Assembly: GCA_914767715.1 (NCBI GenBank)
Contig: OU612068.1
Coordinates: 16,616,001-16,680,000 of the forward strand
Reading direction: 5' to 3'
Length of the DNA: 64,000 bases
Source of the DNA: Membranipora membranacea
Lineage: Eukaryota; Bryozoa; Gymnolaemata; Cheilostomatida; Membraniporidae
The translations under genes were made by a program, and so were the position numbers. Positions 1-64,000 of the stretch are shown in pieces. The notes under the pieces are model-generated. The model worked only from the letters and a program-made list of their open reading frames with translations, had not been told where the DNA came from and did no database searches. Numbering within the stretch: position 1 is the first letter of the stretch; each line of letters begins with the position of its first letter.

Positions 1-482
1 AGGAAAGCAAAAAACAACCACTGTTCATATCAAAGCTTTGCCATAACAATGAACAAAAAAAGTAAAATTTTCGCAAAAGGACATTATTGAATGATGAAAC
101 CTTATTTTAAATGCAAAAATCCAGAGTCTAGAAGGGTCTAAAGTATGTTATCTCCCCTGTCACTGATTCACATTTAAATGATGATCCACTTACAGTATAG
201 TTTTAAGCCTAGCCTGGGCTTGCCTAGGACACATACAGGGCTGCTCTACTTACATTACAAATTATTAACAAACAGTATTGGACAACGTTAGCATGGTCTA
301 AGATATTTTAGTGATAACCCGTGACAGGGGAGATAACATACTGTAGACCCTTCTAGACCCTAGACTTTTGCACTCTAAGTTAGGTTACATCACTCGATGA
401 TGTCCTTGTGCAAAAAATTTAATTTTTTTGTTCATTGCAATGGCAAAGCTTTGATATGAACAGTGGTTGTTTTTTGCTTTCC
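1..482. mobile_element. MITE with long terminal inverted repeats
   Basis: The first ~170 bases reappear inverted and slightly diverged at about 305-482. Both ends read AGGAAAGCAAAAAACAACC when viewed inward, and matching internal blocks include the stretch around GTTATCTCCCCTGTCAC and its complement. There is no open reading frame of note. The architecture (two ~170-bp arms around ~135 bp) is that of a non-autonomous foldback DNA transposon. The left end coincides with window position 1, so a flanking target-site duplication cannot be checked. Confidence 0.85.
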
Positions 483-740
483 TAGACACTTTAATTCAAA
501 CCTCTGGGGACCATTAAATGTTGACATTAGAATGCATTTAGATTTGGCTGAAGGGACCAAAATCAAAAAAACAGAGGTCTGAATTATAAAATCAGAATTA
601 AGGGATAACATTGCACTCTACTCTGTGACTTGTATCGGTATTATGGTACCTCCTTGACCATCATGCATGAGGAGCAGTCGCTGTAAGCAAGAAGTTCTCT
701 CCTCACCAAAGTTGCAGCTCACATTTTCTTTATTCTACAG

Positions 741-1508
741 ATGATCATATCATTACTGTGTCTCATTTCTACTGATATTCACGAGCTCATTAATTACGCT
801 ACATTTGTGGAGACAATGTTTATCGGACTGACAGTTGCTGCCTTGTTATACATGAGAAAGAAGTTCCCTACCCTTAGTAGGCCCCTCAAGGTAGGTTAAA
901 CATTTGCCTGCATCACGAGTCGCTCACACTTTACTGGTAAGCCGGCCGTTGCTCGAGAGAGCACAATTGAGTTAGTTAGAAATGAGTGCTCACTTTATTT
1001 ACTCCCTGCTTAGTCTGGATTGACAACACTCAGGCTTGTCTGTCTTTGTATGATGGGAACATAACTCTTGATATATACTGAACGCTCAATCCTACATTGG
1101 TTATTGTCAGCCCAGTGTTTTACTTGTAAAAAAAAACATCAGTTGACTGCATGACAAGGCTAGACTGACATCATGTAAATTAATCTCATAAACTGAAAGA
1201 TGGATGAAACTGAATGAAGGTTCATACATGATTTATCCTGCCTCACTTTTCTGATTTACCAGGTATCTCTCTTCTTCCCGATCACATTTCTGTTATTCTG
1301 CACGTTCCTGATCGTGATGACTTTGTACGAAGGAGCTGTCTCCTCTCTGATCGGTGTGGGAATCTGCTGCTCTGCTATACCTCTGTTTGTCGTCGGCATA
1401 GCCTGGAAAAACAAACCTAAGGCCTATTTCAGGTTTATGAAGAAATGCAATACTTTCCTTCAGAAGTTGTTCCTTTGTGTGCCAGAAGATAAGGACAATT
1501 TAGATTGA
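741..1508 (+). CDS. SLC7 light-chain amino acid transporter, last two exons
   Basis: 3' end of a heteromeric amino acid transporter light chain (LAT/y+LAT/xCT group of SLC7), a plasma-membrane exchanger that pairs with an SLC3 heavy chain. Exons 741-890 (50 codons) and 1263-1508 (81 codons plus TGA) join in phase 0 across AG 739-740, GTAGGT at 891 and AG 1261-1262. The first exon reads LINYATFVETMFIGL then MRKKFPTLSRPLK, matching the TM9-TM10 segment of LAT/xCT proteins (LINxLSFxEWLFIGL, then a charged loop ending RPxK). The second exon gives two hydrophobic segments, then WKNKPK and CVPEDKDNLD, the usual LAT-like C-terminus. Upstream exons lie off the left edge, so the exact paralogue is unclear. 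Confidence 0.85.
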
Positions 1509-3409
1509 TGATGTTTTGATGGAACTTTGTCATATAGTCATATTATATTACTTTACCCATTTTTATTGAGGCTTTTGTGGTAATAATATATTATTTGTCA
1601 TCTCAATTGAAAATATCTTTACATTCAGTTTCTATCAAGCATCATTGCGGGGACCAATATACTTAACATGTCTGGAATACCGATGAATTGGTTATACACT
1701 GGCATTTCTGTAAATAGATTTTATAGCCTTTTACTTCTGTATTTTTACTTGCTATTGTTATTTGCTACCCCATCCCTTCTCTGCTTTGATGATGATTTTA
1801 TTTTTGGACCTGTGCTCCCAGCAGCCTTTTGAACAGGCGACTCAATAATGAATCAGGCAATCTTACTTCCTTGTGTTTTCTTATCTCACCATGACTTTAG
1901 ATACATTTATTACTATACTATAACATTTTAAATTTATGATGCTTTTATTCGTTATATTGAAAAATAAAAATGTCGGTCATGGTTAAATTGTTACAACTTG
2001 TCTTTTGTATGATGGTGACACTTCATGCCAACAATTGACAGAGATTCTTTTTAAAAGAAAATATTTGCCATAAAGCCCATAAGCTCGTATCAGCATCCCT
2101 GCTTACATTGAAGACTGAAGATTGAAGGGGATTGCTGAAGAAACATCCCCTTGGAGTGGTTGGTCTACACAATGCTGCTCGAGAGGGAGGGCTGTTGCAA
2201 GGGAAAAATAACTCCAATGAGCAAAGCATTTCAGGAAATGACCTCCATGACCTTTATTGTTTTGATTTTAGGGAAATAGGTCAATTTGGAATAAAATTAC
2301 CTCATATTAGGCGAGAGCATGTGGTGAGGAGGTTGAACTTTTACATTTATTCCCAGCAAGGATGATTCACAGCTGTACTGTGATTCAATAAGAAGGTGAG
2401 TGCTTGTCAATCAATGCATTGTGTTTTTGAGTTGGTATGGAAGGAATTTCGCACACCCACAATACAAATTCACAACTTTAACCCTGATATTAGAAACTGA
2501 TGCTGACCTGACTACCACTAACTTTAACTAACTTTTAACTACCTACTACTCTACTGACTACTCTAACTCTCAGTCTACTCTACCACTCCACTGTACTACA
2601 CTCCCTCCACTGCATCACAGGCTGTTACTGTTAGTGTTAGCTAGTGTTGTGGCAAGGCAGCTGCATACTAACTTTGGCATGCTATACAATGGTTTGCCCT
2701 CAGATAAGATTATGATAGTTTCTTAGGATAGTCGATGTTATTGTGTTGGCTCTTATATCAGCATAGCCATACAATACATAAGCTCTCTTTTTGCACATGC
2801 ACATCAATGACTGTGTTGATGTACAGTGTTATTTTACATTTGAGATATTTAGGCCTACTACTTACTGTGTATTTGCTGTTCGGTTGCTTACTCAATGAAT
2901 TGGTATGGCAAGTCTCAGAATAAAACCTCAAATGTATTCCTCAATTTGCATTTTCTAGTTATATTTTCTAGTTAACGAGTTTGAAATTTCGATGCTCTGG
3001 TGGATGACTTATAATTCAACAGCTCCTTTGCTTTGAGTAACATGTTAATCTGGTCTAGCCAGCACTCAGCATCTGCAATCCGTTGCCAGCCTATGATAAA
3101 ACATATGCTATAAGCAAGCTCGACCCATAGGCATGGACCCCTGGGACTTAATTTGCCTATGTCCAGTATCAATCACCTGTTTTGTGTGGTCGGTAGTGGA
3201 CATTGGAAAAATAAAGACATGTGATTCCCAGGGACCTTTAAGATGGATTTTGAAGGTAGATCTCAACTCATTGAAAGAGCCAAATGATAAGTAATGTGAA
3301 TAATTGTTGTTCTTTCAGGAAAAAAACCATATCAGCAACAATATTGTCAGAATGGTATAAGCCACCTTGATCTCCAAGAGAAATTGAACAAATATTACTC
3401 TTTTTGAGT
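1509..3409. other. SLC7 3' UTR and Slingshot 5' region
   Basis: Between the transporter stop and the Slingshot start. A possible 5' UTR exon of Slingshot ends at 2395 (AGAAG followed by GTGAGT). A polypyrimidine tract with AG at 3317-3318 would begin the exon carrying the Slingshot ATG. A low-complexity CTA/ACT-rich stretch lies at about 2500-2620. The short ORFs here have no protein-like composition and are probably non-coding. Confidence 0.45.
1963..1968 (+). terminator. Polyadenylation signal of the SLC7 gene
   Basis: AATAAA lies about 455 bases after the transporter stop codon in an AT-rich 3' UTR. It is the first canonical hexamer I see there. Confidence 0.5.
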
Positions 3410-6400
3410 ATGGCTCTTGTTACAGTTCAGAGGACACCTAGTCCCCGTCGTGTTCCCCAACCAGAGGAGGTATGTAACTTGTAAGGATAAATTTTAAGGC
3501 AGGCTTCATCACACTCACAATACCTAAGTTTGTAGATTGGTAGAGTTAAAAAAACAAGATTTTAGAATGAAGCACTGGTACGCAGGATCCCTGATGATCA
3601 TTATTATAGCATCCCCTTGTTATGTTATGATGACCGTAGTTTAACACCATATTGATGAGACTTTATGACTTCTCCTTTATTTTAACATATCCAGTCTCTG
3701 GAATCTGGTCCTTATTCGACCGCAGGGCATGCATAAATGCCCTGTGTGTTGTTGGAACCGATATTTACCTGGTATCGCTATGTACTTATTTTATACTTAG
3801 TTGTATCTCTATGTATTTATATTGTAAATACTGTTTTGCATTTTAGGATGAATCTGTGGATGAACACGGACGGAGAAAGTCTCGCAGGTATGAATCAGTT
3901 TTCAATCACCACAAACTTAACTGTTGATGTACTGCGCTCCTTTCACATTTAAACCTGAAAAGTTGCACCGCTCTACCCCAGTACACTTTCATGCGTCCAC
4001 ATTTGAGATTTCAATGTGTTTTATCCGAACCCAGTCAGTCAATTTTTTGTTTTCACTTTGTAACGTCCGCCCATATTTTCATACATGTCAAGCCTTTTTA
4101 AGGCACATTTATTACCATCTTGTGCACAGCTACTCTTCAGCATGCAAAACCTCCCTATTCAAATTTCATCCCGTCTTATTCAATGGGTTTCCAATTGGCT
4201 TCCCTGACCAAGGAAACAACAAAGATGCTATCAGTGCTCTTAAAGTTGCAGTAATTGCAATAGACCATGTCCGGGGAACCAGTATCCATGTGAAGGCCAG
4301 TAAACCTCAGATTACTGATTAATTGTAACCGCCCAACATTTCTGTATTCCACTCAAAGGTCACAGAGAAGCCTTAAGAAACTAGTCAACACTGTCAACAC
4401 TATCAAATTTGTAAATCGCCTCAGGTATGTAGGGTGTAAGAGATACATCTGATCTGGCATGGGGTAACAGGTGGCTTATATTTATTGGTTTATTAAGGGT
4501 GAATTAATGCTTGCATATGGACTGAGATGTTTTTAAATAGATGACTTGATGACATGTAGTAAGTTAGAAATTGCAAACGATGAATATGTCTCTATGATTC
4601 ATTCATAGCTTCCTGAATCAGCAATAATGCTGCAAGGCATATATTGTGTATGTTTGGGAGCATCTTTGCCTGATATCCAAAGCAATTGAATCGCTCTCCT
4701 TTCGAGGCTTTAGTTGTATTTTATTCTCAAAATAACACAACTATAATCTTTGACACGACTATCTGTCACTGACTCTGTTGTGGCACTTGAACTTCTACTC
4801 AAGGTGCTCTTTTGTCATCTTCAAAACTCCAGCTCAATAAAAAGATACATATTGTGATGATGTGTCATCAATTTCTCCAAGCTAGCTTATTGTAGATTTA
4901 CTAAACAAGCTATAATGTTGTAGGTAGATTAACTAAACTAGCCAACTAGATATCCTCTGATCACCAATACACATCTCGCATGACGATAATATTAATAAAT
5001 GTGTAACCCTTTGGTGTCCTTTTCAATGTAATGACATAATAATGTGCATGCCTGAACTATTAGACTATACTCATGTAAGAGTCTATTATGCTTGTTCATG
5101 TGCCGATGCTCCATGTCAAACTTCAATTTGATCAGTTTTTCAGGTCAAAATCCTAACATTGGCATGGGTGTAGTGCATTTATTATTTCTTCACAAGTCAC
5201 GATTGCTCGCTTTACTGTGGGGGCAATTGTCAAGCTTTCAGGTTCTTGATGTTATCTTGTTCTGTTTCAAACTTTTCAGTAAAATCATAGTTCAACGCCT
5301 CAATGATCGGTACGTGGGTCGACACTAGGCCGCCAGACTGTCATGGCATAGACATCATGGTTGTCTGGCGCCTTACAATGACATGTTTTGCTTTTACTTT
5401 CACTCTTTGCTAGATATGGTGTTACTGAAGTGTCCCTCAGTATGTTTTACGGACCAGTATGTCAACTTTTAATCAAAACTTGCATCAGTCTGTTTCTTGT
5501 GTTTGAGCTCAGCTCAGTTGGTTGTTAGCTGATAGATTGACTCGCCATGGAGTGACAATGAGACAAAGTTTTCTCTAATGCTAGTGCTGAATGTTTTCAC
5601 TTTTCTTTCTGCTCATAATTCAAAGCAGCACAACATCAGTAGTAATACTAACACAAAAATAGGCATGTACCATCGCAATCCTAAATCAATCAAATTATCA
5701 ATTTGAATCACAATTTTCTGTAGCGTTCACATCGTAAAATCAAGATCGCTCACTACCAAGCACAAACCTTGGCACCAAAATTGACTCGAATATTGTCACA
5801 ACCATAGACAAAACACACATCACAACAAAGCTACGGTCACAAGTGAACTAAACTGAGAGGGTGATGGTGATATCTGTTGCGATTGAAGCATGATATAATA
5901 CGGTTATGAGGTAGGGTATAGCTCTACAATTCGACTGTATTCTGATTTTCTTTTCAGATTCAGCGAGAGTTACTTCACTATCAAGGGTGCAGCGTTGATT
6001 CTTCCAAAGTCGGACAAAATACCTCATCTTAGAAAAAGGACTAGATCAAAATCATCAATACCAGGTAAATTATTGTCCTGTCTCTTTAAATCCTTTAATC
6101 TTCACACTCGTATTAGAGAGATGATTGATGATGTTGCACCATATGAGGAAGAGGTGAAATCCCTTCTCTCGATCCCAACGCTGTAGTCATACAATGCATT
6201 ATAGTATTGTACGGCTTAGCTCTGACCAATTAACCTTATCCAGTATAGTGACTGCAAGGTCCAATATTGGCACCAAATCAGACCGTTCTATGGAGTGAAG
6301 GGATTTAGCCATGAACCTATTAGCTTGGCAAGCTTTTACTGTCATCTCCACACATTTTTTACATATTTTTTACGTGCAAATCACATATTTTTGGCAAACT

Positions 6401-9400
6401 CCTTTCTCTTATGCTTGAATAGTTAGGCCGTTACAAGTGAGTTATTATGCAAAATAATGTTGCTATGAAAGGCGCATTTCCTTTTTTTCATTGAATTTTG
6501 TACGCAAAACAGGTTGTTATTTTTACACATGATGCTAATTTTGATGTCATATTCACCATCAGAGCAGTCACATTACCAATCTCCATGTGGAAGCCTTTAA
6601 TAAAGGAGGTTGGTTATCACAACCGATTTGATCGCTTAGAGATAAACTCTGGTTGTTTTACAGTTAGATATGATATACATGATTTATGTCTGTTTTAGTA
6701 TCTGATATTCAAGTACACCTTCAGTCCATGTTCCATGAACTCAGGCAGGATGACACAATCCAAGTGGTAAGTGTAACCATTTCTCTTTACTCTGTGTCAT
6801 AGAGGAGTAAAGTATTTTCTAGAGGGGGAGTTTTGTGCATGCTTGAAACAGTGAAATACATGGCTAGATAACATTTCCTCAACCTGCTTAGGCCTACTCC
6901 TACCCTAGCTAGAGAAAGTTGATGCTAGCTAACATTCAGTCACCTCCAAACTAGCTAAATTACACTCTAGCTAATATTTACTTCCGTCGGGTAGTCTACG
7001 AATATACTATAGTCTACCGAACAGCCTGGTCTGAAATATTATAAATGGTTGTAGGCCCCATGGGCCTCCATCTATGTGAATCTACTGGTACCATGTTCAG
7101 ATATAACTAAATTATTCTGTAAATAGCAGTTCGAGAGGCCCAGCTGATTTCAAAGTTTTATCACTCCTTTTTATCAATTCATACATTTTCAACTTCAAAT
7201 CATTTTATCTGCCCTTTATATCTGATTCGGTAGCTTTGTTACCACATCAAGTACTGAATGTAAAGCGAATGTACCAAGTAAACACATGAAAACTAGTATA
7301 CTGTTACATGCCAAGTGGCTCTATAACGTCAACGCCTGTGGCCAATAATGCACACTTTTGGCCATCATTAACATGGTTTCATGTCAAACACACGTAATTC
7401 AGTTACCTGGTGTTACCCTTCACTGAGGATCGCAGACTCAGATATGGATAACACGTTGCTAGTCTGTAATTTACTGTCTCGTAAATCTGAACCGACTTAA
7501 CTGTCTGCTGATTCAGCTTCTAGAAAAAAAGCTTGTTCCATCGGCGGAGAAACTCCATATTCTCTACAATCACAATCACGTCATCCACAAAATATGGAAA
7601 AACTTGATGGATCCTTATACTCCCCTACCTGGAGTGAACCAGCCAAGATCACATGCATCAACCTAGTAGATAGTTTAGGCGCTCATGTTCTACTAGGTAG
7701 TTTATGCGCTCAAACTGTGCCAGGATAGTGGTACACCGCGGAAAGTGGTTGATACTGAAATGCTACTACCAGCTATCTGGCACAGTTTGAGCGCTTAAAC
7801 TACCTAGTAGATCATGTTCAGCATGTCAGTCAAGTACTTGCTATAGGCTGTCACTAAAGTGGGCTTGTTTAATTGCACTATTACTTGCATCTGGTTGCCT
7901 GCCTGTCACATTACGGCATCTATACCTCAAGTTAATATTTCCTGTCATGCCCTCTCACACATTGAATGATGCTATGCTTAATGGAGGCGTGATAACAGTG
8001 TATCAAGGAGTGCCTACCAATTATGAATTTTCGTTACCCTGTCAAAGTGCTCAGTGCACACCAATAAATAAGGTTTAAGTAGCCTTAATGTAGGCGATAT
8101 GTTCGTAGTTGGCTCAGGTATGAATGTATGTCTCAGGTTTACAAAGCGAGGCACCAACTCTTCTATTTGTTTTAGTTTTTACAAAAAGGTTATAGTACAT
8201 GCAACTTAGTAGTACAAACATACATACATACACTATTTGTCACTTGACAGCGTAATGTAGCTTACGTGACAACGTTACTGAATGAATGTCGTCCATGTTG
8301 CTTTATAAACTATTTTTTTGTTTTTTTGGCCCTAGGCTATAAAGTTTGAGACCTGCATAAATGTTATGCAATATTATTAGATGCTGTTACATCAGCCCTG
8401 AATAAATAAACTTTTTATTTTTTGCCTTCAGGCTATAAAGTTGGAGACATGCACAGAACACTCACGCTACCTCGCCATCGTCGTTACGAATGTCGGTGAT
8501 AAGAAGGAGGGAGTGATTATAGGTTTTCACGTGACGAAGGAGGCGGCACACGTTGGTCTGGTCTTACCCATATATCAGACTACAGAGATGGCCTTAGATG
8601 GTGACGGGTGAGTCAGCAATCGAGGATATCATATAACCAAAAGGCTACAGTCTGACATTTCTAGTTCAGCGGGTTAACTAAGTAATAAAATCGGGTTTTC
8701 TTCGTTCCGACTGGAAAGTATGATCATGGAATTTTATGATTGTGGTATACTTTGCACATGTCACTTATGATGGCATAGGGTGAAGCCCCGATATGTTTAA
8801 TCGCATGCAACTATGCACCATGGTTGGCTAGGCAAAGTTGAATGAATTATTTAAGTGCTCCAATGACCAGTCAAGTGAGATTCTAAAAGACAAATTTATG
8901 GTTATACTAAAATGACATGTGTTTGTATCGCTGATGTATATACTCTGTGAACAGCTTGCACGCTGAACTTCAGGTTTGTCATCATCATCATACTGATAGT
9001 TTCATAGGGTCCTGGAGATTATGCCCTGATTTTTCTACCCTAGAGGAGTAAAGTATTCGCAGGAGGAAAAGTTCAGTATTTAGCAGATCCTGCAAAAAAT
9101 TTATCCACCCTCTTCACTTTATATAGCCTCCACTAGCCAAATTTTAGTGCTAGTTAAACTCAACTCTAATATTTACTCCACTAGGGTACAAATCGTCACT
9201 CACCTGTCTGAATGTGACGGTTTTACTATTTAGCTGCACTTGCGTTGAGGGCATTTGGCATAATTTGTTTTGTGTTTTTAATTTATCCAGTGGTTTCAGA
9301 ATAAAGACGACTGAGCGGCCACATATCTTTAAGCCAGTCAGTATACAGGCCATGTGGTCAGCTCTGATGGCTCTTGATAAGATGTTAAACGCTGCCAGGA

Positions 9401-12400
9401 GCAATACAGGAGGGGCTACTCATCAGTGGGTCTCACATTATACTCAAAAGGTATGCTGACTTTGACCTACCTAGGATAGATACTGGCGTGACTGTTGACT
9501 TTCACTCTGCTCATGTGCGAATCATTGAGGCATACGTTCATCTCTGCAGCATAGTGCCTGAGTTTAATTGGGAAAACAATGGAAACCCATAATTTGGACA
9601 TCGGCCGTTGATGGAACACTGGTTTCGGTATCTGATAACCATGTACTATGGGAGTTGTCTTTCTTGATGGAAGGGAGCGCCACCATTGCTGTGCTGCAGA
9701 GCTAGACTTTGCCACAAGACTATCCTGCAGGCAGTTTGGTTGACTTGTAGATGCAGGATAAAGAATAAGACAAAAAGTAGAACCAATAATGTACCTCCCT
9801 CCAGAGTAGATATCAGCTTTCTTCAGATCTGATAATATCATCACTATAGTATCATGAGTTGTCTGAGTTATTACATAATCAGGTCTGCCTACCCCTAGAC
9901 TTAGCAATAATCGACCTACTCTAGAGGTTGTCACACTAAGGGAGTGATATTAGATCTCTTCAGCACCAAGCCCCCCTCCCCTTCCTCCCAAAAACATTAT
10001 AGCCTAGTAAGTTTTATTGTTGGCTGTATTGCTCAGGTTACCCCAGATCAGCACATGATTAATGAGTGGGACATACTGGATGACCTGATGGTGTGTCGTG
10101 AAGATGGTCCCGGAATTCTGGAGGAGAACACCAGCTCCCTGGAGAGACAAATCCGAAATCTAATCAGAGAAATGCTGGTTGGAGCAGACTTAGAGGAACT
10201 TACTGCTTATGATGTAAGTACATGTTAGCTTAGCCAAATAGCGGAGTGGGAAGGGTATTGGAATTAAAAAATGCAAAATCCGATTGTTCCTTATTGTTCC
10301 TTATTCTTTCTCAAGGGTATAAAAACCTTAGGGTAATATGAAGAACAGAGTCTCAAAATGAATGACTCAATATTTTGTTATCCGTTATTGTAGTTAAGAA
10401 TCCAGCTTGAAGCCAAGTTGAAAATGCCGCTGAAATCGTATAGAAGTTTTATTGATCAGGAAATGTTACTTATAGTCCGACAACTTGACGCTCCCTCTCA
10501 GATATTTGACTTTATGTATCTCGGTTCAGAGTGGAACGCCTCAAACCTACAAGAACTCAAAGCTAATGGGTGAGTTGTGGTGTGTTTGTCTGATTAGTTT
10601 TAAGGCCCTCTCTCCCGATAAATTTTTTTACCGGGTGCATAAAATTGCTAAAAAGAATCCCCTTGAATAAGGTAAAAGCAAAAATAAAAATAAATAAATA
10701 TAAAAAAATCAATACTGACTGACTACTATATGTAACTTGTGTTACACAGTATGCTTCGCCTCATGCGGATAATGCCATATGCCTTTGAAACTTGAGTCTT
10801 ACCTACCAGTGCAAAAATAAATTGTAAGTTGCTTGACATAATGTATGTTTTTGTCGTGCAGTGTGCTAGTATCAAATTCTGCAGTCATGTATAATTGTTC
10901 AGAAATATTATCAAGTGCTTTGATCAGTGACCCACCCTTCAATCAATTTCAAATCTCAAGGAGCTGAGTTTACTGCCTTGCACAAAAATGAGTCATCGAC
11001 TAGACTCGGAGTCATTACTTGGAGTCAATAGATTGCCTGGCCGTGTTTAAGATGGTGCCATTCATTACACATACTTTATGGCATTATAAGTTTATAGAAC
11101 TTTGATTTTTACTCAGTGGTTATAGTAAATCAAGCAAAGTTTAGATTTAAAATTTACAATTTCTAAATTCTGTCTGTTCGCAACAAAGAATGTATCTTTT
11201 TAACTTTTTTGTTTCAGGATCGGATACATATTGAACGTTACGAGGGAAATAGATAATTTTTATCCGGGTACATTTAAGTACATGAATATCCGACTGTATG
11301 ATAATGAACAGGCTGACCTGCTGCCGCACTGGGAGCAGACTCACAGATTTATACGTAAGGCCAGGGACGATAACTCTAAGATACTCATACACTGTAAGAT
11401 GGGCGTTAGCAGATCCGCCTCCACTGTGAGTATAAGTGGCATCAACTATACACAAATTCTTAATGGGTTTTCGGGGGAATGTTTAAAGAGGGTATATTGA
11501 GTTAAATTGATTGACTTTCAAAATGTATGGATGTGATATGATGGAAGGGAGTATTCAGCCAATCCATTCAGAAGTAGCCTTGTTCACGCGGCCACGTGGC
11601 CGCGTGAACAAGGCTAACTCAGAAGAACATCATTCTAATGATGAAGATTGTTGTCAATGAATGTTAAAAAAAATCTATGATAATATTAAAAATATAACTC
11701 ATACTATAATATTATCCAATACCAATACAATAATCACCACTCGGCTGGACAAAAGCACCAAGGATTAGATGAGACTGATGATAATCTCATCCAAATATGG
11801 GCTGCGACTGTGGAAGGGTGTTTTTTTCAACTTGAATTCAGTTTTTAGTTGCATCCTCAGCGCTGTGTAACTTCAATGAACCAGGTCAAATTCATCAGTG
11901 CCTGGAGTTACTAAGTAAAAGTTGATGAGGCTATCAACCTCTATGCACTGGCCGTACTGATTAACTTCAGATGATGTGACGGAATTATGCCATTTTGAAT
12001 AAGAATTTTCTGAAATCAATGGTGCATTTTATGGTAATCATTATTTTACAGTAGATATGGTATGTACAGTCAAATTCCTATTTCTAATGTTCCTCAGCCA
12101 TGTGGTGCATTGTAGGGCCATTTAACTTAATTGTAATCACTTATCGTTGGACAATGTCATGCATGTATAGTATGTATGCCAAAGTTTACAGTCAAGTCGT
12201 CCATTAAATTTAATTTTGCTACAGCACAATACTATGTTCTATTTCTACTGGATTTGCCGCCTGTTTTGCAGTTATATAAAAATTTGGCAGCTTGATTTTT
12301 CTCATTGAATTCTGGTCCATTTTCAACCTGTCTAATTATTCAGTGGCAAAACTTTGATTGTTAAATGTGATCCTATCTTTTGCCAATATGTTGCAGGTGA

Positions 12401-15400
12401 TAGCATTTGCAATGAAGGAGTTTGGCTGGGATTTGGAACAAACCATCGAAGAAGTGCGATCCAAACGCCAGGTGATCAGACCAAATGATGCTTTCATGCA
12501 ACAACTACAAACTTATGAAGGCATTCTCAACGCCAGGTATTTAATCGTTTTTTTCATTAACACTCCACCCAAAAAAATAGATTATTCATTAACACGCTCG
12601 ACCTAGATCTATTTATTATTAATTTTAAAATTGTCAAATCTTATGACATTCTTCAAATTCTTTAGTTGGTTTTTTATCTACGACCAAACACGGTTAAGGA
12701 GTTGCATTTCTCCTGATATTTTCAAAACTTGAACTGACGATAGTCTCTAGAATGAATCATTGACATTTGCTATTTAGCTGTTAATATTATCTGTATTTGG
12801 GGGAGAATGTCTTATTGAGCACCATACCCAGTATTTAGGTATCAGTCACTGTCCCTGCAACATATGCCACTGTCCTAGAATACAATCCCATTTAGGAGCA
12901 TCCCAAGTCTTTCATTGATTGATTGATTGGTTTCTCTATCACTAACACAGAGGTATTGCATAAAAAAAGGATTCGTGGTACTTCCTCAATAGCAGAAAGG
13001 ACAAAGCTGCGAGTTTTCTATATGATGTGTCATTTAGAGTGACTCACATATGTCTTAAAAAACTCTGCTTGCCCCAGGCACTTCAGTCATATTGAGACTG
13101 ATCCCTTATGCTGATTTTTGTTGTTCTAAGAATACAGTGTAATCTGGTTAATTCAAACTTTATAATTCAAAACTCCTGTTAATTCAGACAGGGAAAGTTG
13201 GTCTCTTCAGCCAGATCCCAATGCATTCTAATGCACTTTATTCAGACTCCGCTTAAATTGAACAAATTTGTTTGGTCCCCGGAGGTTTGAATTAAGTGAA
13301 CTGCACTGTAGCGTTAACTTTACTTGGTTTGACAGTAAGCAGAGATGGAATCCTGTGTTTGAGAGACACACTTCTTCCTCCGCTCAGTCAGCGAAGTCCT
13401 GTGATGTGTTAGATGAGGACGATGAGGACACGTGTACCGATATGACTGACGCTACACCCTCGTCTTCTGATACAGGTGAGCTATCAATACTCATACATCT
13501 ACTCTTCTGCCTCCTCGCAGAGAGGGAGGTACCTGCTATTACTTTCGTTGATATGGGTAGGTTAGTTTAAATGCTCAAACTGTGCCAGGAAAGCTGATAG
13601 TAACATTTCATTATCAAGCACTTACGGTGGGGAAAGCTACTACCAGCTATCCCGGCACAGTTAAAGCGCTTAAACTAGGGGTAGGTTTAAAGTTACAGAC
13701 CTATTAAGTGTTGACAGGTTCAATGAATGCAGGCGCTGTATGGTTAACAACAGGATTTTAAATTTTACAACAGAGATCCAACCGTTACCAACATGGCATT
13801 TTGCTTCTACAAGTCACCATATTTTGTGGGTAGTAACCTCTCGTGATAAAACCTGCAGATTATAAGGCACTGCACTGGAGCTTTGTAGTACAATCTTTCA
13901 ATCTGAACTTTGTAGCTGTGCTCTTTGCCAAACCACACACCATGTCACACAAGTTTATTCCTCTTTTCCAAATCTATAATTACTTAAATGCTAATTTTTT
14001 TGACTCATAATTTACCTAAAATGAACTCTGGGGGTGGAATATGATTCACTTCCTGTGTCAAATAATGGCAATACAAGTTTCTTGAAAATCGTGACAACAA
14101 AAAACATGTAGTTCAAAATGTGGGGGTTGCCTAGATGAATTACTATGAATGGAATAAAAGCCTTTCTATTCCATTTTTAAAATTACTACCCGCTTTAGCA
14201 AAACTACTTTAGATCCAGAAAACCTGCATGTCCAGAGTGCAAGAAAGTTCACGTTGAGTCCTAAGTGGATCAGTCATTCACTGAATTCAGTTGCTACAAA
14301 ACGCAAAAGGGCATTTATTGAACAACATTCCCACAATTTGACTATAACTGGAATTTCCAGAAATATCTGTTGAGCCTTCAATGTTTAATTATTGACGTGA
14401 TCTCAGGTAGTTTGAGAAAATTGCATAGGGGTGATACTCATTGACATACCTCTTCACTGTCCTAACTACTTGGAAAATAAAAATCTAGGACTCACAAATT
14501 ATGTTGTTACCTTGGCAGGCTACTTCAATTTGCTGTATAGCGACGCACAGCATAGTGATTAACTCTCCTGTCTCTTGGAAACACAGCAGGTCGATATTTA
14601 TAGTATTCATTCATTGTGTAGTTCTCTCTTTTGATTGCTATGGTGAAAGTGGTCTCTTGCTCATCTGGATGAGATGATGAATGGGGTGTAATTATTAAAG
14701 TTGGCAAGCTAGAACCAGTCAATGCATAAAACAACGTATTTCTAAGTTAACAACCATTCTAAATACCAAACACACAAAAGTTATGTTATCCTGTCAGGTG
14801 GAAGGGTAACTCCACAGTCCGTTCACATGTGATTGATTTACTGTCTGCATTTTATTTAGTGTTTGATGGGAATCCTGCCTTTACTCACAAGTTGATTTGG
14901 AAGCACATAATTACTGATCTTGGCCTCTTTCTTGTTGTATGAATCTTCCCTTATCAATTCACTTTTGTGATGATTTTGCATCCTCGGCTCAGAGCATTTC
15001 AATATGCATGAGCTGCTCCTTATGTTGGATATATTTGTGTGGTGACTTGCATGTTTATCTTTGAAAGATTCTTATAACATAAACAAAACTAAAATAATGA
15101 TCTTATTAGTCTAATCGGATGAGGTTTGCGGCTCCTTGTTCCACTAACTCCTACCGATTCGGAGTCTGTCTTAGCACTTAGACTAGATACAAACCTAATA
15201 AAAGATATTACGCAGTTCTTGCGCTTACCATTTCCTCATTAACAGTCTTTGTCTAACATATCATCAAACAATACACCTAATCTGATTGTGTTATTGTAGC
15301 ATCAGCAACTTTTAAGGATGGAGATACTATATTGATTGAGTTATAATCTTAAATGTATTGTCCCTGTCTCAACAATCTTTCTGCAATCATTCGCTTAAAT

Positions 15401-18400
15401 TTCAAGGGCATTGTGAGTACTGTGTTGTCTTCTCTTTTCAGCACCAAATATTGATGATAACCAAACAATAGACATATCCACATCTAGCCCTCAACCTACT
15501 ACTTTAGACAAAGAATCAGAGAATATAGTTACTTATGATTTACAAACTTCTGATAGTGATTCGGACCAATCAGATACTGAGGATGGATCTGGGTCACGAC
15601 CTAGTTCCAGTAGCACAGTGAGCTATCACTTAGAACAAGAAGGAGACGCCGCCAGTCTTAATGATGACCAGGAGGTATTTGATGATGACGTGCCTGTCAA
15701 AGGATTAAGTTACACAAAACTTGACGAATCCATTGCACCGCCAAGTCTCAAAAAAGGAACACCTGAAATAGACGATACCTCTCCTACTCAAACCTTGGCC
15801 AATGCTGTGATGGTGCAGAGGAGAGAGAAAAGCAGTTCATCCTGTCCGAATACTCCAATAGAGAAACGAAGAAAACACACTAAAAGTCTTCCAGAACTGA
15901 ACAATGATGAAGCAATGACAGCTCAAAAGGCAGCTACTCCTGAGCGAAAATCCATGTCTCCGACACACTCAAGTAAGATTTCTGATCGACTTATTCTTGC
16001 CTAAAACACTTCCAAGTTTGTTTTTTTACTCTCAAAGCATCATGCCACAGTCATTGTATTCAGCTATTCCACACCAGTAGAATTTCTGGAGGTACTTCCT
16101 TACTTGAAACCCAAATGGTTAGACTCTTAGCACTATTACCGTAGAACCATCATGCTTCTCTGCATGATTTTTCACTCATAACTTCTTGGCTAATTGGTCT
16201 TACTTTCACATTATATCCATCAATAACTCAAATTACATATTGTAAAGTTATAAGGATGGATGCGCATAACTTCCTGAGATAAAGCCAGAAAAAAAAAATT
16301 CCTCTCGATTTTGTTAATTTGCTTGTTTTGATGGCTCCCTGCAGGTCACATGACTTGTCACAACGTAACGTCATTTCAGTCTGATGAAAGTATTGGCTGT
16401 TGTGATAATAGCTTTCATGGTAGCGATAAAGATAGCTTAGGAAATTAATCTTGAGCTATTCTACAAACTTCATGAATTTCCATGTACATCATCCGTTTGT
16501 GTAGCACTATAGTTCCGTGGAGAGAATGAATAATTGTTTAGTACAAGATTTAGTCCTAGTTCGATTTTCCCAAGATTGATTGACCCCCCAGCAATTTCCG
16601 ATTCTTATCAAGTGGATCAGACTTGATCTGATTGTGATCCATAAGGCTATCACATTGATTAGTGCGGTGAAATGTATTAGATCATGTGTGACGCATTGAT
16701 ACTAATATTATATATATATAATACTATAATACTATATTGTGTCTTGTCTATTACCAGATCTTACAGAAGATATGTTATCGGTATGTGAAGGAGTTGTACA
16801 GAAGACTAGAGAACAGATGGCTGCCGGCCTTAAATCAGCGGAGACGGACGCTGTCAGTAGCAGCGGCAGCACTGAAGAGGTGGTACCTGTTACACCTGGG
16901 ACTGTCAGGAAAGTTCTCGGCCAGATAGAGTAAGCTTTTCTCATTTCTATCGGTGAATGAATTATTCAAGGGGGGAGTATTTCAATTGAAAACTGACAAA
17001 GTCACTATCTCTTTGTTCCTAGCTGAGTGAGCAAGACCTGCTAGGGGTTTCATTCCCAAATTGCTCACCCATTGATGAAACTGTATACATGCTGAGTGGA
17101 ACAAACTTGTCTAATTGAAAGGTCAAATAAGCAAGGGTTTCGACCGCTTTAATAGCAATAACTTGGTTCAAAAGCATCTCTTACTCTAGTAAGACCCCCA
17201 GCGTTATCACACTTTGTAGAGAATTGAGACGTTTGCAATCATCTCATATATACCAAGTTATATTATCTACTTGCACTGCTCGGTATTGGATGGTATTTCT
17301 CTTATGTTTGCTGTGATATTATTACTAAAAGCTACCAGAGCCCTGCCACCTGCTGTTTGAAGATCCCACAGATCATCCAACACTTTCAGAAATTAAAGAC
17401 ATTTTGATTTTGGTCGAAAAACCAAACTAATATCAAAATAGATTCCTCAGCACACTAAACTCCTTCTCCCCCTCCCCTCCCCTCCCCCTACTGCTCTTCG
17501 CCCTTTCCCCTCTGCATCACAGCTGCTATTATGCCTGCTTTTACAGGTCACGTGACAATCTCATTCCACGCTCTTCCAGCTTTAAACTGGCCCGCAAGAA
17601 ATGTGCTGCGGAAGTGGAGAGTTTACAGCGCTCTGCCAGTGTGAGGGTCAAAAGAGCTAGGCCTATATTCCCAATATCTAACCTCGCTACACATAGCACT
17701 AAGATAGGCAACTCCAAATCTGCAGGTAACTCCCATCATGTCAGCACCGTAAGTCGGTTGTTGCTACATGAATGCTAAACATGAAGGATTAGAATGTTTT
17801 TATTATTCTCCTGGATTGAAATATTGCATGTTTTTCCTTTAGCAATTAGGAGTTGTTTGACCATTGAACAAAATGGTAAAAGCTGATAACAGCTGCGTGG
17901 CCGTAAATGTCACCAGGATTTTGGTGCAACACTCCACTTTCGTTGATAAATACTTAGCCACACATAAATTATCTAGACTGTTCACGGCTTATCCCCACAC
18001 GCTCATATTCACGCTTGTTTGATGCTTGTGGTTTAGGATCAGAACCCAGCAGTGATTTCCACAGCACATTCAGTAAGATCAGACAGATACCAGAAGATAA
18101 AGTCAAATTCTCTATAGGAGCTCAAACAGACTCCAATGTACAATCTCTAAGTGAAGGTGTGCTTTATATCCATATACAAAACACACGTGTCTATGATCAT
18201 ATCACTCTGTGGCCGTTTGTGTCTTTCAGTTGAATTAACCTGGCGCTATAAAATCGGCCACTGCTCTTGCGAGAAGCTTATACAGAACTTACATATCCAT
18301 CCATAGAAAATTGAACCTAGAGGTAACAGAACAATTTTATTACCAAAGATATACCAATCATTTTCATTTCAACATCTACAGTACTTACTAACCATGGTCA

Positions 18401-19367
18401 TATAGACCGAAATGCTTCGCATAGCAAACAGTTTTGCTGCAAATTCTCTCAAAACCCGATCATTTGCTTATCTAGGATTAAGTTTATCTTCAAGCTTTCT
18501 TACTTTAACACAGCTTCTACCCAGTAGTAACAGATGTGAGTGAGTACAAGGGTAAGCGCTGTTTCCAGGCTTGTGGGCACCAAGCATTCATGGCAGCTAT
18601 AGAATATTCTGTAGTGTAGACCTGTGACCATCAGAGCAAACCTATTTCTAACTTACCCCTTATATTGGAGTTTCTCTTTTCACTACAACGCATGTGCACC
18701 TTCACTGTTTATAACAGCTAATAACTATCTATCAGTAAACCAATTCTTCATTCGTCGTTTAGAATCAGATAATGAAGAACTCATGAAAATACCAGCATTT
18801 GAGGATTCATCCCCCTCCGACATTGACAGATCTGCACACATACAGATTATAGAGAAAACAAACCAAGTGGCAGACACAACAGGTGCTTGTCAGACTGACA
18901 GGACAGGTGCTTGTCAGACTGACAGCATGTTGAAAGTAGCCAGTAAACCTGCCTTAAATCTCGGTTGTGACAAGCAAGAGGCAGGCCCCAGTTCTGTGCC
19001 GGTGAAAACTTTAGTTGGCGCGTTTGAAGACATCGGTTCAGCGACCAGTCTTAACAGGCCACTTACTATTCATGTCGATAGTTTCTCGTCCGATCCGTTT
19101 GCTCAACAAGTCATATCAGAAGCTGAGAAATCCCCCCTTCAGCGCAGCCAATCACTTCATATCATGGAGACCAACACGCTGGGAGAACAGCTACCCACTA
19201 CTCATACTGTTGGTGAACGAAAAACATTTGAGGTTAAGAGTTACGCATTTTCCACAGCTTCATCTGCTCAGAAAATTCTTCCCCCTTACTGGAAAATTAA
19301 ACGCGACAATGCTAAACTTGCGCATTCGTTTAGCAGCGCAGCAGTGTCTTCAAAGGATGGCTCATGA
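3410..19367 (+). CDS. SSH: Slingshot-type protein phosphatase (cofilin phosphatase), 16 coding exons
   Basis: Dual-specificity phosphatase that removes the inhibitory phosphate from ADF/cofilin and so promotes actin turnover. Coding exons: 3410-3469, 3847-3887, 5958-6064, 6699-6766, 8432-8607, 9291-9450, 10037-10213, 10394-10569, 11218-11425, 12397-12536, 13336-13475, 15442-15972, 16758-16929, 17547-17725, 18037-18156, 18763-19367. All join in frame with GT-AG borders to about 1019 residues (human SSH1 is 1049). The start MALVTVQRTPSP matches vertebrate SSH MALVTLQRSPTP, which fixes the ATG. SSH-N domain spans roughly residues 35-260, including ESYFTIKGAALIL and HIFKPVSIQAMWSAL. A DEK-C-like helical domain follows at about 265-320. 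The DSP catalytic domain is about 320-450, with YLGSEWNASNL and the active-site loop HCKMGVSRSAST at about 380-391 (Cys then Arg of CX5R intact). The C-terminal half is acidic and Ser/Thr-rich, as in the family. A 24-bp duplication in the last exon repeats TGACQTD. The nearest downstream gene is convergent. Confidence 0.95.
7690..7812. mobile_element. Small palindromic MITE, copy 1
   Basis: Inverted arms in Slingshot intron 4. The left arm contains CTACTAGGTAGTTTATGCGC and CTCAAACTGTGCCAGG; the right arm at about 7776-7811 is the complement. The loop contains TGGTACACCGCGG. A diverged relative lies at 13557-13690 in the same gene. Confidence 0.75.
11575..11616. repeat. Perfect 42-bp palindrome
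   Basis: In Slingshot intron 9, two 21-base arms are exact reverse complements with no loop. The centre is GCGGCCACGTGGCCGC and the outer part is TAGCCTTGTTCACGC. The arms are GC-rich in an AT-rich intron. It contains a CACGTG E-box core by construction. It may be a minimal foldback element or the ends of a larger transposon left by internal deletion. Confidence 0.9.
13557..13690. mobile_element. Small palindromic MITE, copy 2
   Basis: In Slingshot intron 11, arms contain GCTCAAACTGTGCCAGG and its near-complement GGCACAGTTAAAGCGC, with AGTTTAA / TTAAACT at the ends. It belongs to the family at 7690-7812 but the loop and outer ends have diverged. Confidence 0.7.
16970..17130. repeat. Dispersed repeat shared with 22245-22410 and 52740-52850
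   Basis: The three sites share the theme of a GAGTGAGC-like block, a GCCTGCTAG / CCTGCTAG / AGCAGGACCT block and a TTGCTCACTCATTGATG-like block; the first two also share ACTGTATACAT. Order is kept in the first two copies. The third is shorter and more diverged. No coding potential; probably an old interspersed element. Confidence 0.5.
18880..18926 (+). repeat. 24-bp in-frame tandem duplication in Slingshot exon 16
   Basis: ACAGGTGCTTGTCAGACTGA plus its next bases occurs twice in a row, encoding two copies of TGACQTD (separated by R and followed by S). A related GAQTDS lies one exon earlier, near 18118-18135. Confidence 0.9.
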
Positions 19368-21034
19368 TATTAATATTTAGTGCAATCATTAGTCTTTTTG
19401 CTGGAGGCCGGGGTGCCTTCAGGTTTTTAATTCCTAATTATGTGTAAGTCTTTCTATAAATCCAGATCCTATACTTGTGAACTCTTGTATATAATGTTTG
19501 AGTAAGATTAATCTAACCAAGATGCCTATTTTAGACAAAGTACAGATATAACTTTGGTAGCTATCTTTTTATTGTAGTAGGTGCTCGTTCTGTAAGAAGT
19601 TTAGAATATTTATCAAACCATTTTTTTAGTATGTTCAACAATATTTACTAGGATACTTTGCAATCAAATTGAGATAAATTATTTTTACCTGCTGTGTTTC
19701 CAAGAGACAAAAAATTTTTCCACTCGGCTTTTTGTTGCAGATTCTGAAGCGAGAAGCATTATCGAGGCAATGAAATAATAGCCTGTTTTTTCTGCAATCT
19801 GTGATTTAGATGCATCAACCAAAAAATTATGATGTATCTTTTCAATAAATTCAAAAGGCTCAACCGCATCAGTCTGTGAACTTTCCATAAATATCCCTTC
19901 CTCCCTAGTCGCAAACCCAATGTAATCCTTGACCCTCACAGAGTGTCCCTGGAGTCCAGTCGGGTGTTTGAATTATCGATAAAAGAAATTAATTTCAGCA
20001 ATCCAAACGGACGTACCTTACAGGATGAAAATCTCCATTGGGTTTTCAGTTTCAAATATTATATTAATATTGATATATTATTATATTATTGGACTTTGGC
20101 TTAATTCTCAATGACAACTTGTACAAAGTTATCATGAAAATTGATAATTTGCCAGCCCTGTGAATTTTTCCATCCTATTTGGTAAACATGGCGATGTTCA
20201 AGATATCATGTCCATTGCTGTAGTGCTCTACATTTGTCTTTGCTAGCAGTCAATCGCCCTATCTTGATGATTAGTGTCTGCAGTGAAAACACGATTGCTG
20301 TCATGCAACTTACCATTTAATACAACTAGGGGTGGGGGCTGTCTGACCGCTTTTAGTATGTATTCAGGACATTGAATTGTACTATTGCGATATAGAATTC
20401 AATGATTCAGGATGACCTTGCCTGACAATACAAACTTGTCATTATCATTAGTATGTTCAACCAGGTAGGGTGGTATATCCCACCCTCCCTGGTTCAACCC
20501 ATCATCAACCCTGGTAGCAAGAATATGTTCCACAAAATTTATGCTAGAGCTTGTAACCTTTTACTCTATGTGGTAAAAACATGATTTTCAAATGAAGGTT
20601 GCTCCGTCCGTTGTACATACAGGGTGTTGTTTACTGTCAACAGTCATGTTATCGCATAAATTATGCAACTAGACAGCCAGGCCTGTAACCTGATAGCACT
20701 GCACCTGCTTATTCTCACAACCCATCCCCCCTATCCTGCTTCCCCTGCCGACCCACCATCACAACAGGAACTCTTGGTTTTGAATTGTTTACCGTAATAA
20801 CCCGGTAAAGTTGCTTGCGCTACCTGACTTTAAATACTATAATCAAGGTGGAAATAATTGCTGTACATTGTTACATCGGAAAAGGCGTGCATTGAACAGG
20901 AGTTTTCATTATGAGGTTTTATTGAAATATTTTCGGTCAACACCGGGTTAAACTTGAGCCACAACATGAAACAAACTTTACTACACCGTTATGTGGTGCA
21001 GTGATTGTTTTATGTGACTATTCAAGTTTCATTA
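19368..21034. other. Intergenic region between Slingshot and the secreted-protein gene
   Basis: AT-rich sequence with the 3' ends of two convergent genes. It holds the unidentified ORF at 19685-19975. I see no clear transposon or RNA gene in the remainder. Confidence 0.4.
19685..19975 (-). CDS. Unidentified ORF of up to 96 codons
   Basis: An open frame runs from just after an in-frame stop near 19976 to a stop at 19685. Its composition looks protein-like (GYIGF-type hydrophobic and charged alternation, for example VKDYIGFATREEGIF and VEKFFVSWKHSR). There is no ATG at the 5' end; the first usable internal Met is in GIFMESSQTD. It may be an exon of an unresolved minus-strand gene, since an AG sits just before the codon for the first G of GHSVRVK. 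I do not recognise the family. It could also be chance. Confidence 0.3.
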
Positions 21035-23214
21035 TTAACTTGAAAATGTAGCAGAGAAATTCATTTCCGCTACATAGTCATTAGCTGATGGGTCCTTTAC
21101 TCCAGAGGCAGCTTGGACCAGGGCATACACAGTTGTTAAGGCACTTGGTAATTTAGCAGACAAAGAACAGACCGGGTATGCTGTGTTGCAAGGGTAGGAC
21201 ATGATCACATTTTTGTCATCAAACCCTTGGCAAGGACCATCGCAAAGCACATGTATGAATGTGCCTGCTCTTGAGATCAATGAAGTTTGAATCGAGGCTT
21301 GACTATCCAAACAGACATCCATTTCAAGAAGTAGATAGTTCGGGTAGATCATTGGTTGCGACGACTTGTAGATGACAACAGGTGTGAGGATGTTTGTGAC
21401 TCCATTACCAACCAGTTCAGCCTCAGCAGCATGTATCTAAAATGTACAGTACATTGAATGTAATAGCTTTTACTGTAATAAGCAATTTTTCAAAATTCAA
21501 TAACAACGCAGACTATCGTAGCAAGTGCTTTGCTACCATGGGCCTACCTAGATCGAGGTTGATCCATTTTGCCGGCGTAGGAGGTGCCCCCTTCTACTGA
21601 CACGCCGAACGCAAAAAGGCCTTCTGCCTGTCAGTAGAAGGGGGGGGGGGGGGGCCCTAAAAACTAGGTAAACACTCCAATCCACTCCTTTTCTATCTGA
21701 TCCAATGGTATCTGCTTCAATTCCAAATCTGATCCAATGGTAACCACAGCAAACACAACAGCACGAAATAAGAAACCATCACATTTTTCTCGGTTATATT
21801 GGTCAGGGATACATTGTAAACCATTAAGGCAATCAAGTTGTCAAAACTGATTATTGTAAACACATGAACAAGCCTTACCAATGATAAAATTACCGAGATG
21901 CACTTTGTGACAATGTCGCTCAGTTTAAAGGTGGTAGCAAACCTGTTGTCTAGTGACTGCTGCTGGGCGGTCCGCTCCCAACGGTGTGTTTGATGATCTC
22001 ACAGTCACAGTGATGTCATAGTCCACAGGTACAATTCTTCCAGACTTCACTCTGACATGTAGGTTTCCTCCAGGCCAGCTCTGAACGGAGGCACAATGGG
22101 CAGGAGGGACACCAGGTCCTTTGTCAGTTGTGTTTAAGACTGCTGTCAGCTACATAGCAATAGAGGAATAGAGAAATTAGGTATTAGCATCTATAACATA
22201 TAAGCATGGCTCTCCATCTCGGATCGAGCAGCCCTATTTCTGCAAGTGAAATGTACTTGTTCTCAGGGGAGTCGTTCAATTAAAAACAGCCAAAATCGCA
22301 ATCTGATTGCTCTTTTAAAGAGTGAGCGATGCCTGCTAGATTCTTGCTCAGAAATTGCTCACTCATTGATGGAACTGTATACATTCTGGATGAGCGATTT
22401 TGGAGCAGGTAAGCAAGGTTGTATTATTTGATCTCCTAATATTTTATTCATAGTTTTCGCTCACTTAACAGGTTATAATCTACTACCACAACCACACCCC
22501 TAAAGGGTAATCCTCCAAGGTTGGCCAGAATACAACCATGACCAGTAAATTAGCGACTGCTTTGGGTTATATGATTATCGGAATATTATTTACACACAAA
22601 CACTTTACTCACATTACTATCACTGATGAGAGAGAATTTAACCATGTATGGATCCCATTGCCAGTTATTCACGATTTCAGCGCATACAACAACCTCTGCA
22701 TTATTCAAGCTAGAGCAATCCAGGTGTGCAATATGTAGGTTTGTCTGAGTTGTGCTGCTTATTGACTGTTGCTGGGTTGTCTCATACCTCATGGGAACCT
22801 TAGTTGGCGTGAGTGAGCCATAGCTACCTGTAATATGGTAAACAATGCCTTAGTTCTAAGCTCAATATACTCTGTTTTAACCACGCAGACGAGCTGGGAA
22901 AGCCATGCAACTGCGCTTAGAACCCCAACTATCTGCAGACTCCAAATTTGACTAATTTAACACTCATTCTGTGTTTGCTGGTTTTGACAACAGCCAAAGG
23001 ATGATGCAAATGTGTAACCACTTTGTAACCCTTTTGCTGTTAGTTCTGCTTTTGCAGCAAGAAATCTTGTTGGAAGCAGCACAGGTTTGGATCCACATAC
23101 TATGATCAGATCTCAACTAGGTAGGTTTGATCCAAGAATACATTCGTTGGGCTCAATATTATCTTGTCTGAACTCACCTGCTACTAGCAGAATAGAAAGG
23201 AGAAGAACGACCAT
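21035..23214 (-). CDS. Secreted protein of unknown family, four exons
   Basis: Exons 23178-23214, 22613-22827, 21943-22149 and 21035-21436 join in frame with GT-AG borders to about 286 residues. The first exon is a signal-peptide core (MVVLLLSILLVAG). The mature part has several Cys, N-glycosylation sites (for example LNTT near the third exon start and NFSA near the C-terminus) and beta-rich stretches such as NLHVRVKSGRIVPVDYD and NYLLLEMDVCL. No membrane anchor is visible, so it is predicted extracellular. I considered TMEM8/PGAP6 and SID-1 ectodomains but saw no diagnostic motif. It runs toward Slingshot and sits just downstream of the GPCR array. Confidence 0.72.
21535..21672. repeat. Inverted repeat with poly-G tract inside the secreted-protein gene
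   Basis: CCTACCTAG ... CCCCCTTCTACTGACA on the left pairs with CTGTCAGTAGAAGGGGG ... AACTAGGTA on the right, around a short AT/GC loop. The right arm has a run of about 18 G. It resembles the hairpin elements at 63664-63755. Confidence 0.65.
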
Positions 23215-24653
23215 TTTATTGATGCAGCGATGTGCTCTGATCAATGATTTTAGCCTCCAGAAGTTTAGCTTTTATACCAAGAGATAACAGACAGGGAGTA
23301 TACAGGTGGTGGTACCAGAAGTCGGGGAATTATCTACAAGGGTTCAGTCTGCTTGAAATATTTAACCCAACGTGCAAGAATCAGTGGATTGATATCATAT
23401 TTAGTTTAATTTTGGGTAATTATATTTGGTAGTTTTTATTTGGTCTATCAAAATATGGAAGGGTAACACTTGCCCATGAGTCAATGATTGGTAAGGACAA
23501 AAGTTCCATTCCTTATTTACTTTGCAATTTTCAAAAAAAGTGTCCCTCTGAATGATATTGAGTACAGAGGAACACGGGGCCGAGACGCCATCGTGAACAT
23601 ACTTTATGATATCATTAATCTCCACCGAATATAACAACGCTATGGTAGCAAAATATGAGGGGGGTATGTTTGCAACAGCAATAATATTCTGTGAAAAGCT
23701 GAGGCGAGTCAATTATGGGTGATTATTCGAAAAACTGCCTCTTTCATAACGTCCAAACAATATCAGTTCTGGCTGCTTTTCTATTTTGTTCATGTTTACT
23801 TCTTCAGGCCAATACTTGCATTGAATTTTGCAACACGCTATCACGGTGTCATAAGTAATAAATCAGTAAATCATCTAACTCGCCGCTATAAACTTAATAT
23901 AACTGTCCATCTGATGTTTCTTTGTTGGTAGGATATCAATAACGAAATCAGCCTTGATTGAATTGTAACGTTTGTAGCTATAAGCAATATGTTTTGCTTG
24001 ATGCCCAATCTATGACGGTGTCAGCATGTGTTGTCTCCTCTTGATAAAAGGAGGGTCAACTTTGACACTGAACAATGCTTTATATAGAATCATAATGTGC
24101 GCATCTAGTATAATGCAGCATAGCACAGCAAATAACAATACCAATATTTGTCATATAGTTCTAATTTGCGGTTTTCCAAATAATTATACAATAAGTATGA
24201 GGTATGAAGTATGTATATTATTTGTAGGAGTTTATTATAAAAAATAACATTTTGTGTACTCTTTTGTATAAGAATTCATAATAAATTGTGTGGTCTCAAT
24301 GTGATTAACGTGCAGTGAAAGTATTGATAAGAAAAATTGGCGAATAATAAGATGCTTGGTAAAAATAGCATTTAAACTGTAATCAATATAATATATCCAA
24401 AAACCTTTGTTCTAATATTGAAAATAGTGCCTTTGAGGACACCACTATAGATTTCAGGGCTGTTGGGGAACAACCAAGATATGAGGTAAATTTGTGACCT
24501 CACACCAACTTCACTTCCTATTGACCAATTTATAAAATGAATCAGTTCGATTCAGAAAAAATTATAGAACAATATTCGTCAACTATTCTGTTTGTCATAA
24601 ATAATTCAGGCTTGACTTGAAAATTAAACCATTTAAAACTTGAATACATTATT
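23215..24653. other. Gene-free region between the secreted-protein gene and GPCR copy 1
   Basis: AT-rich sequence without recognisable exons, RNA genes or inverted repeats on inspection. Open frames here (for example near 23401-23712) have no family resemblance. It should contain the promoter of the secreted-protein gene and the 3' UTR of the GPCR at 24654. Confidence 0.35.
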
Positions 24654-25616
24654 CTATTCAGACTGAGACGGTATGTTGGACACCCTATTTCCTTTTTTGA
24701 ATGGACTGGCAATCACCCTCAGGCATTGTTTAAGCTGCTGGCGATAGCCTTTCATCATGATGCCATTAACGCCCACATTCAGTATGGCATAACTTTCTAA
24801 AATGAACTTTGCTACACGCTTAAAAGATGAAGGTTCTTCCGGGGACAAAGAAATGGACAAAGCAGGGAATATCGGACAACAACAAAATACTGCAAGTGTC
24901 ACCAAGACGAGGTATGTGGCTCTGAGCACGGAGTCATCAGGTGTCGATCTATCGCTCCTCCTCTGTTGCATCAGGTACAATTCTCTCAGCACAGAAGCAG
25001 TTGAGAAAATGATCACACCTGTTGACACACTTATAATTGAAAGGTGAAAACCTCTCTTTATCCAACCAACCTGAAAAGCAGTTGCCTCAGTTATCACTTC
25101 AGCAAAATTCCAGCAGCGCCCGCTGGCAAAGTCCAACAGCCAGCTGATTAGAAGGGTAAGGACATATATGACAGTAAGATTCACGGCGATGTTTTGGAGA
25201 AAAGGGTGAGCAGTGTATCGAAAAGGTTGGCATATAGCCACGAATCGATCGTAGCATGCTGCAGCAAGAATGTAGTATCGTGCTAAAACGAATTTCAGTC
25301 CACATGTAAGTACCATTTCACTGAGACACTTTTCTGATGGAAGGGGAATCCAGTCACAAGAAAACTTCATCATACCGAAGAACCCTGTAGATACATCGTT
25401 CATTGAGATTGCCATGAGTATGGTAAGCATTACAGAAGGTTCATTTTTCTTCAACATGAGTAAGATCAGAAGATGGGCAACATTTATAACCACTATTGCT
25501 ATCTGGAATGCTACTTCTGGTTTGTCAGCCGTACATGTTGTAATGCTGTCGTTATTGTATGAGTAAAGAGCACTGGTTGTGTTGGATGGAGCAGTTACAG
25601 CTGTTGAAGCAGCCAT
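24654..25616 (-). CDS. Intronless class A GPCR, copy 1
   Basis: Rhodopsin-like seven-transmembrane receptor of about 320 residues. I take the Met of MAASTAVT at 25616 because all four paralogues align from there; an in-frame Met at 25691 would add 25 residues. The N-terminus carries NTTS and NDS glycosylation sites. Seven hydrophobic helices follow. Cys in CDWIPLPSEKCLSE and in GRCW are candidates for the TM3-ECL2 disulphide. TM3 ends ACYDRFVAICQPFRY, a DRY-type motif. TM6 lacks CWxP and TM7 lacks NPxxY (YAILNVGVNGIMMKGYRQQL instead), so signalling properties may be unusual. Ligand unknown; the DRFVAIC stretch recalls olfactory-like invertebrate receptors. It is the lowest-coordinate member of a same-strand array interleaved with duplicated OS-9 exons. 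Confidence 0.9.
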   Translation of the reverse strand: MAASTAVTAPSNTTSALYSYNNDSITTCTADKPEVAFQIAIVVINVAHLLILLMLKKNEPSVMLTILMAISMNDVSTGFFGMMKFSCDWIPLPSEKCLSEMVLTCGLKFVLARYYILAAACYDRFVAICQPFRYTAHPFLQNIAVNLTVIYVLTLLISWLLDFASGRCWNFAEVITEATAFQVGWIKRGFHLSIISVSTGVIIFSTASVLRELYLMQQRRSDRSTPDDSVLRATYLVLVTLAVFCCCPIFPALSISLSPEEPSSFKRVAKFILESYAILNVGVNGIMMKGYRQQLKQCLRVIASPFKKGNRVSNIPSQSE

Positions 25617-26294
25617 GATGAATATTTCAGTTACCGTACGCCTCAATATGAATCTTATCAGTATTACCAGGTTTATATATGCTAGGCCCATAATAAGGTG
25701 GCAAGATGCTTCCTTTACATGCAGAGATTCATTATCTAAATTAAACCAACAGGAAATGAAAAATCACCATTACCATAATGAGAATTAATTTAATTAAACT
25801 AAAATGTGGCATGTTTTCATGAAAAAACTTATTTTAAGCTAATCGGTCACTTTCATTTTTAGCTTACAAAGTTAAATCAGTCCATTTTTACTTTTTTAAG
25901 AGTGATGAGCCCTTCTTTGATTGTATAATAGTGATTTTATGTTGTCGTTGATCGATAATCTATTTTCTCTGTCAGTCAAGAATGGAAATATATTAATTGT
26001 GAGTTGGTTGGCTTTGGGTCTTTCACTTGCTTAAGTGCTCAACCTCTGCCCTGTTTGCTGATATCCCTGACCTGGGGATGGGCGCTACAACTTACCTTGT
26101 ACCCACATCTGTTTGTGTTCATGATTGAACAATATATTAGCTACTTGGTACGCTGTGTACGGAATGATGGTACAGTGTGGTGTGTCAGGAATGGTGCCAA
26201 TTCTTGGAAGAGTTATAACCCATCTTGAGGAACCGGCGTTTCCATTCTGTGCACCTGTTCTTATATTATCTGTAATTTTAATTCATGAGAAGAT

Positions 26295-26460
26295 AGTCTA
26301 AGTGCTCAAACGGATGCTCGTGTGTGTGTTTGTGGCGTTATGCTATCATTTTAAAATGAATTTCTGATAATTATATACAGGGCTTGTTGAAGGGGACCAC
26401 TGCCAGTTATAGTATACTTGCTTGCTGTGGTGTAGATTCATGTACTTTGCAGTCGCAGGT
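26295..26460. other. Junction between the GPCR copy 1 unit and the next OS-9 exon unit
   Basis: The left part (about 26240-26370) matches the region upstream of GPCR copy 3 (about 40985-41115), including GTGCTCAAACGGATGCTCG. The right part from about 26458 matches the intron downstream of OS-9 exon 11 (about 44318 onward), including CAGTTTGCACATGCACAG. The OS-9 exons expected between them are missing, so the junction marks a deletion in the tandem array. Confidence 0.65.
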
Positions 26461-26870
26461 TTTGGTGAATTAATTTAACAGTTTGCACATGCACAGATTG
26501 GACTGCAATTGCATAAATTCATAGATTTCAAGATCAAATCTTTGAAACAGTATTGAGATCACACTGCCACAGTAGTAATGAGGTCACACTGCATATGTTT
26601 GAGCTTGGAACATTGTCGAGACTTTGGTGCCGATGGAAAGGAGTCATAATAAACTTAGTGTGAAGGTGATTGCAAACTTAAACACCAAAGCCTTTAACCC
26701 CTAACATCATTCTCAAGTCAACATGAACATGGCGAGCGAGTTTGAAGCTCTGAAACATTACGTGTATTCAAAAGTGGCATAAAGAATGTGCTTGAATCAG
26801 GTTGAAATTATGGATATTGGGTTGCTCATCACATATATTAGCCACCTTGACAATACTGTCTATAACTCAC

Positions 26871-26937
26871 ATTTTTCTTCCTGTCGCTGAAGTACAGTCA
26901 GTGGATCACTCTTGTCCTCAGCAGGAGCTATTCCTTC
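26871..26937 (-). pseudogene. Truncated copy of OS-9 exon 11 (unit 3)
   Basis: Copy of the exon at 44679-44759. It keeps EGIAPAEDKSDPLTVLQRQ and the GTGAGT donor, but the 5' splice acceptor and first ~14 bases are lost where the foldback element begins at 26938. It cannot be spliced as in the parent. Confidence 0.85.
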
Positions 26938-27788
26938 GAATCCGCCCCATTTTCCCAATGTCATTTTCCCACCAAGCCATTTTCCCATCTCCCGTTATCC
27001 CACTCTGCTGTTTTCCCACCTGGGCATTTTCCCACCGAGCCATTATCCCACCTGGTTGATTTCCCACAGTGCCATTTTCCCACCTGGATATTTTCCCACC
27101 AATCTAGTTTCCCACCTGGACGTTTTCCCACCAATCCATTTTTCCACCTAGATATTTTCTCAACAAGCCATTTTCCCACCAGACCGTTTTCCCACCCAAC
27201 AATTTTCCCAACAGGACAATTTCCCACCAAACAATCTTCCCAACAGGACAATTTACCACAGTGCTGTTTTCCCACCACAAAAACTTTTCACCGCACAATT
27301 TTCCTTTTTTCAGGCTAAGCCGTTCACATTGCACAAATACGTTATCAATGTTCACATCCAGCCAACGCAGGAGAAAGTAGCTTTGGAAATGGAGATGTGA
27401 CTTTATCAGTAGCAGGTTGCTTTTGATATGAGTTTTTTATTGCAAAACAAATCAATGGTGCCTATGACAATTCTCAAAAGACCCATTTGAGCCGTTTAAT
27501 CATCGCTCGAGCTGAAGAGATTATCATATTAACGGTTTTTGGCCATATTAATCTACAAAATTAAGCTTTCATCATAATATGTTATCCGCCACATGGCTTG
27601 TTTGTTTGTTTGATTGTTTTACTGGTCTACAAGCTCAATCAACCACCAAACAATGTCAAAAAAATTCTCACTCTATGTATATTCACATACATGATCCTTT
27701 CCTAGATGAAAATGAATATTATTCAAGTTACAACAATTATTTCCTTTGATCAGGGACCCTTCCTGCTTTTACCATAGCAACAGTTTGA

Positions 27789-27845
27789 AACATGTGGTAC
27801 CAATGTGGTACCAATGTGGTACCAATGTGGTACCAATGTGGTACA
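27789..27845. repeat. Short tandem repeat, 12-bp unit
   Basis: ATGTGGTACCA-type unit (GTGGTACCAAT) repeated about 4.5 times inside the foldback element. Each unit contains the palindrome GGTACC. Confidence 0.9.
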
Positions 27846-28084
27846 GTTATCACATCCGTTATGTCTGTGACAAGAACATAAAGATGTGTTTTTATCTATC
27901 ACCTATGTACATCTTATGGACACATACTGAAATAATGCTGCAATTCAATCGATGACATCATATCAACTGCTAGTTTTTTAGCCGACTGTCAAGTCCCATC
28001 GTTGTCATCGATTTTTAATCAAGTTTTTAAAAACCTTTGTCTTAAAGACTTAGTTTGAAGCTGCTATTTTGTATCACATTTTAT

Positions 28085-28525
28085 TCTCCATATTTTATTC
28101 TATCAGGTGAGTGATTTTGAGCTTTAGAATCCAAAAAGTTATGGCCTCTCAAACTTCCAGGGTGATCACCTACAATTGGCATTGGGATTCAGCTGGGTCT
28201 TTCATACCAGCAGGCAACGCCACTACCATTGCACCACTAGGTCCAGCTCTGTGGTTTGTAGACATTATAGCTCAGCGATAGCGGCGTTGCCTGCATACCC
28301 ATTTGGACCTGGGTTCGAGACCCTCTATTCCCTGAGCATTTTGATCATCATCCTATCTATTAGTATATCATAATAAGTATGACACGTTGTGACGTCCCAC
28401 GCGGTGTGCCAGCTGATTCTCAATGCCAATAGACTGCCGTCACTTTGGAAGTTTGAGAGGCTATAACTTCCTAATTATTTGGATTCTAAAGCTGGAAATT
28501 GCTCACATGATAGAATAGGATATGT
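28085..28525. mobile_element. MITE nested in the foldback element, with tRNA-like core
   Basis: Inverted arms of about 90 bp: left from TATTCTATCAGGTGAG through AGCTTTAGAATCCAAA and CCTCTCAAACTTCCA; right is the complement ending near 28525. Inside is a second inversion (GCAGGCAACGCC / GGCGTTGCCTGC). The region 28262-28330 has TAGCTCAGCG, like a tRNA A box, and GGGTTCGAGACC, like a B box, at tRNA-like spacing. Either a hybrid element or a MITE that captured a SINE/tRNA fragment. Confidence 0.75.
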
Positions 28526-29985
28526 CTTTAAAGTGTACATAACATACTCTACACCCCTACTCACTTTAGGACGCTACCACAAAGGTAGAATAGAGCTACA
28601 GCTGGGAAGGTGGGAAACTTCCCACCCTCCCCCACCGAACTTAGCTTGTCAAAACCGGCTACTGTTACCGGTAGGTACTAAACATAATAAATAAATATAA
28701 ATAGTACCAAATGCGCAGCACATGTGGTTTGGCATGGCAATATTGAATTACCGTAGCATAATCAAAAATTATAAATTTAAACCAAAACCTTGATTGTTCA
28801 TAAGATGTATGCCGTTTTTTTATAACATAATTTTTTTCAGGGAGTTGCTCTCCTGTTGACTCTTTATACCAACTAATGCAGTCGGCGTTCAATCCAGCAT
28901 TTTTCAAGTTCATTCCAGGATTTTCGAATTTCATACCAGACTACGTTCATTCCAGTTAGTTCAATCCTGTCGACGCCTGTTCCAACCGATGTTCATTCAA
29001 AGATTCGGTGTGCATCTTATGTTTCCAAACAAGCGCCCCCATAAATCTGACAACAGTTCCTTATGTGAACACAACTATGCCTTATTAAGGTACCGTACAA
29101 GAGCAAAGTTGTGATAAATCATGAGAAAACTGTTCAAGTCGTTTTCATAACCTCTAACAGCATTTTTAACACCAAATGTCATAGACTTTGGGATTCTAGA
29201 ATAAAAAAAGAACAACAAAACTTTTATGACGAGACTCTAACACACATTTTCTTTTGTCTGAAGAAGAACAGAAGGAAAAGAAAAAAAAATGTAAGGATGC
29301 TACATGCTCATCTGGAAAAAATAACAGTGGGAAAATGGCAAGTGAGAAAACGTCCGGGTGGAAAAATGGGTTGGTGGGAAATTGTCCAGGTGGAAAAATG
29401 GATTGGTGAGAAATCGTCCTGGTGGGAAAACGGATATGTGGACAATTTTTCTGGTGGGAAAATGGCTCGGTGGGAATATGGCTTGGTGAGAAAATGGCTT
29501 GGTGGGATAAATGGGGGGGGGGGGGGAATGGCTTGGTGGGAAAATGACATTGGGAAAATGGGGCGGATTCATATATATATACAGTACATATAAAGATAGA
29601 CAAAGATGTGGATATAAATCTATATACATATGTTCATGGTAGCCTACATAGTGATCCTTTCATGGCAATATACAGTACTTTTATGAAAGTGATCCAGGCA
29701 CTACCAATTTAATGTTACTGAGTAAAGCGCTTTATTTTATCCCAATATTCAGTAACAATATAATAGTATTCCACGGAAGTCAATATCGTTCAAATGTTAC
29801 ATTGCAATGCAAAACAAAAATACACCGCATTACAATAATTTATTTACTTTCTTTGAACATATTTTATTACTCTTAATTTACAATGTTTCTTGACAGCAAA
29901 ATACAAAAACAAAATCCTGAATGAATTGTTGACGCGTAAGCGCCATTCTGTGGAAATCATGAATTATATATACAGATTAACATAC

Positions 29986-30216
29986 CCTCAATTTCATTCA
30001 TTTTGTCATCCAGTTCTATTGCCATGAGTTGCTTTAAAATCTTGTCAGTAGGGAGAGCGCTGGCGTCATTGTGCTCCCCCATTACTAAATGTGTCTTTGC
30101 AAGAATTTCATCAAACAGTACTTCGACTTTCTCCTTGATGACATACTTGTGTCTGTGAGCGTGTAATCTGGTCTTCTTAATCACTCTTTGGATTTCAGCG
30201 CGCAGATTCAACATCA
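29986..30216 (-). pseudogene. Duplicated OS-9 exon 10 (unit 3), open reading frame intact
   Basis: Same 231-nt length, phase, acceptor (TTTCAG) and donor (GTATGTT) as the parent at 45673-45903. It encodes LNLRAEIQRVIKKTRLHAH through DKMNEIEG, with about eight replacements in 77 codons. Listed as pseudogene because its neighbours in unit 3 are broken; as an isolated cassette it could still be spliced. Confidence 0.8.
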
Positions 30217-30577
30217 CTGAAATATTGCAAGAGATCCAAGATTGCACATAAACAAATTGAAAAGATTCCAAGCTCGTTGACAATTTTTTTTATTTTTTAA
30301 TACTTTATTGTGTTATTTTTACTCAAAAGGCTAAGTAACATACTTAAAGTACTTAGCCTAGTAACAATACTCAAACGGCTAAGTAACATAGTAAAATAAT
30401 GGGTGTTATGGATTGTTTTGCAAAGTTAAAGATATGATAGAGGTTAAAACATAGACTTAATATACTTAAGTTAAGAAATTAAATATATGGGTTTAAAAAA
30501 CCAGCCACAAATAATATTTGGTCTAAATCATCATGGGTGAGCATCACACCAAACATTCATATTCAAAATAATCTTAC

Positions 30578-31369
30578 AGAAGAATTGTTGACGCTTACTA
30601 GCCTGTCCGATTGACCCATGTGCAGGTGGGAGAGGGTAATGAGCTACATAGTCTTTATCTAACCAAGTGTTAGTTTTCACTCCACTTTTCTCTGGAGCTA
30701 CAGCATCTGGAAGGTCAAGGTCGCTGTTTGACCCAACTATGCCCTCATCGGTCCAACACCTCTATTTATTTCCCCATTGCTTTACATACAAACTATGTTG
30801 ACTTGTCACCTCAATAGGCCTGCTTCAGGTTCTTTCAATTCTTTAACCAGACCACTCAAAATGATGGTATGCTTCTGCTCTTCCATATTAATGACTATAG
30901 GTTGAAAATTCGTTGCCAGAATTTTTCAGTGGCCCCATATGTAAGACCATTGCATGTTTCACACATTTCCTGTCTAATTTTCATTAGCCAAACCGTATGC
31001 ATTGATCTTCCTAAAATGATTTTGCAAAAAGAATTTCAAACTTTAATTCAATAAATTTCCATTGCAAATACATCTGAAAATATTTACAGGGTTCAATATC
31101 ACTGATAGCAGTGCTTTTGAATTGGCTACACCCTCATTTGTCATCAGCATACTAATCATTTTATTTTGGAGGATGGGTGCAACAAGCTGACCTTCACCCA
31201 ATTACAGGTGTATTACCATCATCAGGGCTGGCTTCTTTGGGTGTAGATCCGAGGCTTCTTGGATTGGAAGCTGATGTTTCTTTTTTAGCGAACGGCATTT
31301 TAGCATCTCTCATCATTTCAGCTACTTTATCCGTAATGCTGTCAAAATCCCCTATTTCCACCTCCACTC
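30578..31369 (-). pseudogene. Duplicated OS-9 exon 9 (unit 3), split by a transposon
   Basis: Copy of 46150-46485. The 5' part (31221-31369) encodes GVEVEIGDFDSITDKVAEMM... to SPDDG; the 3' part (30578-30749) resumes at DEGIVG and keeps the GTAAGA donor. A 468-bp insert at 30750-31217 separates them and creates an in-frame stop. A separate 15-nt deletion removed five codons present in the parent. Confidence 0.9.
30750..31217. mobile_element. 468-bp MITE inserted in an OS-9 exon copy
   Basis: Boundaries are fixed by comparison with the uninterrupted parent exon near 46320. Flanks show an ATC duplication (30747-30749 and 31218-31220). Ends are imperfect inverted repeats (GGTCCAACACCTCTA and, inverted, GGTAATACACCTGTA). 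No transposase. A 3-bp duplication would fit PIF/Harbinger-type elements, but ATC is not the usual TWA target. Confidence 0.85.
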
Positions 31370-31497
31370 CTGCAGCAAAAGAATTTTAGGCATGATTACA
31401 TATAGCTGTGAAATATTGAATAGAAATCAGATTCTGTGAGTAATGATGTCATAACATATCAGCATAGCTTGAGCATATGCTTTTGGGACATTATCAC

Positions 31498-32190
31498 TTT
31501 AAAGGCTGGTCTAGAATTGTAGAGTTGTTGGTAAGACGGTTGCAGTGAGTTGCAGCAATGAACTGAGGGAGTTCATTGGTTGCAGTGTTGTTGCAGTGTT
31601 GTTGCAGGGTTTTAAAAATCAATGGATCGCAATTGCAGACCGCTGCAATATTGTAGGGTTGCAGCAGGTTGCAGCAGCAACAATTGCACAGCAAGTTGTA
31701 AGATATTATCAAAACATTGACCTGTCTGCCTCACTCTTGTCATATAAGATTCTGTATTCTTTTATTATATGCATCAAAACACGGTGAACTATGTATGAAG
31801 ACATGCTGCTTTCTTGCTCCTAGAGAAGGCTGGAGTGAGTGAAGAATGTGAGGAACTTTGGTGTTCACACTACTAACTACTTCATTACTGATAAATGGCT
31901 CGCTCCTGCCTTGGCATATTTACAAGAGACAATGCATTGTGGGCTGGAAAGTAAAAAGATCAAGCTGTTGCAGAACCAATAAAATCACACGACCACGGTC
32001 CACAATAAAATCTTAGGCTACCATCGCCGTCGGGCGTCGCAGAATTCTGACACTGCTGAACTTATGCGACAGGAATCACGGCCACGTGCAGAGGTGGCAC
32101 GACTCCTGCGATACTGCGATTTTGTGGTCCACAATTGCAGTAGACTCCTGAAATCATGCGATTTTGCTGCAATTCTGGACCAGCCTTAAA
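31498..32190. mobile_element. Inverted-repeat element rich in TTGCAG repeats
   Basis: Left end AAAGGCTGGTCTAGAATTGTAG, right end is the near-complement of AAGGCTGGTCCAGAATTGC. The left interior has several GTTGCAG/GCAGCA units; the right has tracts such as CTGCGATACTGCGATTTTG. Compared with unit 1 (46829-46850), this segment belongs to about 960 bp of extra sequence between CACTTTA and GCCTCAAAAGCAAAT. Non-autonomous. Confidence 0.75.
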
Positions 32191-32206
32191 CCACTGGTGA
32201 CACAGC

Positions 32207-32317
32207 AGGGCTGGACATACGTTGACCCTGACCAATCAGGTGCCTTTGAAATCTAGCTGTGTTGGATCCCAGTTAGATATTAAAGGCACCTGATTGGTCA
32301 GGGTCAACGTATGTCAT
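32207..32317. repeat. Hairpin with 33-bp perfect arms
   Basis: ACATACGTTGACCCTGACCA and the following bases through GGTGCCTTT are exactly inverted after a ~35-base loop, which itself carries a short inversion (ATCTAGCT / AGTTAGAT). It sits just right of the 31498-32190 element and may be nested in it. Confidence 0.85.
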
Positions 32318-33806
32318 CACTAATGGAGGATGGCTGGGGAAGAAGATACTCTCTACTTTTTGAGAGCTCATATAACTCCATGCAAAGCTACTGGCTAGTG
32401 GTTTTGATGCCACAACTCTCAATTTAAATTTTTGACTGGTGGCAGTGGCAGCAGTGGTTTAAGCCTCAAAAGCAAATTAGGAAAGATTGAGCAAATATAC
32501 TAAACACACATGACCTCGAAATTTTGTAATAAATATTCAAACAAATTTTTTCTTTATTTTCTTCTAATAATTTTATGTGATTATCTATGTGACTTTATCT
32601 ACCGAGCCGTCGCTCGGAGACATGAATGATTGTCTGCAAATTAAGCTTGAAAATGATGAATCGAGCAGTCTTCCATAAATAATGAGAATCAAAACTATTG
32701 CTTTGATCACTGTCACTGCTGGCTCAAATAGGCTAATTTGATACCATATTCACTTGGATACTATTATATAGTTGCCTTGCAGTGAAACGTTATGAAACGA
32801 GACGTCAAGCAGCTCTTGTTTTATCAGCATGGAAACGGTTTTCAATCGAAAGCTGCACACCTAAATCTAATCATTTTATTATCTTTAATCAAACAGTCAA
32901 ATGAGAGAAAAATAAAGGTTAATGATGGTAAAAATTACTAATAGATAAAAAACTCAATAGTGAAATTCTATGGATATATCATAAAATGATTCCCCCAGGT
33001 ACTGAATTTCATGGCAACACAGCAATTGCAAATAAGTATATTTTAATTAAAATATGTTACGTAAACACAGATTTCTTTTTGCTATCGAAAATATTTTTTA
33101 GTTCTGGTTTCCAAAATAATATAATTGAAGTATGCATATATATATATTTGTATTACTTTACAGCAATATGAAATAAACATTTTATGAATTCTCAGATTCA
33201 ATTGAATCACAAAGTTCTTGTAGCTCATCCAACAACTGAAAACAGGCAGAAACCTGAAATTGGGCCAACAGTTTTAATAATCAAGTACAATTTCCAATAT
33301 CATATTCAGTCAGACCAGTTTGGGTTGTACTCAAAAACCTTAGACCAAAGCGTCTTATAGTCTGGCAGTTACTAATGATAAAGTTGTGTCAGATTTGCAT
33401 GGTAAACAAATTAAATGCTCTACATAGCATGAATTATTGATGGTGGAAAAAGTGCCTTCCATAAAAAAAGGTAACTCCCATTCCCTGCATTATGATGTCA
33501 CAGTCTCCTGAAAGTGCTTGTTTTTTTGTACTGCACAAAACTGCCTGACTATAACATGCATTGGTCTTTGGGTAGCCTTTAATGTTATGGTCTCACTTAT
33601 AAATTTCTGTTTCGCTTCTTGATAAACGTGCACTATAAGTTTTTACAATAACACATTTTTTTCTTGAATAATATCACATGCTTGGAAAAAATATCATCTT
33701 GACTCCAATCAATATGTTATACCAATAACAATTGTTCAAAAAATTTAATTTTTCAAAAGTCGAAATAAAGTCTTATAAACAAAAACATTTTACACATATT
33801 TTGCTC

Positions 33807-34805
33807 TTAATTTGATTGAATGGTTCTATTCTGGGGAGAAACTGGTATGATGGCCACCCTATTTCCTCTTTTTAACGGACTGGCAATCATCTGCAGACAT
33901 TGAATAAGCTGCTGGCGATAGCCTTTCATCATGATACCATTAACAACCACATTCAGTAGTGCATAACTTTCTAAAATGAACCTCGCAACACGCTTTAAAG
34001 GTGAAGATTTGTCAGAAGACGTAAAATAGGACAAAGCAGGGAATATCAGACAAAAACAGAATACCGCAAGTGTCACCAAGACGAGGTATGTGGCTCTGAG
34101 TACGGTATCATCAGGTGTCGATCTATCGCTCCTCCTTTTTTGCATCAGGTAGAGCTCTCTCAGTACAGATACAGTTGAGAAAATTATCACAATTGTTGAC
34201 ACAACTATAACTGAACCTTGAAATCCTCTCTTAATCAAACCGACCCGAAAAGCAGTCGATTCCGTAATAATGTCAGCAAAGGACCAGCAGTGCCCGTGGG
34301 CAAAGTTCAACAGCCAGCAGATTAGAAGGGTAAGGACATATATGACAGTAAGATACACCGCAACGTTCCGGAGAAAAGGGTGAGTTGCGTATCGAAAAGG
34401 CTGGCGTATAGCCACAAATCGATCGTAACATGCTGCAGCAAGAATGTAGTATCGCGCAAAAATGAGGTTCAGTCCACAAGTAAGCACCATTTCACTGAGA
34501 CACCTTTCTTTTGGGAGGGGAATCCAGTCACAAGAAAACTTCATAATACCGAAGAACCCTGTAAATACATTGTTCATTGAGATGGCCATGAGTATGTTAA
34601 GCGTCACAGATGGTTCCTTTTTCTTCAACCTTAGTAAGATCAGAAGATGGACAACATTTATAACCACTATTGCTATCTGGAATGCTACTTCTGGTTTGTC
34701 AGCCGTACATGTTGTAATGCTGTCGTTATTGTATGAGTAAAGAGCACTGGTTGTGTTGGATGGAGAAGTTGAGATAATGCCTGTTGCAGATGATAGAGCA
34801 ACCAT
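33807..34805 (-). CDS. Intronless class A GPCR, copy 2
   Basis: Open frame of 332 codons with no defects. Starts MVALSSATG; NTTS (about 18) and NDS (about 27) are glycosylation candidates. Cys92/Cys102 flank TM3 and Cys173 lies in the second extracellular loop. DRF at 128-130 replaces DRY. TM7 reads LLNVVVNGIMMKGY without NPxxY. The last ~60 residues and 3' flank are nearly identical to copy 3, suggesting recent duplication or gene conversion. It lies between duplicated OS-9 exons 8 and 9, the position of the nested receptor in the parent intron. Confidence 0.92.
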   Translation of the reverse strand: MVALSSATGIISTSPSNTTSALYSYNNDSITTCTADKPEVAFQIAIVVINVVHLLILLRLKKKEPSVTLNILMAISMNNVFTGFFGIMKFSCDWIPLPKERCLSEMVLTCGLNLIFARYYILAAACYDRFVAIRQPFRYATHPFLRNVAVYLTVIYVLTLLICWLLNFAHGHCWSFADIITESTAFRVGLIKRGFQGSVIVVSTIVIIFSTVSVLRELYLMQKRRSDRSTPDDTVLRATYLVLVTLAVFCFCLIFPALSYFTSSDKSSPLKRVARFILESYALLNVVVNGIMMKGYRQQLIQCLQMIASPLKRGNRVAIIPVSPQNRTIQSN

Positions 34806-35035
34806 GATGAATGTTTCAGTTACAGTACTGATCAGTATTTCCAGACAGATTTACATAAATGTTAGCCCCATAATAAGGAGGCAATAGCATTTATGTGCAG
34901 AGAGTCATTATCTAAATTAAACCAACAGAAAATGAAAAAATTACCATAATGATAACTTATTTAATTATATTAAAATGTGGCATGTTTTGAAGATTTTCAT
35001 GTCATTTATGACTGAAAGGCGAAAGATGACCGTTT

Positions 35036-35107
35036 GCACCTGCCACCTAGTAGGTCCAAGCTGCTCTTTTAGAGATGCCTTCAGCTTCTTTATGTCTTCA
35101 CCATCGG
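35036..35107 (-). pseudogene. Decayed copy of OS-9 exon 8 (unit 3)
   Basis: Keeps the acceptor (TCCAG) and DGEDIKKLKASLKEQLG, as in the parent at 49259-49330. A 2-base loss after the Gly codon shifts the frame and the donor has become GCAGGTGC instead of GGTAAGGC. Confidence 0.8.
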
Positions 35108-37336
35108 CTGGACAAAGTACAAAAAATCAATATCCATATCAAATTAATTAAACTTAATTTTTTAAAACCATACCAGGCTTATCAGTAAAATGTTTAAACA
35201 TTACTTTTAGGCCATAAACTATTCTATGGGCTTGCACTCAAGTCAACATATTGTCTGTTCAGAGATAGTTTGCCTCTTTGCCTTTTTGCAGTGACTGCAA
35301 AGTTTGGCCTTTGGTCCTGATTGAACGAACCAAACCCTATGGCCTTATTGGTGATATGTCTCATATGCCCAAGTAACTTGATCAGGAAATAAAATTGATA
35401 AACAAAGAAAGGGGATATGTTATGGATGCGCATGAATAACACCTTTTCATCCACATTTTAATATGTCTATTTCATAAACAGATCAAATCAGTCAGTCAAG
35501 TGATTTTGTGAAAATATTATTGTCCAGGATGGCTGATCTATTGAAAGTTAGTTCATCAGTTTTAAGGTAGTGATGGAATGGATGATTGTCACAGCGAAAA
35601 CTATAGAGCCGGAGGTGTATATTCAGTTCGTCTAGTTTTAGAATAGAGATCATTATTGACATACTACTTGTTTGGTGTGGTGTAGATTCATGTACTATGC
35701 GTTCTCCTTTATTTACTCGGTGGTGAAGAGTGATATCATCTGCATATATTTTGACATGGCCAATAGATAGACTTAAGTGGTTTATGAATATGTTCCAGAC
35801 ACAGAATTAAATTCTTTTCTTAGAATGGAAATAGTATCATAACATCATCCAGTTAGAACACTTAACACAGGGGCTCATCTGAAATTAATCTGATTGGCTG
35901 TCCCTACTAGCATGAATTATATAGCCTGGGAAATTAACTTCTTTACAAAACTGCAGACAGTAATAAAATGCCTTCAACGTCATACTGACTCTCGTGATCT
36001 GACTGGGCATGTAGATCACTGATAAACTAGGTTATCATTACCACAAAGCAGGTGTCGTAAGGCTAATTATGCATCATGCGTGACTTGAATTTGCGCATGT
36101 GCAAGAACAATGAGTTTAGTTTGGGTTCTGATTGCAACTTTGGAAAGGGAAAATGGGATATCCCCCGCATAAACTGTCAATCAAAATCAGCTAATAATGA
36201 CAAGAGAGGATAACTATTAATAACAAATCCGCACGCTTTGGGGGATATGTCACCAGAGCAGGTAGCCAATCAGATGGCTTCGGAATTCCGAGGCTCAATT
36301 TTGCAGAGATCAGCTCATGCCCAGAGCTGAGCATGCGCAGAATGCTTCAACGTCGATGATTTGGGCTTTTCCAGAATGCTACTAGGGACTGGCTATTTTT
36401 GCAAGCCCATTGTTTGGCAAAAGAAAGCTAATGATGCTATTCCAGATATGGAATTCAATGGTTCCAGAGCAAAGGCCCCAGAACTTTCACCTGAGGTACT
36501 CCCAGGGATATATCCTTTAAAGAGGACATGCATCCTCTGAACTTTACACAATGCTGACAATTTGTGAGAGAATCTACACTGAGTTTGACTAATTGCAGAT
36601 CTGCCTTAGGTTCAATAAGCTTCGAGATGGTTAGATCAGGGCGCATCCTGACAAAGGTTTGGAGAAGTCGAGCATTACCGACTGGACACAAATTCTTTTT
36701 GTCCAACTCACTTATGATAAACATGCTTAAATTGAATTGACCTCCACTAATTACTAAGTTTGCTCGTTATTGTATGGTCTAATGTGATATTATTATCATA
36801 TGTGAGCGACTGAGCGTGCTTTAAAAACCAAAGTTTGCTCATATCGAACCACCCAGATTCAATTATTTTGGCCAGTAAATTTCATACTCTGTATAGTTTC
36901 ATCCTGCAGGATGGCTGATATAAGCAAATATATGACTGTCGATCTGAACCAATGTCTGATGGTAGAACATCCGACATGGTCCCAGATTTGATTGCATCAT
37001 AGCGCTATGAACAGTATGCATTGCTTGTGACGCAATCGGTAATTTTGCTAGTGTTTGTTTTCTCCTCACAGCAAAAGGGAGGACAACTTCGACACTTTCT
37101 TGATATGGATTGAGTCGTGATTGTATCTGGTGCAGGAAAAAAGGTATATTGCGACACAGAACAAAGAAAAAATGTTTCAAAACTTTTGATGGTAACATAG
37201 TTTACTACCGAAGAGAGCTTGTACACTTTTAGAGACATAAAATTGGCATAAAAATAAAAACATCTGAAAAATTGAGCAATCAGCGTTTTGGAATGTCTGT
37301 TTGAATGAGAGACAGACAGGGCTCACGCAGAATATT

Positions 37337-37447
37337 TTATAGCTCATCACATTCTTTAAATTTTTCGGTCCATGTTTCATCGTAGTTCTTTGCCATTTTA
37401 TCATATCTTTTCTCTTTCATTCTGGTTCCTTGCACAGCCATCGGTTT
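37337..37447 (-). pseudogene. Duplicated OS-9 terminal exon (unit 2), open, ends CDEL
   Basis: 111 nt, same length and acceptor (GTTAAG) as the parent last exon 42259-42369. Encodes KPMAVQGTRM ... KECDEL then TAA, where the parent ends KERDEL. The open frame is intact, but its upstream neighbour (37727-37886) is broken, so a normal in-frame transcript through unit 2 is unlikely unless that exon is skipped. Confidence 0.8.
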
Positions 37448-37726
37448 CTTAACAAAAATATTACTTCAATCAAAATGGGGCAATCACAATATTTGATAAA
37501 TCACGAATTTTCAGAGCCTACAAACTGCTGAATATTCTAGTTCTATTCTACCAAATAAATCTGACCAATTGGTTGTTAAGTTCTTTGCTCTGCAACTGCT
37601 TTGGTAGCTCACATCTAAAATAAGTCATGCATCAAAATTTACATTCACAAGTGTTTCGATGAACACTTTGGTATAAACCTGTATAGTAAACAGGAAAGAA
37701 AACTCCTTAGTCAGATTAAGCCTTAC

Positions 37727-37886
37727 TAGGACTGCCAGCATAGTTTTTACTTCTTTATTGTCCCCCAAGTTCTCCTTATTGTCAGCAGGTTTCTTCTGGC
37801 GAGATCGTCTTTGAACTGATAGTATATAGAGTCTTTATCTATGGCATCCAGCTCTATCACTTACACTTCCATCTGTTCATTTTGTT
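37727..37886 (-). pseudogene. Broken copy of OS-9 exon 14 (unit 2)
   Basis: Aligns with 42766-42926. The codon after EQMEV has become TAA (GAA in the parent), and one base is missing in the Lys-rich stretch after DDLA, shifting the frame (160 versus 161 nt). Splice sites are retained. Confidence 0.9.
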
Positions 37887-38332
37887 CTACAGATGTTAAT
37901 ATGTACTTTTTATTGGCAACAAAAGCCACCCCACAAAGTCAGACTTACATAAAATGAGTTTCAAAATCAACAAATAAATAAATTAATAATGACATGATGA
38001 TAATAAATATGAGATAGTAATCAACGATCATATATTCAGGATGAAATGAAAAAATGATTAAAATGTGATGATTATAATTCATTGGATGTGAATCAAGACT
38101 CAAACATAAGTGATAGGATGTAAAAAAGTTTCAAGCAAGCATATTTCAGCGCAACTCGACCATATTAATTGATTATATTCAGTGTAGCTACATAGAACAT
38201 GCACACACACTTCGTCATATGACTTCTGAATGACATTGAGGGATAACTCCACTGATGTTGGGAGTGATGGGTTGTCACCCCAACGCGAGTTTTTTATAGA
38301 AACTGATTAGGTTGATTACCAAGTTAACAAAC

Positions 38333-38560
38333 CTTCAAGTTCATCAAGTTTAGCCTCTAACACCCCTGATATGGTTCTCTTAAGTTCTTGTAGATCGGTC
38401 AAGGCGGTACCCACTTCCTCACCACCAGCCTCCAGTTCTTGTCGAGCTTCATCGATTATGTCATCGAATTGTTCTGTGAGATATTGACGAATATTTTCTT
38501 TATAAGAGGCTACAGTGCCTTTACCGGGGTCTTTCATGGCTTCCTGTAGCATCTCCATTA
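38333..38560 (-). pseudogene. Duplicated OS-9 exon 12 (unit 2), intact and nearly identical
   Basis: 228 nt with the same acceptor (TTAG) and donor (GTTTGT) as 43872-44099. It encodes MLQEAMKDPGKGTVASYKEN through EAKLDELEG. Only two residues differ from the parent over 76 (E for K near the start, I for M near the end). Classed with the pseudo-exons because exons 9-11 and 13 are deleted from this unit; it remains a candidate alternative cassette. Confidence 0.75.
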
Positions 38561-38974
38561 CTAATAAATAAGAAAATTTCTTTTTGCTACACCCTCCTTT
38601 GGTTAAATGTGTTGAATGTAATCGCTCTGCCAGCAGGATAGTCATTTGTCATAGACTCTCTACAGCACAGCGATGGTGGTGCTTACGTCCATCATGAAAG
38701 GCAACTCTCAGGGTTAAAGGAAGTCAGCGAAACCAGCATTCCGTTCAGGCCCAAATTTTGAGTTTCCATTTTTTTCCAACGGAGGTAGGTCGATGTGAAT
38801 TAACTCAGGCCCTATGCTGTAGAGATAAATGTATGCCTCAACAGTTTGCACTTGTACAGATTGGACTGCAGTTGCATAAATTTATGGACATTTTTGAAAC
38901 AGTAGTATTGAGGTCACACTGCCTATGTTTAAGCCTGGAAGATTGTGGAGATCTTGATACCAATTGAAAGGAGA

Positions 38975-39247
38975 CATACACTATGATCGATTTGACACCA
39001 GTTTTAAGCTTGATCGATACATGGGAATGACCTTTAAGTCCACTTCCGCTTTTGCCGAATGACATTTTTTTACGCGAATACAGATACGGTGTTGAATCGT
39101 ACAATTCCAATAAGGCGGCGTGGCTGAATGGGAGACCCGAGTTCGAGTCCCGGCGGCAGATGTTTTTCATGTTTTTGCCATCATGGAAATCGTTAGCATT
39201 CATAATTCAAAATCGAAGTGGACCACTCATTCGAGACATGGAACCAT
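38975..39247. mobile_element. Insertion with tRNA-like internal promoter motifs (unit 2 only)
   Basis: Absent from the homologous stretch of the other units (about 26645 and 44468), where GGAGTCATAAT runs straight into the following AAACTTAG-type sequence. Ends CACTATG / CATAGTG and the inner pair GTCCACTTCCGCTTTTG / its near-complement are inverted. At 39119-39150 it has GTGGCTGAATGG, like an A box, and GAGTTCGAGTCCC, like a B box, but too close together for a full tRNA. Confidence 0.65.
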
Positions 39248-39668
39248 AGTGAATATAAACTTAGTATGAAGGTGACTGCAAAATTAAACTAAAAAAAGGG
39301 AACCAATCAAGCTGTAATCCCTTAACATCATTCTCAAGCCAACATGAAGATCGCAAGCGAGTTTAAAGCTAATATCACATGCTTGGAAAAAATACTTGAA
39401 AATATCTTGACTCCAATCAATATGTTATACCACAGTTAACCATTGTTCAAATAATTAAATTGCACCTTTCCGTCACTAAAGTTGTTGTTGGGCAATAGCA
39501 GAGACATAAAGGTATATTTTTAAAAGTCGAAATTTGATGCCGTCACAATGACTTTTAGGTTTTGTCAATGCTCATTACTCAGTTCGATTCAGGATACGGC
39601 ATAGAGCGATTTCCTGAAGTCATTCGCAGTTCTCCTATATTCAAAAACATTTTACACATATTTCGCTC

Positions 39669-40652
39669 TTAATTTGATTGCATGGTTCTATTCTGGGGAG
39701 AAACTGGTATGATGGCCACCCTATTTCCTCTTTTTAACAGACTGGCAATCATCTGCAGACATTGAATAAGCTGCTGGCGATAGCCTTTCATCATGATACC
39801 ATTAACAACCACATTCAGTAGTGCATAACTTTCTAAAATGAACCTCGCAACACGCTTTAAAGGTGAAGATTTGTCAGAAGACGTAAAATAGGACAAAGCA
39901 GGGAATATCAGACAAAAACAGAATACCGCAAGTGTCACCAAGACCAGGTATGTGGCTCTGAGTACGGAGTCATCAGGCGTTGATCTATCGCTCCTCCTTT
40001 GTTGCATCAGGTATAATTCTCTCAGCACAGATACAGTTGAGGAAATAATCACAATTGTTGACACACTTATAACTGAAACTTGAAAACCTCTCTTAATCCA
40101 ACTGACTCGAGAAGCAGTTGCTTCGGTTATCACGTCAGCGAAATACCAGCTGCGCCCGCAGACAAAGTCCCATAGCCAGCTGATGAGTAGGGTAAGGACA
40201 TATGTGACAGTAAGATACACGGCAACGTTTCGGAGAAAAGGGTGAGTTGCGTATTGAAAAGGTTGGCATATAGCCACGTATCGATCATAGCATGCTGCAG
40301 CAAGAATGTAGTATCGTGCTAAAACGAATTTCAGTCCACATGTAAGTACCACTTCACTGAGACACTTTTCTGATGGGATGGGAATCCAGTCACAAGAAAA
40401 CTTCATAATACCAAAGAATCCCGTTGATACATTGTTTATTGAGATGGCCATGAGTATGTTAAGCATCACAGATGGTTCATTTTTCTTCAACCTTAGTAAG
40501 ATCAGTAGATGGGCCACATTAATGACAACTATTGCTATCTGGAGCGCTACTTCTGGTTTGTCAGGCATACATGTTGTAATGTTAGTGTCATTGTATAAGT
40601 AAGGAGCACTGGTTGTGTTGGGTGGAGAAGCTGCAGCTGTTGAAGCAGCCAT
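39669..40652 (-). CDS. Intronless class A GPCR, copy 3
   Basis: Open frame of 327 codons from the Met of MAASTAAAS (an in-frame Met at 40799 would add 49 residues of less conserved sequence). Seven hydrophobic helices; TM3 ends ACYDRYVAICQPFQY, here the canonical DRY. ECL2 has GRSW where the others have GRCW or GHCW, so the usual TM3-ECL2 disulphide Cys is missing at this position. TM7 lacks NPxxY as in the paralogues. The C-terminal third is almost identical to copy 2, while the N-terminal half is closer to copy 1, a mosaic pattern that suggests gene conversion. Confidence 0.92.
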   Translation of the reverse strand: MAASTAAASPPNTTSAPYLYNDTNITTCMPDKPEVALQIAIVVINVAHLLILLRLKKNEPSVMLNILMAISINNVSTGFFGIMKFSCDWIPIPSEKCLSEVVLTCGLKFVLARYYILAAACYDRYVAICQPFQYATHPFLRNVAVYLTVTYVLTLLISWLWDFVCGRSWYFADVITEATASRVSWIKRGFQVSVISVSTIVIISSTVSVLRELYLMQQRRSDRSTPDDSVLRATYLVLVTLAVFCFCLIFPALSYFTSSDKSSPLKRVARFILESYALLNVVVNGIMMKGYRQQLIQCLQMIASLLKRGNRVAIIPVSPQNRTMQSN

Positions 40653-41193
40653 GATGAATATTTCAGTTACAGTACACCTCAATGTGAATCTTATCAGTAT
40701 TTCAAGGTTTATATATGCTAGGCCCGTAATAAGCTGGCAAAATGCTTCCTTTACATGCAGAGAGTCATTATCTAAATTAAACCAACAGGAAATGAACAAA
40801 TCACCATTACCATAATGAGAATTTAGTTAATTAAACTAAATGTGGCATTTTTTTAATGACAAAACTTATTTTAAGCAAATTGGCCATTTTCATTTTTAGT
40901 TTACAAAGATAAATCAGTCTATTTTTACTTTTTTAAGAGTGATGAGCCCTTCTTTGATTGTATAAGAGTGATTTTATGTTGTCGTTGATTCCGTGCACCT
41001 GTTCTTATATAACCAGTAATTTTAATTTACGAGAAGATAGTGCTCAAACGGATGCTCGTGTGCGTTTGTGGCGTTACGCTATCATTTTAAAATGAATTTC
41101 TGATAATTAAATACCACAAACATGCACTTGCTGACGTCTGAGCACTTAGACTAATCAAAAATTTTGTATGTCATTTGTGTCCGGAAGGAGAAT

Positions 41194-41253
41194 GATGTTG
41201 GTCTACAAGCTGCTCTTTTATAGACGCCTTTAGCTTCTCTATGTCTTCCCAGC
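41194..41253 (-). pseudogene. Decayed copy of OS-9 exon 8 (unit 2)
   Basis: Retains EDIEKLKASIKEQLVD. The 5' edge has lost the DDG codons (CCCAGTTGCTGGGAAGAC), and there is no convincing donor after LVD. Short, but its placement upstream of GPCR copy 3 matches the parent arrangement. Confidence 0.75.
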
Positions 41254-42258
41254 AACTGGGCAATGGACAAAAGATCAATATCCAAATCAAAACATCATGT
41301 GAAACAGATACACAATTCCTAAAATTACGCAAATTCTAAATTAATTTAATTTTGCAACTTATTACGCGTAATACGGCAAGTACGCAAACCCGCTAATTAT
41401 TTTCATTTGAAAAACCTTAGCAGGCTTGCCAGCAAAATGTTTAAACTTTTCTTTCAGGCCTTAATTATAAGTCAACAAATTGTCTGTTCAAAGATTATTT
41501 TCTGCGTGTTGCTTTCTTTGCTGATATCACGACCAACACACAGTTCACAGTGACAGCAAGATTCAGCTTTCGTTTCTGATGGACTGAACCAAACACTAAG
41601 TACTTATTGCTGCAATGTCTCATTGTCAAGTGACTTGATCAGTAAATGAAATTGATAAACAAAGAAGATGTTGTAACAAAACCTTTGCATCTGAATTTTA
41701 ATATATATATATATATCCATTTTATTCACTGATCAAGTCAGTCAGTCAGTAAAGTGAATTTGTAAAAAACTTATCATATATGAGAGTGTTTTAAAAACCA
41801 AAGTTTGCTTATAACAAATCACGAAGATTCAATAATTTGCCGCTAAATTGCATTACCTGTATAGTTTCATCTTGCAGGATGGCTGATATAAGCTAATATA
41901 TGACTGTCAATCTGATACCAAAGTTTGATGGTGGCAATATGCATTGCTTGTGACGCAAACGGTAATTTTGTTAGTGTTTGTTGTCTCCTCACAGCAAAAA
42001 GGAGGACAACTTCAACACTTCCTTGAAATGGATGGAATTGTGTTTGTATCTGGTGTAGGACAAAAGGTATATTGCAGCACAGAATAAAGAAAAAACATTT
42101 CAAAATTATTAATGGCAACATAGTTTAATCCATAAAAGAGCTCGTAAACTTTTAGAGACATAAAATTGGCATAAAAATAAAAAATCTGAAATATTGAGCA
42201 AGCAGCGTTTTGGAATGTCTGTTTGAATGAGAGACAGACAAAGCTCACACTGAATATT

Positions 42259-45200
42259 TTATAGCTCATCACGTTCTTTAGCTTTCTCAGTCCATGTTTT
42301 ATCGTAGTTCTTCGCCATTTTATCATATCTTTTCTCCTCCATTCTGGTTCCACGCACTGCCATCGGTTTCTTAACAAAAATTATTATCTCAATCAAAATG
42401 ATGGAATATCAATATTTGATAAATCACTTTTCAGAGTTACTATATTAAGAAATTAATATTCTTGTTGGTCACTAAAGGAATCTGACCGATTTTGGTTGTT
42501 CCAAAAGTTCTGCTTTGGTAGCTTACATCTGAAATTAATCATGCCACATCAGTTAACTTCATGAGTGTTTGATGAGCACTTTGGTATAAACATATTACAA
42601 GTTTGTTCCCTCGGTGGTGGCGGAGGGATATTGCAAATGCTTGGTATCGATACCAAACATTTTCAATATCCCTCCGTCACCACAGAGGGAACAAACTTGT
42701 TCTAGCATAAACCCGCATAGTGAAGTAAACAGGAAAGAAAACGCCTTAGCTGGATTAAGCCTTACCAGGACTGCTAGCATAGTTTTCACTTCTCTATTGT
42801 CACCCATGTTACCCTTATTGTCGGCAGGTTTTTTCTTGGCAAGGTCGTCTTTGAACTGATAGTATATTGAGTCTTTATCAACAGCATCCAGATCTATCAT
42901 TTCCACTTCCATCTGTTCGTTTTGTTCTACAGGTGGTAATGAAACTTACATTTTTTTATCTAATAAGCTTCAAAATCAAACAGACAAATAAATAAAGTAA
43001 TCATAATAAATCATGACAGTAAATTATGAAATATTGGTATAATATTGTTCCTCAAAATGATTTAAATGATGATTTTAATTCAATTAATCAATCAAAACTC
43101 CAATTAGAAGTGAGTAAAATTTTTCAAGCACGCATATTTCAGCGCAACTCAACCAAATAGATGATTATATTCAGTGGAGGAAGCATTGAGCCTGAACTAG
43201 ACCAAGTTTGGTCCATTTGCCTGCATTCCGGGTCGCTCCCAATCCACTGGTCACGGCGTGACCAGTGGAAGGGAGCAACAGGAATGCAGGCAATTGGATT
43301 AAACTTGTTCTAAGCGTGAACAGGCAACTTCAAAGCAATTCGCGTTATGGAAACTTAGTGATTGAGCATACTCTGACTGAATTCATACAGTTTACAGTAC
43401 TTTGAGAAACAAATCCACATATTATGTCAGGAAGTTTGACAAAAAGGCTACTCTCATAAGACTTACTGATAATGTCCAGTTTGAGGTCGTTCTTTTTCTT
43501 TTTATTCGGATTCTTTTGAGATTCTGTACCCTTTTGCTTATTGTTCAGTGCATTCTTCAATGCCCCAAAAGGCTCTTTTGATTTTTCTGCTGCATTTGAG
43601 GCTTGCCCTGTCAGTTTTTCAAGTTCTACAAGTAAATGAAAGATACAATTATGATAATAGTTGGGACAAGCGGTCGATATATATATATATATATATATAG
43701 TATAGAGAAAGGGACCTGCATAAAACATGCACACTCACTGCGTCATATGACCTCTGAGTGACATTGAGGGATAACTCCATGTAATCTACTACTGATGTTG
43801 GGAGTAATGGACTGTCTCTTCAGTGCAAGTTGTTTTCAGAAACCAATCAGGTTAATTACAAGCTTACAAACCTTCAAGCTCATCAAGTTTAGCCTCTAGC
43901 ACCCCTGACATAGTCCGTTTAAGTTCTTGTAGATCAGTCAAGGCGGTACCCACTTCCTCCCCACCAGCCTCCAGTTCTTGTCGAGCTTCATCGATTATGT
44001 CATCAAATTGTTCAGTGAGATATTGACGTATATTTTCTTTATACGAAGCTACAGTGCCTTTACCGGGATCTTTCATTGCTTCTTGTAGCATCTTCATTAC
44101 TAATAAATAAGTAAACGTTTTTCTATACACCCATATTCAGTTAAAAGTGTTGACAGCAATGATTCTGCCAGCAGGATAGTCCTGTGTCATAGACTATCTC
44201 TGTAGCACAGCAATGTTCAAGGAAATCGGATACCGAAACTTGTATTCTATTCAGGCCCAAATATTGCCAAATAGGGGGTTTCCATTTTTTTTCCAAACCT
44301 AGGGAGGTCTAGGTGAATTAATTTAACAGTTTGCACATGCACAGATTGGACTGCAACTGCACAAATTCATAGATCTCAAGATAAAAATCTTTGAAACAGT
44401 ATTGAGGTCACACTGCCATGTTTAAGCCCTGAACATTGTGGAGATCTTGATGCTGATGGAAAGGAGTCATAATTAACTAAGTGTGAAGGTGATTGCAAAC
44501 TTAAATACCAAAGCCTTTAAGCCCCTAACATCATTCTCAAGTCAACATGAACATGGCGAGCGAGTTTGAAGCTCTGAAACATTACGTGTATTCAAAAGTG
44601 GCATATGGAAAGGGCTTGAATCAAGCTGATACTTTGGATCTTGGGTAACTCAATTATTCCCAGCTTGTTCTAACTCACATTTTTCTTCCTGTCGTTGGAG
44701 TACAGTCAGTGGATCACTCTTGTCCTCAGCAGGAGCTATTCCTTCTCTCCTCTCTGTGGCTGCATATATAAATATACAAATACATTCATGTACACATACA
44801 TACTGATATAAACATATACTCATGTGTACACAGAGCGATCCCTTTATAGCCATATACAGTACTATTATGAGAGTGATCCAGGCACCACCAAATAAATGTT
44901 ACTGAATAAAGTGGTATAAATAAATCAGCACAATATTCAGTAACAATAAATTAGTATTCCAAGGATGTAAATATCGTTCAAATGTTACATTGCAATATGA
45001 AACAAAGATAGATCACATTACAGTTTTCTGAGCTCTGATTTAGGCCTCAATTTGGAATTGTCCTCTCTCCAGTTTGGTACTTTTAACCCACGCTGCATAG
45101 GAAAAACGTGCTGAAAAGAGGGTTATCTTGAAAACTGCTCGGATAAAAATTGTTTTTATTTAAGAATCTGCAACCTTGAAAAGTCGATCATAATGGACAT

Positions 45201-48200
45201 AGTTTGGTAAATAATTTGGATAGTCAATTATAGCATTTTCTGCCAGTTTTGCGGACAATTTGGCAGAATCTTTCATGAGTTTCGTCACTAAAATTAGGAT
45301 TTATCTGCAGTCAAGCCTCCAATGATTTGGAAACCCTGTCTCCCAGGGTTTTCAATGGTGCAGACTCTGAATCAAAAATCATTTTTATCCTAGCATCAGC
45401 GGTTTTCAATATAACCCTCTTTCAGCAGGTTTTTCCTATGTGGCGTGGGTTAAAAGTACCAAACTGGAGAGAGGACAACTCCGAATTGAGGCATAAATAA
45501 GAGCTCAGAAAACTGTCTATACATTGCAATACATAATGCATAACATCGCGGTACAGAAAACATAATTTGAAATTGTGACCTTTATACATAAACATGGATA
45601 ATCTTGAACAAATTTTTGACGCTTACGCTCTATTCTAAAAAGGCATTAAGTATTGTATACTGATTAACATACCCTCAATTTTATTCATTTCATCATCCAG
45701 TTCTATTGCCATGAGTCGCTTTAAAATTTTGTCAGTGGGGAAAGCGCTGGCGTCATTGTGCTCTCCCATTATTAAATGTGTCTTTGCCAGAATTTCATCA
45801 AACAGTACTTCGACTTTCTCCTTGATGACATATTTGTGTCTGTGAGCATGTAATCTGGTATTTTTCATCACTCTTTGGATTTCAGTGCGCAGATTCAACA
45901 TCACTGAAATATTACAAGAGATCCCAGATTGCACATAATCAAATTGAAAAGATTCCAAGCTCTTTGACAATAGTCAAAAGGCTAAGTAACAGAGTAAAAT
46001 TGTGAATGTTATGGATTGTTTTGCAAAGATGAAGATATGAGAGAGGTTAAAATAACCAATCACAATAATACTTGGTATAAATCATCATTACACCAATGAA
46101 CGCATTTAAAGCAATACACCAAATAATCATATTCATTAGAATTACTTACAGAATAATTGTTGACGCTCACTAGCCTGTCCAATCGACTCATGTACAGGTG
46201 GGAGTGGGTAATGAGCTACATAGTCTTTATCTAACCAAGTGTTAGTTTTCACTCCACTTTTCTTTGGAGCTACAGCATCTGGAAGGTCAAGGTCACTGTC
46301 TGGCCCAACTATGTCCTCATCATCAGGGCTGGCCAATGGATCTGAGGCTTCATTAGGTGTAGAGCCGAGGCTACTTGGATTGGAAGCTGATGTTTCTTTT
46401 GTAGCGATCGGCATTTTAGCATCTTTCATCATTTCAGCTACTTTGTCCGTAATGCTGTCAAAATCCCCTAATTCCACCTCCACTCCTGCAGCAAAAGAAT
46501 TACAGGCTTGTTTACATACAGCTGTGGAATAGCACATGCATGGGCACAAATCAATGCAGGTTGGTTATCTTGGCACCATAGTGACTGAACTAATTCAAAT
46601 GTGCTTGCCTCTTCAAACTGAAAAGTCTCCCCACCCGCACTGGGGAATAAGTTAGCTTTCATAGGTAAATGTCATGTATATAGGTCAATTGGGCCAGTTT
46701 GTGGCACTTTCGCTACTGTGCAGAGAGTCTGTTGTGTTGTGGAATACGGAATGGCAATCAGACTCTGTGAGTAATGCTGTCATAAAATATCAGCATAGCT
46801 CAGGCATATGCTTCTGGGACATCACTACTTTATGCCTCAAAAGCAAATCGTGAAAGATTGAGCAAATATACTTAACAAACAAGACCTCTAAATTTTGCAA
46901 TAAATGTTCAAAAAAATTTTTTATTTTCTTCTCCCACCACAATTTTATGATTTGGATAATTAAGTGTATGTGATTATCTCTGTGAATTTTCTACCGATCA
47001 TCGCTCAGAGACATGAATGGTTGTCTGCAAAAATTGGCTTCAAAATGTTCAATCGAGCAATCTTTCATAAATAATGAAAATCAAAACTATTGCTTTGACA
47101 CTGACACTGCTGGCTCAGCTAGACTAAATTGATACCATATTCACTTGGAGACTATTATATAGTTCCGTCTTGCAGTGAAATGCTATGAAACGAGACCTAA
47201 GCAGCTCTTGTTTCATCAGCATGGAAAGGGTTTCCAACCGAAAGCTGCACACCTTAATCTAATCATTTTATTATCTTTATAAAAAATTCAAATAAGAGAA
47301 AAATAAAGGTTATTGATGGTAAACATTACTAATGGGTATAAAATTCAATAGTGAAATTCATGCAATGTGGAAAAAATATCATCTTGACTGCAATCAATAT
47401 GTTATACCAATAACCATCGTTCAAATAATTAAATTGCACCTTTCAGTCACTACAAGTTGTCAGGATTGTTGGGCATTTCAATATTCAACAGTCGACACAT
47501 AAAGTATATTTTTTTAAAAGTCAAAAATTTGATGCCGTCACAATGACATTTAGGTTATGTCAATGCTCATTATTCAGTTCGATTCAGGAAACGGCATAGA
47601 ACAATTTCCTGAAATAATTCGTGTTTCTCTTCTAGATTAAAATATTTTACATATATTTTACCCTGAATTAGAGTGCATTGTTCTATTCAGATTGAGAGGA
47701 TGGTGTGACAGACACCCCATTTCCTCTTTTAAATGGACTGGCAATCATCTGCAGACATTGAATAAGCTGCTGGCGATAGCCTTTGATCATGATACCATTA
47801 ACGCCCACATTCAATATGGCATAACTTTCTAAAATGAACCTCGCAACACGCTTAAAAGGTGAAGATTTGTCAGGAGACAAAAAATAAGACAAAGCAGGGA
47901 ATATCAGACAACAGCAAAATACTGCAAGTATCACTAAGACAAGGTAAGTCGTCTGGCGCTGATCTATTGCTCCTCCTTTGTTGTATCAGGTATAATTCTC
48001 TCAGCACAGATACAGTTGAGAAAATTATCACAATTGTTGACACAACTATAGCTGAAACTTGGAATCCTCTCTTAATCCAACTGAATTGAAAAGCAGCTGC
48101 TTCAGTAATCATGTCAGCGAAAGACCAGCAGCGCCCGTGTGCAAATTTCAACAGCCAGCTGATTAGAAGGGTAAGAACATATATGGCAGTAAGATACATG

Positions 48201-51200
48201 CTGATGTACCCGAGAAATGGGCGAGTTGCGTATCGAAAAGGTTAGCGTATAGCCACGAATCGATCGTAGCATGCTGCAGCAAGAATGTAGTATCGTGCAA
48301 AAACGAGGTTCAGTCCACATGAAAGTAGCATTTCACTGAGACACTTTTTTGATGAGAGGGGAATCCAGTCACAAGAAAACTTTATAATACCAAAGAATCC
48401 AGTAAAAATATTGTTCATTGCGATGGCCATGAGTATGTTAAGCATAACAGAAGGTTGCTTTTTCTTCAACAGGAGTAAGATCAGAAGATGGGCAACATTT
48501 ATAACAACTATTGCTATCTGGAGTGCTACTTCTGGTTTATCAGCCGTACATGTTGTGATGTTAGTGTCATTGTATGAGTAAAGAGCCCTGGTTGTGTTGG
48601 ATGGAGAAGTTGATTTGATACCTGTTGCGGATGATAGAGCAGCCATGATGAATGTTTCAGATTGAGTGTCTGTATCGTACTGGGAATATTGTAAGTGTTT
48701 CCATATTTATATGCTAGTCCCATAACAACAAGGGAAAAGCATTTTACATGCAGAGAGTCATTAGATTAATCAAAAATGTAACAACCAGAAATGAAAGAAT
48801 TTTCCATGCTGAGAAAGTAAATAATTATATTAGAATGCAAGACATTTTCGCCATTACTCAGCAAATTGGCCTTTTCAATTTCTGGTTTAAACACTTATTT
48901 AGAAGTTTTGTTTTCTATATAAGGAGTGATGAACCCTTCTTTGATTGTGTAAGAGTGATTATATCTTGTAGTTGATCCAGGGAGTTACAGAGAACTCCTT
49001 GGTTGATCGGTAATTCATTTCCTTTGTCAACTTAGAACAAATATAGATTAAATGTGAGTTTGTTGGCCGTAAGTCTTGTATTTTTATTTGCTCATACTGA
49101 TGCAAAATTTGGGAGAGCTACAACCCATTCAGAGATGCCTGGATTTCCATGTTGGGCACCCGTGCAAAAACTTTTATTTTGTAGCTAAAGAGAAGATTGG
49201 TGTTTCATTTGTGTTCGAAAGAGAAAGATGCAGAACAAACCAAAGTTATGAGCCTTACCATTAGCACCCAGTAGGTCTCCGAGCTGTTCTTTCAGTGACG
49301 CCTTCAACTTCTCTATGTCTTCACCATCATCTGGACCAAAGAAAAAAAAAAGATAATAACCATCAGAACATCATGTGAAGCAGATACACCAAGTTATTTT
49401 CATTTGAGTTAACTTGATTTTAGAAAACCATAACAGTTTTACCAGTAAAATGTTCAAATTGATAAGTTATTCTTCGTGCTTGTACTCTAAGTCAACACAT
49501 CGTCTGTTCGAAAATCATTTGTGGCTGGCTGCTGTGTTGTTGATATCGCAGCCGTTACACAATTTAGAGCGATGGCACCACAAGTTTATTGCTGATACAC
49601 AGTAGGATAAAAGGTGCGGTTTGATGTTTGGACACGTACCTTCTTCATCACCAGCATCAAGACGTGCTATCCTGGCTGCCTCTTCTGCCTCCAACTCTGT
49701 GTAGGGAAAATAGAGATAAACATTATTATTATATCATAAACGCATATTGTGATTCGGTTTAGCCAAGCTCTGAGTATAATTCAACACTGATAAGCCATTT
49801 CTGTTGGACTCGCCAGTTAACTTTTTACTTATTTGAGGAGTGCAGGTACGACGGTGAAAATAGCATTTAGGACATAATAATAAATAAGGAGTGCTTATCT
49901 CCCCCAACCTAGACACTGGTTATGTACTATATGCAAAATATCATCTGTTGAGAAGACCGTTCTTGGCCTCTTATCGAATTATTCGGCATTCACTTACAGC
50001 CCCCTTTCTCCATATTTCCATACACAGATTAAACCTCAACATTAACTTATTCACATACGTTTACTCAGGCCTCCCCCCTCACGGATACACTGACTCAACA
50101 ATCCCACATACAGCAACTCACCCAGCTTCAGCTTTTCCGCAGCTTCCTCTGCTGACTTGACGTAATCATCATATATAGCCTGAGAGACCAGAGGTTGACA
50201 CTGGATAGGAGATGGGGTGGCCTGCACGGGTGGCCTCAGGTAGGGATGATGGCATATTTTAGATGTGTATATAAATATGATATATGAACATGTCTCTAAT
50301 TCTGCTATTGCACCGATATGATCTGGTTCTCCTTCTAAACATGAGAACTGTAATGAAAAGTAAAATCAAACTCTATATATTGCAATATCATACCGTCTCT
50401 GTTAAGTGTGTAAGATACCTTGTGTGCAGTTAAAAGTTGTCAGCAGAATATTATTATAAATGACCATGCACAGGCAACCTTAGAAACAAAGCCAGAGTTT
50501 GAGAAGTTGTCATCACTTAAACCAAGTCACTGTTTGGAGTGCCAAATCTTAGAGGTCCGCAAACCAAGATTCTCATTCTGGATTGGAGGGCAATTTGATA
50601 AACGGCTCCCAAAACATTATTGGATCAAAAATGATTTTTTTTTCTAATGCTGTACTCACCCTAGCTTCCACCCTTCTCTGTTTTTTAGTGAGATCACACA
50701 CCGATCCGTTGACATATTGCTGGGTGTGATATCGATTAATAGAAGACTTTTTGGCGTTTTCCTGTGAAGCATACATCAAAGGTATTGAAAGGCATGCGGG
50801 CCATGTGTAGGCAGTTTTGGACATGGGCACAACCAGTTAGGAGTTGGGGAATTCAGGGCCAAAATTGTAATTAACTAATAACAAATAGCACAATTCATAA
50901 ACGTGTTTAACTATTGGAGCCCACAGTGTTAGTTCCTTGGCTTCACGTGATCATTCTCTTGATAAGTTGGTGCTTGAATACAAATCAGATTTAAACCAAA
51001 GCCAAAGAGAAAACATCAGAGATTCTGAGAATTCGGGACTATAGGCTGAATCTATAAAGAATCCTTTTCCACATTACGGATTTATTGCTCTCCATGATCT
51101 ACCATTAAGCAAACCACAAAGATGTGATTTTAATTTCCAAAAGTTGGGCGATCACAGGACATTATAAAAACAACAGGTGTGTAAGGCCCAGGGATATCTT

Positions 51201-53955
51201 ATTAGGGTTTAACAACCAATCAAATTTTGACATCAGTAAACTGCTTTCTGAGTAACACCACCAACTAAAGAGACCAGCATTAGATCTTAACTCATCATGG
51301 TAAAATTATCTCATTATTTCTCACAAATTTAGCAACTGTGTTGCATTCTGGGAGTATCAGAGACGTTGATTACTCACCAATGCTTCTTCAGTCCACTGTT
51401 GATCAGACTCAAACACACCCAGTGTTATGATATCTCCTGTCTTTTTACCATGTTCCATATGAAACTGTGTGATCTCAGAGCCATAACAAAACTCATATGA
51501 CCACCAATCTTTTGTCTGCAAAAATGTCAATACTTGGTGAGTACCAATTTACAAAACATAAAACCAGCCTACTTATATTTTGTACATTGAGAGGCGTTGC
51601 AGAAAATATTGCTAGGAATTCAAATTTAGTAGTTATACTGGCTTTCTAGTTGCTAAGCTTAAAGTTCCCTACTATTGGATTTCCCAGCTTAAACTACTGC
51701 TGCCACTCAGAAAAATGTGTACCCGAGCTTAAATTTCCCATTATTACCTGACAATGCCTAAAATGAAATTATTTCAGGTAAAAAATTTAAAACCTGTGGT
51801 AAATTCATACTATAAATCCCTTCTTTATACATTATGAGATTTAACAGTTTGGAGCCTCCATTCAAATAGTAAAAAGTTTCACAATTAATAGCTACCTCCA
51901 CTTTATAATAAACCTAGACAGGACATAAGTGGTGTGGCATTTATTTGTGGGTGACGTTATGATGATGATCTGTGTAGTAGCATTCATGCCATCATTGATT
52001 TGCAGTCCACATACCGGGTTTTCTTATTGATAACTCGGTCAATTTAGATAGGATTTTGAGTTTGAAAATTGCAATAGATTCAGCTGCTTGTTGCGGACAG
52101 TTAGGTACTAATTTTCATCTAAAAACAACATCAAATTGATAAGATGCTGCTGAATGTAAAGTAATTAGGGATGATGAGCAAGTAGTCTACTAGCGTCTAC
52201 TTACTTTGGTGAGGCAGTAACCTCTCATAGGCTCCAGTAAATCGGTTATGTTTATTTCAGCAGGATTTTGTTTGACTGTCTCTTCAGGCTTAGATGGGGT
52301 CAGCTTATAGTGACAGACATACTGCTGTCCAACTCTTGACGACACATGAATAGTGCCCTGGTCGTCACCAAAATCATATTTATTCTGAAAATTATTGGAG
52401 AAACAAGTGGTTTAGCTCTATAATCCAATTATGGTTGATCTCAAATTGGACACTGGATAGTCATAACTATGGAAAATACGAATCTATTCAGGGCACCACT
52501 CCCATATATGTGAGACAAAATTCATTATTGACCTTTGAGATGTTGGGAATTTTAAGTTTTTACTCCTCGCTTATACTATGTCTTATTTTTACACTAAACG
52601 ACATAACTACTATTGCATAATCGGGTCTATCGAGCAGGCATAAATAAAGATTTGCCAGTATTCCATTTTATGCGATGTTCAGATCCTAGGTTAATTTTAT
52701 CACATTCACTTGAGTCGATAAAAATTATTCCTCATTGGGTCTTTCAAAAAGACAAAGTCTTTCCAAAATCGCTAACTCAGAATGAGTGAGTGATTAGCAG
52801 GACCTCACCCACTCACTCAGTGATCAAATTGCAATTTTAGCTATTTGCAGTTATGAGAGTTATGTCGCAACTAAGAGTAATGAAATGTCAAGCAACATCG
52901 GCTTTGTCCATGACCCAGAGTCTAAGCCAATGCATCTGCTGACTGTATGTATACATTACAAAAATGTATGCAGTTCCGACTGGGCACCAAAAACCGTCGC
53001 TGGTGACGGGTATTGTAAGACATGTTGTAGGACAGATCTTACAGCGCTCAATCATTACAAAATAAAGTACACCTATGCTGTAGTATGTTGGATAGGCCCT
53101 GGGGGCCGATGTCAGGGAGACATGCCCCAATGCACCTATGAGAGTTGTGTAACAAAAGGCGTTTTGTTTGGTGAACAAAGGAGTACAATGGCAGGCAAAG
53201 TGTGCTTGTCTGAATGCATGTTGGATTCATGTGATTGCATGCTGGGGCGCGTGTATGCTAGGCTCAGCTCTCTACTTTTGCTACTCATTTGTGGGTATAC
53301 ACAATCCACCCGGGGTATTTCACAACTGTACTTTATTTTGTAATGATGCCTCTACAGCATTGTTCTTAGATACGATAACACATTGTTATACAGCCTATAT
53401 CGTTGAAAATCTATTGTTCTTGAGGGCAGTAAGACAAGTTGTACAACATGTTTTACAACACTCCTGTGTTGGATCAGACTAGGTACCTAAACTAATTGTC
53501 TTACATCGCAACATGGGCTGCACCAACAAACCCGCTACTGTGATTTTTTCATAAAACTGGCTATTGCCCATACAGAGCTTGACTTTTCTGTAATGTACTG
53601 AACAGGGTTTCAGTTCATTGGAACACTGACCACTTCACATGATCAGTGTACCGATAAACTGAAATATGATGTACTACTATTGTTTGAATCAATTGATTCA
53701 AACATTCAAGTGTGTATGAATGTAGCCCAGGTAAGGCCCCAGAGGGAATTAGGTGTGACCATCCAGGTGAGATTTGTAGCACAATTAAAGTTTGCCACCA
53801 GGACATATTTGAATTCTGCATAAATTAATGAGCTTATGATATGGCTGGTAGTAGAACTGAACTGGCTAAGTCACCTACCTCAGGATTTGAAGGCACAGCA
53901 ACAGGCTCATCCAATATTGCTACAGAATACAATGATGTTTTCAATTCTTCTAGGT
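42259..53955 (-). CDS. OS9: OS-9-like ER lectin (ERAD), 14 exons, C-terminal RDEL
   Basis: ER lumenal lectin that reads trimmed N-glycans on misfolded glycoproteins and delivers them to the HRD1-SEL1L ligase. Exons: 53879-53955 (or 54028), 52205-52384, 51378-51515, 50660-50761, 50122-50347, 49640-49696, 49259-49330, 46150-46485, 45673-45903, 44679-44759, 43872-44099, 43467-43625, 42766-42926, 42259-42369, phases consistent. I number the exon at 53879 as 2, allowing an unseen exon 1. It opens IDLEELKTSLYSVAIL, like human LNLEELSEMRYGIEIL. The MRH domain has KDWWSYEFCYG (double Trp), ITQFHM (Gln), then QRRVEAR and ELETCSYIF, which carry the Arg, Glu and Tyr of the mannose pocket. The C-terminal half is acidic, helical and poorly conserved. 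The end KERDEL is an HDEL/KDEL-type retrieval signal, as in yeast Yos9 and unlike human OS-9. N-terminus uncertain: MVFKDYTILWVYLV at 54028 could be a weak signal peptide, or an upstream exon may be missing. Confidence 0.9.
42600..42706. mobile_element. 107-bp hairpin element in the OS-9 gene
   Basis: ACAAGTTTGTTCCCTC ... GGAGGGATATTG pairs with CAATATCCCTCC ... GAGGGAACAAACTTGT, and the centre GGTATCGATACC is itself a perfect palindrome. It is absent from unit 2 at the same place, so it inserted after the duplication or was lost there. Confidence 0.85.
43205..43315. mobile_element. Palindromic MITE in OS-9 intron
   Basis: CCAAGTTTGGTCCATTTGCC ... CTGCATTCC ... CCACTGGTCACG pairs with CGTGACCAGTGG ... 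GGAATGCAG ... GGATTAAACTTG. It lies in the segment that is missing from unit 2. Confidence 0.8.
43678..43702. repeat. AT dinucleotide microsatellite
   Basis: Uninterrupted (AT)n of about 11 units. Similar shorter runs lie at 41701-41716 and 60364-60390. Confidence 0.9.
45022..45516. mobile_element. MITE with ~125-bp inverted repeats, unit 1 only
   Basis: Left end ACAGTTTTCTGAGCTC, then TTTAACCCACGC; right end is the near-complement (GCGTGGGTTAAAAG ... GAGCTCAGAAAACTGT). Unit 3 lacks it: sequence around 29838 continues from the shared GCATTACA-type flank without the element. This shows insertion into unit 1 after the duplication, assuming unit 3 was not excised. Confidence 0.85.
47683..48646 (-). 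pseudogene. GPCR copy 4, disabled
   Basis: Homologous to the three intact receptors over its whole length, from MAALSSATG to the C-terminus. Two clear lesions: a Gln codon after ACYDRFVAIR has become TAA near 48244, and about 17 bases are missing around 47952 (between SAPDD and TYLVLV), shifting the frame. The helices on both sides are otherwise well preserved, so inactivation looks recent. It sits in the intron between OS-9 exons 8 and 9, the position repeated in the other units. Confidence 0.92.
52885..53470. repeat. Inverted-repeat region in OS-9 intron containing a 152-codon ORF
   Basis: AATCATTACAAAATAAAGTAC near 53050 is inverted as GTACTTTATTTTGTAATGAT near 53328. GTAAGACATGTTGTAGGAC near 53013 has a looser partner near 53440. 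The plus-strand ORF 52885-53343 is Cys-rich but spans one arm and shows no family resemblance; I regard it as a by-product of a mobile element. Confidence 0.5.
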
Positions 53956-54028
53956 CTATAAATGATCCACAGGCAATTCGTTGGGTTACTAAATATACCC
54001 ATAGAATAGTATAATCTTTGAAAACCAT

Positions 54029-55329
54029 GACTTGGGTTCATAAAATATTGATCATTAAATTAAGCAAGATATGTGTACTTATTTATTTGTTGTAAATGAA
54101 ATCCTGCTTTTTAGATAGTTTCACTTTTGGATCTTGGAAAATGCAATCTGCATAAAATGTCAAGGATTAATAAATAGTCATAATATACACTCCACTTTCT
54201 CCTCATATTTATCCATGTTTTGTCAGGTACTAGAACTAGAGTTTAGATTTTAGGTGGTTATTATCCTGGACGTGTCATCTTCATAAAGCTTTTCAACTCC
54301 AAAATCTATCATAAAGACTGATTTGATACATTTTTATCCCTTTTTTGTCATATTACAGATCCAAGGATCTTTTATTTTAGCAAAAGTCTAAAGTAGTGAC
54401 ATGCAGAAAAAAGTAAAATGGAGAGAGCATGACTCTTGCAAATGAGGAAAGGGTAACTCCAATTATGAAGGCAATAAAGCCTGATTTAACTGCTAGTATT
54501 TTATTGATTGGATATTCATATCAATAAGTTAAAATTTTGTGAATGAATCAAAATTGTGTTCCGTAAATACACTGAGTCACTTATACTCATACCAACAGGG
54601 GCTCAAACAATGTTGAGCCTGCTGTTAAAAACCAATGTAGTTTCATTTAAAAGCTGTCTCTCCCTGCGAATCAGAATTATTTTTTGATAGGCCAGGTCGC
54701 TTTTGACACATCATTTTAGATCAGCTAATTCATGCATTCCACCATAATAGTTTGCAACTACTTCAGGACGCATAAAGAGTTGTGCCTAAGGTGATAGTAG
54801 CACTCAAGGGCTGCATAGCGTAGTTTGAGTAGCAAGTTTTATTCGTGAATCAGAATGGGTTTCATTTGCCCTGTCTAGGGGGCTCAGACTTGGCTTCATT
54901 TATAAGGATATCCTCAAAGTTTACCAAACTATCTCCTGGCAAAGGACGATTCCATTTGCAGCATCTTTGGAGTTACCTTTCCAATCAAGCGGAGGTTCCA
55001 AGGTATCAATTCTTTGGCCTAATAACTAAATTGTTTCACAAATTGACACTATATTCACAAAATACACAAGAAAAAATAACTATAGAACTTTGGGACTATG
55101 AGGTAATAACTGATCACAACACACATTCATCAAATCAGCAAAAAGAGCCTATAGGTCACAAAAATTATTTAAATATAAAAAACCTGAAAAGCTCCTGTCA
55201 GGGCACCTTTTAGACAGGTGATCATGAGATTCAATCAAACCAACAGAAATGAAAGCATACGGCTATCAGGACGAGAAAAGTTTTTAGGCACCATAGTCAA
55301 TGCGTTGTAAATGGAGGTCATAGTTGATG
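54029..55329. other. Region between OS-9 and NIPSNAP 3' end
   Basis: AT-rich. It should hold the OS-9 promoter and perhaps a signal-peptide exon, neither of which I can place. A plus-strand ORF of 122 codons at 54845-55213 has no recognised relatives and no obvious splice or family signal; possibly a transposon remnant. Confidence 0.35.
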
Positions 55330-58300
55330 CTATTGTACAGGGGAGAAAGGAGTAGGTATTAATATCCTGGACTGCAGATTCCTGATAAGAGGCACTGAAA
55401 TAAAAACAAAAACATAAATTTTAAAAACAAATCATAACCTCAAGTCGCAGCATTATGGTGGATATTATAAGGGAATAAAGACGGCAATATAATTTAAAAG
55501 AGATGAGCATAGACTTGCTAAGACTGAGTAAGGTCCAGCGAAGTGTTAGCTTGAAAAGAAAAGTGCCTATGAATGCACAATAGTGTCGCTAGTCCTTCGT
55601 TACCAAACATCAATCCCGGCAATAAGGGAACAGATGATTCTGCATATTCGGTGTTTCTAATGTGGAAAAAAAAACTTATCAGCATAGTCATAGATTTAAT
55701 TGTCAATTTGAGCGTTCCGCCATTTAACCGTATGATCCCAATCTGAGATTTAAGAAATAAGCAAGAGCCTTGCTGAATTATGACATGGCGTGTTTACCTG
55801 TATATCTGACGTTCTCATCCCAGCCAGGTCGCTGCCAGGCAGCATCTCTTGTCTCCTTTCTGATCTGTAGATCTTTATAAGCCCACAGATGATGACACTG
55901 ATGTAGATTACCGATATGAGAGAAGAATCCGCACACTGCCTCGTTATTGGCCTGTCTGTACTTCAATCCTCGAGCCCAGTGATTACCCCACTCTATCATA
56001 GACCCTGACTGTCAACAAGTAAATCATGACTGTCAACAAATGTGTATTGCCCAACAGAATAAAAAAATTTCTTTGGATTTTAATTTTTGTCAATTAAAAA
56101 GTTTGCAAACAATCAATGACACTTTCTTTTGCAATATGCTCAATGACAGCCTATATAAATGAATTTTAACAATCAAAATTTGCAAATATTTTAACCTGAA
56201 AGTCCAAAAAATCTCGGTCAGGTAGGAAAATATTTAGACGGAAATTCATTAAAAATCATGCAATGTGTCAGGTTTCAAATCTCATCAAAATTCACACATT
56301 TGACAATTTGAGATTATCCCTACACATCGTCCTTTAACAGAAACTTTGTCATGAAAAAAACACAATGTGTCAGCAAATCAATGACAACTTAAGACTCTTT
56401 TGCAGCTGCTTATGTCCCACAGAACTTGATTGAAATATCATCATGACATAAGAAGGGCTGAGCTAGCCTGACCGTACAAGTAAGGCTCAGAAGAGGAAAT
56501 GAAATAATGAGGACAAACCCAGGGGGAGGGGAGGAGTTTCGGGGACACAACCTAAGACAAACCTTGAGATCATAACTCCTCAGCTCATACATATTACCAG
56601 GTTCTCTCTCCTTCTTAAACTCCCAGAATCCAAATCTAAGTAATATCTGATTGTGTCTAGCTCGAAGCATCTTGTTTCGATCCAGGCGATAAGCCAATAT
56701 TTCCTAAAATCAAACACCAATTCACCATGCACGCTATTAAAGTTTCTTTCTATGTTGGTTGGCTTTGGCTGTTGTTTACAGTCGAAGACAAAGCGCAAGA
56801 AAAATTTTATATTATAGAAACCTAAATAATATAATAATGATATATTAAGTAAGTCAGCATCACACAACACTAAATAACGCATGAGGAGGACAACTTACTG
56901 GATCCGTTCTGTAAACCATCAATGCTTCATTATATGTGGGATAACCTCCTTTATATCGCCATAAGTGAACTGTGAAAAAATTGTACATGTGAAAAATCTG
57001 CCTTGGTATGCTCTATGTAACTTACGGTAAAATTTGTATGACATGTTAGTTAATCGTGACTTTCTTTGCCTGATTCAAATAGAGTACCCTTATTTTGCGC
57101 TCATCAAAACTTCAGAGGTCTGCTGATCAAAAAGTTCAATGTTCTGTTTAATCACCAAGTTTTTAGTAAATCTACAAAATGATGCACAGGAACAAAATCT
57201 GTTTTCATAGATGAGTTACCGTGACATGCTAGTGGTGAAGAGGGTCTTACTCTTTAGCTCATCTACAATCAAACCGGTTGCCAGGATAGGTATAAACAGT
57301 GGGGTGGGTGTGTAGAACACATTTTCTTATAGATGAAGTCCCCGAAAGCGTTCTCTTATTATTATCATTATATCATTGTACTCTCTATACTCACTAGCCT
57401 CATCCTGGTCACCGATCATGACTGTAAAGCTGGCCATGAGTTGAGCTCCAGTTTTCTTATCATCCATCAACTCAACAAACTTCCCGCTGAAAATAAGTTA
57501 TTCAGGAGTGATTTTGAGATTTATAGACAAAACAACTAGCATTCTTTGTTTAGAGAGAATATACATGTCGTATTCCTTAATCCTAGGGCACAGCCTAAGG
57601 AGGAAGGAATCTCTCCCTCACACCAGTCCCGGGTTGGCCCCTGAGGCACCTGAAGGAGAGGGCGACCTAAAGAGACTTGGCGGAGAACAGCGCTTAAGCA
57701 GATGAATGAGCACAACATCAAGTCGTGGGCGGAGGCTGGTGAGATGGCGAAAGACCGCAATAGATGGAAGGGGAAGGCGATTCTGGCGCAATATTCCACT
57801 AAGAGTTCTGCAACATAAGTCAAGTAAGTCATTCCTTAATCCTTTGAGTTGACACGCCTCAAGTTTCGGAGTGGAAAATCTAGTTGTACGTATGTGTCCC
57901 AAAACATAACATAAGCCTAGGATTACATTTTTCTTTCACACTATAGTGGGCTTGATATCCAATCGAGCTGAAAAAAGCATTGTAGCATGCTGGCTGTAGT
58001 TGATTTATTACTTACAAATTTGCAAGATAGGTCTGCATATTTTCTGGCTTCACTTTATGTACTAGAAAAAAAAGAACAATTGAGTTCATCATAGGAAATC
58101 ATTACCGGTGCTTGTTTAAGGAAAAGAATTCAAATTTAAAACATTTTAAATAGACTCAAACTACAGTGCATATATTTTGCTTCAATAGTGATGACGCCAT
58201 ATCCTTTTTTTGATCTGAACTCATTTTCTGAGCATCAATAGTCTGATGATGTAATTTGAAGTGGGGTGGGGGAGGGGGGTTATTCCAAGAAGTGATATCT

Positions 58301-58483
58301 GTGTTTGGCTTACTTTGTAACTCATAAACACTATCCAACTCTGAAAGCAGTTTAGATTGTGTTTTGCTAGGTGTGTCTAAAGGAGTCCTTGATTTGATCA
58401 TCTTCCGAAACCACCATTCATCTTTGATACCTTCACCCTTGATACCTTCATCCTTCTGTTGAGGTGCGCTCAATGCGAAAGTT
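55330..58483 (-). CDS. NIPSNAP: NIPSNAP family protein, missing only the N-terminal exon
   Basis: Mitochondrial protein of the NIPSNAP1/2 type (two ferredoxin-like alpha-beta barrel domains; in vertebrates linked to mitophagy signalling). Exons: 58314-58483, 58016-58061, 57395-57486, 56899-56969, 56563-56703, 55798-56008, 55330-55394, all in phase with GT-AG borders. Diagnostic stretches: [24 protein letters not shown] joined to [59 protein letters not shown], and the terminal [13 protein letters not shown], matching human PLIRTMESRIMIP. The first exon should carry a mitochondrial presequence and end in phase 2; I could not identify it upstream of 58483. The gene is divergent from the CCDC42-like gene. 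Confidence 0.93.
57645..57822 (+). mobile_element. LINE-like 3' fragment in NIPSNAP intron
   Basis: Two frames carry [14 protein letters not shown] and [19 protein letters not shown], the pattern at the C-terminus of many metazoan non-LTR retrotransposon ORF2 proteins (a DL..LG helix, then A..DR..W). A frameshift and stop separate the blocks. GC content is higher than in the surrounding intron. Dead fragment. Confidence 0.6.
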
Positions 58484-60131
58484 CTAAAATAGCAAGGTAT
58501 AGGATTGTTTGTGAAGCTATAATCATTGCTATAATATGGTGCCTGTTACTGCAACATGCTACATATAGATAGCTATACATGTATTTTGGTCCGGTTTAGG
58601 CAAGAGGATTCTAAACGTATGCAAAGTAGTATTTCTAAGAGAAACATGTCCTTCACCCACATACAGCCGTTGTGTTGTGTCAGTAGCACTGGAACCTCAC
58701 CATCTTAGCAAGCAGCTGTTACTCCTTGATCTTAGCAAGAATAAGCCATAAGAGTATTACTACAATCATTTTGTACAATTTTATCCACCAGACCATGTAA
58801 TTGGCTGACCTTCAATATTGAGAATTTCTTCAGAATGGTCAAACTAAACTCAGATACCATGGCTTGATGATCAGGAGGGATTTTGATAGTACTCTAATAC
58901 AATGACAAAGAAAGTAGTGTTGTGGAGCAAGTTTAGACTAAGTCTAGTATAGTAAGTTGTAACACAAACTAACAGCAGAGATGATTCTTAGGTAACTTAG
59001 TTAGGTAAGGCTTACATATATATTATTAAATGTGCATAAAAATCTCACCTTTTGCTTGAAGTTGCAATGCATCCTGACAAATTAAATTGCCTGCTCAAAA
59101 ACTGAGCCAATTTCAGGCTGCTCATGGTATGCTTTCACAGAGTAAATGGACAAAATATGAAGATGAGAAGTGGAAAATTCCCTTTCTAGAGTCTCAAGAG
59201 CCAATTTCTGTATTTTGCATAAATGTTTTAGCACAAAACTACACTCCGATTCATGATACACTAGATATAATAACTATCAATCAACAGAGAATGGAGTGAT
59301 TGAGGAGATTAATAGTTAGAGAACTAAAACCGGATGGTTATTTGACATTCGCCCCTAACACAAGTCAGAAATTTGGCTTGAAAATTTCAAGGTTTCAATG
59401 ACGCGGGAATGTTTAAAATCACTCCTCATTGGTTACTTACAGAATAAATGTCTACATTTTAGACTGTGCCTCATTGGTGAATTGATATGCTAGGCGTGCA
59501 GTATTATTTATATTTTAATACTTTGTAAAGTATTCAAAGATTAAGTAATCGATGTACCTAGGTTTAGTAAAATGTATCTTTTGTCATCAAATGTTCTGGA
59601 ACAGTTGGCATACATAAATATCAGAGAGTGTCCATTTTGCTTTAGTATCTATTAGATTAGGGGTTGCATGCTTTGAATCATTCTCCCTGATTAAATGATG
59701 TATGCAATTCTTTTCCTTAAATTGGCATGACTAGGTTATTATCTGACAAATATAATGATTAAACGGCTTGTTTGTGTATGGGACTATGTCTTACTCCTCG
59801 ACTTACATTAAAACAATAAGTTTCACCTTTTGTCGCAATGAGGATTGTGCCTGATTTGTTTCAGTTGTTCAGCATATCATTATTCTTCCTGATATGATCC
59901 TGGAAACAGAAACAACAGCACTGAATGCTCAAACAATCTGTCGCGATAAGAACCCATCCAGAAACATATTTGTTAATCTAACAACCGGCAGTTGTCATGC
60001 GGGCATTTAGCCGTCTCATATATTTCAGGGAACAATTTTTGCAGGTTGTGATTGAAATACCCACATGACTCTTTTATAGCTTATGATGAGACAAATACCA
60101 TCCTGTTTTTGCTCTTCGTTTAGATTTCACC
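58484..60131. promoter_or_regulatory. Divergent intergenic region, NIPSNAP / CCDC42-like
   Basis: Head-to-head gap of at most 1.6 kb containing the unseen NIPSNAP first exon and both promoters. A polypyrimidine-AG at about 60110-60123 just before the CCDC42-like ATG suggests that gene has a 5' UTR intron. No TATA box or other element is convincing. A 70-codon ORF at 59087-59299 is not recognised. Confidence 0.45.
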
Positions 60132-63100
60132 ATGCCATATAACGGCATGGACCTGCTTGAAACAAAGCTGAAAATTAATTTACCGGAAAGTGTCACTCAC
60201 AATGATCGGATGTCGAACGCTAGCAAGCTGCTGGGTCTGCGACGGAAACTGGCCGAACTGGAGGAGGCACTTCAAATGAAAAAAGAGGTAGTGTGTAATT
60301 TACTTTATCTTTCTTACAACAGAATCAAACCTTTAAATGGTTTGAGTTGAGTAAGGAGGTATTGTATATATATAAATATATATATATAATATCTCTATGG
60401 TGGTACTACATTATCAACCACTCATTTTCAAAATATTTTCTGAGCACTTGCACGAGTACATTGCATAAGTAAAAAGCAGCTTTCATTTAGCCAAGGACAA
60501 GGCTAGCTTTCATAAATTACAGTAGTCAGAAATTTTGCAATGTATTATCACTTGAAATCCCTGATATAGAATTTATTGATAAGAAGGCACTAGCTGGCCT
60601 GTGTTTTTGTCTTTCATTATTGTAATAAGTCTTCAATTAGCAATCATGTGCTCAATATCCTACTGAGAATATGAATATACCATGTGGGGACCATTTACAG
60701 GAGTTTAAGATCACTATGTCTGGTCTTGAGACTAGGAAGGTGGTACTGGATAAGAAAGAGCTGAAGCTTCAGGGCCACCTCGCTCAGTATGATAAATATA
60801 TCCAGGTATGGTTGGTTGGTTTATTTTGTCACAAACATTAGGTATGCTGCGAGATTTGAATGTTTATACTGTTACATGAGTAGGGAATACCAAAAAGAAA
60901 TATAAAGATATGAGTAAAGTAAAGTCTGACTTCTAGTGGATTAAAAAATATTTGTAACATATAGTAACTCTGTTGCATTTAAACTTAACACTATTTTATG
61001 GCAACAGAGAAATTTCTCTATATTATTTTATTGGATGAGAAAAAACAGCGCATACACGGAATAGAGTTCTCACAAAATTAAACAACAAAGGGATCAGAGT
61101 TGTGATTGGATTCCGTATATTTGAAATAGATCAATGTTGATTCATGTCCTCCTGGAAATGATCCAATCCCAATTTTACTTATTGGGCAAAGGTCTCCCTT
61201 TTTAGTTCAAATTTTTTTAATTACCTTTATCCATTTCAATTATCTTTCTCAAACTAATATATAATTAAGATAATACAAACTGTGAACTAGAGTCACTGTG
61301 ATGATAGATACCTGGGTAACAAATCAATTATAAATTCATCTTTATATTCAAATCCGCAGGAAAATGATATGAAAAAAGCCAAAGCCTCCAGGAAGGCTCA
61401 GAATGAGAGGGTTATTTTAGCTTCTAAACAGAAGGAGCTTACTGAGTGAGTGAAATCTAACGGCTGCCTGTGTTGATATAGTGTTATATTTGAGACATTC
61501 AATGGTCAAACTGTATAAACAAATAAATTTATTTTGCAACTACCAATTAAGAATGACTGGTACATTTGAATCTTTAGTCATTATGCTTATTGGTAAATTC
61601 AACGAAAGAGCAAAATGTGTGATTCACATGTCTCTTCTTAGAATAACTGTTGGATCAAATGTTACAGGCGTAGAAAAAGTGCTACTGTACTAACAAACGA
61701 GCGTGATGATCTGAGACTGGAGATTGATGAACACATGCCCTATGTTAGATATCTCACCGAGGTAACCCAACGTGAAGAGTTCAATGAAATCAGGGATGTT
61801 ATCTTTCGGTACGAGACACTGTCCGCCCTCAACAAGGTAGATATAATAACACAGAAATAGAGCATAAAGATTCCAATGATTCAGGGAGTTCGAGACATAA
61901 CTCCCCGAATGAATCTAGAACAAAGCTGTTATTAGCAAGAGTTGTGCCCTTTTCTGTACTGAGGACATAACTTCATAATTTGTCACCGGAAGACACATGT
62001 CCAAAACTCCCTGGGAGAACAAATTTCCAGTGATTGTTTACTGCTAAAGTGAAGGATTTTCATAACATTAAAGCAGTAAAAAGTATATTAGATTTATATC
62101 CTGGATTTCGACCGATGACATAATTTGAAATTTAAGTTCCCATTTTCCATCCACAAAGCTACAAATGCAGCTATTTCTGTAACACTGCGAAAGCTAAGAA
62201 TCTGTTCAATATGACATGTAAAGATCAATAGCCAGCCAGTGTTGATGTCTTCCCGGCGCTGGACGTCCTTCTGAGTTTGCACTGGTGAGCCATCCATCAT
62301 AGCCAGGTCTGTGCATCAGGACCATAAAAACAGGTGATCTACTGTGTGCTTGCACAATGTATAACAATCTAACTCTGCCTCCTTGAAAGATGAGTAGACG
62401 GCTACGGCAGGTAAGGGTACAGGGTCACTACCCCTCACAAGCCAGCGAGCTCAAGAGGGCCTGTTCAGTCAAATAAGACCAAGTGTAAAAAGAAAATGAA
62501 GATAAATAATTGTTATGATTGATGAACCTCTCTCTGTCTCACTCTGCAAAACAGGAGCTGAAAGGTAAGGATGAGAAAATGAAGGCGAGGAGTTCCAGCG
62601 ATAGGCAGTACTTGAACAAGTATGTACTGAAGAAGAACGCCTCCATTTTGTCACTGAACGGCCAACTTAACCACCTGTGTTACAAGTATGATCAGCTAAA
62701 GATGGAGAGGGAGAGGCTGGAAAGTCAGATACACCAAATAGAGCTCACGGCTGGGGAGGAAACTCTGGAGATCGGTAAGGTCAGAATGTGAGTATAACAA
62801 TGTGTCTGCGCTATTTAATGAACTCCCTCTCCACACTGGTGACGTGATATACTCTTGCATGTATATCTCTGATCGATAGAGGGTGAATTAATTCACTTAG
62901 CATGAGTACCATCACAAGGAATTTGGTGTGACGACTTGCAGTTATAAGGGGCGGTTACATATTAGGTACTCATACTGAATTGACTCTAAAGATTAGAGAT
63001 ACACTCTTGTTAATAGTGCAGTCTCGATGTCAGTGTGCTCCCTCTCGCTGGTCTAAGTGCCTACGGGACGGCTGCAATGCGAGTTAGTGGTATTACATTA

Positions 63101-63584
63101 TTAAACACTCATTTTGTATTTGATAATGTAACGCCACTAACTTGCAATGCAGCTGTCTGAGCACTTAGACTACCCTCCCAATGAGGGGGATTTCATTGCA
63201 CTATTATAGACGGTTGCAATGGAATTATACAAAGCCCAGTCAACATGCTGGTTTGGGAATATGAAGACCAGTCTGAGCTTGAATGATTTGAAATAGCATG
63301 TGTGGCGCAGAATGGTGTGACACACCTTCAGAATTATGTTATGTTCTCATAGCACCGTCATATTTCAGATGTAGGCTCCTAATAGTATTCAATGCCAATT
63401 GTTGCCTGACCTACAAAGTATCTGTTAAGATATTATGTAATTCTGTAGTGTATTTTCATTTCACCCACTCTGCTTCTTTTTCAGGGCCGCCTATGCTATG
63501 TACCACCTAGTGTTGAAACGCAGTGTAACAATGGCAATGTTCCACAGAGGTGATGTCCTGGATCCTGCAAAACAGCTTGATCAA
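60132..63584 (+). CDS. CCDC42/CFAP73-like coiled-coil protein (DUF4200), 5' six coding exons
   Basis: Axonemal coiled-coil protein of the CCDC42/CFAP73 group, associated with motile cilia and sperm flagella. Exons: 60132-60287, 60701-60805, 61360-61445, 61668-61836, 62555-62787, 63485-63584, joining in frame to about 282 residues before the window ends. Features: LRRKLAELEEALQMKKEEF, then LDKKELKLQGHLAQYDKYIQ and ENDMKKAKASRKAQNER, the DUF4200 core where CCDC42 has FDKFLQEND followed by basic residues. FNEIRDVIFRYETLSALN corresponds to the CCDC42 stretch that precedes its second coil. Nearly all helical, Glu/Lys-rich. The last visible exon ends LDPAKQLDQ with a GTGAGT donor; family members continue for some tens of residues. 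Assignment between CCDC42 and CFAP73 is open. Confidence 0.88.
63045..63175. mobile_element. Palindromic MITE in CCDC42-like intron
   Basis: GTCTAAGTGCCTACGGGACG ... GCTGCAATGCGAGTTAGTGG pairs with CCACTAACTTGCAATGCAGC ... CTGTCTGAGCACTTAGAC. The end GTCTAAGTGCTCA-type motif recurs near 26295 and 41137, upstream of GPCR copies 1 and 3, suggesting one family. Confidence 0.8.
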
Positions 63585-63663
63585 GTGAGTGGCTTTATCT
63601 AGCTTTAGCTTCATTTAGCTTTATTTAGCTTTATTTAGCTAAATCTTTTATCAATGTTAAAGT

Positions 63664-63760
63664 CTAATCTGAGCCCCCCAGACTTTTGCCTCCCTCCCAA
63701 CGGCCACCCAGCGGGAAGGAGGGGCAAAAGTCTTGGGGGGGGGCTCAGACTAGGCTTTAT
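63664..63760. mobile_element. Short GC-rich hairpin element
   Basis: AAGTCTAATCTGAGCCCCCC, then AGACTTTTGCC, pairs with GGCAAAAGTCT then GGGGGGCTCAGACTAGGCTTT, around a ~35-base centre (CTCCCTCCCAACGGCCACCC). It resembles the G-run element at 21535-21672 in having C/G runs in the arms. Confidence 0.8.
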
Positions 63761-64000
63761 CATGTTTATTCAATCCTAGACTTAATAATGAGTAACATAT
63801 GCAGGACGCTACATAGTGCTTTAGCCACAATAATGTGCCTCACTGAAGTCGTATCTAGTGTCCTGTCTAGGTTTATTTTTACTATTGTCTGCTTGTCTAT
63901 TCGTCAACTGCTGTATGATAAGGAAAATGATTCGTTTCTAAGTTGCAAGAAAATTCTGAACGGTGAGTGTCGATGTATTTGTCCATCATTTGAGCCAGCA

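What the first reader, a model, noticed from the sequence alone, without database searches (positions are those of the whole stretch)
24300..49330. Tandem array in which a nested GPCR and the 3' half of OS-9 duplicated together
Reading along the minus strand, the block [OS-9 exon 8 - intronless GPCR - OS-9 exons 9 to 15] recurs, complete once (49.3-42.3 kb) and in part at 41.3-37.3, 35.1-26.9 and 26.3-24.3 kb. Four GPCRs stay in register with the flanking OS-9 exon remnants. The parsimonious history is that a single-exon receptor landed in an OS-9 intron, and the composite segment then duplicated in tandem. This expanded the receptor while the accompanying OS-9 exons decayed: a receptor family amplified by hitch-hiking on an unrelated host-gene segment.
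Basis: partly seen in the sequence, partly recalled or inferred. Interest (0 to 1): 0.9.

Follow-up and report, generated by a model that had tools for sequence, protein, structure and literature searches.

The report
Receptor nested in OS-9 duplicated tandemly
In what looks like a bryozoan (moss animal) genome, a receptor gene sitting inside another gene was copied along with the back half of its host gene, giving three open receptor copies, one dead one, and at least one leftover host exon that evolution has kept nearly unchanged.

Summary
On the minus strand, [OS-9 exon 8 - single-exon rhodopsin-class GPCR - OS-9 tail exons] recurs: complete in U1 (49.6-41.6 kb), partial in U2 (41.6-35.3) and U3 (35.3-26.5); U4 (26.4-24.2) is receptor and flanks only. 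The U1|U2 and U2|U3 junctions share one breakpoint in OS-9 intron 7, about 35 bp past exon 7: one founder tandem duplication, then array growth, deletions, insertions and gene conversion. Divergence outside the receptor ORFs (K2P about 0.1-0.66) argues strongly against allelic misassembly. The closest OS-9 proteins are bryozoan. The receptor copy still inside the complete OS-9 is a pseudogene; the three released copies are open and under purifying selection. The OS-9 exons did not all decay: exon c44' of U2 (38333-38560) keeps both splice sites and differs from U1 by 16 synonymous changes and one or two amino acids (dN/dS about 0.01), far too few for a neutral copy. Its neighbours e42' (now broken) and f42' are equivocal. 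So at least one passenger exon served as coding sequence for most of its life, perhaps in an alternative OS-9 3' end. That use is inferred; RNA is needed.

The parts
41589..49604 (-). Unit U1: intron 7 part, OS-9 exon 8, GPCR1 pseudogene, OS-9 tail exons to KERDEL stop and 3' flank
   Evidence: self-alignment and junction alignment
35290..41588 (-). Unit U2: exon 8 remnant, GPCR2, exons c44', e42', f42'; the part matching U1 about 47.3-44.7 kb (a46, b45) is missing and d43 was not found; low boundary approximate
26455..35289 (-). Unit U3: exon 8 remnant, GPCR3, a46' (split by an insertion), b45'; tail from c44 on not found; high boundary approximate
24241..26378 (-). Unit U4: GPCR4 with flanks only
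47690..48646 (-). GPCR1, pseudogene (in-frame TAA at 48244 and a later frameshift), inside the complete OS-9 gene
   Evidence: frame change near 47955
39669..40652 (-). GPCR2, open single-exon rhodopsin-class receptor, 327 aa
33807..34805 (-). GPCR3, open, 332 aa; GPCR4-like stretch near its 5' end, GPCR2-like last third
24654..25616 (-). GPCR4, open, 320 aa
50122..52384 (-). OS-9 exons around the MRH lectin domain (52205-52384, 51378-51515, 50660-50761, 50122-50347)
49640..49696 (-).
49259..49330 (-). OS-9 exon 8 (intact copy)
46150..46485 (-).
45673..45903 (-). OS-9 exon b45
43872..44099 (-). OS-9 exon c44, U1 copy
43467..43625 (-). OS-9 exon d43 (no copy found in U2-U4)
42766..42926 (-). 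OS-9 exon e42
42259..42369 (-). OS-9 last exon f42, ending KERDEL-stop
   Evidence: Bugula OS9 ends PPDEL in a similar context
38333..38560 (-). c44', U2 copy of exon c44: open, both splice sites kept, dN/dS about 0.01
37727..37886 (-). e42', U2 copy: stop codon and 1-bp deletion; dN/dS 0.09 but amino-acid changes within the neutral range at d=0.10
37337..37447 (-). f42', U2 copy: open to KECDEL-stop, dN/dS 0.20, neutral not excluded
35055..35111 (-). exon 8 remnant of U3
41201..41260 (-). exon 8 remnant of U2
30591..31367 (-). a46' of U3, split between about 31218 and 30749 by an insertion of about 470 bp
29969..30211 (-). b45' of U3 (tblastn bounds), open, splice sites kept, dN/dS 0.23

Best explanation
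A single-exon rhodopsin-class receptor lay, in the same orientation, in the intron after exon 8 of the OS-9 gene of a bryozoan-like animal (inferred from its place in the units). One tandem duplication then copied everything from about 35 bp inside intron 7 to beyond the OS-9 3' end (shown by the shared junction). Exchange between the copies made further units, and deletions and insertions trimmed them (differences shown, order inferred). In my splice model the introns on both sides of exons 7, 8, a46, b45, c44 and d43 are phase 1, so copied exons could join the OS-9 5' half in frame, as a ready-made alternative 3' end (inferred). Selection kept at least exon c44' of U2 coding for most of its history (shown by substitution pattern; use in a transcript inferred). 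The receptors outside the intact host gene stayed open under purifying selection with conversion between them; the one left inside it died.
For: Collinear off-diagonals and exon-by-exon tblastn. Shared U1|U2 and U2|U3 breakpoint. OS-9 model of 12 exons, 12 of 12 with AG acceptors and 11 of 11 with GT donors (bounds chosen by me at such motifs), one 666-aa frame ending KERDEL. Bryozoan OS9 as the two best hits: Bugula neritina 51% and Watersipora subatra 58% identical over 44% and 30% of the query. c44/c44': 16 synonymous and 1 non-synonymous differences in 75 codons, Fisher p 9e-11; in the wider 77 codons the differences by codon position are 3, 0, 15 with two amino acids changed. Neutral simulation of the U2 branch: two or fewer changes in 0 of 4000 runs at d=0.10, 44-46 of 4000 at d=0.05. 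U1-U2 K2P in seven segments outside the receptor ORF is 0.13-0.44, and 0.21 in the intron just before c44, so half-branches are 0.06-0.22. Receptors: dN/dS 0.40, 0.41, 0.46 in the three intact pairs, Fisher p 3e-6 to 5e-5; ORFs 85-89% identical against 56-73% in 3' flanks; G2/G3 differ at 12 of 362 sites in the last third against 55 of 400 in the middle.
Against: No RNA, second genome or long reads were available. e42' has a stop and a frameshift, so the U2 tail cannot now encode the full OS-9 C-terminus. The low dN/dS of e42' and f42' does not by itself show constraint: at d=0.10 a neutral branch does as well in 594 and 885 of 4000 runs. c44' could be a recent casualty: at d=0.02, 34% of neutral runs have two or fewer changes. 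The 5' flanks of the receptors are not uniformly diverged (66-89% identical), so conversion may explain part of the receptor similarity. No AATAAA or ATTAAA was found at 36500-37340 behind f42'. The species is inferred from protein relatives only.
Confidence: 0.85

Rival explanations
1. Exon c44' is not in use now: the U2 tail, or part of it, was an alternative OS-9 3' end until recently and is decaying, with c44' not yet hit.
For: e42' is already broken; a46, b45 and d43 have no copy in U2; a neutral branch of d=0.02 leaves two or fewer changes in 34% of simulations.
Against: f42' and e42' show 6.5 non-synonymous differences each (of 89 and 124 sites) while c44' shows 1 of 174, so c44' stands apart.
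Confidence: 0.43
2. Exon c44' was overwritten by gene conversion from another functional OS-9 copy elsewhere in the genome, and tells nothing about selection at this site.
For: Gene conversion does act in this array (receptor mosaics).
Against: Conversion from U1 would erase synonymous differences, but dS is 0.41.
Confidence: 0.08
3. The copies are alternative haplotypes or an assembly expansion.
For: Assemblies of outbred invertebrates often keep both haplotypes (general knowledge).
Against: Outside the conversion tracts the copies differ by about 8-44%, carry different deletions and insertions and share an internal junction, while the upstream exons tried have one copy.
Confidence: 0.02
4. 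The receptor inserted or was retrocopied several times independently into OS-9 fragments.
For: The receptors are single-exon.
Against: Similarity runs on through both receptor flanks, and the receptor follows exon 8 in U1-U3.
Confidence: 0.02

Closest known systems
Tandem receptor arrays (chemoreceptor-like GPCR families grown by unequal crossing-over, with pseudogenes and gene conversion; general knowledge)
   Same: Single-exon PF00001 receptors head to tail, one pseudogene, mosaic copies, dN/dS 0.40-0.46
   Different: The amplified unit is a chimera: half of an ER quality-control gene travels with each receptor
Nested genes in introns, and their duplication with the host
   Same: Receptor lies in a host intron and was copied with it
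   Different: Only the 3' half of the host was copied, leaving one complete host gene plus tails. Searches listed no equivalent case, judged from titles and abstract openings only
Alternative exons made by partial tandem duplication (general knowledge)
   Same: Phase-1 symmetrical exons duplicated downstream, c44' kept under strong constraint
   Different: Whole tail units with receptor genes between them, and no transcript evidence
OS-9 / Yos9 ER lectins
   Same: MRH domain; the C-terminal KERDEL resembles an ER retrieval signal. PMC3332353 (passages seen) says that, in contrast to YOS9, Arabidopsis OS9 has no C-terminal HDEL
   Different: Bugula and Watersipora OS9 gave no tblastn match in exons a46 and b45 (E<=0.01), though they gave none in e7, e8 and d43 either

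Membership tests
OS-9 ER lectin family | MRH (PF07915) domain | tested here: met
   PF07915 E=1.1e-14
OS-9 ER lectin family | Best relatives are OS-9 rather than ERLEC1 | tested here: met
   PDB: chain labelled OS-9 2.8e-43 before ERLEC1 1.8e-25. Of 29 hits, 20 bear the name OS-9/OS9, 3 'Endoplasmic reticulum lectin', 5 no name, 1 'hypothetical protein'
OS-9 ER lectin family | ER location and binding of trimmed glycans | not testable with these tools
   Bench work; KERDEL end seen
Rhodopsin-class (PF00001) GPCR | PF00001 match | tested here: met
   2 of 3 intact copies above the curated cut-off, the third 0.1 bit below
Rhodopsin-class (PF00001) GPCR | Seven transmembrane helices | tested here: inconclusive
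   AlphaFold2 model is mostly helical but pLDDT 46; the hydropathy scan showed only four or five distinct strong peaks
Rhodopsin-class (PF00001) GPCR | DRY-type motif after TM3 and NPxxY in TM7 (motifs from recall) | tested here: inconclusive
   CYDRF/CYDRY present; the TM7 region reads NGIMMKGY instead of NPxxY
Chemosensory receptor | Expression in sensory cells, ligand response | not testable with these tools
   Suggested only by tandem array, divergence and a pseudogene
Tandem duplication with exchange between copies | Units in direct order with one shared junction | tested here: met
   (two of the three junctions; U3|U4 is joined elsewhere in the unit, read as a deletion joint)
Nested gene | Receptor lies within an intron of the complete host gene | tested here: met
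   GPCR1 lies between e8 (49259) and a46 (46485) of the OS-9 model; that copy is dead

The most novel reading that the evidence does not exclude
The array is a dual-use locus: transcription of OS-9 runs on past its first 3' end into U2, where c44' (and a shortened e42') is spliced to the OS-9 5' half to give an isoform that ends after EQNEQMEV without the KERDEL retrieval signal, so that one tandem duplication both freed a receptor from its host intron and gave the ER lectin a second, possibly secreted, form.
Probability: 0.3. Interest if true: 0.65.

Novelty: new variant of a known kind. Interest (0 to 1): 0.45.

Why it matters
It is a clear, dissectable case of how a nested gene may leave its host: partial tandem duplication copies guest and host tail together, the guest copies outside the host stay alive, the one inside dies, and at least one host passenger exon is kept by selection. 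It makes testable whether living inside another transcribed gene is bad for a receptor, and whether copied tails become alternative 3' ends. It also marks a receptor family for which two searches of a 5.8-billion-protein set returned only three relatives (candidates are picked by shared words, and one search scored a capped list).

Tried and rejected
Reading exon f42 in the frame of the longest ORF gave a false stop in U2 and dN/dS near 1; the frame that fits splice phase and the Bugula OS9 end is open to KERDEL/KECDEL. I first took the low dN/dS of e42' and f42' as proof of constraint; a neutral simulation does not bear that out at d=0.10, so the claim now rests on c44' alone, and the odds of the first rival went from 0.45 to 0.43. 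b45 as an old duplicate of c44 (27% identity): profile comparison gave probability 10.8%, E 0.0028, left open. The receptor model was too poor (pLDDT 46) for a fold search, so none was run. The PDB gave no receptor relative at E<=0.01. Rfam found nothing in the window at gathering thresholds. One test of exon 8 in U3 with wrong bounds (row x) was discarded; the tests of exon 8 (0.07 and 0.15 on 20 codons with gaps) are too small to use. One search used unit segments with hand-set bounds.
Full report
OBSERVATION. Four units: U1 (49604-41589) is complete; U2 (41588 to about 35290) lacks what matches U1 at about 47.3-44.7 kb, the stretch with exons a46 and b45 (joint near 39.4 kb); U3 (about 35289-26455) has nothing from exon c44 on; U4 (26378-24241) is the receptor with its flanks. 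tblastn of eleven OS-9 exon peptides at E<=1 found only their own places for the four upstream peptides (other hits E 0.048 or worse). For the seven exons of the unit it found four in U2, three in U3 and none in U4. One upstream exon (50660-50761) and the first exon or exons were not among the queries.

THE HOST GENE. Twelve exons join into one 666-aa reading frame ending KERDEL-stop; I placed the bounds at AG and GT motifs, so their presence is by construction, but the single open frame is not. The first exon or exons are not in the model. It matches PF07915 and a PDB chain labelled OS-9. The two best hits are bryozoan OS9 proteins, Bugula neritina (51%) and Watersipora subatra (58%), over 44% and 30% of the query; 29 hits came from a capped list of 7992 scored candidates. 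So the window is most likely from a bryozoan of another genus (inference). The Bugula protein ends ...AILRPM...PPDEL, in line with the last two exons here. Exons 7, 8, a46, b45, c44 and d43 have lengths divisible by three and phase-1 introns on both sides, so copies can be added or skipped in frame.

THE RECEPTORS. Three are open single-exon frames of 327, 332 and 320 aa matching PF00001. The fourth, inside the complete OS-9, has an in-frame TAA at 48244 and a frame change near 47955. Pairwise dN/dS of the intact three is 0.40, 0.41 and 0.46. The ORFs are 85-89% identical; 3' flanks are 56-73% and 5' flanks 66-89% identical. Both selection and conversion contribute: GPCR3 agrees with GPCR4 at 13 of 13 two-against-one sites in alignment columns 100-199 and with GPCR2 at 47 of 49 in columns 800-1071. 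Relatives returned from 5.8 billion proteins are P0001, P0002 and P0032, from unnamed ENA contigs of 1.1-1.3 kb; word-based candidate selection limits that search. The model of the receptor is helical but of low confidence, and the hydropathy scan showed four or five distinct strong peaks, not seven. A chemosensory role is a guess.

HOW THE ARRAY AROSE. The U1|U2 and U2|U3 junctions align with each other on both sides of the breakpoint, while the intron 7 sequence of U1 joins the alignment only after it. The breakpoint is about 35 bp inside intron 7. So the founder event fused the region downstream of OS-9 to early intron 7; the second junction reuses it. No copy of the upstream exons tried was found in the window. 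The receptor follows exon 8 in U1-U3, hence was probably nested before (parsimony). Later events include a 2.6-kb element with inverted ends in U3 (26938-29570) and about 470 bp in the a46 copy of U3.

WHAT HAPPENED TO THE PASSENGER EXONS. For exon 8 it fits: indels in U2 and U3. For U3 it mostly fits: the two a46' pieces have dN/dS 0.39 and 0.49 and amino-acid changes within the neutral range at d=0.10 (642 and 606 of 4000 runs as low); b45' (0.23; 8 synonymous, 8 non-synonymous) is lower than expected at d=0.10 (66 of 4000) but not at d=0.05 (2016 of 4000). For U2 it does not fit c44'. That copy keeps acceptor and donor and has 1 non-synonymous difference in 174 sites and 16 synonymous in 51 (this stretch includes five intron bases at the donor). 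Over 77 codons two amino acids differ; at one c44' has the residue of Bugula and Watersipora, at the other U1 has it, so each copy has probably changed once. In neutral simulations of the U2 branch, 0 of 4000 runs at d=0.10 (half the divergence of the intron next to it) and about 1% at d=0.05 (below the lowest half-value, 0.064) had two or fewer changes. e42' (dN/dS 0.09) and f42' (0.20) look low, but a neutral branch at d=0.10 reaches their counts in 594 and 885 of 4000 runs, and at d=0.17 in 7 and 57; e42' has a stop and a 1-bp deletion. The best reading is that c44' served as coding sequence for most of its history and may still do so; for the rest of the tail this is open.

MECHANISM, SHOWN AND INFERRED. 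Shown: composite tandem duplication, shared breakpoint, conversion, constraint on c44'. Inferred: prior nesting, splicing of OS-9 into U2, and that release from the OS-9 transcription unit favoured survival of the receptors. One listed preprint (PMC12393541, title and abstract opening seen only) is about transcriptional interference gating odorant receptors in ant arrays, which makes interference in a host intron a fair idea but no more.

LITERATURE. Searches for nested genes and their duplication listed 10, 6 and 9 papers and, by titles and abstract openings, no equivalent case; searches gave bryozoan genomes, OS-9 papers and receptor expansions. One paper was opened, PMC3332353, passages only. 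The library is partial, so this is no proof of novelty.

VERDICT. Observation confirmed; interpretation partly supported; the surprises are the constrained passenger exon and the dead inner receptor.

Noticed in passing
26938-29570: 2.6-kb insertion in U3 with inverted ends (56 nt, 91% complementary, starting GAATCCGCCCC) that run into arrays of a 16/32-bp minisatellite: looks like a foldback-type mobile element.
   Followed up: partly
45020-45516: About 500-bp stretch in an intron of U1 with inverted ends (about 165 bp, 86%), absent at the matching place in U3: looks like a MITE.
   Followed up: no
30749-31218: About 470 bp interrupting the a46 copy of U3, beginning GTAATA, with both flanking halves of the exon still open: insertion or new intron.
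   Followed up: partly
45673-45903 and 43872-44099: Adjacent OS-9 exons b45 and c44 are alike in length (231 and 228 bp) and phase and weakly in sequence (27%), perhaps an older exon duplication; a profile test was weak.
   Followed up: partly
9503-9734 and 38627-38863: Dispersed inverted repeat (69%) shared between the array and the region beside a phosphatase exon.
   Followed up: no
11204-11500: Plus-strand ORF with a dual-specificity phosphatase domain (PF00782, E=1.6e-16); the name slingshot phosphatase is from recall.
   Followed up: partly
37727-37886: At the stop in e42' the U2 copy differs from U1 at two bases that also make GTAAGT, a donor-like sequence. Possibly chance.
   Followed up: no
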